From NCBI GenBank assembly GCA_007692585.1, contig REBU01000048.1:1-43960 (forward strand): a DNA stretch of 43,960 nt, written 5' to 3'. Below are positions 1-43,960 of this stretch, piece by piece. Position numbers and translations under genes: made by a program. Within the stretch, counting starts at the first letter, position 1. Every line of letters starts with the position of its first letter. The notes beneath the pieces are model-generated. The model did no database searches. It was given only the letters and a program-made list of their open reading frames with translations, and was not told the DNA's origin. This stretch comes from Paracoccaceae bacterium. Lineage in GTDB: Bacteria; Pseudomonadota; Alphaproteobacteria; Rhodobacterales; Rhodobacteraceae.

Positions 1-321
1 ATGGGCGTGAAAAACGCCATGATCGCGGATGAGCGGATTCTGGATATCTATATCGAGACCCTGAACCGTTTCGCGCCTGATGCGCTGTGGTGTGCCGCAG
101 GGATCGGCCCCAATCAGATCGTGGTAAATGAATGGGCCATTGCGCGCGGGGGCCATACACGCACAGGTCTGGAAGACAACATGCGCCTCGATCGCAAGAC
201 CCTTGCCCCCTCCAATGCTGCGCTCGTCGAACGCACTGTGGAGCTCTGCGCGAAATACGACCGCCCTGTTGCCAGCTGGCAGCAGGCGCGCGCGATTTTG
301 GGGCTGCGGACCGCAGCATGA
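1..321 (+). CDS. BKACE (DUF849) beta-keto acid cleavage enzyme, 3' fragment
   Basis: The reading frame is open from the first base, so only the C-terminal ~106 residues lie in the window and the true start is upstream. The motif GGHTRTGLEDN, followed by a conserved tail with SNAALVERTVELCAKYDRPVAS, is typical of the C-terminal part of BKACE/Kce proteins. These are TIM-barrel Zn enzymes that cleave beta-keto acids with acetyl-CoA to give acetoacetate and a CoA ester. The metal ligands lie upstream and cannot be checked. The stop codon overlaps the pcaB start (ATGA), so the two genes are probably one operon. The substrate is unknown; a beta-keto acid from aromatic catabolism is plausible. The family call is firm, the substrate is not. 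Confidence 0.85.
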   Translation: MGVKNAMIADERILDIYIETLNRFAPDALWCAAGIGPNQIVVNEWAIARGGHTRTGLEDNMRLDRKTLAPSNAALVERTVELCAKYDRPVASWQQARAILGLRTAA

Positions 322-1700
322 CGCCTGCGCCCTTCACCAGTGCCTTGACCGCGCCGCTTTTTGGCGATGCCGAAGCCGCCGAAATCCTGTCGGATCAGGC
401 TTTCATCGCGCATATGATCACCGTCGAAGCTGCCTTGGCCCGCGCGTGCGCCGCTGTCGGACTGGTCCGCCCCGCGGATGCAGAGGCGCTGTGCGTGACG
501 CTTGCGCAGGCCCGGATCTCACCTGAGCAGCTGGGCACAGGCATGGCAAGTGCAGGCGTGCCTGTGCCTGCGCTGGTGGCGGAGCTGCGCAAAAATTGCG
601 GAGCCGAGGGACAGGCGTTGCATTGGGGCGCGACCTCACAGGATATCGTCGATTGCGCGCATGTGCTGCAATGGTGCGCGCTTGCGGATCTGCTGGCCGG
701 GCGTCTATCTGCACTGCTGGACGCCATGGCGGCCCTGAGCGCCGCGCAGGCCGACACGGTCATGGCCGGGCGCACACGCAGCCAGATTGCCACCCCGATC
801 ACGCTGGGACTGCGCATCGCGACCTGGGCGCAACCGCTGATCACGCTGGAGGCAGAGCTGCCGGACCTGAAAACTCGGCTGATGCGCGTGCAATTTGGCG
901 GCTCATCAGGATCGGGCAGCGCTGTAGGAGAGAAGGCTGGCGTCCTGAGCATGGCGCTGGCGCAGGAACTGGGGCTCGCCCCTGCGCCCTGCTGGCATCT
1001 TGATCGCTCCGGCCCGCAGGCCCTGGGCGCATGGCTGGTGCGCCTGAGTGCAAGTCTGGGCAAATTGGCCCGCGACCTGAGCCTGGCGGGACGCTCGGAA
1101 ATCGGGGAAATCCGCGCAGGCACCGGGGGCGGCTCTTCAACCATGCCTCAAAAATCAAACCCCGTAAGCGCAGAGGCTGTTATCTCGCTGGCCCAATACA
1201 CGACCGCATTGCAGCCCCTTCTGGCGCAGGCGGCCATGGCGCAAGAGGAGCGCGATGGCGCGGCCTGGGCGCTGGAATGGTTGGCTCTGCCGCAAATGGG
1301 GGTCGCGGCCAGTGCGGGGCTTCGCCATGCGCATGCGCTGATCACAAGCCTGCAAGCCGATCTTGCGCGAATGGCCGCTCATCTGGATGCAGGTCAGGGT
1401 GCGGTCATGGCCGAAGCCGCCAGCTTCGCACTCGCGCGGCATATGCCGCGCGCCGAAGCGGGACGCGTCGTCAAACAGGCATTGGAGGCGGCGCGCAACA
1501 CCGGCACATCCTTGGCGCAGGTTCTGCGCGAGGATGACAAGTTTGGCGCGCTGGAGGATTGGACACGATGTCTTGCGCCAGAAAGCGCGCAACCGGCGGC
1601 AGAAGCCATGCGCGCTCGGATCTGGGCGCTCAGGGATGGTCCAGACGCGCGCGATAGGCGCGCGGCGATATCCCGGCAAAAACCCGAAAGCGGCGACTGA
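318..1700 (+). CDS. pcaB: 3-carboxy-cis,cis-muconate cycloisomerase
   Basis: A 460-residue member of the fumarase/aspartase superfamily. PcaB turns 3-carboxy-cis,cis-muconate into 4-carboxymuconolactone in the protocatechuate branch of the beta-ketoadipate pathway, in the cytoplasm. The superfamily signature GSSTMPQKSNP is at about residues 273-283, and the N-terminal region has the usual HWGATSQDIVD segment. The ATG at 318 was chosen over an upstream in-frame ATG at 132 because it overlaps the preceding stop as ATGA and gives the normal PcaB N-terminus. The last ~24 codons run into the convergent regulator gene (71 bp overlap) and encode a charged tail (DARDRRAAISRQKPESGD) that may be non-conserved. 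Other pca genes are expected upstream, outside the window. Confidence 0.92.
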   Translation: MTPAPFTSALTAPLFGDAEAAEILSDQAFIAHMITVEAALARACAAVGLVRPADAEALCVTLAQARISPEQLGTGMASAGVPVPALVAELRKNCGAEGQALHWGATSQDIVDCAHVLQWCALADLLAGRLSALLDAMAALSAAQADTVMAGRTRSQIATPITLGLRIATWAQPLITLEAELPDLKTRLMRVQFGGSSGSGSAVGEKAGVLSMALAQELGLAPAPCWHLDRSGPQALGAWLVRLSASLGKLARDLSLAGRSEIGEIRAGTGGGSSTMPQKSNPVSAEAVISLAQYTTALQPLLAQAAMAQEERDGAAWALEWLALPQMGVAASAGLRHAHALITSLQADLARMAAHLDAGQGAVMAEAASFALARHMPRAEAGRVVKQALEAARNTGTSLAQVLREDDKFGALEDWTRCLAPESAQPAAEAMRARIWALRDGPDARDRRAAISRQKPESGD

Positions 1701-2475
1701 AATAGCTTGGATCATCGAAACCCAGCGCATGCGCGATGGATTGTGCTGACATCTGCGTATAGGCCAGCAAGCGCGAAGCTTCGCGCATCAGATGCGCCTC
1801 GATCACGGCTTGCGGGCTCAACCCGGTCTGCGCCTTGCAGATCCGCGCAAGGCTGCGCTCGGAAAGGCCAAGCGCGCCAGCATATCGCGCAATGGGCCAA
1901 TGCTGCGCGGCATGCTGTGCGATCAGAGCGTGAAAGCGCGCAACGCGCGGGTCACTTTGCGGCGTGGCCACCCCCGGATCGGATTGCGCGAGCGCAGTGA
2001 GGATCAGGCCAAGGCGAGATCGCAACTCCGTGCGCCGGAAACGGATCTTTCCGGTCCAGATCTGATGAAGCGCATGCAGATCCGCCGCCATCCCCTCATA
2101 GGGCGCATGGATCTTGGGGCTGGCCAGCGCTCCGGCGAGTTCAGCGTTGTCGCCGAACAGGTCGGGATAGTGCTGGACAGGCAAACTGATCACCCATCCT
2201 TCAGTATCTGAGGAAAAACAGAAGCCATGCACCGCATCCGGCGGCAGACAGAGTGCGACCGGAGGGGAAAGCGACTGCACATGGCCATCAAAGTTGAAGG
2301 TGATCATCCCGGTATTCAGCAGAAATATCTGAAAAAGATGCGTGTGCCGATGGGGCTTGATCGTCCAGTCCAGCCCGGCTGCACGATCGCGTATCTGCTC
2401 CATATGCAACATATCGGGAAAGGCGAGCGCTTCACCATAGAGCTGGAAGGCTGGAATTTCGGATCGCGCGCGCAT
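1630..2475 (-). CDS. AraC/XylS-family regulator, PobR-like
   Basis: A 281-residue protein with an N-terminal cupin-like sensor half (HRHTHLFQIF, then a segment with LPPDAVHGF) and a C-terminal double helix-turn-helix of AraC type. The second helix-turn-helix has the family signature SIAHALGFDDPSYFSRRFR. It is divergent from pobA and shares a ~100 bp promoter region with it, the arrangement of AraC-type PobR, which activates 4-hydroxybenzoate hydroxylase in response to 4-hydroxybenzoate. The ATG at 2475 (MRARSEIPAF) is preferred to one at 2511, which adds residues unlike the family and lies in the shared promoter. Its 3' end overlaps the pcaB 3' end by 71 bp on the opposite strand. The PobR assignment rests on context plus family; ligand specificity is inferred. 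Confidence 0.8.
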   Translation of the reverse strand: MRARSEIPAFQLYGEALAFPDMLHMEQIRDRAAGLDWTIKPHRHTHLFQIFLLNTGMITFNFDGHVQSLSPPVALCLPPDAVHGFCFSSDTEGWVISLPVQHYPDLFGDNAELAGALASPKIHAPYEGMAADLHALHQIWTGKIRFRRTELRSRLGLILTALAQSDPGVATPQSDPRVARFHALIAQHAAQHWPIARYAGALGLSERSLARICKAQTGLSPQAVIEAHLMREASRLLAYTQMSAQSIAHALGFDDPSYFSRRFRVFAGISPRAYRARLDHP

Positions 2476-3745
<1,270 letters not shown>

Positions 3746-3763
3746 TATGACCCGGTCGAAGGA

Positions 3764-3783
3764 AGGGGGCGCTCGCGCCCCCT
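3764..3783 (+). terminator. Probable pobA terminator hairpin
   Basis: A perfect 9-bp GC-rich inverted repeat, AGGGGGCGC / GCGCCCCCT, begins 18 bases after the pobA stop. Only a short, weak T-containing tract follows, so it may act as a stabilising hairpin or an inefficient terminator. It lies between pobA and the convergent GNAT gene and could serve both. Confidence 0.55.
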
Positions 3784-3846
3784 CTTGGCCTGCGGCCAAT
3801 TCACCCCCTGAGGATATTTGGGCAAGGATGAAACGGCACCGGGTTA

Positions 3847-4344
3847 TCAGGGCAGCGGGTGGCGCCAGATCTCGAGCGCGCCGAAATGAGGATGGACGAA
3901 ATCGCGCTCATGCTGACACCCGAGCCGATGCGCCAGGGCGAGGGAACGGTGGTTCTGTGGCGCGATCAGGCTGGCGGGCCTGAGCCAGCCGAGCGTCGCG
4001 ACGGCATGGCTGCGCGCGGCGAGAGCGGCCTCATGGGCGTAGCCCTTGCCCTCGCAGGATGCAGACCATATCTGCCAGGCGATTTCAGGCTCCGGCCAGC
4101 CTTCGGGGAAGAAGGGGCCAGCGGCCCCTATGGGTAGGCCGGTTGCGCGTTCAACGATGGTATGCACGCCGTAGCCGCGCATGATGCGATGCCCCAAAGT
4201 CATGCAAAAACGATGCCATGCGAGGATGGGATCGGGCGTACCGCCCGTGAACCCGGCACGCTCGGACATGAAATAGGCTTTGAAGGCGGGAAAATCCTCA
4301 GGCTTCGGAGCGCGCAGGATGAGCCTGTCGGTGAGCAGCAACAT
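3847..4344 (-). CDS. GNAT acetyltransferase, RimJ/RimL type
   Basis: A 165-residue single-domain protein beginning LLTDRLILRAPKPEDFPAF, the typical start of RimJ/RimL-like N-acetyltransferases. Later segments (EIAWQIWSASCEGKGYAHEA, then IAPQNHRSLALAHRLG) match the acetyl-CoA-binding loop and the N-S/LG motif of this group. It would transfer an acetyl group to an amine, with an unknown acceptor. It starts 7 bp after the aldehyde dehydrogenase stop and so is probably the last gene of the MTHFR-like/ALDH operon. Nothing links it directly to aromatic catabolism. Confidence 0.85.
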   Translation of the reverse strand: MLLLTDRLILRAPKPEDFPAFKAYFMSERAGFTGGTPDPILAWHRFCMTLGHRIMRGYGVHTIVERATGLPIGAAGPFFPEGWPEPEIAWQIWSASCEGKGYAHEAALAARSHAVATLGWLRPASLIAPQNHRSLALAHRLGCQHERDFVHPHFGALEIWRHPLP

Positions 4345-4351
4345 GGTCTTG

Positions 4352-5815
4352 TCAGCCTGTCATATGGACGGCTTTGACTTCGAGGTAGTTTTCCAGCCCC
4401 TCAGGTCCCCCTTCGCGCCCCATGCCGGAGGCGCGGTAGCCGCCAAAGGGGTGCTTGGGATCGACAATCATCCCGTTCACTGTCAGCCCCCCTGTGCGCA
4501 AGCGGCGCGCGAAGGCAAATCCGCGCTCCGGGTCGGCTGAATACACCGCGCCATTCAGCCCATAGGGCGTGGCATTGGCCTTGGCTGCGGCATCATCCTC
4601 GTCGGAATAGCCGATCACCGACACCACCGGCCCGAAAATTTCTTCCTGAGCGATTTTCATGTCCGGCGTGACATTGGTAAACACTGTCGGCTCGATGAAA
4701 TAGCCCCTGTCCCAGCCGCGTGGTCTGCCACCGCCGCACGCAAGCTGCGCCCCGCCCGCGCGCCCCGCCGCGATGTAATCTTCGACACGGTCGCGCTGAC
4801 GCGCCATCGCCAGCGGGCCCATGTGCGTCGCAGGATCAGCCGGGTCACCCAGCTTGATGGCGCGCACTGCCGGCAAAAACATCTCAAGGAATTCGACCTT
4901 GCGCGTCTCTGGCACCAGAAGCCGTGTCAGTGAAAAACAGACTTGCCCTGTGATCGGCATGGAATAGGCCAGCAAGCTGGGCAGCGCCGTGGCAAAATCG
5001 GCATCTGGCAGAAGCACAGCGGCCGATTTGCCCCCAAGTTCCAGCGATACCCGCGCCAGCCGATCAGCGCAGACGCGCATGATGTGCTTGCCCACTTCCG
5101 TCGATCCGGTGAAGGCCACTTTTTCAATATCGCGATGCCGGATCAGGTATTCCCCACCGTCACGCCCGGCAGGCACCAGATTGAACACCCCGCGCGGCAG
5201 CCCCGCCGCTTCGATACATTCTGCGAGAATATAGGCTTCCAGCGGGGTTTCTGGCGAGGGTTTGGCAACCATCGTGCACCCCGCCGCCAACCCTGCCGCG
5301 ATCTTGTAGCTGAGCAATACCATCGGCGCATTCCACGGCGAAATGGCCGCGCAGACACCAACAGGTTCACGCAACACGCGCACTTCGCCGCCGTCATCGC
5401 GTTGGCGGATGTCAAGAAATGCATAGGACTCGATCAGATCGGCATAATGTGAAAACAGCGTGGCGTTTTGTGGCACCAGCTTGCGCGTCAGGCTGATTGG
5501 GGCGCCGACCTGCGTGGTCCAGGCCCAGGCAATCTCGTCCAGGCGGTCGGTGATCCGATCGGCCACACGTCGCAACGCACGCGCGCGGTCAGTTGCAGAC
5601 ATGCGCGGCCAGGGGCCTTCGTCAAAAGCCGTGCGCGCAGCCGCGATCGCGCGATCCATGTCGGCACTGGTGGCTTCGGGATAGCTGAGCAGCTTTTCCT
5701 CGGTCACGGGCGAGATCACATCAATCCGCTTGTCCGAGGATGGTCGCACCCAATCGCCGTTGATATAGAAGCTGTCGGGTGCTTTCAGGCACCTGCCCTG
5801 CCCGATCCTGACCAT
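4352..5815 (-). CDS. NAD(P)-dependent aldehyde dehydrogenase
   Basis: A 487-residue class I/II-type aldehyde dehydrogenase of normal length that oxidises an aldehyde to its acid in the cytoplasm. The catalytic Glu259 is in SLELGGKS and the nucleophilic Cys293 is in GQVCFS. The Rossmann-fold motif FTGSTEVGK (235-243) and the ISPWNAP segment (158-164) are intact. It starts 24 bp after the MTHFR-like gene on the same strand, downstream of two TGTATACA sites, so it probably belongs to the same GntR regulon as the O-demethylase. That placement makes vanillin, syringaldehyde or another aromatic aldehyde a reasonable substrate, but the sequence alone does not fix it. Confidence 0.88.
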   Translation of the reverse strand: MVRIGQGRCLKAPDSFYINGDWVRPSSDKRIDVISPVTEEKLLSYPEATSADMDRAIAAARTAFDEGPWPRMSATDRARALRRVADRITDRLDEIAWAWTTQVGAPISLTRKLVPQNATLFSHYADLIESYAFLDIRQRDDGGEVRVLREPVGVCAAISPWNAPMVLLSYKIAAGLAAGCTMVAKPSPETPLEAYILAECIEAAGLPRGVFNLVPAGRDGGEYLIRHRDIEKVAFTGSTEVGKHIMRVCADRLARVSLELGGKSAAVLLPDADFATALPSLLAYSMPITGQVCFSLTRLLVPETRKVEFLEMFLPAVRAIKLGDPADPATHMGPLAMARQRDRVEDYIAAGRAGGAQLACGGGRPRGWDRGYFIEPTVFTNVTPDMKIAQEEIFGPVVSVIGYSDEDDAAAKANATPYGLNGAVYSADPERGFAFARRLRTGGLTVNGMIVDPKHPFGGYRASGMGREGGPEGLENYLEVKAVHMTG

Positions 5816-5839
5816 GCCTGCCCCCTCTCCCCGGCGAGA

Positions 5840-6733
5840 TTAGCCGACAACACGCCGCAAATGGCCGGCCCCCTGTCGACTAGCCCATTCAGCACTCGCC
5901 GCGATCCCGCCAAGCGGAAAGAGGTGGATTTGCGCGGGCAACACCGTCGGATCGGCTTGCGCCCTGCGCGCCAGATCGTCGAGGATCGTATCAGGTTCGA
6001 AAGGAACCAGCAGCTTGCTGAGATCGCGCGCGCGTTTCTTCAACACTGAAAGCGATGGCCCGACACCGCAGGCGATGGCGAATTTGATCAGCGTCTGAAG
6101 CTTGGCAGGCCCGGCCAGCCCCAGATGCACGGGCAGCTCGATGCCTTCGCGGCGCAAGCCCGCCATCCAGTCAGCAGCGCGGTCGGCATCGAACAAAAAT
6201 TGCGTGACGATCGCCATCTCGACCCCGGTCGTTTTCGCGTGTTCCGCCTTCCAGCGCAGCGCGGCGTCGGCCTGTCTGGTACTGCCATCAGGATCGATAT
6301 CGCGATTGCCCTCGGGATGACCTGCCACATGCAGACGTCGAAACCCGGCCTGGTGGAATGCTCCGCTTTGCAAAAGCTCGATGGAGGAGCCGAAATCGCC
6401 CACAGGGCGGGCATTGCCACCCGCGAGCACCAGCGCCTGATCGACTCCGGCTTCGCCCTGGTAGCGGGAAATCCAGTCTTTCAATGTGGCGAGGTCAGGG
6501 ATGGAGCGTGCCGGGAAATGCGGCATGACCTCGAATCCGTCGCGGCGCAGGCGGCCCGCAGTAGCAACCATATCGGCAATCGGAGTGCCATCAATGTGCG
6601 CAATATAGACGCGGGTTCCGGCAGGAAGCAGCGCCTTGAAGTCTTCGATCTTGGCCGCCGTGCGCGGCATCACTTCGATGGAATAGCCCTTCAACAGGTC
6701 TGCACCCGTCAAGCCGTGCGTTGCATATGTCAT
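5840..6733 (-). CDS. Methylenetetrahydrofolate reductase-like protein (MetF family)
   Basis: A 297-residue TIM-barrel protein resembling MetF, which interconverts 5,10-methylene-THF and 5-methyl-THF with FAD. Family-like segments are YSIEVMPRTA near the N-terminus, ALVLAGGNARPVGDF (a lVLGGN-type loop), RLHVAGHPEGN and AIVTQFLFDAD. The ATG at 6733 is preferred to one at 6754 because GGAGGAG sits five bases upstream of it. Two TGTATACA palindromes lie upstream. In Sphingobium SYK-6 a metF gene works with the THF-dependent O-demethylase LigM to recycle 5-methyl-THF. The same pairing is suggested here with the LigM-like gene at 23266-24672. This protein may therefore be a catabolic, oxidising-direction MTHFR and not the methionine-pathway enzyme. 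Confidence 0.82.
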   Translation of the reverse strand: MTYATHGLTGADLLKGYSIEVMPRTAAKIEDFKALLPAGTRVYIAHIDGTPIADMVATAGRLRRDGFEVMPHFPARSIPDLATLKDWISRYQGEAGVDQALVLAGGNARPVGDFGSSIELLQSGAFHQAGFRRLHVAGHPEGNRDIDPDGSTRQADAALRWKAEHAKTTGVEMAIVTQFLFDADRAADWMAGLRREGIELPVHLGLAGPAKLQTLIKFAIACGVGPSLSVLKKRARDLSKLLVPFEPDTILDDLARRAQADPTVLPAQIHLFPLGGIAASAEWASRQGAGHLRRVVG

Positions 6734-6756
6734 GGTTTCTCCTCCGCGTGACATCT

Positions 6757-6764
6757 TGTATACA
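6757..6764. promoter_or_regulatory. TGTATACA palindrome, putative GntR operator, site 1
   Basis: A perfect 8-bp palindrome TGTATACA starts 24 bases upstream of the MTHFR-like start codon. The same word occurs at 6821, 24697, 24772 and 25564, all in front of genes of one proposed regulon. FadR/VanR-type GntR proteins bind palindromes of this general form. Binding by the GntR protein encoded at 24786-25511 is inferred. Confidence 0.7.
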
Positions 6765-6819
6765 TAAATCAGCGTAAAAATGCAAATAAATCCGCATTTG
6801 GCCGAATATTTCTCAGATT

Positions 6820-6829
6820 ATGTATACAT
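6820..6829. promoter_or_regulatory. ATGTATACAT palindrome, putative GntR operator, site 2
   Basis: A perfect 10-bp palindrome ATGTATACAT lies 64 bp (centre to centre) further upstream of the MTHFR-like gene, between it and the flotillin stop. Paired sites at the two catabolic loci suggest cooperative or looping repression; this is inference. Confidence 0.68.
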
Positions 6830-6838
6830 ACACCGGCA

Positions 6839-8380
6839 TCAGTCATCGCGGCTGCGGCGTCGGCCCGTATCATCATGACGCAGATCATCGCGCGCCCGCT
6901 CCAGAAGGCGGTTCAGGCCGGGCGCGTTGACCGTCTGTTCCAGAACACCTTCAAGCGCCTGCATAACGGCCCCGCGCGACCCTTCAACCGTGCCGACCTG
7001 CGTAATGTCGATCTTGCCGATCTTCTCGACAGGTTTGACCATTTCCGCAACGATTTTTGGCATCGCTTCCAACCGCGCGAGCTCGGCTTCATGGGCCAGC
7101 AATTCGGGCGACCTTTGATTCTCTGCGGCGATCCGTTCCTGCAATGCGGCAATCTGGGCTTGCTGGACCTTCAGCTGCGCCGCCGCTTCCAGTTCGGCGG
7201 TCTGCAGCTTCGCATCGGCAGATTTGCGCGCCGAGTCCACACCAATTTCGCTGCGGCGGGCGGCAGCTTCGGCTTCGGCTTCGGCGTGGACACGCGACAG
7301 GATGCGGCGGCGCTCTGCCTCGGCCTCGGCGCGGGCGGTCTCAACAGCTTCCTGCGCACGCACGGCTTCGGCGCGGCTCAGATCCGCTTCGGCCAGAGCG
7401 CGGCTTTCTTCCTGGCTTTTCGCCGCGATCGAGATGGCGCGGTCCTGTTCCGCAAGCTCCAAGGCGCGCGCGCGCAGAATCTCGGCTTCGCGGATCGCCT
7501 GTTCGCGGGCAATATCGGCTATCTGGATCCCCTGCTCCATCTGTATCCGTGCCTCGGCACTTGCGCGCTCGGCCTCGGCCTTGGCGCGGGCAACTTCTGC
7601 CAGCTGCGCCGAGATCAATGTTTCCACCTGCTGCGTCTGCGCGATCTCAGCGCGGCGTTCTTCCAGTTCAATATCGAGCTGTTTGCGCGCGGCCTCCATC
7701 GCGGCGCGACGCACGCTGACCTGAGTTTCCGACTCGATTTCGGCGCGTTCGCGCTTGGATTGGGCAATCACTTGCGCCAGCTTTCGCAGACCTTCGGCAT
7801 TGAACGCGTTGTTTTCATCAAGCGCCGCGAAAGGTGTCTGATCAAGCGCCGTCAATGCCACCGCATCGAGTTGCAACCCATATCCCGAAACGCTGGCACC
7901 CGCAGTCTCGCGGATGCTGGCCATGAATTCGGCGCGGCCTTCGTGCAACGCGTCCATGCTGCGCGTAGCGGCGACAGAACGCAGCGCATCGACGAAAATA
8001 CCTTCCAGCAATTCGCGCAGCTCGCTGGTCTGAAAACTGCGCCGTCCCAATGCCTGCGCAGCGCGGGCTATGCTGGCCTCGGTCGGCGGCACCGAGAGGT
8101 AGAACTCGGCCCCGACATCGATGCGCAGCTTGTCGCGCGTGATCAGTGACTGATCCCCGCGCCGCGCCACATCCAGACGAATGGTCTGCATGTTCACCCG
8201 CGTCACTTCGTGGAACCAAGGCAGCGCGAGCAAGCCCCCATCAATCACCACACGCCGCCCACCAATGCCGGTGCGCACAAGACTGACCGCGTTACTTGCG
8301 CGCTCGAAAAAGGCTGCCGCCAGGGCGATCAGCATAGCGAACAACACAATCAGCGCGATGATCCAGAAAATCACAGTCAT
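6839..8380 (-). CDS. Flotillin/SPFH-domain membrane protein
   Basis: A 513-residue protein with one N-terminal membrane segment (about residues 3-24, IFWIIALIVLFAMLIAL), an SPFH/Band-7 domain (about 25-190) and a long Ala/Glu/Arg-rich coiled coil (about 200-430), ending in a charged arginine-rich tail. This is the YqiK/flotillin architecture. Such proteins form oligomeric scaffolds at membrane microdomains. It is read in the same direction as the ABC-transporter operon and starts 31 bp after the SDR gene, so it appears to be the operon's last gene. A role in organising the transporter or in tolerance to membrane-active phenolics is conceivable but speculative. Confidence 0.88.
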   Translation of the reverse strand: MTVIFWIIALIVLFAMLIALAAAFFERASNAVSLVRTGIGGRRVVIDGGLLALPWFHEVTRVNMQTIRLDVARRGDQSLITRDKLRIDVGAEFYLSVPPTEASIARAAQALGRRSFQTSELRELLEGIFVDALRSVAATRSMDALHEGRAEFMASIRETAGASVSGYGLQLDAVALTALDQTPFAALDENNAFNAEGLRKLAQVIAQSKRERAEIESETQVSVRRAAMEAARKQLDIELEERRAEIAQTQQVETLISAQLAEVARAKAEAERASAEARIQMEQGIQIADIAREQAIREAEILRARALELAEQDRAISIAAKSQEESRALAEADLSRAEAVRAQEAVETARAEAEAERRRILSRVHAEAEAEAAARRSEIGVDSARKSADAKLQTAELEAAAQLKVQQAQIAALQERIAAENQRSPELLAHEAELARLEAMPKIVAEMVKPVEKIGKIDITQVGTVEGSRGAVMQALEGVLEQTVNAPGLNRLLERARDDLRHDDTGRRRSRDD

Positions 8381-8411
8381 CTCCTTGGTCCTTTCCGGCA
8401 GGTTTCGCGTA

Positions 8412-9176
8412 TCATAGTCCGTCGCGGCGGCAGAGCCTCTGCGCCGTCAGGCCGCCATCCGTGACCAGATTGGCCCCTGTCATCCCTCGCGACAGATCGG
8501 ATAGCAAAAAGAGCGCCGCATCAGCGGCAAGTAGCGTCCCGTTCGTTTCATAGTCTGCGCGCACGGCACATCGTGTCGGCGGCAAAGACCCGTCCGGGCT
8601 GGCAGGTGTCAGCGTATTGATCCGGATGCCCCGCCCGGCCAATGTCGCGCACTGCGCCATGGCCCAAGCATAAAGGGCCCAGCCAACCGTCTGCGACGTG
8701 CGCGCTGGGTCCAGATGCAGCCCCCAGCGCGGGATGAAGCTGTCCACACCTTCATGGCGCAGCGCCATGGCCGCGCGGATCTCGGGCAGGCTGTCCTCCC
8801 AATGTTGCGATACGGGTGCCCCGCGCATCACGATAGCCGCTCCGTGCGCCAGTCGTGGCGCCAGGCTCTGCGCCAACACGCGCGGCGCCAGCAAGCCGTG
8901 TATCAGCAGATCGCGCGGCGCATCACCGGGAAGCGCAGGCACAAAGGCCACGCCGTCCAAGCCCATTGGCAGAGCCTGCGCGACCTCCCCGAGCGCATCA
9001 GGATCAGCAAGATCCGCCCTGTAGAACGCGGCAACTGCCTCAAAATTCCGGTTCCGGTCTATGCCATGCACCTCCGCCCCCGCATTTTGCGCGGCCCGCG
9101 CGAGCGTCAGCCCCAACCCACCGGCCGAGCCGAGGATCGCGATACGCTTGCCAGAGAGGAGGGTCGACGGGGTCAT
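8412..9176 (-). CDS. SDR-fold protein lacking catalytic residues, coniferyl-alcohol-dehydrogenase-like
   Basis: A 254-residue short-chain dehydrogenase/reductase fold. The cofactor motif LGSAGGLG (about 16-23) and the later GRGIRIN segment and TDGG near the C-terminus are intact. Counting back from IRIN, the canonical YxxxK positions are occupied by SQTVG, so both catalytic Tyr and Lys are missing. The usual catalytic Ser region reads IVMRGAPVS. Overall pattern (AEVHGIDRN, then RADLADPDAL and LPMGLDGV) resembles the CalA coniferyl-alcohol dehydrogenase branch. It is 3 bp from the upstream ALDH gene, inside the ABC-transporter operon. It may be a non-catalytic binding protein, a diverged enzyme or a decaying gene; the frame is fully open. 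Confidence 0.78.
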   Translation of the reverse strand: MTPSTLLSGKRIAILGSAGGLGLTLARAAQNAGAEVHGIDRNRNFEAVAAFYRADLADPDALGEVAQALPMGLDGVAFVPALPGDAPRDLLIHGLLAPRVLAQSLAPRLAHGAAIVMRGAPVSQHWEDSLPEIRAAMALRHEGVDSFIPRWGLHLDPARTSQTVGWALYAWAMAQCATLAGRGIRINTLTPASPDGSLPPTRCAVRADYETNGTLLAADAALFLLSDLSRGMTGANLVTDGGLTAQRLCRRDGL

Positions 9177-9179
9177 GGC

Positions 9180-10652
9180 CTAGAAAACCGGCGGAAAGGG
9201 CCGCCCCCCGCGATCCAGCGTGATCCAGCGCGTTTCAGTGAAGGTTTCGACCGACCAGCGCCCGCCATGGCGGCCGAGCCCCGACGCCTTGGAGCCACCG
9301 AAAGGCACATGCGGTTCATCATTCACCGAGGAACAATTGACATGGCACATCCCGGTTTCGAGCTTGCGCGCCATCGCGAGCGCACGGGCCTCGTCACGCG
9401 TGATGATCCCGGCGGACAGGCCATATTCGGTGTCATTGTTCAGCGCGATGGCTTCGTCATCGGTCGCAAAAGGAATGACCGGGACGACCGGGCCAAAGGT
9501 TTCATCCTGATAGACCAGCATATCGGGCGTGACATTGGTCAGGATCGTGGGTTCAACAAAGCGCCCGTTTATTCCGCCCCCGACAACGACCTGCGCCCCC
9601 TTGGCCAGCGCATCATCAAGCTGCGCCTTCACCCGTGCCACTTGCCGGTCATTGATCAGCGGACCGATCACGTTGGCCTTGTCGGCCGTATCCCCGACTT
9701 TCAGTTTTGCTGCACGAGCTGCGAATTTCTCAAGGAATTCGTCAAAAATCCTCTCATGCACCAGCACTTTTTCAACACTCATGCAGATCTGGCCCTGATG
9801 CATGAAACTGCCGAAATTGGCGGCCTGTGTCGCACGCTCCATATCGGCATCGTCGAGAATAATCAGACTGTCCTTGCCACCCAGCTCAACACAGGCTTTC
9901 TTCAGATGCGCCCCGGCCTTGGCCGCGATGGCCCGGCCCACAGGGGTCGAACCGGTAAAGGACACGCCCTTGACCAGCGGATTTTCGACCAGTTCATCGC
10001 CCATTGCAGCCACGCCTTCGCGCGCGCATGTCACGACATTGAACACGCCCGCAGGGATGCCCGCTTCTTCCAGAACTTCGGCAAAGAAGATCCCACCGAG
10101 ATAGGGTGTGTCCTCGGAGGGTTTCAGAACGATGGTATTTCCCGCCGCCAGAGCGAAGGCAAAACCGCGTGCCGTCAGGATGCCGGGAAAATTCCACGGG
10201 CTGATGACCGAGATCACGCCCATCGCAAAGCGCTGCGCCGTGGACAGTTTGCCATATTCGCTGGGCAGGATTTCACCCGACGCCTGATAGCAACTGGCCG
10301 CAGCAGAGCGGAACACTTCGGGGATGTAATGCGCCTCGAACGCGCCCTTTCCGAACCAGCCACCGCCCTCGGCCTGCACGGCGGCGATGAAATCAGGCGC
10401 GCGGCGCTCGAACACGTCGGCGATGTGATGCACCAGTTTCGCGCGCTCGGTATATTTCAGCGCCGCCCAAGCCGGAAAAGCGCGATGCGCGGCTTCGATC
10501 GCGTCGCGAGCATCAGTTCCTGTGCCATCGGGTGCCTGAGCCCAGAGGCTGCCATCATTGGGATTGAGATCGGCAAAACTGCGTGCGGCCTGACGCCATT
10601 GGCCGTCGATATACATGCCGCGCAAGGTCTTGGGGGCTTTCCCATCGAGCAT
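9180..10652 (-). CDS. Aldehyde dehydrogenase, aromatic-aldehyde (vanillin/benzaldehyde) type
   Basis: A 490-residue aldehyde dehydrogenase. Glu256 in CVELGGKD and Cys290 in GQICMS are the catalytic pair; ISPWNFPG (150-157) and FTGSTPVGR (232-240) form the NAD site. The start at 10652 is chosen because AGGAG precedes it; the longer open frame reads into the ATPase gene and is not family-like. The stop of the upstream ATPase gene is one base away, so the two are translationally linked. Sequence style (SEYGKLSTAQRF, GQICMSVEKVLVH) resembles vanillin and benzaldehyde dehydrogenases. Together with the transporter it suggests that the imported compound is, or is converted to, an aromatic aldehyde. 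Substrate is inferred. Confidence 0.88.
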   Translation of the reverse strand: MLDGKAPKTLRGMYIDGQWRQAARSFADLNPNDGSLWAQAPDGTGTDARDAIEAAHRAFPAWAALKYTERAKLVHHIADVFERRAPDFIAAVQAEGGGWFGKGAFEAHYIPEVFRSAAASCYQASGEILPSEYGKLSTAQRFAMGVISVISPWNFPGILTARGFAFALAAGNTIVLKPSEDTPYLGGIFFAEVLEEAGIPAGVFNVVTCAREGVAAMGDELVENPLVKGVSFTGSTPVGRAIAAKAGAHLKKACVELGGKDSLIILDDADMERATQAANFGSFMHQGQICMSVEKVLVHERIFDEFLEKFAARAAKLKVGDTADKANVIGPLINDRQVARVKAQLDDALAKGAQVVVGGGINGRFVEPTILTNVTPDMLVYQDETFGPVVPVIPFATDDEAIALNNDTEYGLSAGIITRDEARALAMARKLETGMCHVNCSSVNDEPHVPFGGSKASGLGRHGGRWSVETFTETRWITLDRGGRPFPPVF

Positions 10653-10653
10653 T

Positions 10654-11835
10654 TCACATCTCCTTGTCGAATTCTGCCGAACCGGGGCGGCGGCGCCAGA
10701 CCTGAACCTTGCCAGGCTGAGCGGGTGCAGGTGAGGGCGGCGCGACAGCTTCCATGCGCGCTGACCCCGATGCGGACGCCCGATCACGGATGGACGGGCG
10801 CAGGGGCGGGAGGGCTGCATGGGCAGGGCCGGGCCGGGCCGGTGCACGTGCCTGACGCGCCGCGTCCTCAATCTGGGCCAACGCCGTGCGCAACCGGTCG
10901 TTTTGCGTCAAGGCGCGCGCGGGGCTCGCCCGCGCAGGGCCCTCGAGGGTGATCGTCCTTGGGGCGGGCCTGCGTATTGGCCGCGCACTTGCACGCGCGA
11001 GCAAAGCCGTCATATCCACCCCGGAAATGGCGGCGGCAGAGATGCTGCTGTTCGACTTGCCGCGCGGGATGACCGGGGCGGGTCTGGGAACGGCAGCAGG
11101 TGTGGGGCGGTTTTTTGTGCCACTGCCGCCAAGATAAGCGGCCTGCACAGCCGGGTCATTGCGCAATACCTCGGCGCGGTCTTCGCGCAGGATCTCGCCA
11201 TTTTCCAGCAGGTAGCCGCGATCTGCGATCCCCAGGCTGAGCCGCGCATTCTGTTCGACCAGCAATATTCCCAGACCTGCCGCTCGCACGGCCTTCAGGT
11301 TCTGGAACAACTCCTTGGACAACAAGGGCGACAATCCCAGCGATGGCTCGTCCAGCATGAGGATGACAGGGTTCGACATCATGGCGCGGCCGATGGCGAC
11401 CATCTGCTGTTCGCCACCGGACATGGTGCGCGCGATCTGGTTTGCGCGCTCTTCGAGCTTGGGAAACAGGCTGATCAGCCGGTCATAGGCCTGCGCCTGA
11501 TCTTCGCGCGCACGTTCCGGATTGGCCCCGAGCATAAGATTGTCCCGCACGCTCAGATCGCCAAAAATGCCGCGCCCTTCCGGCACCAGTGCGACGCCGC
11601 GCTCCACCACCTTATGCGGCGGCAAACCCAGCAGCGGTTCGCCCGACATCGTAACAGATCCGCTGACACGCCCTTCGCAAATGCCCGCGATGGATTTCAG
11701 CAGCGTCGATTTCCCTGCCCCGTTGGTGCCCAGAATGACCGCGATCTCGCCCGGCGCGACCTGCAAGGACGCTCCGTCAAGCGCGCGATGCTTGCCATAG
11801 GTGGCGCTCAATCCCTTGACCTCAAGCATCCTCAT
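10654..11835 (-). CDS. ABC transporter ATPase, LivF type, with long C-terminal extension
   Basis: Residues 1 to about 237 are a normal LivF ATPase: Walker A GTNGAGKS (36-43), signature MSGGEQQ (138-144), Walker B VILMLDEP (157-164) and the H-loop LVEQN (192-196), ending at QAAYLGG where LivF proteins usually stop. About 155 further residues (10657-11124) are rich in Ala, Pro and Arg and look disordered; they include RPAPRTITLEGPARASPARA. No domain was recognised there. The gene overlaps LivG by 14 bp; an ATG at 11829 is an alternative start. It powers uptake by the LivHM-type permeases encoded upstream. The extension is unusual for the family. Confidence 0.9.
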   Translation of the reverse strand: MRMLEVKGLSATYGKHRALDGASLQVAPGEIAVILGTNGAGKSTLLKSIAGICEGRVSGSVTMSGEPLLGLPPHKVVERGVALVPEGRGIFGDLSVRDNLMLGANPERAREDQAQAYDRLISLFPKLEERANQIARTMSGGEQQMVAIGRAMMSNPVILMLDEPSLGLSPLLSKELFQNLKAVRAAGLGILLVEQNARLSLGIADRGYLLENGEILREDRAEVLRNDPAVQAAYLGGSGTKNRPTPAAVPRPAPVIPRGKSNSSISAAAISGVDMTALLARASARPIRRPAPRTITLEGPARASPARALTQNDRLRTALAQIEDAARQARAPARPGPAHAALPPLRPSIRDRASASGSARMEAVAPPSPAPAQPGKVQVWRRRPGSAEFDKEM

Positions 11836-12559
11836 CAGCCCCCAGATAGGCGCGGATCACCTCCGGATCGGTCAGCACATCGGATGGTGTGCCTTCAGCG
11901 ATTTTTGCGCCCGACGACATGACAACGCAGCGGTCGCACAGGCTGCGGATCGCGTCCATGACATGCTCGACAAGGATGATCGTGCGTCCCTCGTCGCGCA
12001 GGGATCTGATCAGTTCGATGCCTGTCTGCAATTCGGTCGGGTTCAGCCCCGCGAGCCATTCATCGAGCAGCAGAACTTCGGGTTCGCCAGCCAGAGCCCG
12101 CGCCAGCTCGACGCGCTTGGTGTTGATATAGGTCAGGCTGGAGACGGCGGAAGTGATCTGCCCCCCCAGCCCCACGCGCTCCAGCAATTGCCGCGCGAAG
12201 CTCTCGGCCTCACGCCCCCAGCGCTTGCGGTGCCCGAATGCCGCCCCTGCGATCACGTTTTCGATCACGCTCAATTCCGGCAATAACCGCACCAGCTGAA
12301 ATGTCCGCGCCACGCCCTGACGCGCGATGCGATGCGCGGATGTGCCGGCAATGTCCTGACCGTTCAGACGGATTGCCCCGGCCGTCGGCGCAAAGGCCCC
12401 CGAGATCATATTGATCATCGTGGACTTGCCCGAGCCATTTGGGCCGATCAGGCCCAGAACCTCGTTGTGATGCACATCAAAGACCATCTCGCGCACGGCC
12501 ACCAGACCGCCGAAGCGTTTGGTCACGTCGCGCACCTCCAGAACCACCCGCGCCATCAC
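11822..12559 (-). CDS. ABC transporter ATPase, LivG type
   Basis: A 245-residue ATPase of the branched-chain amino acid/aromatic acid uptake family. Walker A is GPNGSGKST (about 39-47), Walker B is VLLLDEWLAG and the H-loop is LVEHV. The signature loop normally read as LSYGQQR is here LTYINTKRVELARAL, so the LSGGQ element is degenerate. In a two-ATPase system the LivF partner, which keeps MSGGEQQ, can complete one composite site. The gene overlaps the LivM permease by 4 bp and LivF by 14 bp. The annotated start gives two adjacent Met codons; either may be used. Confidence 0.9.
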   Translation of the reverse strand: MMARVVLEVRDVTKRFGGLVAVREMVFDVHHNEVLGLIGPNGSGKSTMINMISGAFAPTAGAIRLNGQDIAGTSAHRIARQGVARTFQLVRLLPELSVIENVIAGAAFGHRKRWGREAESFARQLLERVGLGGQITSAVSSLTYINTKRVELARALAGEPEVLLLDEWLAGLNPTELQTGIELIRSLRDEGRTIILVEHVMDAIRSLCDRCVVMSSGAKIAEGTPSDVLTDPEVIRAYLGADEDA

Positions 12560-13482
12560 CGCCCCCCTGATCCAAAACGGTGCTGCAGCCGCTCATAAAG
12601 GCCCACAAATCCCCCCGGCAGCACATAGACGATCAGCAGGAAGGCCAGCCCCAGCAGCAACAGCGTCTGGTTGGGCGCATTGCGTGAGATGAATTCCCAC
12701 AGCAGCGTGAAAGGGATAACGCCCGCCAAAGGCCCCCAAAGCCGCCCGGTCCCGCCGAGCAGCGCCATGATCACCACCTGAAATGACAGGATCGGGGCAA
12801 AGGCCGTCGAGGGCTCGATATAGATGTAGCGCGGGGCCATCATGGCACCGACTACCGCCGCGACTGCGCCTGAGATCATGAAGAGAAGGATTTTCGCCAT
12901 CGCCGTGTCGATGCCGGAATGCTTGGCGACAGTCTCATCATTGCCGATGATCCGCAGCGCAAAACCCATCCGCGAGCGCGCGATCAGCCAGCCCACCAGA
13001 AAAACCAGTGCGGCCATGGCGATCAATTGCCAGTAGATGTCCCGCTCGGTGATCGAGGTCAGCACATACATGCCGCGCTGGCCCGTGCGGTTTTGCACCC
13101 AGGTCACCAATTGGCGCACCAGTTCGGCCAGCCCCAGCGTGAAGATCACGAAATACACCCCCGACAGGCGAAGCGTGACCAGCCCGACCAGGGCCGCCAG
13201 CACGGCGCCCAGCCCCGCCGCGATCAGCGGGAGCATCCACATCGGCAATGTCTGAAATCCCAGCCCGGTCACAAAAGTACCCAGACCAAAGAAGGCCGCA
13301 GTTGCCAGCGAAATGTAATGCGTTGGGCCGGAAAACAGCGCCCAACTTGTCGCAAGCACTGTGAACATGGCCATGGTCGTGGCAATCGACAACAGATACC
13401 CAGTATCATAAAGCGGCAGCAGGGCCGCCAGCCCGAGGGCCGCCGAGGCCAGAGTCAGGTTGCGGAGATCGCGTTTGCTCAT
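12556..13482 (-). CDS. ABC transporter permease, LivM type
   Basis: A 308-residue inner-membrane permease with about 8-10 hydrophobic segments. LivM features are the central cytoplasmic loop LIARSRMGFALRIIGNDETV (with the EAA-like RSRMG.ALRAI pattern) and the later LGGTGRLWGPLAGVIPF segment. It pairs with the LivH-type permease encoded immediately upstream (4 bp overlap) and with the two ATPases downstream. The transported substrate is unknown; the operon's aldehyde dehydrogenase suggests an aromatic compound and not an amino acid. Confidence 0.93.
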   Translation of the reverse strand: MSKRDLRNLTLASAALGLAALLPLYDTGYLLSIATTMAMFTVLATSWALFSGPTHYISLATAAFFGLGTFVTGLGFQTLPMWMLPLIAAGLGAVLAALVGLVTLRLSGVYFVIFTLGLAELVRQLVTWVQNRTGQRGMYVLTSITERDIYWQLIAMAALVFLVGWLIARSRMGFALRIIGNDETVAKHSGIDTAMAKILLFMISGAVAAVVGAMMAPRYIYIEPSTAFAPILSFQVVIMALLGGTGRLWGPLAGVIPFTLLWEFISRNAPNQTLLLLGLAFLLIVYVLPGGFVGLYERLQHRFGSGGR

Positions 13483-14348
13483 GTCGGTTTCTTTCCGAAC
13501 AGCCCCTGCGGACGGAACAACAATATCCCCAGAAACAGCAGATAGGCCGCCGCGAGGGTCAGGCCGGGGTCGATGACGCGGGCCACGAAAGTTTCCGCGA
13601 CACCAAGGATCATGGCGGCAACAATCGTGCCGCGAATATCGCCCACCCCGCCCATGATCACGATGATCAACGCCTTCATCGTGAACATCACCCCCACAGA
13701 GGCATCGAGCGTGAAAAACATCGAGATCAGCGCCCCGCCGGACGCCGTGACCGCGCCCCCCAGCCCGAAGGCCAGCGCCGAGACGGCGTGCACGTCAATG
13801 CCCACCAGCCGGGCCGAGTCCGGGCTGACGGCGACGGCGCGCATTCGCAAGCCTGCGCGCGTATAGCTGAGCCAGATCCACAGGGATGCTGCCAGCAGCG
13901 AGGCAATGGAGAAAGCCACGATGCGGTTCTGCGCATAGGACGAGCCGAAAATATCCACGCGGCCAGTCAGGTAGGAATAATTGAAAAATCCGCCCCCGAA
14001 GGCCCATGTCATGATGCCGACCAGCGCGAAGGACAACCCGAAAGTCGCCAGAATACTGTCCACTTCCAGCGCGCCTCGGGATTTCGCGCGCTTCACCAGG
14101 GGCTGCAGCATGATGCGGTAGATCAGCCAGTTCACCACAAAGGCCAGCGGGGCAACCACCAGCAGCGCAGCAATCGGGCTGACCTGACCGGCAGTGAACA
14201 CCCAGAATGCCGCGAAGGCCCCCGCGACAAGCATCTCGCCATTGGCCAGGTTCATGATCCGCGCCACGCCATATTGCAGGTTCAATCCCATGGCGATCAG
14301 CGCATAGGTGCCCCCCAGCAGAAGACCGGTGATCAGGATGAAGAACAT
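13479..14348 (-). CDS. ABC transporter permease, LivH type
   Basis: A 289-residue inner-membrane permease starting MFFILITGLLLGGTYALIA, the standard LivH N-terminus. It contains the family's GLNLQYGVARIMNLANGEML segment, the cytoplasmic loop LSYTRAGLRMRAVAVSPDSA, and GGVGDIRGTIVAA near the C-terminus. The start at 14348 is used because 50 extra upstream codons have no family resemblance and cross the intercistronic hairpin. It overlaps the LivM gene by 4 bp. It forms the transmembrane pore with LivM. Confidence 0.92.
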   Translation of the reverse strand: MFFILITGLLLGGTYALIAMGLNLQYGVARIMNLANGEMLVAGAFAAFWVFTAGQVSPIAALLVVAPLAFVVNWLIYRIMLQPLVKRAKSRGALEVDSILATFGLSFALVGIMTWAFGGGFFNYSYLTGRVDIFGSSYAQNRIVAFSIASLLAASLWIWLSYTRAGLRMRAVAVSPDSARLVGIDVHAVSALAFGLGGAVTASGGALISMFFTLDASVGVMFTMKALIIVIMGGVGDIRGTIVAAMILGVAETFVARVIDPGLTLAAAYLLFLGILLFRPQGLFGKKPT

Positions 14349-14376
14349 CGCTCTCTCATTTTGTCTGGCAATGAAT

Positions 14377-14401
14377 GCGCGCGGAGAATGGGCCCGCGCG
14401 C
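14377..14401 (-). other. Intercistronic hairpin between binding-protein and permease genes
   Basis: An 8-bp GC-only inverted repeat (GCGCGCGG / CCGCGCGC, 9-base loop) lies in the 65 bp between the substrate-binding gene and the LivH gene. No T-run follows on the transcribed strand. Such hairpins often protect the 3' end of binding-protein mRNA or attenuate read-through, giving more binding protein than membrane subunits. Confidence 0.55.
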
Positions 14402-14413
14402 GCGGTTCTTGGA

Positions 14414-15622
14414 TCAGTCCCAACCGTCTTTCACGATCACATCCGACACACCGTCGCGCCCACGCGCGGCTACACCCCGGAACACCCCATCCTGCCACTG
14501 ACCGACAGTCCAGAAGCGTTCATTGTCGTTCATGTCATTGAACTCGATGGGGCCGAGAATCGTGTCATAGCTGTTGGACTTGTCCTGCAGGTACTCCATG
14601 ACAACTGCCCGGTCCTTGGTGCCTGTGGCCTCGATCGCCTGCCCGAGGATCTCCAGCGTCGCATAGGTCGAGGCTGACGCCCAGAAGTCAGGCCCCTGCC
14701 CCGTCAGCTCCATATGCGCGGCGGCAAATTCCTGAAAGGCCGGGTCATCGGGGTTGACGCCGCCCATGCCCATCACGCCTTCGGCCTGCGCACCGAAGCG
14801 GGCCTGATAGGATGGGAAGGCCGTGGCGACGGCTGTGAAGAACACGCGCGGGGTGAAGTTCTGCACAATGGCCTGATCGGTCAGCGCAAATGTGTCACCC
14901 GGATAGGACCAGGCGATGAAGGCGTCAGGCTCTGCCGCGCGCGCGCCGTCAATGATCGGCGCGATATCCTGCGTTCCCAGCGGATAGGAGGTCTGATAGA
15001 CGATCTCGAACCCGTTTTCTTCCAGCACCGAACGCGAGATCCCGGCCATCTCGATGCCGAAGGCATCGGCCACATTGACCAGCGCCACGCGATTGCCGAT
15101 TTCACCGGCCTCCCGCAGATCGACCAGAACCCGCGCAGTGTCCTCTGCCATGGCCCCGGTGCGACCAAGAACGAAGAACATGCCGGGGAATTGCGCCGAC
15201 AGATCCGGCTGCTGGTTCGTGACATTGGTGCCCGTGATCTGCGGATAGCCCAACCGGCTGAAAATCGGCGCAGCGGCAAGGTTCAGCCCTGTGGAATAGG
15301 GCGCGACCATGAAATCCACACGGTCTTGTGTCGCCATGCGCTGGGCCGCCTGAATGGCCTGCTGCGGATTGGTCTGGTCATCATACTCAGTCAGCTCGAT
15401 CAGCGCGGGACCATCGGCAAGTTGCAGCCCGCCTGCCGCATTGGTCTGATGCACCCAAAGCCGCACAGCTGGCCAATGGGTCACATCCGCACCCCCGGCC
15501 AGCGGGCCGGTCTTGGGCGCGGCTGCGCCAAGGCGGATCACCTCTTGCGCCTGCGCGGCAGCAAGACCCGCCGCAAGAAGGGCGGCGGTGGCCAAACTCA
15601 TCATCATGGATCTGCGTTTCAT
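14414..15622 (-). CDS. ABC transporter periplasmic substrate-binding protein, LivK-like
   Basis: A 402-residue type I periplasmic binding protein (Peripla_BP_6). A Sec signal peptide is evident: MKRRSMMMSLATAALL with cleavage likely after AQA near residue 25. The mature part starts IRLGAAAPKTGPLAGGAD, a standard LivK-like opening, and later includes EYDDQTNPQQAIQAAQRM. It delivers ligand to the LivHMGF-type complex encoded downstream and is the first gene of that operon. Related proteins bind branched-chain amino acids, amides or lignin-derived aromatics. The downstream aldehyde dehydrogenase favours an aromatic ligand; this is inference. An AT-rich stretch (15731-15745) upstream probably carries the promoter; TATAAT can be read on this strand at 15738-15733. 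Confidence 0.92.
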   Translation of the reverse strand: MKRRSMMMSLATAALLAAGLAAAQAQEVIRLGAAAPKTGPLAGGADVTHWPAVRLWVHQTNAAGGLQLADGPALIELTEYDDQTNPQQAIQAAQRMATQDRVDFMVAPYSTGLNLAAAPIFSRLGYPQITGTNVTNQQPDLSAQFPGMFFVLGRTGAMAEDTARVLVDLREAGEIGNRVALVNVADAFGIEMAGISRSVLEENGFEIVYQTSYPLGTQDIAPIIDGARAAEPDAFIAWSYPGDTFALTDQAIVQNFTPRVFFTAVATAFPSYQARFGAQAEGVMGMGGVNPDDPAFQEFAAAHMELTGQGPDFWASASTYATLEILGQAIEATGTKDRAVVMEYLQDKSNSYDTILGPIEFNDMNDNERFWTVGQWQDGVFRGVAARGRDGVSDVIVKDGWD

Positions 15623-15775
15623 TTGTCTACTCCTCCCAAAAGCGTGTCGGGTTTCCCGATCACACAGACAAATTCATGGTCTCTCGACAGTTCCTTCCCG
15701 CGTTGATTATGGCGTGATCTTTCGCACAAACAATTATATTATTAACCAAGCAGATTAACCTTGGGGTTATCAAAT

Positions 15776-17086
15776 TCAACCACGGCCCATCATTGTATTG
15801 GGCAGATAGAGGGCGATGTCAGGAAACAGGATCAGCAGGAACACACAGACCCCCATCGCCAGCCAGAACGGGATGATGCCGCGATAAATCTTGGACAGCG
15901 GCACGTGTTGCGCGACGCCTTTGACGACGAACACATTCATGCCGACAGGCGGTGAAATCAGCCCCATTTCGACCACAACAACCATCACGATACCGAACCA
16001 GATCGGGTCGTAGCCCAGCGCCAGAATGACCGGCAGCACGATGGGCACTGTCAGCACCAGCATGGCAAAACCTTCCATGAAAGTGCCGAGGATGATGTAC
16101 AGCGCGATGATGATCAGAAGGATGCCGAGCGCGGGGATCGCCAGATCGCCGACGGCCGCTGCCAGATTGACGGGGATGCGTGTCAGGGCGAGGAACGGAG
16201 CGAAAAAATGCGCGCCGATCAGGATGAAGAACACCATCGAAGTTGTCTTGATCGTGCTCAGGAGCGCCTCGAAAAAGCGCGCGATGGTCATGTTGCCGGA
16301 CCAGAGCGCGTGCAGAAAGGTCAGGAAAGCGCCGACCGAGGCAGCTTCGGTCACGGTGAAAACGCCAGTATAAATCCCGCCGATCACGATCACGACAATG
16401 AACAGCAAGGCGCCGGAATTGCCCAGAACGCGGAAGCGTTCAGCGAAGCTTGCGCGGGGACCAGCGGGGCCTGCGTGCGGGTTCATGCGCGCCACGATCA
16501 TCACAGTGATCACGAACAGCGCTGTTAGAAGCAGCCCCGGCAGAAAGCCTGCCAGAAACAGACGACCTACCGATTGTTCGGTCAAGAGCGCATAGACGAT
16601 CAACACTGTCGAAGGCGGAATCAGGATCCCCAGCGTCCCCCCCGCCGCAATCGCGCCAGTGGCCAGCCCGGGATCATAGCGGTAACGCTCCATCTCGGGC
16701 AGCGCGACTTTGCCCATGGTGGCGGCTGCGGCGATGGATGACCCCGATAGCGCTGCGAACCCGGCGCAGGAAATGATCGTGGCCGAGGCCAGGCCGCCGC
16801 GACGATGCCCGACCCAGCTATAGGCGGTGCGATAGAGCCCCTGCCCCATCCCCGAAACTGTGGCGAATGTGCCCATCAGGATAAAGAGAGGGATCACACT
16901 CAGACTGAACACAGCCGAATAGCTGTAGGGAAATGAGCCCAGCACATTCATTGCAGCCGTGGGTGAGTTCAGCACCGCTATACCCCCAGCGCCCACTGCC
17001 ATCATGGCCAGACCGATCGGCACGCGCAGGGCCAACAGCGCAAACAGGGCCGCGAATCCCACCAGACCGGCCATGAGAGGTGTCAT
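15776..17086 (-). CDS. TRAP transporter large permease (DctM), system 1
   Basis: A 436-residue polytopic membrane protein of the DctM family. It has the repeated hydrophobic architecture and typical motifs such as ALSGSSIAAAATMGKVALPE (about 111-130), AAGGTLGILIPPS and GLISPPVGMNVFVVKGVA near the C-terminus. It is the Na+-driven translocation subunit. Its ATG overlaps the small permease stop (ATGA), so the two are co-translated. A 153 bp gap follows before the ABC operon. The substrate is unknown; TRAP systems carry organic acids, which suits an aromatic-acid island. Confidence 0.94.
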   Translation of the reverse strand: MTPLMAGLVGFAALFALLALRVPIGLAMMAVGAGGIAVLNSPTAAMNVLGSFPYSYSAVFSLSVIPLFILMGTFATVSGMGQGLYRTAYSWVGHRRGGLASATIISCAGFAALSGSSIAAAATMGKVALPEMERYRYDPGLATGAIAAGGTLGILIPPSTVLIVYALLTEQSVGRLFLAGFLPGLLLTALFVITVMIVARMNPHAGPAGPRASFAERFRVLGNSGALLFIVVIVIGGIYTGVFTVTEAASVGAFLTFLHALWSGNMTIARFFEALLSTIKTTSMVFFILIGAHFFAPFLALTRIPVNLAAAVGDLAIPALGILLIIIALYIILGTFMEGFAMLVLTVPIVLPVILALGYDPIWFGIVMVVVVEMGLISPPVGMNVFVVKGVAQHVPLSKIYRGIIPFWLAMGVCVFLLILFPDIALYLPNTMMGRG

Positions 17087-17589
17087 GCGTTGCCCTGACT
17101 GTCAGCACGGGAAGGAAACACTGTCTTGAGCGCCTGCAGAACGAGAACAAGCGAAAATAGCCAGAGCGAGATGGCCACGGCAAATTGAAACGGGTGCTTG
17201 GGGATGCGCATCATATTGGTCACATCAGACCAGCGCAAGCTGCCAGCCGCATAAAGCCACGCGCGCCACGCGACATAGGCAAGGAAGGCTGCGCCGGCCA
17301 GATGCACCAGCGCGGTCAGCCAGCGGAACATCGGTTGATCCAGCCAACGGCCTAGCAAATCAACAGTCACATGCCCGCGCGAGATGGCTGTATACGGAAA
17401 GCCAAGCGCCACGATCAGCGACATCGCAAGCTCGGTCAATTCGTAGCCGCCCCGAAAGGGGCGACCGAAATAGTAGCGCATGGTAATCTCATAGATCACC
17501 AGCAGCATCAGCCCAACCAGCACAAGCCCACCCCCATAGGCAATGACGCGCAACAGGCGTTCAAACCAGCGTTCGATTTGTGCCAGCAT
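17083..17589 (-). CDS. TRAP transporter small permease (DctQ), system 1
   Basis: A 168-residue protein with four predicted membrane segments and the DctQ-type central signature YELTELAMSLIVALGFPYTA, followed by GHVTVDLL. It bridges the binding protein and the large permease. It lies 9 bp after the dctP gene and overlaps dctM by 4 bp. Unlike systems 2 and 3, no hairpin separates it from its binding-protein gene. Confidence 0.9.
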   Translation of the reverse strand: MLAQIERWFERLLRVIAYGGGLVLVGLMLLVIYEITMRYYFGRPFRGGYELTELAMSLIVALGFPYTAISRGHVTVDLLGRWLDQPMFRWLTALVHLAGAAFLAYVAWRAWLYAAGSLRWSDVTNMMRIPKHPFQFAVAISLWLFSLVLVLQALKTVFPSRADSQGNA

Positions 17590-17598
17590 GGGGCGCGC

Positions 17599-18639
17599 TC
17601 AATCCAACGTGATGCCAGCGACCGCCAGAAGGGCACGACCGTCAATGCCCTGAGCGTCCATTTCGGCGGCCCATTGCGCATAGATCGGGGACAATACCTC
17701 AAGAACGCGCGCCTGCTCTTCGGCGGAAAACTCGATCACTTCCTTGCTGGGATCGTTGCGCACGAATTCAACGCTTTCGTCGGCACGGGCCAGATATGCC
17801 TCAGTGGCGCGGCGGCTGAGCTCGATACCAGTCAGATCATCGATGATCGCCTGATGCTCGGGAGAGAGTGCATTGTAACTGCCTTCGTTCATCACAATCG
17901 TAAACTGCGAGCGCCCGAAAATCGGCCCGGTCAAAGTGTAGTAATTCGCAACTTCATGCATGCGGAAATCAAGGATGGTCGTGAACGGCACCATGGCCCC
18001 GTCGATCACGCCGCGCTCCAGCTGCGGGTAAAGCTCGGTGATCGGCATGGCGACCGGGGTGCCGCCAAGCGCCTCGATCTGACCCGCCTGTGCCGCCGAA
18101 GGCGAGCGCAGGATCATGCCCGCGATATCTTCCATCGTGCGGATTGGTCGATCACGGGTATAAATGCCCGCATCATCCGCCGCCCAGAGCGCAAGCACCT
18201 TCAAGCCGTCGAATTCCGGGTCCAGATAGCCATTCCCCAGCAATTCCCACATCAGGCTGGTAGACGCGACTCCATCTTCCGAAAGCCCCGGCAGCTCGAT
18301 CATCTGGGTGCGCGGGAATTGCGGCGATGTATAGCCGGGCAGGCTGAACACCATGTCCACAGTGCCTTCCACTGCCTGCCGGATCAGTTGAGGCGCCCCG
18401 CCGCCAAGTTGCATGGACGGATAGAGCGTCAGGGTCAATTCGCCCCCCGACCGCTCTTCGATCTCGGCAGCGAGCGGTTCCAGAATATTCGTGAAGATGA
18501 TGTGGCTCGGACCGACGAAGGTATGCAGGCGCAATTCAGTCTGAGCATTGGCAAAGGACGCGCCGAAGACAGCGACCGCAAATGCGGCCCCTGCGCTGGC
18601 GTTGCTTAAGGATGTCGTGATCTTCCGCGTGAATGTCAT
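17599..18639 (-). CDS. TRAP transporter periplasmic binding protein (DctP), system 1
   Basis: A 346-residue DctP-family solute-binding protein. The signal peptide covers about residues 1-32 and probably ends at ANA before QTELRLHTF. The conserved DctP arginine region is seen in GMILRSPSAAQAGQIEALGG, and VFSLPGYT and LYPQLERGVIDG are family-like. It presents substrate to the DctQM membrane pair encoded downstream. GGGAGGGAGACC precedes the ATG. The 386 bp upstream carries a 12-bp palindrome, and a two-HTH LysR gene lies upstream on the same strand. The ligand is unknown. Confidence 0.92.
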   Translation of the reverse strand: MTFTRKITTSLSNASAGAAFAVAVFGASFANAQTELRLHTFVGPSHIIFTNILEPLAAEIEERSGGELTLTLYPSMQLGGGAPQLIRQAVEGTVDMVFSLPGYTSPQFPRTQMIELPGLSEDGVASTSLMWELLGNGYLDPEFDGLKVLALWAADDAGIYTRDRPIRTMEDIAGMILRSPSAAQAGQIEALGGTPVAMPITELYPQLERGVIDGAMVPFTTILDFRMHEVANYYTLTGPIFGRSQFTIVMNEGSYNALSPEHQAIIDDLTGIELSRRATEAYLARADESVEFVRNDPSKEVIEFSAEEQARVLEVLSPIYAQWAAEMDAQGIDGRALLAVAGITLD

Positions 18640-19025
18640 GGGTCTCCCTCCCGTTGTTCAAGGTCTCAAGTTCCGCACAGCCGGCCCAGCTCTCCACAAT
18701 GTTCTGCGCTGGCGCGACTTTCAGGGCATCGGGCGGCCTCTCCCTTTAATTGCCGCAAGGATAGAATGCGTCGTCACATCCTTGCAATTATATTTTTGAC
18801 TGATTTTGTGAACCCATGGGTTAACCTCCGAAGCGTATCCCTGGGCAAGTGCCCCACAACGCACGCCCCGCAGTGGCCGCCGTCCTCACTTGGCCCCTCG
18901 CGTTCTCGCAAGTTGCTTTCCCCCTCCGCACCAGCTTAGGGCGATCTGAGCGCATTTGTGAAATTGGAAACCTCGCGAGCGGATAAGTTTTTGGCTCAGC
19001 AGGTGAGCGGTCCGATCCGCCTGTT
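18640..19025. promoter_or_regulatory. Intergenic region upstream of TRAP system 1, with AACCCATGGGTT palindrome
   Basis: A 386 bp gene-free stretch separates the LysR-type gene from dctP of system 1. It contains one perfect 12-bp palindrome, AACCCATGGGTT, at 18811-18822, beside an AT-rich patch (18786-18810) that could hold promoter elements. The remainder is GC-rich with no recognised gene, repeat or RNA. The palindrome is a candidate operator; which regulator binds it is unknown. Confidence 0.45.
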
Positions 19026-20252
19026 TCACAAGGATCCGGCTTCCAGCGCGAGAAAACGCAGAAAATCAGTATGCAGGCTGCCAGGCCGGTGGCCTTTCAG
19101 TTCCGTGATCCCGATTTCGCGTTCGGCCCCGTCCAACGCAATATACAATGGGACGATCAAGCCCTGTTCGATCTCATAACTGATCTGGTTCATGGACATC
19201 AGGGCAAGCGCATCCGAGGCAAGCAGCACACCGCGCAACACCACCAGAGATCCTGTCTCGACCTGGCCGTGCGACCTGGCCGACAGATCATGCGCGCACG
19301 CCAAAGCGTCAAACACACGGCGGGCAGGCGCATCGCGGCGCGGGACAATCCACGGAAATGCCCCAAGATCGCGGGCCGCATTCGCGCGCCCGACCAGCGG
19401 GTGGCCTGCGCGTGCGACAACACGCAAGCAATCCGAGAACAACCGACGCTCGCACAGATCTTGCTCGGCCTCATCATTGCGCAAGGCGCCGACAATCACA
19501 TCGCACGCCCCCAATCGCAACCTGTGCAGCAGGAATTCGTAGGACCCGTCCAGGATCTCCAGCCGGGCGGCGGGATATGCCTTCAGCAACCGGACCACGG
19601 CACGCGGCACAATCTGCGTGCGCGCCAAGGGCAGCGCGCCAATGACCAACCGACTGTCGAAAATGCCTTTGCGCTCGCGCAATTCGGCATGTGCGAGGTC
19701 GATCTCGCGCAGGGCCAGACTGGCGCTGGTGGCCACACGCGCGCCCGCGTCACTGAGGCTGCGATTGCGCTGCCCACCTTCCATTACGGGCTGACCGATG
19801 ATCCGCTCGACATCCTTGACCGCCCGTCGGACCGAAGCCTCTGTCTGCCCCAAAGCCTGAGCGGTTGCACTGGTGCTGCCGCTCAAGGCAAGAAGTGCCA
19901 TGACGCGCAGATGTGTCATGCTGCTGTAGCGTTCCAGCAGATCATCGCGGCTCTGGCGCGCCCGCGCGCGCGGCACCAACGCAGGGTCGCGCAAATGCAA
20001 AAGCGCGCGACTTGCGCGCTCGGTCACAAGCCTGCCCTCTGGTGTCGCGATGGCAGCATTGCCGACCCGTTCCAGCAAGGGCGCACCAAAGATCCGCGCC
20101 AGTTTCGCAATGGCCTGCGATGCCGCAGGCTGGGAGATGGCGACCTGCTGCGCGGCGCGCGTCAGCGAATTTTCCCGCGCTGCGATCTCAAGCAAACGCA
20201 GATGGCGAAGATTGGGCCAATCAGGCGTTGAGGGATGCATGGGGACGGACAT
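19026..20252 (-). CDS. LysR-family regulator with two HTH domains
   Basis: A 408-residue protein, about 100 residues longer than a normal LysR regulator (~300). Residues ~14-65 form a classical LysR HTH (LRLLEIAARENSLTRAAQQV, then SQPAASQAIAKLA). Residues ~113-165 form a second, diverged HTH of the same type (LRVMALLALSGSTSATAQAL, then TEASVRRAVKDVERIIGQPV). The effector-binding domain begins near RLVIGALPLARTQIVPRAV (about 200) and runs to the end. The ATG at 20252 is close to the first HTH and fits the family. It is divergent from the TSUP/ThDP-enzyme genes (289 bp) and upstream of TRAP system 1 on the same strand; either or both could be targets. Confidence 0.85.
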   Translation of the reverse strand: MSVPMHPSTPDWPNLRHLRLLEIAARENSLTRAAQQVAISQPAASQAIAKLARIFGAPLLERVGNAAIATPEGRLVTERASRALLHLRDPALVPRARARQSRDDLLERYSSMTHLRVMALLALSGSTSATAQALGQTEASVRRAVKDVERIIGQPVMEGGQRNRSLSDAGARVATSASLALREIDLAHAELRERKGIFDSRLVIGALPLARTQIVPRAVVRLLKAYPAARLEILDGSYEFLLHRLRLGACDVIVGALRNDEAEQDLCERRLFSDCLRVVARAGHPLVGRANAARDLGAFPWIVPRRDAPARRVFDALACAHDLSARSHGQVETGSLVVLRGVLLASDALALMSMNQISYEIEQGLIVPLYIALDGAEREIGITELKGHRPGSLHTDFLRFLALEAGSL

Positions 20253-20541
20253 TTTCGGGTGGACCTGTCGTATTGTTCATTGCACGCCTTGACAGCTGCA
20301 CTGGGATGAGAGGTGACCGCTCGCTCGACGATATCCGACATTCGAAGGCTGCAAGAGTTATAAGAAAAACGTATCAGCGTGCGATGGATCGGGCAAGCTT
20401 TGAAAATAACCCCATCACCTGCATGAAAAAACCACTCGGTAAAGTCATTCGCCCGATATTTTTCCAGGCGGGGCGTCGACTTGCAACCCGGCGCAGTCTC
20501 GGCAACTGTGCACCAACGAAGGCAAACGTGATGAGGCCCTC
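20253..20541. promoter_or_regulatory. Divergent LysR/TSUP intergenic region
   Basis: This 289 bp region between the two-HTH LysR gene and the TSUP permease must carry both promoters. It has an AT-rich stretch around 20356-20380 and another near 20400-20460. No convincing T-N11-A LysR box or other repeat could be picked by eye, and no gene was recognised. Confidence 0.4.
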
Positions 20542-21273
20542 TTGAGCTTGGTTCTGGCCGCGCTGGCAATTTTGCTTGGCGGCGTCATGAAAGGTGCAAT
20601 TGGCGCAGGCGTGCCGGTGATTGCGGCGCCCGCGCTGACGATGCTGTTCAATGTGCAGACGGCGGTGGCGATCCTCGTTGTGCCCAATCTGCTCAGCAAT
20701 CTCTGGCAGGCATGGCACTTCCGCAGCGAGGCGATGCCGCGCCGGTTTCTTCTGCTCTTTGCAGGCGGCGGGATGCTGGGCGTCGCTGTCGGCACCTTGG
20801 TGTTGGCGGTGCTGCCCCAAGATACGCTGTCGCTGATGGTCGCATGCGCGGTGATCATCTACATCGCGCTGCGTCTTGCGCGCCCGGGCTGGACGCTTGC
20901 GCGTGAACGCGCAACCAGGCTCTGCGGGGCCGCGGGCATTGCCGGAGGGTTCCTGCAGGGGGCGACGGGCATCTCGGCCCCAGCCTCGATCACGTTTTTG
21001 AACGCCATGAAACTGCCGCGCGGCACATTCATCGGCACAATTTCGATCTTTTTCGTGTCGATGACCGCAATGCAGATCCCCGCGCTGTGGAGTGTGGGGC
21101 TGCTGAGCCTCGAGATGCTGATCTATGGGTTTGGCGCGCTGGGGCTCGTCTTTCTGGGCATGCCACTGGGCAACTGGCTGGGCGAGCGCGCCTCTCCGAA
21201 GGTATTCGACATGGTGATGCTGGTCACACTCGGCGCGATAGCGGTCAAGATCCTGTTCGAGGCAATCGTCTAG
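20542..21273 (+). CDS. TSUP (TauE/SafE) family membrane permease
   Basis: A 243-residue membrane protein with about eight hydrophobic segments arranged as two similar halves. The TSUP signatures are GGVMKGAIGAGVPVIAAPAL near the N-terminus and its repeat GGFLQGATGISAPASITFLN in the second half. TSUP proteins export or import sulfite, sulfonates or small organic anions. The start is a TTG at 20542; no in-frame ATG exists before the first membrane segment, and GAGG lies close upstream. It is followed by a transporter remnant and a ThDP-dependent enzyme on the same strand, so it may export or import the substrate or product of that enzyme. The substrate is unknown. Confidence 0.85.
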   Translation: MSLVLAALAILLGGVMKGAIGAGVPVIAAPALTMLFNVQTAVAILVVPNLLSNLWQAWHFRSEAMPRRFLLLFAGGGMLGVAVGTLVLAVLPQDTLSLMVACAVIIYIALRLARPGWTLARERATRLCGAAGIAGGFLQGATGISAPASITFLNAMKLPRGTFIGTISIFFVSMTAMQIPALWSVGLLSLEMLIYGFGALGLVFLGMPLGNWLGERASPKVFDMVMLVTLGAIAVKILFEAIV

Positions 21274-21289
21274 CCAGAAGGTGTCCGGC

Positions 21290-21455
21290 ATGATGGTCGT
21301 CGAGACCTTGCTTCCCATTTTCGCGGTGATCGGGATCGGATGGGCCTGCGTGCGCGCAGGGGCAACTGGCCGCAATCGGGCTGATGATCGAGACCTCGGC
21401 CAGTTTCGCCACCTTGTCGCTTGTTCTTTTATTTCTGGGGCTAACCGGCCCCTGA
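21290..21455 (+). pseudogene. AEC-family (auxin efflux carrier-like) transporter, internally deleted remnant
   Basis: An ATG at 21290 opens MMVVETLLPIFAVIGIGWAC, the characteristic first membrane segment of AEC permeases (normally ~300 residues). After about 25 codons the frame ends in non-family sequence. In another frame, LAAIGLMIETSASFATLSLV continues to a TGA at 21453-21455 and looks like the last membrane segment of the same family. The two ends are joined near 21360, so roughly 250 codons seem to have been lost with a frame change. The remnant lies between the TSUP gene and the ThDP enzyme, in their orientation. Its assignment rests on two short hydrophobic segments. Confidence 0.6.
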
Positions 21456-21473
21456 CACACCTGGGAGATGCAG

Positions 21474-23171
21474 ATGACCGACACCGCAATCAGCGCTGGG
21501 GCCGCCCTTCTGGCGCGGCTGAAAACTGTGGGGGTGGATGTCATCTTCGCCAATTCCGGCACGGATTTCCCGCCCATCATCGAAGGGTTGTCTGAGGCCA
21601 CCGCGAAAGACATTCCCTTGCCCCGGACCCTGACCATCCCGCATGAACATGCCGCGATGGGAATGGCGCATGGCTATTATCTGGCCACCGGGCGCGCGCA
21701 AGCGGTCATTGCCCATACCGATGTGGGGCTGGCCAATTGCGCCATTGGCGCGCTGAATGCCCATGTCGAGCATGTGCCGATCCTGTTGTTTTCAGGCCGC
21801 ACCCCCACGCTGGAAAAGGGCCGGTTCGGCGCACGCACAGTGCCTATCGGTTGGGGTCAGGAAATGCGCGACCAGAGTGCGCTGGTGCGTGAGGCGTCAA
21901 AATGGGATTACGAACTGCGCTTCCCGGAGCAGGTGCCGGACCTGGTCGACCGCGCGCATGCGATCGCCTCGTCCAGTCCGCGCGGCCCGGTCTATGTGTC
22001 ACTGCCGCGCGAGGTGCTTTGCGCGCCCTGCCCGATTGACCTTCTGCAGACCGCCCCCCGCATGCGCGGGCATGGCCTTCATGCAGCCCCTGACGATTTT
22101 GCGGATCTGGCCGCACGCATTGCCAGAGCACGCGCGCCCGTGATCTTTGCCCAGCACGGCGCAGGCTCTGCCGAAGGCTTTGCGGCGCTCGCGCGGATTT
22201 CCGCACGTTGGGCGATCCCAGTCTGCCAGTATTGGGCGGGTCAACTGGCTTTGGCGACGGATCACCCGATGTGCACAAGCTGGGATCCCGCGCCGCTGCT
22301 GGCCGAGGCCGACCTGGTGATCTGCCTCGATGTGCTGGCGCCCTGGATGCCCGAGATCCACGCCCCGCGCCGCGATGCCTGCGTCGTCCAGCTTGGCCCC
22401 AACCCGCTCTCGATCCGCACACCGATCCGCAACTTCCGCGCGGATCTGACACTTGCCGCAGATACAGCGCCGGCCCTGATCGCGCTGGAGCAGGCCCTGA
22501 ACGCGCATCAACCAGATGCCGATGTGAGCGCGCGGTTTGAGCGCGTTGCCGCGCGCAATCAGCAAGCCCGCGCAGACGCCATCGCAGCAGCCGCGCCCGA
22601 TGACGCGCCGGGCATGACCAAGGCACAGATCGCACGCGCCCTCTCTGACGCGCTGGAGGGCGAGAGCGCCACGATCCTGTCTGAACTGGGCTGCCCCATG
22701 CCGCCGATGCGCCTGACCCATCATCAGGCTTGGTATCAGGAACCCCATGCGGGGGGCCTTGGATGGTCCCTGCCTGCGGCGATGGGGATGCAGCTTGCCG
22801 ATCCAGACCGGTTGGTGATCGCGACGATGGGGGATGGCAGCTACATGTTCGCCAATCCTGTCGCCTGCCATCAGATCGCCGAGGCGCTGTCGCTGCCGGT
22901 CCTGATCATTGTTATGAACAATGCCGAGTGGGGCGCGGTGCGCCAATCAGTTCTGGGCCTCTACCCCGATGGCCATGCGGCGCGCGCCAATCAGATGCCC
23001 CTGACCGGGCTTCAGCCCAGCCCGGATTTCGCGCTTGTCGCGCGCGCGTCACACGCACTGGGGCTGCGCGCGCAAAGCCATGGCGAGTTTGTGCAGATGC
23101 TGGATCAGGCGCTGGCCCATGTCCGGGCGCGCAAAGGGGCGGCTCTGATCGATGTGCGCACGCGGCCCTGA
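21474..23171 (+). CDS. ThDP-dependent decarboxylase/acetolactate-synthase-like enzyme
   Basis: A ~565-residue three-domain ThDP enzyme. The N-terminal PYR domain has the cofactor-activating Glu58 in IPHEHAAMGMAHGYY. The middle domain has AQHGAGSAEGF. The C-terminal PP domain has the metal/ThDP motif MGDGSYMFAN, with a downstream IIVMNN. Its pattern suits the benzoylformate decarboxylase/acetolactate synthase superfamily; the exact reaction is not identifiable. ATG codons at 21468 and 21474 are both possible; GGGAG at about 21462 favours the first only slightly. Its neighbours are a TSUP permease, a transporter scar and a divergent LysR gene. An aromatic 2-keto acid such as phenylglyoxylate is one candidate substrate, given the region. 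It is convergent with the LigM-like gene. Confidence 0.85.
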   Translation: MTDTAISAGAALLARLKTVGVDVIFANSGTDFPPIIEGLSEATAKDIPLPRTLTIPHEHAAMGMAHGYYLATGRAQAVIAHTDVGLANCAIGALNAHVEHVPILLFSGRTPTLEKGRFGARTVPIGWGQEMRDQSALVREASKWDYELRFPEQVPDLVDRAHAIASSSPRGPVYVSLPREVLCAPCPIDLLQTAPRMRGHGLHAAPDDFADLAARIARARAPVIFAQHGAGSAEGFAALARISARWAIPVCQYWAGQLALATDHPMCTSWDPAPLLAEADLVICLDVLAPWMPEIHAPRRDACVVQLGPNPLSIRTPIRNFRADLTLAADTAPALIALEQALNAHQPDADVSARFERVAARNQQARADAIAAAAPDDAPGMTKAQIARALSDALEGESATILSELGCPMPPMRLTHHQAWYQEPHAGGLGWSLPAAMGMQLADPDRLVIATMGDGSYMFANPVACHQIAEALSLPVLIIVMNNAEWGAVRQSVLGLYPDGHAARANQMPLTGLQPSPDFALVARASHALGLRAQSHGEFVQMLDQALAHVRARKGAALIDVRTRP

Positions 23172-23231
23172 TGGGCTTGCGACCATCCTGGCCGCACGGC
23201 CCCGCCCCTTCGGCCCAGCCAAACATTTCAG

Positions 23232-23255
23232 GCCGGGGCAATGATTTGCCCCGGC
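23232..23255. terminator. Bidirectional hairpin between convergent genes
   Basis: A perfect 10-bp inverted repeat GCCGGGGCAA / TTGCCCCGGC with a 4-base TGAT loop lies in the 94 bp between the ThDP-enzyme and LigM-like stop codons. It would form on transcripts from either side. Flanking T-runs are short, so terminator strength is uncertain, but the position is right for both genes. Confidence 0.65.
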
Positions 23256-23265
23256 AAAAGCGTTG

Positions 23266-24672
23266 TCAATTGCCCTTGGTGCGCCAACTATCCGCATAAT
23301 TTTCCCGCGCTTCGGCCGCGTAGGGTGTTTCCGCCACACGCACGCGGATTTCCGTCTGCTTATGCGCCTCGGTCGAGGTTTTGCCCGTGGTTTCCGGCTC
23401 GCCCCATTTCAGGGTCAGCACGTCATTGACCTGCACTGATTGTTCAACGACCCCGAGGCTCAGGACACAGCGTTCATTGAAGCTGTAGCCGTTGAACATG
23501 GACATGCCCACCATCTTGTCGCCCTGCATCACCATATCGGCGCTGGAGGACGCGTAGTTGGGCTGCGGGAAGTCGATCCACTTGTAGGGCGTGCCCTGCT
23601 CGAAAGCCGAGGCGATCACCTTGAGCACGTCGTCACGGTTCCACTCGAAGGTGACCTTTTTGCGGTTCGTAGGCGCGCCTTTTATCTGGGTCAGCGCCGC
23701 CTTGCCGATGAAGTCGTCTTTTTTCCACCCGATATAGAAGCCATAGCCCAGTTCGAACGGGTTGACGTAATAATCCTCGATATTGTCCGACACGAAGCTG
23801 CCACCTATCGCGCCCGAGGCTTCATAGCTGTCTGCGCCCAACCAGTCGCGGTAATCGGCCAGCATCCCGTCGCCGGTATAGATGCCGGGCAAGGGTGACG
23901 GAATCCAGCCTGATTCCAGCGTGTTGGTGGAATAGGCGCGGCTGCCGCATTGCACCAGATTGACGCCTGCATCGCGCGCGGCCTGCAAGATGGTTGAATG
24001 GATGTAATCCTTGTCCTTGTATGGACCCCAGATTTCCAGCCCCGGCGCACCCGACATGCCATGGCGCAGCGCCTGGACCTTCTTCGAGCCGATATTGATC
24101 CAGTCGACATGGAAGAACTTGATCTCCGGCACCGGCCCGCCGTTCATCTTCTCGAAAATCTTCGGCGCATCCGGCCCCTGGATCTGGAAGCGGTAATGTT
24201 CGCGCAGCACGCGCTCACCCTCAGGGCGCGACGGCGAGCGGGGATCATAGCGCAGGCGGACATTCCACTTGCCATAGGCCGCCGCGAACATCAGCCAGTT
24301 CGAGGTCGGTGCCCGACCAACAAGAATGTATTTGTCCTCGCGCTCGCGAAAGATGATGTGATCGCCGATGACGTGCCCATTGGGCGTGACCGGCACGAAA
24401 TGTTTGGCGCGGTTCAGCTCGAAATTCGAGAAACTGTTGATGCCGTGATGGCTGAGAAATTCTGTCGCCTGCGGTCCCTCGACGATCACTTCATCCATGT
24501 GATGCGACTGGTCAAACAGCACCGCTGTCTTGCGCCAGGCTTCCTGTTCAGCACGCCAGTTCATGAATTCCGGCGCGACAACCGGGTAGACATACATCCC
24601 GGTTTTTGAGTTGCGCAGCATTTGTACCGGATTGCCCGCAGCAGCCATTGCCGTGGTCAGACTCTGTGTCAT
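23266..24672 (-). CDS. Tetrahydrofolate-dependent aryl O-demethylase, LigM/DesA type
   Basis: A 468-residue GcvT-fold protein that closely follows Sphingobium LigM (471 residues). LigM moves the methyl group of vanillate or 3-O-methylgallate to tetrahydrofolate, giving protocatechuate or gallate and 5-methyl-THF; DesA does so with syringate. Shared stretches include YVYPVVAPEF (27-36), VLFDQSHHM (51-59), PVTPNGHVIGD (94-104), GSRAYSTNTLESGWIPSPLP (243-262) and EASGAIGGSFVS. Tyr247, Arg120 and Tyr27 correspond to residues recalled as important in LigM. GAGGGGGGAG precedes the ATG. Two TGTATACA palindromes lie upstream, and the GntR gene precedes it on the same strand. The fold also includes DmdA and glycine-cleavage T-proteins, but the motif match favours LigM/DesA. 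Vanillate versus syringate is unresolved. Confidence 0.9.
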   Translation of the reverse strand: MTQSLTTAMAAAGNPVQMLRNSKTGMYVYPVVAPEFMNWRAEQEAWRKTAVLFDQSHHMDEVIVEGPQATEFLSHHGINSFSNFELNRAKHFVPVTPNGHVIGDHIIFREREDKYILVGRAPTSNWLMFAAAYGKWNVRLRYDPRSPSRPEGERVLREHYRFQIQGPDAPKIFEKMNGGPVPEIKFFHVDWINIGSKKVQALRHGMSGAPGLEIWGPYKDKDYIHSTILQAARDAGVNLVQCGSRAYSTNTLESGWIPSPLPGIYTGDGMLADYRDWLGADSYEASGAIGGSFVSDNIEDYYVNPFELGYGFYIGWKKDDFIGKAALTQIKGAPTNRKKVTFEWNRDDVLKVIASAFEQGTPYKWIDFPQPNYASSSADMVMQGDKMVGMSMFNGYSFNERCVLSLGVVEQSVQVNDVLTLKWGEPETTGKTSTEAHKQTEIRVRVAETPYAAEARENYADSWRTKGN

Positions 24673-24693
24673 GACGACTCCCCCCTCATGAAA

Positions 24694-24707
24694 TCATGTA
24701 TACATGA
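24694..24707. promoter_or_regulatory. TCATGTATACATGA palindrome, putative GntR operator, site 3
   Basis: A perfect 14-bp palindrome, TCATGTATACATGA, with the shared core TGTATACA at 24697-24704, is centred about 28 bp upstream of the LigM-like start codon. That position would cover the promoter or early transcribed region. It is the longest of the six related sites and a likely repressor site for the neighbouring GntR protein. Confidence 0.72.
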
Positions 24708-24770
24708 AATACGAAATACGCCCGGGCCAATCAAGAAAAAACCGCGAGGAGCGCAGGAATTTTCAAATCT

Positions 24771-24780
24771 ATGTATACAT
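24771..24780. promoter_or_regulatory. ATGTATACAT palindrome, putative GntR operator, site 4
   Basis: A perfect 10-bp palindrome ATGTATACAT, just after the gntR stop and 75 bp (centre to centre) from site 3. The two-site layout matches that in front of the MTHFR-like gene (64 bp spacing). Confidence 0.7.
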
Positions 24781-24785
24781 TAATT

Positions 24786-25511
24786 TCAGTCCGCCACCAA
24801 AGCGAGGCTAGCAATGCCTTCGCGGCGACTGCCTTCATCTGACAAGAGAAACTCGACATTGCGGCGCGCGGCGCGGGCATGCTCGCGGGCCAATGCCTCG
24901 GCCCGACCGCTTTCGCGCGCCGTAATCGCGTCGAGAATCGCGCAATGCTGCGCCTGCGCAACGATCAGGGTGCGCTGGAGCGTGTCAAGGCGGTCGTGAT
25001 CCTCGAGGAACGCCGACGGGGCGGCGAAGGGCAAAGCGGTGATACGGTCCAATTCGCGTTGCAGCGTCGCACTTTGCGCCATCGCGGCAAGCTGGACATG
25101 AAACGCCGTGTTCAACCGCGCATAGGCTTCCATATTGATCGACGGCCCCGCAAGCACAAGGTCGATCTCGCGCAGCGTTGTGCGGGCTTGCGCCAGAGCG
25201 TCCGGGCTGGCACCGCGCTCAGCAGCATAGCGCGCCGCGGTACCTTCGAGCACGCCGCGCAGGTCAATCGTATCGACAACATCGCTCAACGCGAAGCTGC
25301 GCACAACGAAGCCCGCGCCCGCGCCGCGCTCGAGCAACCCCTCCTCGGCCAGCCGCGAAAGGGCGGCACGGATTGGCGTGCGCGAAATCTTCAGATCCTC
25401 GGCCAGCGCAACTTCGTAAAGCCGCGTTCCGCCCGGAAGCGCGCCACTGAGGATGCGCTGGCGCAAGCCCAACAGCGCTTTCTGCGTTTGTGTCAGCGAT
25501 TCATCTGCCAT
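24786..25511 (-). CDS. GntR-family regulator, FCD (FadR/VanR) subfamily
   Basis: A 241-residue regulator. The N-terminal winged HTH (about 5-70) has the family pattern ILSGALPGGTRLYEVALAED followed by SRTPIRAALSRLAEEGLLER. The all-helical FCD effector domain follows, with DLRGVLEGTAARYAAERG and the metal/effector histidine region NTAFHVQLAAMA. The start at 25511 is preferred because AGGTGG precedes it; a longer frame from 25559 would cover the upstream palindrome. TGTATACA-type sites flank it and occur in front of the LigM-like and MTHFR-like genes. It is therefore the prime candidate for an aromatic-responsive repressor of O-demethylation and methyl-THF recycling, comparable to VanR. Ligand unknown. 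Confidence 0.88.
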   Translation of the reverse strand: MADESLTQTQKALLGLRQRILSGALPGGTRLYEVALAEDLKISRTPIRAALSRLAEEGLLERGAGAGFVVRSFALSDVVDTIDLRGVLEGTAARYAAERGASPDALAQARTTLREIDLVLAGPSINMEAYARLNTAFHVQLAAMAQSATLQRELDRITALPFAAPSAFLEDHDRLDTLQRTLIVAQAQHCAILDAITARESGRAEALAREHARAARRNVEFLLSDEGSRREGIASLALVAD

Positions 25512-25528
25512 AGCCACCTGCCGCATAA

Positions 25529-25536
25529 TGTACACA
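25529..25536. promoter_or_regulatory. TGTACACA, one-mismatch relative of the GntR operator, site 5
   Basis: TGTACACA differs from TGTATACA by one base and lies 17 bp upstream of the chosen gntR start. It is 35 bp (centre to centre) from site 6. It may be a weaker site for autoregulation; alone it would not be convincing. Confidence 0.45.
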
Positions 25537-25563
25537 TTCCAGACTACGCCCATTCGCACCGGA

Positions 25564-25571
25564 TGTATACA
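25564..25571. promoter_or_regulatory. TGTATACA palindrome, putative GntR operator, site 6
   Basis: A perfect TGTATACA lies between the TRAP system 2 dctM stop and gntR, upstream of the chosen gntR start. With site 5 it gives the gntR gene its own pair of sites, consistent with autoregulation. Confidence 0.65.
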
Positions 25572-25602
25572 GAGCCCCCCATGTCACGCCCGGACAGGAC
25601 CG

Positions 25603-26913
25603 TCAGCGCCGGCTTGCAACCAGATCCGGCAGGAACAATACCAGCGAGGGAATAGCGACAATCAGCGCGATCACCACCAGATCCGCAAGGATGAAGGGCA
25701 GCACGCCGCGAAACACGTCCGTCACCATGACATAGCGGCTCGCAACATTCTTGATGACGAAAACATTCATCCCTACCGGAGGCGTGATCATGCCCACTTC
25801 CAGCAGCTTGACGACCAGAACGCCGAACCACACCAGACTGAGCCCCTCGGCGCTGACCAGCGGCAGGAAAATCGGCAAGGTCACCAACATGGCTCCGAAG
25901 GGCTCCATGAATGTCCCAAGCACCAGATAGATGCAAATGATTATGAGCAGCACGACCATCATGCTCAGCCCGGTATCGCTGACGAAGGACGAAATCAGGT
26001 TTGAGACGCCGGAGATGCCCAGAAACCGCGTGAACATGGTCGCGCCGATCCCGATGATCAGCAAAGAGCTTGTGGTAATGACAGTCTCGGTCAGGGACCG
26101 GCGGATGACCGTGCCGGTCAACCTGCCCATGGCCGCTGCAATCACCACAGTACCGAAAGCCCCGACCGCGCCAGCCTGTGTCGCCGTGAAGAACCCCGAG
26201 AACAAGCCCCCGAAGACAATGATCACCAGAAGAACAATCGGCGCGACCTGCCGTAATGCCTGCCACGGATCGGGCGCGTCCTGCGCGCCGCCGGGCGGGA
26301 TGATATCGGGCCGCCACCACGCGATACACAAGATGACCATGCAATAGGAAAACGCGGTCAGCAGACCGATGCTGACGCCGCCCAGAAAAACCTGCGTGAT
26401 CGAGGTTTCGGCGATCACTCCATAGATAATCATGAGGATCGAGGGCGGGATAAGCGCGCCGATCGTACCGCCTGCCGCGATACATCCTGCCGCAACGGAG
26501 GGTTTGTAGCCTGCCTTGATCATCTCGGGGATGGCGATCCGGCCCATCGCCGCGGAATTGGCCAGTGAGGAGCCGGACACCGCTGCAAATCCCGAACAGG
26601 CAAAGATCGACGAGATGGCCAACCCACCGGGCAGGCGTGCCAGAAGCGCCTTTGCGGCTTCGAACAAGCCGCCCGTCAGGCCGGTATGAAACGCGATGAA
26701 CCCCATCAGCAGGAACATCGGCACCGCGCTCATCGTCCAGCGCGCAGCAAAGGAATAGGGCGTGTTCGCCACGATCCCCAGCGCCGGGTTCCAGCCCAGC
26801 ATCGCCCAGATGCCGCCAAATGACACGATGACCAGCGCCAGCGCGACAGGCAGGCGCAGCGCGAGCAGCCCCATCAGGATCGCGACGCCCCAGAGGCCGA
26901 TTTCGACGCTCAT
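25603..26913 (-). CDS. TRAP transporter large permease (DctM), system 2
   Basis: A 436-residue DctM-family membrane protein. Typical motifs are AVSGSSLANSAAMGRIAIPE, IAAGGTIGALIPPSILMIIY and GMITPPVGMNVFVIKNVA. Its start overlaps the dctQ stop (ATGA). It is the last gene of a dctP-dctQ-dctM operon that runs toward gntR and the LigM-like gene on the same strand. The location suggests that it imports a methoxylated aromatic acid such as vanillate or syringate; this is inference from neighbours only. Confidence 0.94.
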   Translation of the reverse strand: MSVEIGLWGVAILMGLLALRLPVALALVIVSFGGIWAMLGWNPALGIVANTPYSFAARWTMSAVPMFLLMGFIAFHTGLTGGLFEAAKALLARLPGGLAISSIFACSGFAAVSGSSLANSAAMGRIAIPEMIKAGYKPSVAAGCIAAGGTIGALIPPSILMIIYGVIAETSITQVFLGGVSIGLLTAFSYCMVILCIAWWRPDIIPPGGAQDAPDPWQALRQVAPIVLLVIIVFGGLFSGFFTATQAGAVGAFGTVVIAAAMGRLTGTVIRRSLTETVITTSSLLIIGIGATMFTRFLGISGVSNLISSFVSDTGLSMMVVLLIIICIYLVLGTFMEPFGAMLVTLPIFLPLVSAEGLSLVWFGVLVVKLLEVGMITPPVGMNVFVIKNVASRYVMVTDVFRGVLPFILADLVVIALIVAIPSLVLFLPDLVASRR

Positions 26914-27440
26914 TGATCATCCCCGTCAAGCAGGCGGTCCAGCTCTGCGCGCGCATCACGCGACAACAGGACCACTGCGGTCATCGCACAGGCAAGGGTC
27001 GCAAGCGCAAAGCCTGCCGGAACCAAGAAGTGCGACGGCCAGACCGGCAGCTGGACGCTGACCAGATCAACGAAAGAGCGCGAACGCATTTCCCGCAGGG
27101 CGCGCAGCCAGGTTGCGTGCGTCAGAAGCCCGTAGACCCCAACCCCGATCAGCGCGATCAGAAAATCCGACACGCGCAAGACCGGCTTTGGCACCATGAA
27201 ATCCAGCAATTCGACCGAGATCATCTGATTGCGCATCGTTAACCAGCCCAGCGGCAGGAAGGCGACAGCAACCATGTAATAGCGCGCAACGATTTCGGGG
27301 GCCGTGTTCATCGAGATGCGGAACAGGTTCAAAAGCACCACATCGAGCGTCACATGCAGCATCATCAGCACAACAGCTGCGCCGCCGATCAGCGCGAGCA
27401 CCCGGCAGAGGCCAGCAGAAAACCTGACGAGAATGGACAT
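26910..27440 (-). CDS. TRAP transporter small permease (DctQ), system 2
   Basis: A 176-residue protein with four hydrophobic segments in the DctQ arrangement, including APEIVARYYMVAVAFLPLGW followed by NQMISVELLDF, the usual middle motif. It overlaps dctM by 4 bp. It is separated from its dctP gene by 62 bp holding a strong hairpin. Confidence 0.88.
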   Translation of the reverse strand: MSILVRFSAGLCRVLALIGGAAVVLMMLHVTLDVVLLNLFRISMNTAPEIVARYYMVAVAFLPLGWLTMRNQMISVELLDFMVPKPVLRVSDFLIALIGVGVYGLLTHATWLRALREMRSRSFVDLVSVQLPVWPSHFLVPAGFALATLACAMTAVVLLSRDARAELDRLLDGDDQ

Positions 27441-27458
27441 GGGGCCACCTTGCAGAGA

Positions 27459-27483
27459 CCCTCTGACCCGGACGGTCAGAGGG
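27459..27483 (-). other. Intercistronic hairpin between dctP and dctQ, system 2
   Basis: A perfect 10-bp inverted repeat CCCTCTGACC / GGTCAGAGGG with a 5-base loop lies between the dctP stop and the dctQ start. No T-run follows. It could stabilise the dctP message or reduce read-through so that binding protein exceeds permease. System 3 and the ABC operon have hairpins at the same relative place. Confidence 0.62.
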
Positions 27484-27502
27484 AGGACGTATGAGCCGGC
27501 GC

Positions 27503-28591
27503 TCAGATACCGTAGCTTGTCAGATCGACATTGGCCCAGATTTCTTCGAAAGCGCGCTCGGACAGAGCCACGGGGTCATCGCCCAGATCATCGACAATCG
27601 TCGTCCATTTCTCGACCAGAGCAGCGAAATCAGCGGCCAGCGGGTCGGCCCCGACGCGGGTTTCCGTATCGGAGGCCGCAAATGCGTTCGAGGCTTCAAT
27701 CAGCGCGTCATCGGGTGTGATGACCTCGATCCCTGCCTCAGTCACCGCGTTGCGCGCTGCCTCGGGAAGCTGGAAACCCCAGCGATCTGTCAGCGTCGGA
27801 TTGGCCCGGTTCGCTGCGCGGACCACTGTGGCGCGCTCATCAGCGCTCAGCCCCGACCATGCGGGTTGGCTGAAGGTGAAATTCGATGTGACATGGTACG
27901 TGCCAAGCGGCACCTCGGTCACATAGCGCGCGACATCGACCAGACGGAAGGACAGCATGTCGACAATCGACGCCATCGTGCCGTCGATAGTGCCCTGATT
28001 CATGGCTTCGAACTGATCACCGACGGCAATGCTGACGGGTGTCGCGCCGAAATGCTCAGCCCAGCGCGAGAACGGCGCCCCACCCGACCGCAGGCGCAGG
28101 CCCTGCAGGTCATCTGCGGTGCGCACCGGGCTTGTGGTGATCAGCAGATAGACGTCCGAGGCACCCGCCCCCAGAAACACCATCCCTTTATTTGCGAATT
28201 CAGCCTGGCAGGGGGCGCAATTTACGACAAACTCGGTCATCGCGAGCGCCATGGCGTGCGACTCCCGGCCCAGCAGAGCCATATCTCCGGCAACATTCGT
28301 GCGCTGGAAATCGGCGGGAAAGAACAGCGGCAGCAAATTGCCGACCGTGATCAGCTCGGATTGCAGGGCATCCGGCACCTGGGTCAGCGAAACGACTTCC
28401 GGGCCGATTTTCGTCAGACTCATGCTTCCACCGCTTTCTTCTGCCAGGAACTCGGCGAAGCGGTCATACATGTAGGTTGCAGGATGCGCGGGCGATGTGC
28501 CCGCAGACCCGCGCAGGTTCTGCGCCGAAGCGGCCGATGTGATGCAGATCGCCGCAACAGCGCCCACCATGAGTGATTTTGACAGTTTCAT
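27503..28591 (-). CDS. TRAP transporter periplasmic binding protein (DctP-like), system 2
   Basis: A 362-residue solute-binding protein. The signal peptide is MKLSKSLMVGAVAAICITSA, with cleavage near SAASA before QNLRG. The mature protein has DctP-type features: SGGSMSLTKIGPEVVSLTQV, DLQGLRLRSGGAPFSRWAEH (with the conserved Arg region) and EAMNQGTIDG. GGGAGGAAAAGACC precedes the ATG at 28591; a longer open frame to 28681 has no signal-peptide logic. It starts the dctPQM operon upstream of gntR and the LigM-like gene. Ligand unknown; a phenolic acid is plausible. Confidence 0.9.
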   Translation of the reverse strand: MKLSKSLMVGAVAAICITSAASAQNLRGSAGTSPAHPATYMYDRFAEFLAEESGGSMSLTKIGPEVVSLTQVPDALQSELITVGNLLPLFFPADFQRTNVAGDMALLGRESHAMALAMTEFVVNCAPCQAEFANKGMVFLGAGASDVYLLITTSPVRTADDLQGLRLRSGGAPFSRWAEHFGATPVSIAVGDQFEAMNQGTIDGTMASIVDMLSFRLVDVARYVTEVPLGTYHVTSNFTFSQPAWSGLSADERATVVRAANRANPTLTDRWGFQLPEAARNAVTEAGIEVITPDDALIEASNAFAASDTETRVGADPLAADFAALVEKWTTIVDDLGDDPVALSERAFEEIWANVDLTSYGI

Positions 28592-28646
28592 GGTCTTTTC
28601 CTCCCGATTATTGACCGTGATTTGCCTGAGATATCGCAAGCTTCTC

Positions 28647-29177
28647 TCAGGGAAGCTCTGAGTCCGAATCCTCCAGCCCACAAAAACGGCGCAGGAGCTG
28701 GTTCAGTTGTTGCTGCTCTTGCGCGTCGAGTTGACCGCGCTCATGCTCTGCCAGACCGCCGAACAGAGCGCGGGCGCGGTCAATGGCAGCGCGTCCGGCA
28801 GGCCGGATCGACAGACAGACAGTGCGCCGGTCCCCATCGGGAATTTCCCGCGCAACAAGTGCGCGATCCTCGAACGCGCGGATGATCCGCGTCATCGCCG
28901 CCGGCTTGATGTAAAGCGCCTGCGCAAGATGCCCCTGCCGCACGCCTGGCGATTGAGCAATCATCCGCAAGATCGTGTATTCCGCAGCCGTAAGCGGCAC
29001 CGAAGCGCTGCGTTCTTCAAGCCGCTCGGAAACCTGCAGCCAGGCCATGCGCAGCAGAAAGCCCGTGTTGTGACGCAAATCGCCAAAGCTCAGAGCCTCG
29101 CCCGACTGGACCGGCTCACCGAGGCTACTCGCCGCGCACTTCGCGTGATCCGCGTGATCCGCGTTTCCCTGCATCAT
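28647..29177 (-). CDS. MarR-family regulator (downstream of the CoA synthetase)
   Basis: A 176-residue protein with a MarR winged HTH. VPLTAAEYTILRMIAQSPGV leads into the recognition part QGHLAQALYIKPAAMTRIIR (about 101-120) and the wing DGDRRTVCLSIRPAG. The N-terminal ~30 residues are extra and carry a short tandem ADHADHAK. It is transcribed toward TRAP system 2 dctP (55 bp gap) and lies 69 bp downstream of the CoA synthetase gene. It could control TRAP system 2 or its own promoter, where TTTCAnATCAAACA repeats occur. It is distinct in sequence from the MarR gene at 31813-32280. Confidence 0.87.
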   Translation of the reverse strand: MMQGNADHADHAKCAASSLGEPVQSGEALSFGDLRHNTGFLLRMAWLQVSERLEERSASVPLTAAEYTILRMIAQSPGVRQGHLAQALYIKPAAMTRIIRAFEDRALVAREIPDGDRRTVCLSIRPAGRAAIDRARALFGGLAEHERGQLDAQEQQQLNQLLRRFCGLEDSDSELP

Positions 29178-29224
29178 CCGCTCCCCATCGGTTAGACGCT
29201 TGCAAAAAGTTACAACATGAATTG

Positions 29225-29253
29225 TTTCAAATCAAACATTTTCATATCAAACA
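29225..29253. repeat. Two 14-bp near-identical direct repeats upstream of the second marR
   Basis: TTTCAAATCAAACA (29225-29238) and TTTCATATCAAACA (29240-29253) are direct repeats with one mismatch and a 15-bp period. The first also sits within a TGTTT-N6-AAACA inverted repeat (29223-29238). They lie 48-76 bp upstream of the marR start at 29177 and overlap the CoA synthetase stop. MarR operators usually have this type of symmetry, so autoregulation is a reasonable guess. Confidence 0.5.
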
Positions 29254-31046
29254 GCCTTCGCGATCTTACGTTTTACCCGAAACACTGTTTCGGTGGACGG
29301 GTCTGCATAAAGCGCCTCGGCGAGGGCCGCGTAATTGGCCCGCAAGGCACGTTGATTGAGACTGCCTTTCTCGGTGACTTCGCCCCGGTCGAAACTTGGC
29401 GCGGCTTGCAATATTGCGGCGCGCATCACACGGCTGGCAGAGCCGGTCGCAGAATGTGCCGCCTGCGTCAGGGCCGTCTCGATCGCCTTGTGCAAGGCGG
29501 GCTCATCCAGCGCCCTCGCGCGTTCTGACAACAAGAGCAACGCGCCCAGTTCCGGCTGATTTTCCCCCACGATCACCGTATCGCGGATCAGCCCCCCCAT
29601 CGCGTCGACCAGCGCTGCGCGCATGGCGCCCACTGCGACCCATGTGCCCGTGGAAAGCTTGAAATTCTCCGCCACGCGGCCATCAAAGAAAAACCCCCGG
29701 CTCAGATCGTCCGGGTCAACCGGACGCAGCGCATCGCCGAGACAATAGAAGCCCTCCTCGTCAAAAACTTCCGCTGTCTTCTCGGGATCTCCGAAATAGC
29801 CGGGCATGATGGTCGGCCCCTTGAGCCGCGCTTCCATCTTGTCACCTGTTGGCACGAGCTTCAGCGTCAGCCCGCGCGAGGGCACGCCGATATTGCCGGC
29901 CTGTTTCTGGATTTCAGTGCAGGCCAGCGCAAAAGGTGCCGTCTCGGTCGCCCCGAGCCCGGTTGCGAGCAGCACCTCACGGCCCGTAATCTCACGCCCG
30001 ATCGCAGAGAGCCGGTCCCAGGTATGCTGCGCCATCCCAGCCCCTGCGTAAAACACCATCCCCAGCCGCGCGAAGAAGGTTTGCGCGAGCGCGCGATCCT
30101 GCTCCAGCGCCTCGACGAGCATGTCGAACCCGATGGGGACATTAAAATACCAGTTGCAGGAAATCTCTCGCAAATTGCGCAGGGTTTCGTCGAATTTGCC
30201 CGGTACCGGGCGGCCATCGTCGATGTAATAGCTGCCGCCATGATAGAGCACGAGCATGAAGACCTTGTTGCCCGCAGCCGTATGGTTCCAAGGTGCCCAG
30301 TCCAGCACGACGGGCGGCTCATGGCGCAGGAACCGGTAGCAGTCGCTCATCATCGCGCCCATGGCGCACATCATCCGGTTGGTGTTGATCACTGCCTTCG
30401 GACTGCCGGTCGAGCCAGAGGTGAAGAGATACTTCACAACGCCGTCCGCCCCCAACCCGGCGCGGACCGCGCGCGCGTCAGCCGGATCCGCGCGCAGCAG
30501 CGCGTCGTAATCATCGCCCCCCGGACCAAGGCTGATGATGCACTGGCCAGGAGCGGCGATCGCGTCCAGCGCAGGGGCGAAGGCGCGAGCATCATCGGCA
30601 AAGATTGCACCGGGGCGCAGAAGCGCTGCAATCGCGCGCAGTTTGGCGTGATCCTGCGAAACCAGCGAATAGGCCGGCGACACCGCCGAAAAGGGAATGC
30701 CAACATAGATGCACCCCATCGCCAGCAAGGCATGTTCAAGGCTGTTTTGCGACAGGATGAGCAAAGGGCGCTCGGGCCCAAGGCCGCGCGCCAGAAGCGC
30801 CGCGCCAATGCGCTGCGCGGTGTCGCGGGCCTCGGAATAGCTGATACGCCGCCACTCGCCGCCCTTTTCACGACGCGCGATCCATGTCGCATCGGGCGTC
30901 TTGTCGGCCCAGTGATCCAGATAATCCGCAACCACAGGCAAATGCGCGGGCAAAGGGTCAGTCTGGCACATCAGAATGCTGCCATCTTCGCGATGGGTGA
31001 TGTCGAATTCCGGCTGCCAGAACCGCTCGGGGTCGATATGGGTCAT
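29247..31046 (-). CDS. Feruloyl/p-coumaroyl-CoA synthetase
   Basis: A ~599-residue acyl-adenylate-forming enzyme. It has the AMP-binding P-loop YLFTSGSTGSPKAV, the A5 motif LATGLGATETAP and the A7/A8 region EGFYCLGDALRPVDPDD followed by FFDGRVAENFKLSTG. The long N-terminus (ERFWQPEFDITHREDGSILM) and the overall length match the feruloyl-CoA synthase branch and not short-chain acyl-CoA synthetases. It would activate ferulate, p-coumarate or caffeate with ATP and CoA. ATG at 31046 with GAGGTGA upstream is preferred; a GTG at 31055 is possible. It lies five bases after the SDR stop, in a MarR-SDR-synthetase operon divergent from the crotonase operon. The hydroxycinnamate role is well supported by context; exact specificity is not. 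Confidence 0.88.
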   Translation of the reverse strand: MTHIDPERFWQPEFDITHREDGSILMCQTDPLPAHLPVVADYLDHWADKTPDATWIARREKGGEWRRISYSEARDTAQRIGAALLARGLGPERPLLILSQNSLEHALLAMGCIYVGIPFSAVSPAYSLVSQDHAKLRAIAALLRPGAIFADDARAFAPALDAIAAPGQCIISLGPGGDDYDALLRADPADARAVRAGLGADGVVKYLFTSGSTGSPKAVINTNRMMCAMGAMMSDCYRFLRHEPPVVLDWAPWNHTAAGNKVFMLVLYHGGSYYIDDGRPVPGKFDETLRNLREISCNWYFNVPIGFDMLVEALEQDRALAQTFFARLGMVFYAGAGMAQHTWDRLSAIGREITGREVLLATGLGATETAPFALACTEIQKQAGNIGVPSRGLTLKLVPTGDKMEARLKGPTIMPGYFGDPEKTAEVFDEEGFYCLGDALRPVDPDDLSRGFFFDGRVAENFKLSTGTWVAVGAMRAALVDAMGGLIRDTVIVGENQPELGALLLLSERARALDEPALHKAIETALTQAAHSATGSASRVMRAAILQAAPSFDRGEVTEKGSLNQRALRANYAALAEALYADPSTETVFRVKRKIAKAV

Positions 31047-31051
31047 CGCCG

Positions 31052-31813
31052 TCACCTCGGGGCCATGCGAATAGCACCATCCAGTCGGATGACTTCGCCA
31101 TTCAACATCGGGTTGGTCACGATCTGCAGCGCCAGCGCGGCAAATTCCGTTGGATCGCCCAGCCGCGATGGATAGGGCACCTGGCCGCCCAGCGACGCCT
31201 GCGCTTCAGGGGGCAGGCTGTGCAGAAGCGAGGTCAGAAAGAGGCCCGGCGCGATGGTGCAGACGCGGATCCCCTTGTCTGCGAGGTCGCGCGCCATTGG
31301 TAAAGTCATTCCCACGATGCCGCCTTTGGACGCCGCATAGGCCACCTGCCCGATCTGCCCGTCAAAGGCCGCAACAGAGGCTGTGTTGATGATAACGCCG
31401 CGCGCCTGATCCGCACCGATGGGATCGAGTGCAGCCATGATCGCTGCGGCCTGTGACGCGCAATTGAATGTGCCACCCAGATTGACCGTCACTGCCCGCA
31501 TGAACACCGCAGGGTCATGCGCCACCCCGCGCGAGACTGTCTTCGCCGCCGGGCCAATTCCGGCGCAATTGACCAGAACCCGAAGCCCGCCTTCACTGCG
31601 CAATTGCGCAAAGCCCTGCACCACACTTTCGGGATCCGCAACATCGACCCGCGCGAACAGACCGCCAAGCTCATCGGCCAGCGCGCGCCCCGCAACCTCG
31701 CTCAGGTCAAAAATCACCGGCCGCATCCCGGCCGCTGCAAGCGCACGCGCAGTTGCCGCCCCAAGACCCGAAGCGCCGCCTGTTACAACGGCCAGTTCAT
31801 CGGCGAAGATCAT
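31052..31813 (-). CDS. SDR 3-hydroxyacyl-CoA dehydrogenase-like
   Basis: A 253-residue complete short-chain dehydrogenase: cofactor motif TGGASGLG (11-18), NAG-type loop VNCAGIG, catalytic Ser in INTASVAAF and catalytic pair YAASK. It resembles type II (HSD10-like) 3-hydroxyacyl-CoA dehydrogenases. Between a hydroxycinnamoyl-CoA synthetase and a MarR gene, and across from a crotonase, it probably oxidises the 3-hydroxy-3-arylpropionyl-CoA formed by hydration to the beta-ketoacyl-CoA. That would mean a beta-oxidation-like route and not retro-aldol cleavage to an aldehyde. Its start shares a base with the marR stop (TGATG). Substrate inferred. Confidence 0.87.
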   Translation of the reverse strand: MIFADELAVVTGGASGLGAATARALAAAGMRPVIFDLSEVAGRALADELGGLFARVDVADPESVVQGFAQLRSEGGLRVLVNCAGIGPAAKTVSRGVAHDPAVFMRAVTVNLGGTFNCASQAAAIMAALDPIGADQARGVIINTASVAAFDGQIGQVAYAASKGGIVGMTLPMARDLADKGIRVCTIAPGLFLTSLLHSLPPEAQASLGGQVPYPSRLGDPTEFAALALQIVTNPMLNGEVIRLDGAIRMAPR

Positions 31814-32280
31814 CAGCTCCCATCCTCCTCATGTGCAGACCGGAACTTGCGCAGCAGCGCAAGCAGATGCGCCTGCTCGTCCCGGCTGAGCGGGGCGAGC
31901 AGCGCACGCTCATGGGCATGGACGCGCGCGAGAATGTCCGTATGCAGATCATAGCCTGCCTTTGAGGCAAGCAGCGCCTGCGAACGCCGGTCCCCGGGAA
32001 CTGCGCAGCGTTCAGCCAGCCCGCGCGCCTCCAGGTCATCAATGATCGCAACCAGCCCCGAGCGCTCTATCCCGAGCTGGCGTGCGATCTCGCTCTGAGT
32101 CAGGCCCTGCGTCTCGACAATCAACGTCAACACCGAGAACGCGCGCGGTGTCAGCACCGATTGCTCGACCTGCCTACGGAAGTCGTCGCGCACGATCATA
32201 TAGGCCCGCTTCAGGTTGTACCCGAGCAGCCGCTCGATATCCGATTCATCCTGCTCCGGAGCAGATTGCGCTTTCGCCAT
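31813..32280 (-). CDS. MarR-family regulator, hydroxycinnamate type (CouR/FerR-like)
   Basis: A 155-residue MarR protein when started at ATG 32280, which has GGAGAGGG upstream. A TTG at 32343 would add 21 residues, but that codon lies inside a palindrome and is rejected. The winged HTH shows LTPRAFSVLTLIVETQGLTQ, the recognition helix GIERSGLVAIIDDLEARGLA and the wing PGDRRSQALLA. It is the first gene of the operon with the SDR and CoA synthetase, and is divergent from the crotonase operon. CouR in Rhodopseudomonas and FerR-like proteins repress such genes until a hydroxycinnamoyl-CoA binds. The intergenic ATTGTC-N4-GACAAT palindrome is the likely operator. Confidence 0.87.
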   Translation of the reverse strand: MAKAQSAPEQDESDIERLLGYNLKRAYMIVRDDFRRQVEQSVLTPRAFSVLTLIVETQGLTQSEIARQLGIERSGLVAIIDDLEARGLAERCAVPGDRRSQALLASKAGYDLHTDILARVHAHERALLAPLSRDEQAHLLALLRKFRSAHEEDGS

Positions 32281-32328
32281 GCCAACTTGCCCTCTCCAAA
32301 ACTCCCGCAGATCCTGTTTATCAGGTAA

Positions 32329-32344
32329 ATTGTCACTCGACAAT
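32329..32344. promoter_or_regulatory. ATTGTC-N4-GACAAT palindrome, putative MarR operator
   Basis: A perfect 6+4+6 inverted repeat lies in the 123 bp between the divergent marR (32280) and crotonase (32404) start codons. Its position near the middle would let one dimer repress both operons. A second, smaller repeat CCTG-N5-CAGG is at 32313-32325. Binding is inferred. Confidence 0.6.
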
Positions 32345-32403
32345 ACTGTTTACTAGCGCAACAATATATGCATAGTGAAGGCGGAAGTGCGAAGGAGATG
32401 CGT

Positions 32404-33195
32404 ATGGATGGGTCTGCCAAAATGCTGGTCAGCTACCGATTGCAGGGCGAGGTGGCCGTCATCGGACTTAATCGCCCGTGCAAGCGCAACGCCATCTCGG
32501 ATCAGGTTGTCGATGCGCTGCATGACGCCACCGAGCGCGCCCAGAGCGAGGCGCGGGCGGCTGTCATTTATGGCGAGGGTGATCATTTCTGCGCCGGGCT
32601 TGATCTGGCCGAACACAAGGACAAACCGCTTTTTGACGCCATTCAGGGATCGCGGCGTTGGCACCGGATCTTTTCGGCCTTCGAGCGCGGCACCATCCCG
32701 TTCTTTTCGGCGCTGCATGGCGCGGTTGTGGGCGGCGGCTTCGAGCTGGCCGCTGCGACCCATGTGCGCGTGGCCGATGAAACCGCCTTTTTCGGTCTGC
32801 CCGAAGGGCAGCGTGGGATTTTCGTGGGAGGCGGCGGCTCTGTGCGCGTGGCCCGGTTGATCGGGCCTTCGCGCATGGGCGACATGATGCTGACGGGCCG
32901 GATCGTCGCGCCTGCGCAGATGGAGGCATGGGGCGGCATCTCCTATGTCGTGCCCAAAGGTCAGGCTCTGACGCACGCCATAGAGCTTGCGCGCGCAGCA
33001 GCCACCAATGCTCCGCTGTCGAATTACGCGATCCTGAATGCATTGCCCCGCATCGCCGAAATGTCGGTCGAGGACGGACTTTTCACCGAATCCATCGTCT
33101 CGGCCCTGACCTCGGAAACGCCAGAAGCCAAACAGCGCCTGCGCGATTTCCTTGAGAAACGCGCCGCGCGGCTGAAGGTGCCGGACGTATCTTGA
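32404..33195 (+). CDS. Crotonase-fold hydroxycinnamoyl-CoA hydratase (or hydratase-lyase)
   Basis: A 263-residue enoyl-CoA hydratase/isomerase family enzyme. The CoA-binding/oxyanion segments are EGDHFCAGLDLAEHK and LHGAVVGGGFELAAATHVRV; the two active-site glutamates expected for hydration appear in GGGFELA and LPEGQRG. The ATG at 32404 is chosen because AAGGAG lies six bases upstream; in-frame ATGs at 32368 and 32398 are less likely. It opens the plus-strand operon with an amidohydrolase, an acyl-CoA dehydrogenase and a TRAP transporter. It would hydrate feruloyl- or p-coumaroyl-CoA. Whether it also cleaves to vanillin plus acetyl-CoA cannot be told; the adjacent SDR favours hydration only. 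Confidence 0.85.
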   Translation: MDGSAKMLVSYRLQGEVAVIGLNRPCKRNAISDQVVDALHDATERAQSEARAAVIYGEGDHFCAGLDLAEHKDKPLFDAIQGSRRWHRIFSAFERGTIPFFSALHGAVVGGGFELAAATHVRVADETAFFGLPEGQRGIFVGGGGSVRVARLIGPSRMGDMMLTGRIVAPAQMEAWGGISYVVPKGQALTHAIELARAAATNAPLSNYAILNALPRIAEMSVEDGLFTESIVSALTSETPEAKQRLRDFLEKRAARLKVPDVS

Positions 33196-33208
33196 AGGAG
33201 GCTGCGCC

Positions 33209-34093
33209 GTGAGCATTAATCTTGACGAGATCATAGCCATCGACATCCACACCCATGCCGAAGAGCCCTGCAACTGTCATCGCGATGACGGGTATCTGGA
33301 GTTTCAGAAAGGCATGGCTGCCTATTTCCGCAATCCTGCCGGGGCGGATGGCATGCTGCCGACCGTCGAGCAAACGGCCGCCTATTACCGCGAACGCAAG
33401 ATCGCTGCGGTGATTTTCGGCGTCGATGCCGAACGCGAGACCGGTTTCTACCGCCATACCAACGAAGAAATTGCGCGCATTTGTGCCGAGAACGACGATA
33501 TCCTGATCCCCTTCGCCTCGATCGACCCTGCGAAGGGAAAGCTCGGGGCGCGCGAGGCGCGGCGGCTGGTGCGCGATTTCGGGGTGCGCGGCTTCAAATT
33601 CCATCCGACCATGCAGGGTTTTTTCCCCAATGATCGCATGGCCTATCCGCTGTATGAGGCCATCGCCGACGAAGGTGCCGCAATGATCTTCCATACGGGT
33701 CAGACGGGTGTGGGATCGGGGATGCGCGGCGGCATGGGGATGCGGCTGAAATACTCCAATCCCATGCATGTCGATGATGTCGCGGTGGATTTCCCGGATA
33801 CGCCGATCATTCTGGCGCACCCGTCTTTTCCATGGACAGAAGAAGGACTGGCCGTCGCGCAGCACAAGCCGAACGTGTATATCGATATGTCGGGGTGGTC
33901 ACCCAAATATTTCCCCCGGATCTTCGTGCATTACGCCAATACGATCCTGAAGAAGAAGATGCTTTTCGGGTCGGACTGGCCTGCGATCACACCGGATCGT
34001 TGGCTTGCGGATTTCGCAGAGCTCGATATTCGTGACGAGGTGCGCCCCCTGATCCTCAAGGACAATGCCATGCGACTGCTGGGGCTTGGCTAG
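33209..34093 (+). CDS. Amidohydrolase-2 family metal-dependent hydrolase
   Basis: A 294-residue TIM-barrel amidohydrolase. The N-terminal metal motif is DIHTHAEEP (residues 12-20), followed by GFKFHPTMQGFF, MIFHTGQTG, ILAHPSFPW and the C-terminal GSDWPAITPDRW with the catalytic Asp. The start is GTG at 33209 with AAGGAG upstream. In Rhodococcus the hydroxycinnamate gene couO, an annotated amidohydrolase, was assigned as a beta-ketoacyl-CoA hydrolase (recalled). A comparable step here, releasing an aromatic acid or beta-keto acid without a thiolase, would explain why no thiolase gene is present. It is sandwiched between the crotonase and acyl-CoA dehydrogenase genes (13 and 2 bp gaps). Function inferred. 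Confidence 0.82.
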   Translation: MSINLDEIIAIDIHTHAEEPCNCHRDDGYLEFQKGMAAYFRNPAGADGMLPTVEQTAAYYRERKIAAVIFGVDAERETGFYRHTNEEIARICAENDDILIPFASIDPAKGKLGAREARRLVRDFGVRGFKFHPTMQGFFPNDRMAYPLYEAIADEGAAMIFHTGQTGVGSGMRGGMGMRLKYSNPMHVDDVAVDFPDTPIILAHPSFPWTEEGLAVAQHKPNVYIDMSGWSPKYFPRIFVHYANTILKKKMLFGSDWPAITPDRWLADFAELDIRDEVRPLILKDNAMRLLGLG

Positions 34094-34095
34094 GG

Positions 34096-35691
34096 ATGGG
34101 GACGCTCGGTGACAGCCTCTGGAGCCTCGAATTCGCCGGGGCTGCGCAGATCCCCGAATGGGACAGCGCTCTTGCCCGCGATGTGGCCGAACATTTCGCC
34201 GCCTTCGCGCAGGCACGCATTGCTCCGCTCGACGCGCCGGGCGATCTGCAGGGATGCCGACTTGTGGACGGGCGCGTGCATCTGCCCGATGGCTTTGCAG
34301 AGGTCTATCGCGATCTGGCCGCGGCTGGCTGGCAAGGGCTGAGCGCGCCCGAAAACCATGGCGGCCAGGGGCTCGGCCCGGCGGTGCAGGCGCTGGTCTC
34401 CGAGGTGTTTTCCGGGGCCTGCCACGCCTTGCAGATGATCACCGGGCTGGTTCCCGGTGCGATCCGGCTGCTGCACCATATCGCGACACCCCAGCAGCAG
34501 GCGCGGTTTATCCCAAAGCTCGCTTCCGGCGAATGGCTGGCGACCATGTGCCTGACCGAAGCCGATGCGGGATCGGACCTGTCGCGGATCCGCACCCGTG
34601 CCACTGACAGCGCACAGGGCTGGCGGATCACGGGCGAGAAGGTGTTCATCTCGGGCGGCGATCAGAACGCAAGCGAGAATATCCTGCATCTGGTTCTGGC
34701 GCGCACTTCGGCCGATGGCACCAAGGGTCTCAGCCTCTTTGCCTGCCCGGCGCATCTGCCAGATGGCAGGCGCAACGCGATCACAGTGGCGCGTATCGAG
34801 CGGAAAATGGGTCTGCATGCCTCCCCGACCTGCCAGATCATCCTTGATGGGGCGCAAGCCGAGTTGATCGGCGCGCCGGGCCAAGGATTGGCGGCCATGT
34901 TTCTGCTGATGAACCACGCCCGCCTCGATGTCGCGTTGCAGGGCGTGGCGCATGCCGCCAAGGCCCATGCCCTCGCGCGCGACCATGCGCATGACCGGCG
35001 GCAGGGGCGGCACGCGGATGGCGAGGTGGCCGCCCTTGCCGATCATCCTGATGTCGCCCGCATGCTGGCCGAAATGGACCGGCAGACACTGGCGGCCCGC
35101 GCCCTCGCCCACACAGCCTTGGTCGCCCTTGAGACAGGCAACACGGCATTGGCCGAATTTCTGACGCCGATGGCGAAAGTCGCGGGATCCGAGGCGGGCA
35201 TGCGCGTGACAGAAACGGCCATGCAGGTTCTTGGCGGCTATGGTTATCTGCACGATTACCGGCTGGAACAGGCCTACCGCGACGCACGGATATGCGCGAT
35301 CTATGAAGGCGCAAACGGCATTCAGGCGCTGACGCTTGCCACGCGCGGCCTGTCCCATGCCAGCGGCGCACAGGCGCAAGCCTTTGCGGCGCATATCGGG
35401 CAGATCGCGCAAGCCGGTCCGGGCGGTGCAGCGCTGGCCGGGCCGCTTGGGGATTGGACGCGGCTCTGCGCGCGAGTGCGCAGTGACCCTGCCGGGCTGG
35501 CGCATCTGTTGATGGCGGGCAGCATCGGGCTTGCCGATCTCGCTTTCTGGCACCGGGTGCAGGCAGAATGCGTCGGGGACACGCGCCTGCAAGGGTTGGT
35601 CGCAGATGCGCAGATCGCCGCGCGGCATGCCCTCCACAGCTGCCTACACTTCGCGGGACTGCAGCAGGCGCCTGCGCTGGAGCTCTGCTGA
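34096..35691 (+). CDS. Acyl-CoA dehydrogenase family protein
   Basis: A 531-residue FAD-dependent acyl-CoA dehydrogenase, longer than the classical ~385 residues. The FAD/substrate motifs are LATMCLTEADAGSDLSRIRT and WRITGEKVFISGG, and the helical C-terminal domain has MQVLGGYGYLHDYRLEQAYR. The catalytic Glu is probably in IYEGANGIQAL. Length and motifs fit the DmdC/AidB-like long-chain group, which includes methylmercaptopropionyl-CoA dehydrogenase. In this operon it may oxidise an arylpropionyl-CoA (dihydroferuloyl- or dihydrocoumaroyl-CoA) to the cinnamoyl-CoA, broadening the cluster to phenylpropanoids. The start is 2 bp after the amidohydrolase stop, so they are co-transcribed. Substrate not identifiable from sequence. 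Confidence 0.85.
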   Translation: MGTLGDSLWSLEFAGAAQIPEWDSALARDVAEHFAAFAQARIAPLDAPGDLQGCRLVDGRVHLPDGFAEVYRDLAAAGWQGLSAPENHGGQGLGPAVQALVSEVFSGACHALQMITGLVPGAIRLLHHIATPQQQARFIPKLASGEWLATMCLTEADAGSDLSRIRTRATDSAQGWRITGEKVFISGGDQNASENILHLVLARTSADGTKGLSLFACPAHLPDGRRNAITVARIERKMGLHASPTCQIILDGAQAELIGAPGQGLAAMFLLMNHARLDVALQGVAHAAKAHALARDHAHDRRQGRHADGEVAALADHPDVARMLAEMDRQTLAARALAHTALVALETGNTALAEFLTPMAKVAGSEAGMRVTETAMQVLGGYGYLHDYRLEQAYRDARICAIYEGANGIQALTLATRGLSHASGAQAQAFAAHIGQIAQAGPGGAALAGPLGDWTRLCARVRSDPAGLAHLLMAGSIGLADLAFWHRVQAECVGDTRLQGLVADAQIAARHALHSCLHFAGLQQAPALELC

Positions 35692-35798
35692 CAGCGCTGC
35701 AAACATAACCGGGGATGAGGGAGCGGGGACAGACGATCAGCAAAGTCTGCGGCACAGCCGCGAAAACCAACTGTCGAGTTATTTTGGGAGGAAAAGCT

Positions 35799-36824
35799 AT
35801 GCAGAAAAACAAGACTATTCTGGCCAGCACGGCCATCACGTCCTTGCTTGCGGCAAGCATCGCACAGGCGCAAAACGTGGAACTGGCCCTGTCCACCTGG
35901 CTGGGCGCGACACATCCGATGCAGGTGACGGGGATTGATCCGTGGATCGAGGCGATCTCGGAAGCCTCGGACGGGCGGATCACGATCACGACCTTCCCGG
36001 CGCAACAACTCGGATCGGCTGCGGACCATTTCGACATGGCGCGCGACGGGATCGTGGACATCGCCTTCGTCAATCCGGGCTATCAGGCCGGGCGCTTCCC
36101 ACTCCTGTCGCTGGGCGAATTGCCCTTCACCTTCACGGATGCGCGGGTCGGCTCGCGCGCATTGCATCAGTGGTATCTGGACTATGCCACGGCGGAAATG
36201 CCCGATGTGCATGTATGCCTCGTGCATCTGCATGATGTCTCAACGCTGCATGGCACGGACCGCATTCTTGTCCCCGAAGATCTGCGCGGCAAGAATGTGC
36301 GCCCGCCAAATGCCACCATCGGCCGCTTCGTCAACCTGCTTGGCGGGGCCTCTGTTCAGCTTCCCGCAAGCGAGATGCGCGATTCTATCGTGCGCGGTGT
36401 GGCCGACATTACAGCCTCGCCCTGGAGTTCGCTCTTTACCTGGGGCGCGAATGAAGTCGTGAGCCACCATCTCGATGTCCCGCTTTACGCCACAGTCTTC
36501 ACCTTCGCAGTTAATCGGGGCGCATGGGACAGCCTGTCGGATGAAAACCGCGCCGTGATGGAAGCGCATTGCACGCCGGACTGGTCCGAGCGCATCGCAA
36601 CCCCCTGGATCGACCTCGATGCAGATGGCCGCAAGCGCCTGATCGATGATGGGGGCCATACGTTCCACACACCGGATGCAGAGCAGGAAGACATGTGGCG
36701 CGCAGCCGCCGCCCCCTTGCTGGACGAATGGCGCGCTGCAGTCTCGGCGGCAGGGCATGATGCCGATGCGGCCTATGCGAGCTTTATCGAGACCCTCGAA
36801 ACACTGAGCGCGACCGCCGACTGA
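35799..36824 (+). CDS. TRAP transporter periplasmic binding protein (DctP), system 3
   Basis: A 341-residue DctP-family protein with a signal peptide (MQKNKTILASTAITSLLAAS, cleavage after AQA near residue 24). The mature part has FVNPGYQAGRFPLLSLGELP and DLRGKNVRPPNATIGRFVNL, the conserved Arg-containing ligand region. GGGAGG precedes the ATG at 35799; the open frame extends upstream to 35715 without a signal sequence. It follows the acyl-CoA dehydrogenase gene by 107 bp on the same strand, in the hydroxycinnamate operon. In Rhodopseudomonas a TRAP system (TarPQM) takes up p-coumarate-type acids (recalled), making hydroxycinnamate or phenylpropanoid uptake a reasonable guess. Confidence 0.92.
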   Translation: MQKNKTILASTAITSLLAASIAQAQNVELALSTWLGATHPMQVTGIDPWIEAISEASDGRITITTFPAQQLGSAADHFDMARDGIVDIAFVNPGYQAGRFPLLSLGELPFTFTDARVGSRALHQWYLDYATAEMPDVHVCLVHLHDVSTLHGTDRILVPEDLRGKNVRPPNATIGRFVNLLGGASVQLPASEMRDSIVRGVADITASPWSSLFTWGANEVVSHHLDVPLYATVFTFAVNRGAWDSLSDENRAVMEAHCTPDWSERIATPWIDLDADGRKRLIDDGGHTFHTPDAEQEDMWRAAAAPLLDEWRAAVSAAGHDADAAYASFIETLETLSATAD

Positions 36825-36840
36825 ACGGCGTGAGAGACCA

Positions 36841-36868
36841 TGACCCCGGCGCACCAGCACCGGGGTCA
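36841..36868 (+). other. Intercistronic hairpin between dctP and dctQ, system 3
   Basis: A perfect 9-bp inverted repeat TGACCCCGG / CCGGGGTCA with a 10-base loop lies in the 74 bp between dctP and dctQ. No T-run follows, so partial attenuation or mRNA protection is more likely than full termination. Same position as in system 2. Confidence 0.62.
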
Positions 36869-36898
36869 GCAAGACTGTGCACAGGAGAATGAGGGCGC

Positions 36899-37426
36899 AT
36901 GGACCGGCTTATCCGACGATTTTGCAGTGCCGTCGAGACTGTGGCGGCGATCCTGATTGCCTGCGTCACGCTGTTGATCGTGGCCTCGGCCATCGGGCGC
37001 TATCTGGTGGCCTCTCCGGTGCCAGATGCGTTCGACATCGCGCGCTTGCTGCTGGGCGCTTGCATAATGTGGGGGTTTGCCGTGGTGGGCTATCGCGGCG
37101 GACATATCTCGGTCGATCTGTTCACCCTGAACCTGCCCGAACGTGCGCGCCGCTGGATCGAGGTTTTTGCCTGGACGGTCCTGTTGTTCTTCGTGGTGTT
37201 GCTGGTGTGGAAAATGCACGCCCGCGTGTACAGTGCCTGGCGCAGCAACGAGTCGACCTTTGACCTGCGCCTGCCGGTCTGGCCACTGCTGGGCCTGATC
37301 TGGCTGGGCGCTGTGGCCAGTCTGGGAACCATTTCGGCGCGGATCTACATGCTTGCAACCGGGCGGGCCTCGATCGAGGGCGGTGCGGATGACGAAACCC
37401 CAACGGATTGGAGCGCAAAATCGTGA
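36899..37426 (+). CDS. TRAP transporter small permease (DctQ), system 3
   Basis: A 175-residue protein with four hydrophobic segments and the DctQ-type motif DAFDIARLLLGACIMWGFAV followed by GGHISVDLFTL. It overlaps the large permease gene by 4 bp (GTGA). It links the periplasmic binding protein and the DctM channel. Confidence 0.88.
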   Translation: MDRLIRRFCSAVETVAAILIACVTLLIVASAIGRYLVASPVPDAFDIARLLLGACIMWGFAVVGYRGGHISVDLFTLNLPERARRWIEVFAWTVLLFFVVLLVWKMHARVYSAWRSNESTFDLRLPVWPLLGLIWLGAVASLGTISARIYMLATGRASIEGGADDETPTDWSAKS

Positions 37427-38712
37427 GCGGTGAGCTGGTGGCCCTTCTGGGCTTTGCGGCCCTTTTTGGCCTGATCGCCCTGCGCGTGCCTATCGGCATC
37501 GCCATGGGGCTGGTCGGCGTGTTTGGCTTCGCGGCGATCCGCGGCATCACGCCCGCGCTGAACCTGTTAGCCATATCACCGGTGCGGGTGATCGCGGATT
37601 ACAACCTGAGCGTGATCCCGCTTTTTATCCTGATGGGAATATTCGCCGCAAATTCGGGCCTCTCGCGCGAGTTGTTCCGCGTCGGCAATGCATGGCTCGG
37701 CCCGTTCCGGGGCGGGCTGGCGTTGTCGACGATTGCGACCTGTGCGGGGTTCTCGGCGATCTCGGGCAGCTCCATTGCCACCGCGGCAACGATGTCCAAG
37801 GTTGCCATGCCGGAAATGCGCCGCGCCGGATACAGCGACACGACCGCCACAGGTGTGATAGCGGCAGGCGGGACGCTGGGCATCCTGATCCCGCCTTCGG
37901 TCGTGCTGGTCGTCTATGCCTATATTACCGAGACCGATGTGGCCAAGCTGTTCATGGCGGGGATCATCCCGGGCATCCTGACGGTCTTGCTCTATATGGC
38001 CACTGTGCTGATATTCCACCGCAAGGGCCTGCCCGAGGGGCGTCCCTTCGATCTGACCGAGGCTTTCCACGCGCTCTCTGGCGTCTGGGCGACGCTCCTA
38101 CTCTTCGTCGTGGTCATCGGGTCGATCTATGCAGGGCTCGTGACGCCGACCGAAGCTGCAGCCCTTGGGGCTTTTGCGACCATGCTGATCGGTGTCGCGC
38201 GCGGGCGGCTAGACCGCAAAGCCATCTTGCGAAGTCTGGTCGAAGCGCTGCGCGTCTCGGTCACGATATACACGATCCTGATTGGCGCAATCCTGTTCGG
38301 CTTCTTCCTGACGATCACACAATCGCCGCAGCGGATCACGGCCTTTCTGGTGGCACTGGAGCTGGGCCCTTATGGCACGTTGCTGCTGATCCTTGCGTTT
38401 TTCATTATCGCTGGCTGCATTCTAGATTCCATGGCGATGATCCTGCTGATGGTGCCGATTGTCTTTCCAGTCGTCATCGGTCTGGGCTTCGATCCGATCT
38501 GGTTCGGCATTCTGGTTGTGGTCGCCGCTGAACTTGGCATGATCACACCCCCCATCGGCATGAGCGTCTTCGTGATCAAATCCATCGTCCGAGATGTACG
38601 GATCACGACTGTTTTCAAAGGCGTGATGCCCTTCATCTTCACAGATTTGTTCCGATTGCTTCTGCTGATCCTGTTCCCGGCGCTTGTGCTGTTCTTGCCA
38701 AACACAATGTGA
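37423..38712 (+). CDS. TRAP transporter large permease (DctM), system 3
   Basis: A 429-residue DctM membrane protein with the usual motifs: AISGSSIATAATMSKVAMPE, IAAGGTLGILIPPSVVLVVY and GMITPPIGMSVFVIKSIV. The start is a GTG at 37423 overlapping the dctQ stop; GGAG lies nine bases upstream. A TTG at 37408 is possible but less likely. It sits between dctQ and the DUF3237 gene in the hydroxycinnamate operon. Confidence 0.93.
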   Translation: MSGELVALLGFAALFGLIALRVPIGIAMGLVGVFGFAAIRGITPALNLLAISPVRVIADYNLSVIPLFILMGIFAANSGLSRELFRVGNAWLGPFRGGLALSTIATCAGFSAISGSSIATAATMSKVAMPEMRRAGYSDTTATGVIAAGGTLGILIPPSVVLVVYAYITETDVAKLFMAGIIPGILTVLLYMATVLIFHRKGLPEGRPFDLTEAFHALSGVWATLLLFVVVIGSIYAGLVTPTEAAALGAFATMLIGVARGRLDRKAILRSLVEALRVSVTIYTILIGAILFGFFLTITQSPQRITAFLVALELGPYGTLLLILAFFIIAGCILDSMAMILLMVPIVFPVVIGLGFDPIWFGILVVVAAELGMITPPIGMSVFVIKSIVRDVRITTVFKGVMPFIFTDLFRLLLLILFPALVLFLPNTM

Positions 38713-38718
38713 GGAAAC

Positions 38719-39180
38719 ATGCTGCGTGACCCCGAACTCAGACCCGTGTGCCAGATCTTCGCCGAACTCGGCGCCCCGATAGAGCTTGGACGCGGCAAAG
38801 CCGGACTGCGCCGAATCATCCCTATTTCCGGCGGCACAGTTGCGGGCGCGCGGATATCGGGGCGCCTGCTCGACCTCGGGGCGGATTGGCAGACGATTTT
38901 CGCCGATGGCTCCGTCGAGCTGGACACCCGATACGGGATCGAGACGACCGATGGCGCATTGATCGATATCCGCAATTTCGGCTTCCGACACGGCCCCGCA
39001 GATGTGCTGGCCCGCGTGGCGCAAGGCGAGATCGTTGATCCTGGCCTCTATTACATGCGCACGCTGCCCCGTCTGGAAACCGGCGATCCCAGATATGATT
39101 GGGTGAACCGCACAATCTTCGTTGGCACCGGGGCGCGTTTCGCCAGTTCCGTGCAGATCAAGATTTATGAAGTCGTCTAG
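38719..39180 (+). CDS. DUF3237 family protein
   Basis: A 153-residue protein of the DUF3237 family, judging by LRPVCQIFAELGAPIELGRG at the start, RRIIPISGGTVAGARISGRL and the C-terminal RTIFVGTGARF. The family has a beta-barrel fold and no established reaction. The gene begins 6 bp after dctM and ends in a 4 bp overlap with the convergent olsA-like gene, so it is the last gene of the hydroxycinnamate/TRAP operon. Consistent placement next to aromatic-catabolic genes would suggest an accessory enzymatic or binding role, perhaps on a CoA ester or ring intermediate. This is speculation. Confidence 0.82.
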   Translation: MLRDPELRPVCQIFAELGAPIELGRGKAGLRRIIPISGGTVAGARISGRLLDLGADWQTIFADGSVELDTRYGIETTDGALIDIRNFGFRHGPADVLARVAQGEIVDPGLYYMRTLPRLETGDPRYDWVNRTIFVGTGARFASSVQIKIYEVV

Positions 39181-40010
39181 CGATCCGCGCGGCCGCGGTG
39201 CAACGCCATTCCCGCGCGCACAGCGGTTTCGCAAGCCAGCGCCAGAGCCTTGCGGTCGGGATGCTGCGAAATCCGCAGCGGCGGATGAAAGATAAGCGCG
39301 ACCGCTCCCGCTCGCGGCAATGCCAGAACCCGCACGAGATGCCCCGCGAATTCCATATCCCCCCACCAAGCCAGAGCCCGCGGGTCTGTCCTGTCAGGGG
39401 CGTGGTAGACCAGTGTGACAGGCTGCACTTGCATGAAATCACGCAAAACAGGTGCGTAGAACGCCGCGAACAGCGTCGACTTGAAGGGCAGCACGCGCTG
39501 CGCATCAGAGCTGGTGCCTTCGGGAAAGAACAAGAGCCGTTGCCCTGCGCGCAGCCGTTCTTCCAGAACCCGCGCCTGTTGCGCCGCCTCCCTGCGGTCG
39601 CGACGGATGAAAATGGTGCCAGTGGTACGCGCGAGAAAACCAATACCTGGCCAACCTGCAACCTCCGCCTTTGACACGAAATGCACCCGGGCTGCTGCGT
39701 TCAGCACGAAAATATCGAGCCACGAGGAATGATTGGCCACAAGCGCGCCGCGCGCGCGCGAAGGCGCGCCCGTGATCTGAACCCGCAACCCGATCACCCT
39801 CAGCACAGCCCGGCACACGATCTGCGTCACAGCGGGGGTGATGGGGCGGCGCAGCCCGAAAATCGGGCGCTCGATCAAACGCAGCAGCAGATGCAACAAG
39901 AGACCAACACCAATGACCACACTTAGCGCAGCCAACCGCAACAGGATGCGGGGCCACGCGCGCAGCGTGATCTTGGGCCAGGGCGGTGGCTCGGGCGATT
40001 GCCAGGTCAT
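39177..40010 (-). CDS. 1-acyl-sn-glycerol-3-phosphate acyltransferase / OlsA-like
   Basis: A 277-residue PlsC-family acyltransferase with an N-terminal membrane segment (about 25-45). The catalytic H(X)4D motif is NHSSWLD and the substrate motif is FPEGTSSDAQR. It starts 4 bp inside the end of the OlsB-like gene. In Rhodobacteraceae and rhizobia, OlsB adds a 3-hydroxy fatty acid to ornithine and OlsA adds the second acyl chain to give ornithine lipid. The adjacency supports OlsA, though a PlsC role in phosphatidic acid synthesis cannot be ruled out. Confidence 0.85.
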   Translation of the reverse strand: MTWQSPEPPPWPKITLRAWPRILLRLAALSVVIGVGLLLHLLLRLIERPIFGLRRPITPAVTQIVCRAVLRVIGLRVQITGAPSRARGALVANHSSWLDIFVLNAAARVHFVSKAEVAGWPGIGFLARTTGTIFIRRDRREAAQQARVLEERLRAGQRLLFFPEGTSSDAQRVLPFKSTLFAAFYAPVLRDFMQVQPVTLVYHAPDRTDPRALAWWGDMEFAGHLVRVLALPRAGAVALIFHPPLRISQHPDRKALALACETAVRAGMALHRGRADR

Positions 40011-40822
40011 CGCATCGCGGGGCCTATGGTATTTCCGGCACGCGCGAGATTGCGGGCCGGCAGGCTGAGCGCGGCCTTGTCAAGAATGATGCAGACATCA
40101 ATGGTCTTGAACTCGCGATCGATGAACACCCCCTGCCCGACGCGCCCGCCGAGACGCAGATAAGAACGAATCAGCGGTGGCATCTGCGCCATGGCCAGCT
40201 TGCGATCGACGGTCTCGGACGGCAAAGGGCTGAAGCCATTGGCCTGTCGCGACCGGACCAGCAAGGCCTCTGGCGCGAGGTAATCGTGATGCAGGCAACT
40301 CAGCGATTGCCCCCAGTATTCAGGGTCAGTGCCAGGAAAACTGGCCGCCCCGAAAAGCAGATCTACATGTTTATCATTCACATACTCCGCAAGACCGTGC
40401 CATATTTGCAACAGCCCTAGCCCGCCGCGATAAGCAGGGTGCATGCAAGAGCGCCCCAATTCCAACAGATTTCGACCACATGCACGCAGCTGAGTCAGGT
40501 CAAATTCGGCATCGCAGTAAAAGCCCCCCGCCGCTGTCGCCCTGTCGCCGGGTAATAATCGGTAGACCCCAACGACATGATCCAGATCCGCAGCTTCACG
40601 GTGCTCATCAATCAGCAGCAGATGATCGAAAACCGGATCAAATTCGTCCATTTCCAGCTGCAAGAAGTGATCCACCATGGGACCATGCGCGCCGAGCTCC
40701 TCGACGAAGACTTGATAGCGCAAACGTTGCGCTGCGCGCAGGTCGGAAATGTCACGCGCAAGCCTGACTGACAGCGCGCCCCCCTGCGGCTGGCAGACGG
40801 GCTTCTTGCCTATTTCTGCCAT
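40007..40822 (-). CDS. L-ornithine N(alpha)-acyltransferase, OlsB-like
   Basis: A 271-residue GNAT-fold acyltransferase. The family features are LRAAQRLRYQVFVEELGAHG, FDHLLLIDEHREAADLDHVV, ELGRSCMHPAYRGGLGLLQI and LFGAASFPGTDPEYWGQSLS. OlsB forms lyso-ornithine lipid from ornithine and 3-hydroxyacyl-ACP at the membrane. The ATG at 40822 (MAEIGKKPVC) is chosen over starts at 40855 and 40912, which add residues without family resemblance; the ribosome binding site is weak in every case. It overlaps the OlsA-like gene by 4 bp, forming an ornithine-lipid operon. Confidence 0.88.
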   Translation of the reverse strand: MAEIGKKPVCQPQGGALSVRLARDISDLRAAQRLRYQVFVEELGAHGPMVDHFLQLEMDEFDPVFDHLLLIDEHREAADLDHVVGVYRLLPGDRATAAGGFYCDAEFDLTQLRACGRNLLELGRSCMHPAYRGGLGLLQIWHGLAEYVNDKHVDLLFGAASFPGTDPEYWGQSLSCLHHDYLAPEALLVRSRQANGFSPLPSETVDRKLAMAQMPPLIRSYLRLGGRVGQGVFIDREFKTIDVCIILDKAALSLPARNLARAGNTIGPAMR

Positions 40823-40929
40823 ATTTTTGCCTTTTTTTTCAGACCGATGCAACATGTTAAGCCAGCGCGTTTCCACAAAACACTTTGTTTCTGCAATCGC
40901 GCTTGAACGCACGCAACGGTTGTGTGAGC

Positions 40930-41112
40930 TTAAAGTTCACTATCGGAAACAAGCACCAAAGAAATTCGTGAGGCATTAATGACCTTTTTACCAGCATCGG
41001 AGAACATGACGGTGACAAGCGCATCCTTGCGCGATTGTACCTGCCCGATGCCCCAAGCTGGGTGGTCAGGGTGACGAACGAACATTCCAGGGGCAAAGAC
41101 AAGATGGCTCAT
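40930..41112 (-). CDS. DUF3553 small protein
   Basis: A 60-residue protein whose core FAPGMFVRHPDHPAWGIGQV, followed by TVMFSDAGKKVI, is the typical DUF3553 pattern, a small beta-rich domain related to transcription-factor SH3-like folds. Similar genes are common next to chpT in Rhodobacteraceae (recalled). ATG at 41112 matches the usual length; an ATG at 41085 is an alternative. With the 41112 start it overlaps the divergent chpT start by 9 bp. Function unknown. Confidence 0.78.
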   Translation of the reverse strand: MSHLVFAPGMFVRHPDHPAWGIGQVQSRKDALVTVMFSDAGKKVINASRISLVLVSDSEL

Positions 41113-41757
41113 AAGAACATGAATAGCGCTGCACGCTCTGCAGATCAAATAGCAAACGACGCGCTAGACTTGTCTGCCTCTATTGCCTCTCGCATCTGCC
41201 ACGATCTTGTCAGCCCCATGGGCGCAATAAGCAACGGACTGGAATTGCTGCAATTGTCCCAGCAACAGGGGGGGCCGGAATTCGATCTGATCACCCAGAG
41301 CGTGGAGAGCGCAACTTCACGGTTGCGCTTTTATCGCATAGCGATGGGACGTGTCTCGGCGGACCAGAAGATGGGGCGCGCGGAAATCCTGTCGATCCTG
41401 ACAGCGATGGAAAAACACCAGAAACAGAAATGCCAGTGGAACAGCGCCCTCGACCTGTCGCGCCGGCAGGTCAAACTTGTCTTTCTAATGTTGATGTGCC
41501 TTGAGACTGCGTTGCCGTGGGGTGGGCGGATCGAAATCAGCGATACTGCCAGCGGCTTGGAGCTGAGAACAATTTCGGACCGCTTCAAGATCAACGATGA
41601 ACTCTGGGCGCGATTTGAACAGCCTGTAAATTTTGCCGAACTCTCCTCGGCCCAGATTCATTTCGGCCTCGCGAGCGCAGAAGTCCGAAAGCAGCAAGCG
41701 ACGTATACGATGACCCAGAACTCTACTGGGCTCTGTATCCGCATAGATTTCACCTGA
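41104..41757 (+). CDS. chpT: Histidine phosphotransferase ChpT
   Basis: A 217-residue ChpT-type protein. The dimerisation/phosphotransfer helix carries the phosphorylatable His33 in SRICHDLVSPMGAISNGLEL, followed by a degenerate HATPase-like domain. ChpT passes phosphate from CckA to CtrA and CpdR; in Rhodobacteraceae this relay controls motility, gene transfer agents and related traits. ATG 41104 has an AGGGG about ten bases upstream; ATG 41119 would avoid the overlap with the divergent DUF3553 gene. It is unrelated to the aromatic genes and marks ordinary chromosomal sequence. Confidence 0.92.
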   Translation: MAHKNMNSAARSADQIANDALDLSASIASRICHDLVSPMGAISNGLELLQLSQQQGGPEFDLITQSVESATSRLRFYRIAMGRVSADQKMGRAEILSILTAMEKHQKQKCQWNSALDLSRRQVKLVFLMLMCLETALPWGGRIEISDTASGLELRTISDRFKINDELWARFEQPVNFAELSSAQIHFGLASAEVRKQQATYTMTQNSTGLCIRIDFT

Positions 41758-41975
41758 CACCGCGCCGCGCCGGCAGACGCAAATCGACCGGCATTTCATT
41801 GATCGGCCCGATGGTTGGGTTGCACGACTTCACCACGACAATCGGGTGGTGCTGCAACGATTTATGCACCAGACGTATCGGCGAACTGACGCTTAATGCA
41901 GCGCAACAGGATGACAGCGCAGGAGATTGTGCTAAGCTGACCAGTGTAGACGAGTGCACTCTGGAAGGAAAAGAG

Positions 41976-42248
41976 ATGAAAAAATTGCTTTCTGTGACGA
42001 TCTTGGCCGCGACTATGGCCGTGGCAGGCTGCCAGATGACGCAAACCGAACGCAGCGTGGCTGGCGGGGTTGTCGGCGCTGCGGGTGGTCTGGCTGTCGG
42101 AAACCTGCTGGGCGCCAACAGCAACTGGACGATTCTGACAACTGTTGCAGGCGCAGCCGCAGGGACGCTTCTGGCGCAAAACCGCTCAACGGGCCAATGC
42201 GCTTACGCGCGCGGCGACGGCACGTTCTACGAAGCGCCCTGCCGCTGA
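41976..42248 (+). CDS. Small lipoprotein with glycine-zipper
   Basis: A 90-residue lipoprotein. The signal peptide MKKLLSVTILAATMAVAGC ends in a lipobox with Cys19. The mature part holds a glycine-zipper segment SVAGGVVGAAGGLAVGNLLG, typical of small outer-membrane-associated lipoproteins (17 kDa-antigen/YmgG style). GGAAGGA lies upstream of the ATG; longer upstream frames are not supported. A terminator follows. The 218 bp before it (41758-41975) contain no other gene I could recognise. Confidence 0.82.
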   Translation: MKKLLSVTILAATMAVAGCQMTQTERSVAGGVVGAAGGLAVGNLLGANSNWTILTTVAGAAAGTLLAQNRSTGQCAYARGDGTFYEAPCR

Positions 42249-42275
42249 CCTGCGCGAATTGCGTCGATAGGATAC

Positions 42276-42300
42276 GCCCCGGTTTACACCGGGGCTTATT
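42276..42300 (+). terminator. Rho-independent terminator after the lipoprotein gene
   Basis: GCCCCGG / CCGGGGC forms a 7-bp stem with a TTTACA loop, followed by TTATT. It starts 28 bases after the lipoprotein stop and is the clearest intrinsic terminator in the window. Confidence 0.75.
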
Positions 42301-42321
42301 CACTTGTGGCAAGAAGACCTT

Positions 42322-42770
42322 TCAAAGCCAGAACAGCACGGTAGAAGCGCGCCCGATGGCTGGACGGAACACCGTCTGGCATCTGTCATGGCGCGTGGCA
42401 ATCCTGCGTTAATCTTTTTGTCGGCCGAACATGAACTCAATACGGTTCCGCCGCTTCTGGCGCCCTTTATCGGTTTCCACCAGGGACGTGCGTTGCTTGC
42501 GATTTGGGATGCGGGGCTTTATCTGCCTGTCTCTCAACGCATTCCTGACCCGATAGATGTCGGTGCCGCGATCTGCGATGAACCGGTCAGCCTGCGGCAA
42601 CTCACTCGACAAGGCCGCTGCGCGAGCGTAGTCACTGACTTGACCAGCTGACAGGACGAAGGTGATCGGTCGCCCGATCGCATCTGTGATAGTGTGCAGG
42701 TTGATGACCCTGCCACCCTTTGTCTATGCGATCTGGCCGCATTCGCCACTGCCTCTCGGACCAATGGCGC
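42322..42770 (-). pseudogene. IS5-family transposase remnant
   Basis: On the minus strand, 3' to an in-frame TAG at about 42725, the sequence reads VINLHTITDAIGRPITFVLS, then AGQVSDYARAAALSSELPQA, IADRGTDIYR and RRNRIEFMFGRQKD. This is the DDE-domain pattern of IS5-group transposases. The next codon, normally Trp in KDWRRIATR, is TAA, after which RRIATRHDRCQTVF and TVLFWL continue to a TGA at 42322. At least two in-frame stops and no recognisable N-terminus mean it is inactive. Terminal inverted repeats were not found by eye. It separates ordinary chromosomal genes from a polysaccharide gene. Confidence 0.75.
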
Positions 42771-43273
42771 GACAATGGCTCATTCGCCTTTTTTCGCAGG
42801 CTCCAACCCTGCTCAGGACCGGCATCTGGTGGATCGGTTCAACGACGAATCTGATCGGGTTGCTGCATGACAAGCTCCTCCCATAAGCTTCCCCCCTCTC
42901 CCGCGAAAGGATGACCCCACGACCCCATTGGATCAAACAACAAGGGATCGTACTTGGTCCGTCCTGTGAAGGGACACAACAGGAGCGGCGCTTCGCTGTG
43001 CAGAACATGCGGGAAAACGGTCGTCACTGCTGCAACTTTGGTCTTTATCGGCTTCAAGCTTGCCCTGCCGTCGAAGCATCTGCTAAAGGCTTTTCTGGCA
43101 ATGTAGCAGAGAACCCTGTTGGCTGTCTGTGTGGAACAGTGTGATGCGTGAGGCCAGGATGAATATACTCAATTACCGGTCAAAACACGACATACAAACG
43201 CGCCTGCGCCTGCAAAAACGGTCATGCGCTGCCCCACTATGTTCCGTCCCTGGCAAGATGGTGCTCCCCCTGC
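42771..43273. other. Gene-free stretch beside the IS remnant
   Basis: About 500 bp between the recognisable transposase remnant and the flippase gene. Short open frames on both strands show no family I recognise. Part (42771-42860) may be the decayed 5' end of the transposase: a frame reading EPIHQMPVLSRVGACEKRRM is continuous with it. I saw no RNA gene or terminator. The promoter for the flippase is expected just before 43274. Confidence 0.4.
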
Positions 43274-43960
43274 ATGGTTGACATCGACACCCAACGCGCT
43301 CGCACAACGCTCGGGCGGCAAATCCGCCGGGGCGTCAGTTGGAATGCGGCCAATCTCGTCGTCAACAAGGGCATGTCGATCCTTGTGCGCCTGCTGCTCG
43401 CACGCCTGCTCGTGCCCGAACATTTCGGCCTTGTCGCGATGGTCGTGGTGGTGCTGGGGCTGATCAAGATCTTCGTCGATTTCGGCTTGCAGAACGCCCT
43501 GATCCAGCGCAAGCGCGACGCAAAGAGCCTGATACGCAATGACAGCGCCTTCTGGTTCCTGCTCGGTGGCGGGATCGGCTGGACAGCACTGTTCATCGTC
43601 GCAGGCATCCCGCTGATGATCTGGCTCTATGATGAGCCGCAACTGCGCGACCTTGCGCTGGTGATGGGTTTCAGCATCCTGCTGCATTCCCTCTCCATTA
43701 TGCCGACCGTGCGCCTGACCCGCCGGATGCGCTTCAAATCGCAGGTGATCGCCGAGGTGGTCTCGACCGTCGCCGCGTCAGTCATCGCCATCGCGCTGGC
43801 TTTTGTGGGGGCCGGCGTCTGGGCGCTGGCGGCGCAACAGCTCAGTTCTGGCGCGATCAAGAGCGCAATGCTGTGGCGCGCGGCATCATGGAGGCCCAGA
43901 CGGCGTTTCTCCTGGGCCAGCTTGCACGACGTTGTGGGGTTCAGCGGGTGGATGCTGGGA
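43274..43960 (+). CDS. Polysaccharide/lipopolysaccharide flippase (Wzx-like), 5' fragment
   Basis: The frame is open from ATG 43274 to the window end (229 codons) with no stop, so the gene continues outside. The protein begins with an N-terminal amphipathic stretch and then several hydrophobic segments typical of oligosaccharide flippases of the MVF/MATE superfamily: RRGVSWNAANLVVNKGMSIL, then RLLLARLLVPEHFGLVAMVV and DFGLQNALIQRK (the A/LIQR element). It probably moves lipid-linked sugar units across the inner membrane for an exopolysaccharide or O-antigen. The ribosome binding site is weak. Further polysaccharide genes are expected downstream. Confidence 0.85.
   Translation, partial: MVDIDTQRARTTLGRQIRRGVSWNAANLVVNKGMSILVRLLLARLLVPEHFGLVAMVVVVLGLIKIFVDFGLQNALIQRKRDAKSLIRNDSAFWFLLGGGIGWTALFIVAGIPLMIWLYDEPQLRDLALVMGFSILLHSLSIMPTVRLTRRMRFKSQVIAEVVSTVAASVIAIALAFVGAGVWALAAQQLSSGAIKSAMLWRAASWRPRRRFSWASLHDVVGFSGWMLG

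Follow-up and report, generated by a model that had tools for sequence, protein, structure and literature searches.

A predicted Atu1419-type GntR regulon joins ligM, gntR and a distant MTHFR-type unit in a Paracoccaceae bacterium

The ligM and gntR genes of the contig analyzed here (REBU01000048.1; the window is the whole stretch of 43,960 nucleotides) and an MTHFR-type unit 18 kb away are predicted to form one GntR regulon, and this assignment is well supported by the comparisons described below. The layout is a new arrangement of the Agrobacterium repressor–operator system. It is likely that the whole explanation holds, namely that a repressor orthologous to Atu1419, with 5,10-methylene-THF as effector, acts through looped operator pairs and that both loci are coexpressed. 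The relevant features are the following, where the gene starts used (ATG 6733 for MTHFR and ATG 25511 for gntR) are from our own reading and are not those of the longest ORFs.

3847..4344, minus strand, GNAT acetyltransferase, third gene of the MTHFR unit (Pfam Acetyltransf_3, 81.9 bits)
4352..5815, minus strand, aldehyde dehydrogenase, second gene of the MTHFR unit (Pfam Aldedh)
5840..6733, minus strand, MTHFR-type gene (PDB 7xg9, E 1e-47)
6756..6765, candidate operator, MTHFR-proximal, TTGTATACAT, 24 bp before the MTHFR ATG
6820..6829, candidate operator, MTHFR-distal, exact ATGTATACAT, 88 bp before the MTHFR ATG and 64 bp from the proximal one
23266..24672, minus strand, ligM, THF-dependent vanillate/3-O-methylgallate O-demethylase (NCBIfam NF047885, PDB 5tl4/5x1i)
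24696..24705, candidate operator, ligM-proximal, exact ATGTATACAT, 25 bp before the ligM ATG
24742..24756, minus strand, terminator-like stem-loop and T run between gntR and ligM (consensus match)
24771..24780, candidate operator, ligM-distal, exact ATGTATACAT, 100 bp before the ligM ATG and 75 bp from the proximal one
24786..25511, minus strand, gntR, Atu1419-type GntR/FCD (VanR group) repressor, 241 aa (Pfam GntR and FCD)
25528..25537, candidate operator, gntR-proximal, ATGTACACAT, one change, 18 bp before the gntR ATG
25563..25572, candidate operator, gntR-distal, ATGTATACAG, one change, 53 bp before the gntR ATG and 35 bp from the proximal one

A preceding sequence-only reading had reported six palindromic sites before these three genes and none at other promoters of the window, and both statements are confirmed. 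The motif TGTATACA occurs exactly at 6757, 6821, 24697, 24772 and 25564, with the near-match TGTACACA at 25529, and a search of the whole window with the GT..AC core fixed and up to two mismatches to the 10-mer ATGTATACAT returns the same six places and no others. The five exact copies compare with a mean of 0.02 in shuffled sequences, none of the 100 shuffles reaching five. ATGTATACAT thus precedes the regulator, MTHFR and O-demethylase genes, being exact at MTHFR and ligM. The genome scan proposed in the same reading (3.26 Mb, 116 contigs, 97.97% complete) finds TGTATACA in nine places, five of them in the window, versus six for the reversed control pattern; three of the other four lie inside ORFs (C77:4835, C30:15719 and C109:111571), and the fourth (C77:4067) is located 157 bp before another GntR gene. 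The exact 10-mer has three genome occurrences, all within the window, and allowing one mismatch gives 16 places (six in the window; control pattern, six), the context having been examined for the C77 one among the 10 outside.

The sites are conserved across relatives. When gntR–ligM loci are picked by LigM similarity alone, TGTATACA precedes gntR, ligM or both in 90 of 91, and the sole exception (L094) is cut at a contig edge. Of the 207 sites in 102 relative loci, 201 are no more than 250 bp upstream of ligM, gntR or MTHFR, versus at most 4 such sites, and 0.4 on average, for 63 control palindromes; these counts overstate the significance because related loci are not independent. Twelve ligM loci have no gntR beside them; six of these still bear sites, and five having 1500 bp of sequence are without one. 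The outer bases of the candidate operator underwent a single change, which coincides with one GntR subclade. The 10-mer is present two to four times in all 13 ligM-positive genomes tried; it was rejected as a marker of ligM genomes, since one or two copies are also present in G002, G013, G015, G016 and G023, five of the 17 genomes in which no LigM match reaches E 1e-100. This last observation, together with the shortness and general GntR type of TGTATACA, is what speaks for a chance or structural repeat without regulatory role, which is extremely improbable when considering the enrichment in the window, the rarity in the genome, the 90 of 91 loci, the control palindromes and the identity to the proven operator of A. 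fabrum (PMC7797058).

The identity of LigM, as first read from the sequence, is supported by the NCBIfam equivalog NF047885 (623.8 bits, cut-off 580) and by the PDB matches 5tl4/5x1i (E about 2.5e-160); the DesA model is not reached (546.2 versus 800 bits). The assignment of the distant gene as MTHFR-like is also supported, by 7xg9. The classic MetF models are not satisfied (TIGR00676, 22.4 bits for a cut-off of 293.7; PF02219, 15.7 for 24) and the protein is placed by its sequence in a divergent branch near 7xg9, so that the gene is named MTHFR-type and not classic MetF. We take 7xg9 to be S6MTHFR of Sphingobium SYK-6. The window protein is only a homologue of S6MTHFR, 7xg9 being its closest solved structure; S6MTHFR oxidizes methyl-THF to methylene-THF after LigM (PMC12585457, a conference abstract). 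The aldehyde dehydrogenase reaches no cut-off among the best 25 of 41 NCBIfam models, and its PDB matches are generic. The gene order MTHFR–aldehyde dehydrogenase–GNAT is kept in seven of seven clade relatives, and the placement of this unit 18 kb off, under its own candidate operator pair, is new.

The genome holds a second MTHFR copy (C79:298-1122). In the clade, the MTHFR orthologous to that of the window has a site in eight of eight genomes and the paralogue in none of eight; among 23 two-copy genomes, the operator is found at exactly one copy in 13 and at both in none. One of two MTHFR copies would thus be wired into the regulon and the other not. Most MTHFR genes are without operator: a site within 250 bp is seen at 19 of the 94 genes examined, of which 13 belong to the 46 in two-copy genomes and 6 to the other 48, and nine ligM-linked MTHFR copies have none. 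In two sister species (L263 and L264), a second Atu1419-type gene, gntR2, adjoins MTHFR, and an operator pair precedes an ABC operon; a search of the stretch before this operon found no operators in two further relatives (L280 and L103).

The regulator had been read as an FCD/VanR-type GntR protein, which is borne out by Pfam (GntR and FCD) and by its best PDB match, 6z74 (Atu1419; E 7.5e-67 over residues 6-241, the next match having E 1e-13). The identity to Atu1419 is 51.7% over 236 aligned residues, and the window protein is, on these alignments, its orthologue. All six DNA-contact residues (R31, E34, S44, R45, T46 and R49) are kept, and the main-chain contact H9 is replaced by Q; among 89 GntRs, R31 is present in 88 and the other five in all. 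The pocket/metal residues R86, Y133, N137, H141, H214 and N221 are kept in the window protein, as are S169 and R183. Of the pocket/metal residues, R86, Y133, N137, H141, H192 (presumably the third metal histidine) and H214 occur in 89 of 89 GntRs, and N221 in 85. Two residues that in Atu1419 contact one orientation of the ligand are more variable: K175 is H in the window protein and varies widely among GntRs, and R183 is found in 19 of the 38 proteins of class a, most of those in class b having another residue there. The contacts of the AD/BC tetramer of Atu1419 (loop 123-125, residues 186 and 190) also vary among GntRs, several named contact residues differing in the window protein. Because of this variation in K175, R183 and the AD/BC contacts, the effector and the tetramer are less than certain.

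It is conceivable, and rather improbable, that two regulators share the motif, ligM being controlled by the window GntR and the MTHFR unit by another, for example that encoded at C77:4224-4940. The C77 gene is a GntR/FCD gene preceded by a CTGTATACAA site and keeping the helix contact residues, and gntR2 adjoins MTHFR in the two sister species. The C77 protein was rejected as an orthologue, being 37% identical, without Y133 and N221, and surrounded by unrelated genes. All three other GntR matches of the genome (E <= 1e-8) are 34-39% identical, those on C15 and C53 being at 39% and 34%; the assembly, at 98% completeness, may also lack a further gene.

According to the report on A. fabrum C58 (PMC7797058), Atu1419 binds ATGTATACAT, represses itself, MTHFR and the vanillate O-demethylase, and has 5,10-methylene-THF as effector, the evidence for this unstable compound being from this one paper. 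The Atu1419 regulon (SpG8-1b region; GntR/FCD, VanR group, 6z74) shares with the window the orthologous regulator, the identical ATGTATACAT and the targets, which are the regulator, MTHFR and THF-dependent vanillate O-demethylase genes. The A. fabrum genes lie in a single cluster, and the distances between its sites are 190 bp and 109 bp (PMC7797058), whereas here MTHFR is 18 kb away and has a pair to itself, the aldehyde dehydrogenase and GNAT genes come after it, and the pair spacings are 64, 75 and 35 bp. The nearby acyl-CoA synthetase, enoyl-CoA hydratase, SDR and MarR genes resemble the A. fabrum hydroxycinnamate cluster by family only. The single regulon proposed by the sequence-only reading is therefore retained for ligM, gntR and the distant MTHFR unit. 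Its claim that the arrangement is undescribed needs restriction: a literature search found, among the matches listed, no Rhodobacteraceae description of regulator, operator and targets, but the regulator type, operator and three targets are known in Agrobacterium. Control of uptake is not retained, as none of the six sites (operators with up to two changes searched) precedes a TRAP or ABC operon; the TRAP genes (25603-28681) read toward gntR from upstream.

The effector had been proposed to be a methoxylated aromatic or its product, which is probably wrong. An aromatic effector (vanillate, syringate or protocatechuate) of the same GntR regulon is unlikely because the orthologue Atu1419 answers to 5,10-methylene-THF and needs its MTHFR for full induction (PMC7797058); Atu1419 is also the nearest solved relative by a wide margin (7.5e-67 versus 1e-13), with most pocket residues conserved. 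For VanR of Caulobacter and Acinetobacter, also a GntR repressor of vanillate demethylation, we know of no folate link. The aromatic reading draws on DesR of Sphingobium SYK-6, where vanillate and syringate release DesR from ligM, and on VanR, on which vanillate acts in Caulobacter and Corynebacterium (PMC6888825). VanR controls vanAB, a Rieske-type oxygenase, with vanillate as effector in Caulobacter (PMC6888825), and DesR, as predicted for the window GntR, joins LigM and MTHFR under one repressor. DesR is a MarR protein unrelated to the window GntR, and its targets ligM and metF lie in one operon (ligM-metF-ligH; PMC6888825); membership of the DesR regulon was rejected, the ligM neighbor being GntR/FCD and not MarR.

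With methylene-THF as effector, GntR dimers would bind the 10-mer and repress. On a methoxylated aromatic such as vanillate, basal LigM would pass the methyl group to THF, and the MTHFR-type enzyme, working in the oxidizing direction, would convert methyl-THF into 5,10-methylene-THF. This would enter the GntR pocket and release the DNA, so that both loci would be expressed together, giving more demethylation and regenerated THF. The source bacterium is related to Roseinatronobacter, and by analogy it would probably sense a folate intermediate and not a plant aromatic. Control of aromatic demethylation by a repressor responding to a folate intermediate, found in one organism, would thereby extend to many Rhodobacteraceae. 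The inducer to be expected is then a one-carbon signal and no longer an aromatic, a point of importance for sensors and lignin-conversion strains built from these parts.

The GntR protein is probably a tetramer, as is Atu1419, and could then hold two operators of one promoter at once, with a short loop at ligM and MTHFR at least. Across relatives, operator pairs mostly hold whole-helical-turn spacing, which is new. Of the 54 pairs spaced 45-100 bp, 50 deviate by no more than 2 bp from a multiple of 10.5, a range that covers 39% of integers, and almost all spacings are 52, 62-65, 73-76 or 83-85 bp, in unrelated promoters; phased pairs occur at ligM, MTHFR and gntR promoters. The loci in these pair counts are not independent; for the distinct spacing values a uniform test gives p = 0.006. 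Periods of 9.5 to 11.5 fit about equally, and a spacing of 47 bp falls out of phase. The pair at the window gntR promoter is 35 bp apart (3.3 turns); within its class, most gntR promoters show spacings of 13-14 or 35-36 bp. That the paired operators are independent sites, the spacing bracketing the promoter without tetramer looping, is credible but doubtful. One palindrome suffices for binding in A. fabrum (PMC7797058), 62-65 bp could bracket a -35/-10 region, and at MTHFR the distal operator shares bases with a weak -10-like hexamer; against this stand the clustering of the spacings in unrelated promoters and the looping by the Atu1419 tetramer seen by electron microscopy (PMC7797058). With confidence close to even, if just short of it, we suggest that a GntR tetramer sensing methylene-THF acts in Rhodobacteraceae and some related bacteria as a repressor via short, phased operator pairs (about 5, 6, 7 or 8 turns) at several unrelated promoters, in a rewirable regulon that reads the one-carbon pool. 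Rewiring would add or lose phased pairs, as for MTHFR–aldehyde dehydrogenase–GNAT in the clade and for the ABC uptake operon and second gntR in the two sisters. The 90 natural operator sets are available for testing short-loop repression.

The ligM gene is apparently transcribed alone, the next gene being convergent. The stem-loop between gntR and ligM, weak evidence with one match found versus 0.2 expected, suggests that ligM may have its own promoter. The promoter scan, which was given no weight as evidence, gave no sigma-70-like match at ligM or gntR and one weak match, at MTHFR. Two MarR genes lie farther from ligM than its GntR/FCD neighbor.

The best solved match of the window GntR is Atu1419, the GntR/FCD repressor of Agrobacterium fabrum (PDB 6z74, E 7.5e-67; next match, E 1e-13), with 51.7% identity over 236 aligned residues. 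According to PMC7797058, Atu1419 is a tetrameric repressor that binds ATGTATACAT; it represses atu1418 (MTHFR), atu1420 (THF-dependent vanillate O-demethylase) and its own gene, and N5,N10-methylene-THF releases it from DNA, whereas THF and methyl-THF do not. Electron microscopy in that study showed loops joining sites at a distance of 190 bp, and binding was lost when G3 and C8 of the operator were changed. The window GntR keeps the side-chain DNA contacts of Atu1419 and most ligand-site residues, with K175 replaced by H. Among 89 GntRs (the 91 adjacent to ligM minus L109, which has a stop in the reading frame, and L094, which is cut by the contig edge), R86, Y133, N137, H141, H192 and H214 never change, N221 is present in 85, and K175 and R183 vary. 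A single gene of the Atu1419 type is present in the genome; the three other matches at E <= 1e-8 show 34-39% identity. The finding is filed as a further case of an Atu1419-type system, in which the regulator kind is already known and the gene layout is new. In a search outside which most subscription papers lie, no paper joining LigM, GntR and Rhodobacteraceae was found, LigM and Rhodobacteraceae gave one paper naming each once, and TGTATACA with GntR was found solely in PMC7797058; for the letters ATGTATACAT, no other GntR paper was seen by title among the matches listed (best 10 of 44).

The genes concerned are as follows.

5840-6733: MTHFR-type protein, distant from the classic MetF models and similar to PDB 7xg9 (E 1e-47)
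6839-8380: flotillin-like gene, on the MTHFR strand and preceding MTHFR
21468-23171: TPP enzyme, converging on ligM
23266-24672: LigM, above the NCBIfam equivalog cut-off for vanillate/3-O-methylgallate O-demethylase, with a PDB 5tl4/5x1i match
24786-25511: GntR, with GntR and FCD domains

Behind MTHFR, on its strand, follow an aldehyde dehydrogenase gene and a GNAT gene (gaps of 24 and 7 bp), and the two MTHFR operators are located between the flotillin-like gene and MTHFR. Because the TPP enzyme gene converges on it, ligM stands alone; a terminator-like hairpin is found between gntR and ligM. Among the best 80 of 337 named matches, LigM is most similar to records of Natronohydrobacter and Roseinatronobacter.

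Five copies of TGTATACA and the one-mismatch TGTACACA are present where the sequence-only reading had placed them, and a scan of the 43,960 bases for ATGTATACAT, allowing up to two changes with the GT..AC core fixed, returns exactly these six. The whole genome (3.26 Mb) has nine copies of TGTATACA, five in the window, which is a complete contig, and all three exact copies of the 10-mer ATGTATACAT are in the window. With one mismatch, the 10-mer is found at 16 genome places, six in the window; one of the ten outside places was examined. Of the four outside copies of TGTATACA, three are within ORFs and one is on contig C77 (L025:4067, as CTGTATACAA), 157 bp before a different GntR/FCD gene (4224-4940), which makes cross-talk possible.

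LigM is found at E <= 1e-100 in 43 of 295 family genomes, including this one. The comparison set of 103 distinct loci (window included, LigM identity at least 55%, 17 duplicates removed) was drawn from 39 loci of family genomes (L058-L096; L097, at 43% identity, was left out) and the best 80 of 337 named ligM loci, picked by LigM similarity without use of the sites. An adjacent gntR is present in 91 of them, and in 90 of these TGTATACA lies before gntR, in the gntR-ligM gap, or at both places, the sole exception being L094, cut at its contig edge. Among the 12 loci lacking an adjacent gntR, sites occur in six (L115, L131, L170, L173, L083 and L087), and for L122 just 34 bp are in hand. In the other five, L162, L172 and L175 (Silicimonas MAGs), L129 and L093, no operator occurs within 1500 bp, as if gntR and operators had been lost together. 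The 102 relative loci (1.83 Mb) contain 207 copies of TGTATACA, and 201 of them are located at most 250 bp before a ligM, gntR or MTHFR gene, whereas 63 control palindromes of equal G+C content have a mean of 0.4 and a maximum of 4 copies in the same stretches; the loci being related, no formal probability is attached to this comparison.

The central claim of the sequence-only reading, that the MTHFR gene 18 kb away belongs to the ligM/gntR regulon, is supported by its orthologues. Besides the window copy, the genome has one more MTHFR-type gene, at C79:298-1122. Seven Natronohydrobacter/Roseinatronobacter-type relatives have orthologues of the window copy (70-83% identical), all followed by the ALDH and GNAT genes. 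At least one exact operator is present at this copy in 8/8 genomes, window included, and at the C79-type copy in 0/8 (for L247, the upstream stretch is 271 bp). Of 23 two-copy genomes, 13 have the operator at a single copy and none has it at both; nine more have one ligM-linked copy that lacks its own operator and may belong to the ligM transcription unit or lie near it, and G301 has neither operator nor ligM-linked copy. Six of the 48 remaining MTHFR genes have an operator, and operator control therefore characterizes some lineages and not the whole family. The genomes of the two MTHFR surveys overlap in part. Roseinatronobacter sp. HJB301 has the ligM and MTHFR loci on a single contig with about 20 kb between them, which shows this split in an isolate as well. 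Rhizobium sp. L1K21 has a much more distant MTHFR-type gene (L235, 31%) with an operator pair 85 bp (about eight turns) apart, and a ligM without adjacent gntR (L115) with a pair 75 bp apart.

By orthology with the Atu1419 system, basal LigM would generate methyl-THF, which the MTHFR-type enzyme would oxidize to methylene-THF, a reaction reported for SYK-6 (PMC12585457), and methylene-THF would release the GntR repressor, such that both loci rise together. The main rival is the same GntR regulon with an aromatic as effector, as first proposed for this DNA; PMC6888825 describes DesR, an unrelated regulator, as working by an aromatic effector, and the nearest solved relative, Atu1419, responds to methylene-THF. 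With methylene-THF as inducer, made by enzymes of the regulon, the regulon's own product would provide positive feedback, reading the demethylation flux and not the aromatic.

The operator pairs in the window are spaced by 64 (MTHFR), 75 (ligM) and 35 bp (gntR). Across the loci, pairs between gntR and ligM are spaced by 64-65 or 74-76 bp, those at MTHFR promoters by 62, 64, 64, 64, 73, 85 and 35 bp, and those before ligM without neighbouring gntR by 74, 75 and 378 bp. Among the 54 pairs of 45-100 bp, 50 deviate from a multiple of 10.5 by at most 2 bp (chance expectation, 39%; p = 0.006 with each distinct spacing counted once), a fit that does not single out 10.5 among periods of 9.5-11.5. The recurrence of common spacings at several unrelated promoters argues for a geometric need, most simply that both dimers of a tetramer would have to sit on one face of the DNA.

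The gntR-ligM loci fall into two classes. In class a (39 loci), operators also occur between gntR and ligM, the outer base is A in 168 of 212 half-sites, and the gntR promoters have short spacings, mostly 13-14 and 35-36 bp, outside the helical pattern, which may work by simple occlusion. In class b (51 loci, operon-type), operators occur solely before gntR, spaced by 62-63 bp in 28 of 33 cases (also 52, 73, 83, 105 and 136), a TRAP transporter is often behind ligM, and the outer base is C in 69, T in 53, A in 40 and G in 6 of 168 half-sites. All 51 class b GntRs fall in one clade (support 1.0), and the GntR tree, with the C77 protein as root, has a single class change. The two classes also have different wing residues (64-66), which would be a testable reason for the differing outer base.

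Uptake had also been placed under this control, but in the window no operator precedes a TRAP operon or the ABC operon (scan with up to two changes). In two sister species, HJB301 and coassembly_bin.17, the ABC operon, which reads toward MTHFR, is preceded by an operator pair (L277:3079-3150, 62 bp; L278:3471-3544, 64 bp) whose second member has two changes. Uptake can thus apparently join this regulon elsewhere, and not in the window as far as its bases indicate. Both species have an extra Atu1419-type gntR2 beside MTHFR (L263:4327-5031, L264:7715-8419). Leftover operators of relatives near a TRAP operon (L086:254-344), a TauE/SafE permease gene (L088:7071) and an ABC binding-protein gene (L170:9576) hint at further uptake genes in the regulon elsewhere.

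Near ligM (28647-35691), genes for an acyl-CoA synthetase, an SDR, two MarR proteins, an enoyl-CoA hydratase, an amidohydrolase and an acyl-CoA dehydrogenase resemble, by family, a hydroxycinnamate pathway that would feed vanillate. A PcaQ-like LysR protein of 408 aa (19026-20252) has two tandem LysR-type helix-turn-helix stretches (Pfam HTH_1 twice, the PcaQ model from residue 113), and its homologues in L277, L103 and L099 align over nearly the whole length. The ornithine-lipid genes olsA and olsB are at 39177-40912, both above the NCBIfam equivalog cut-offs.
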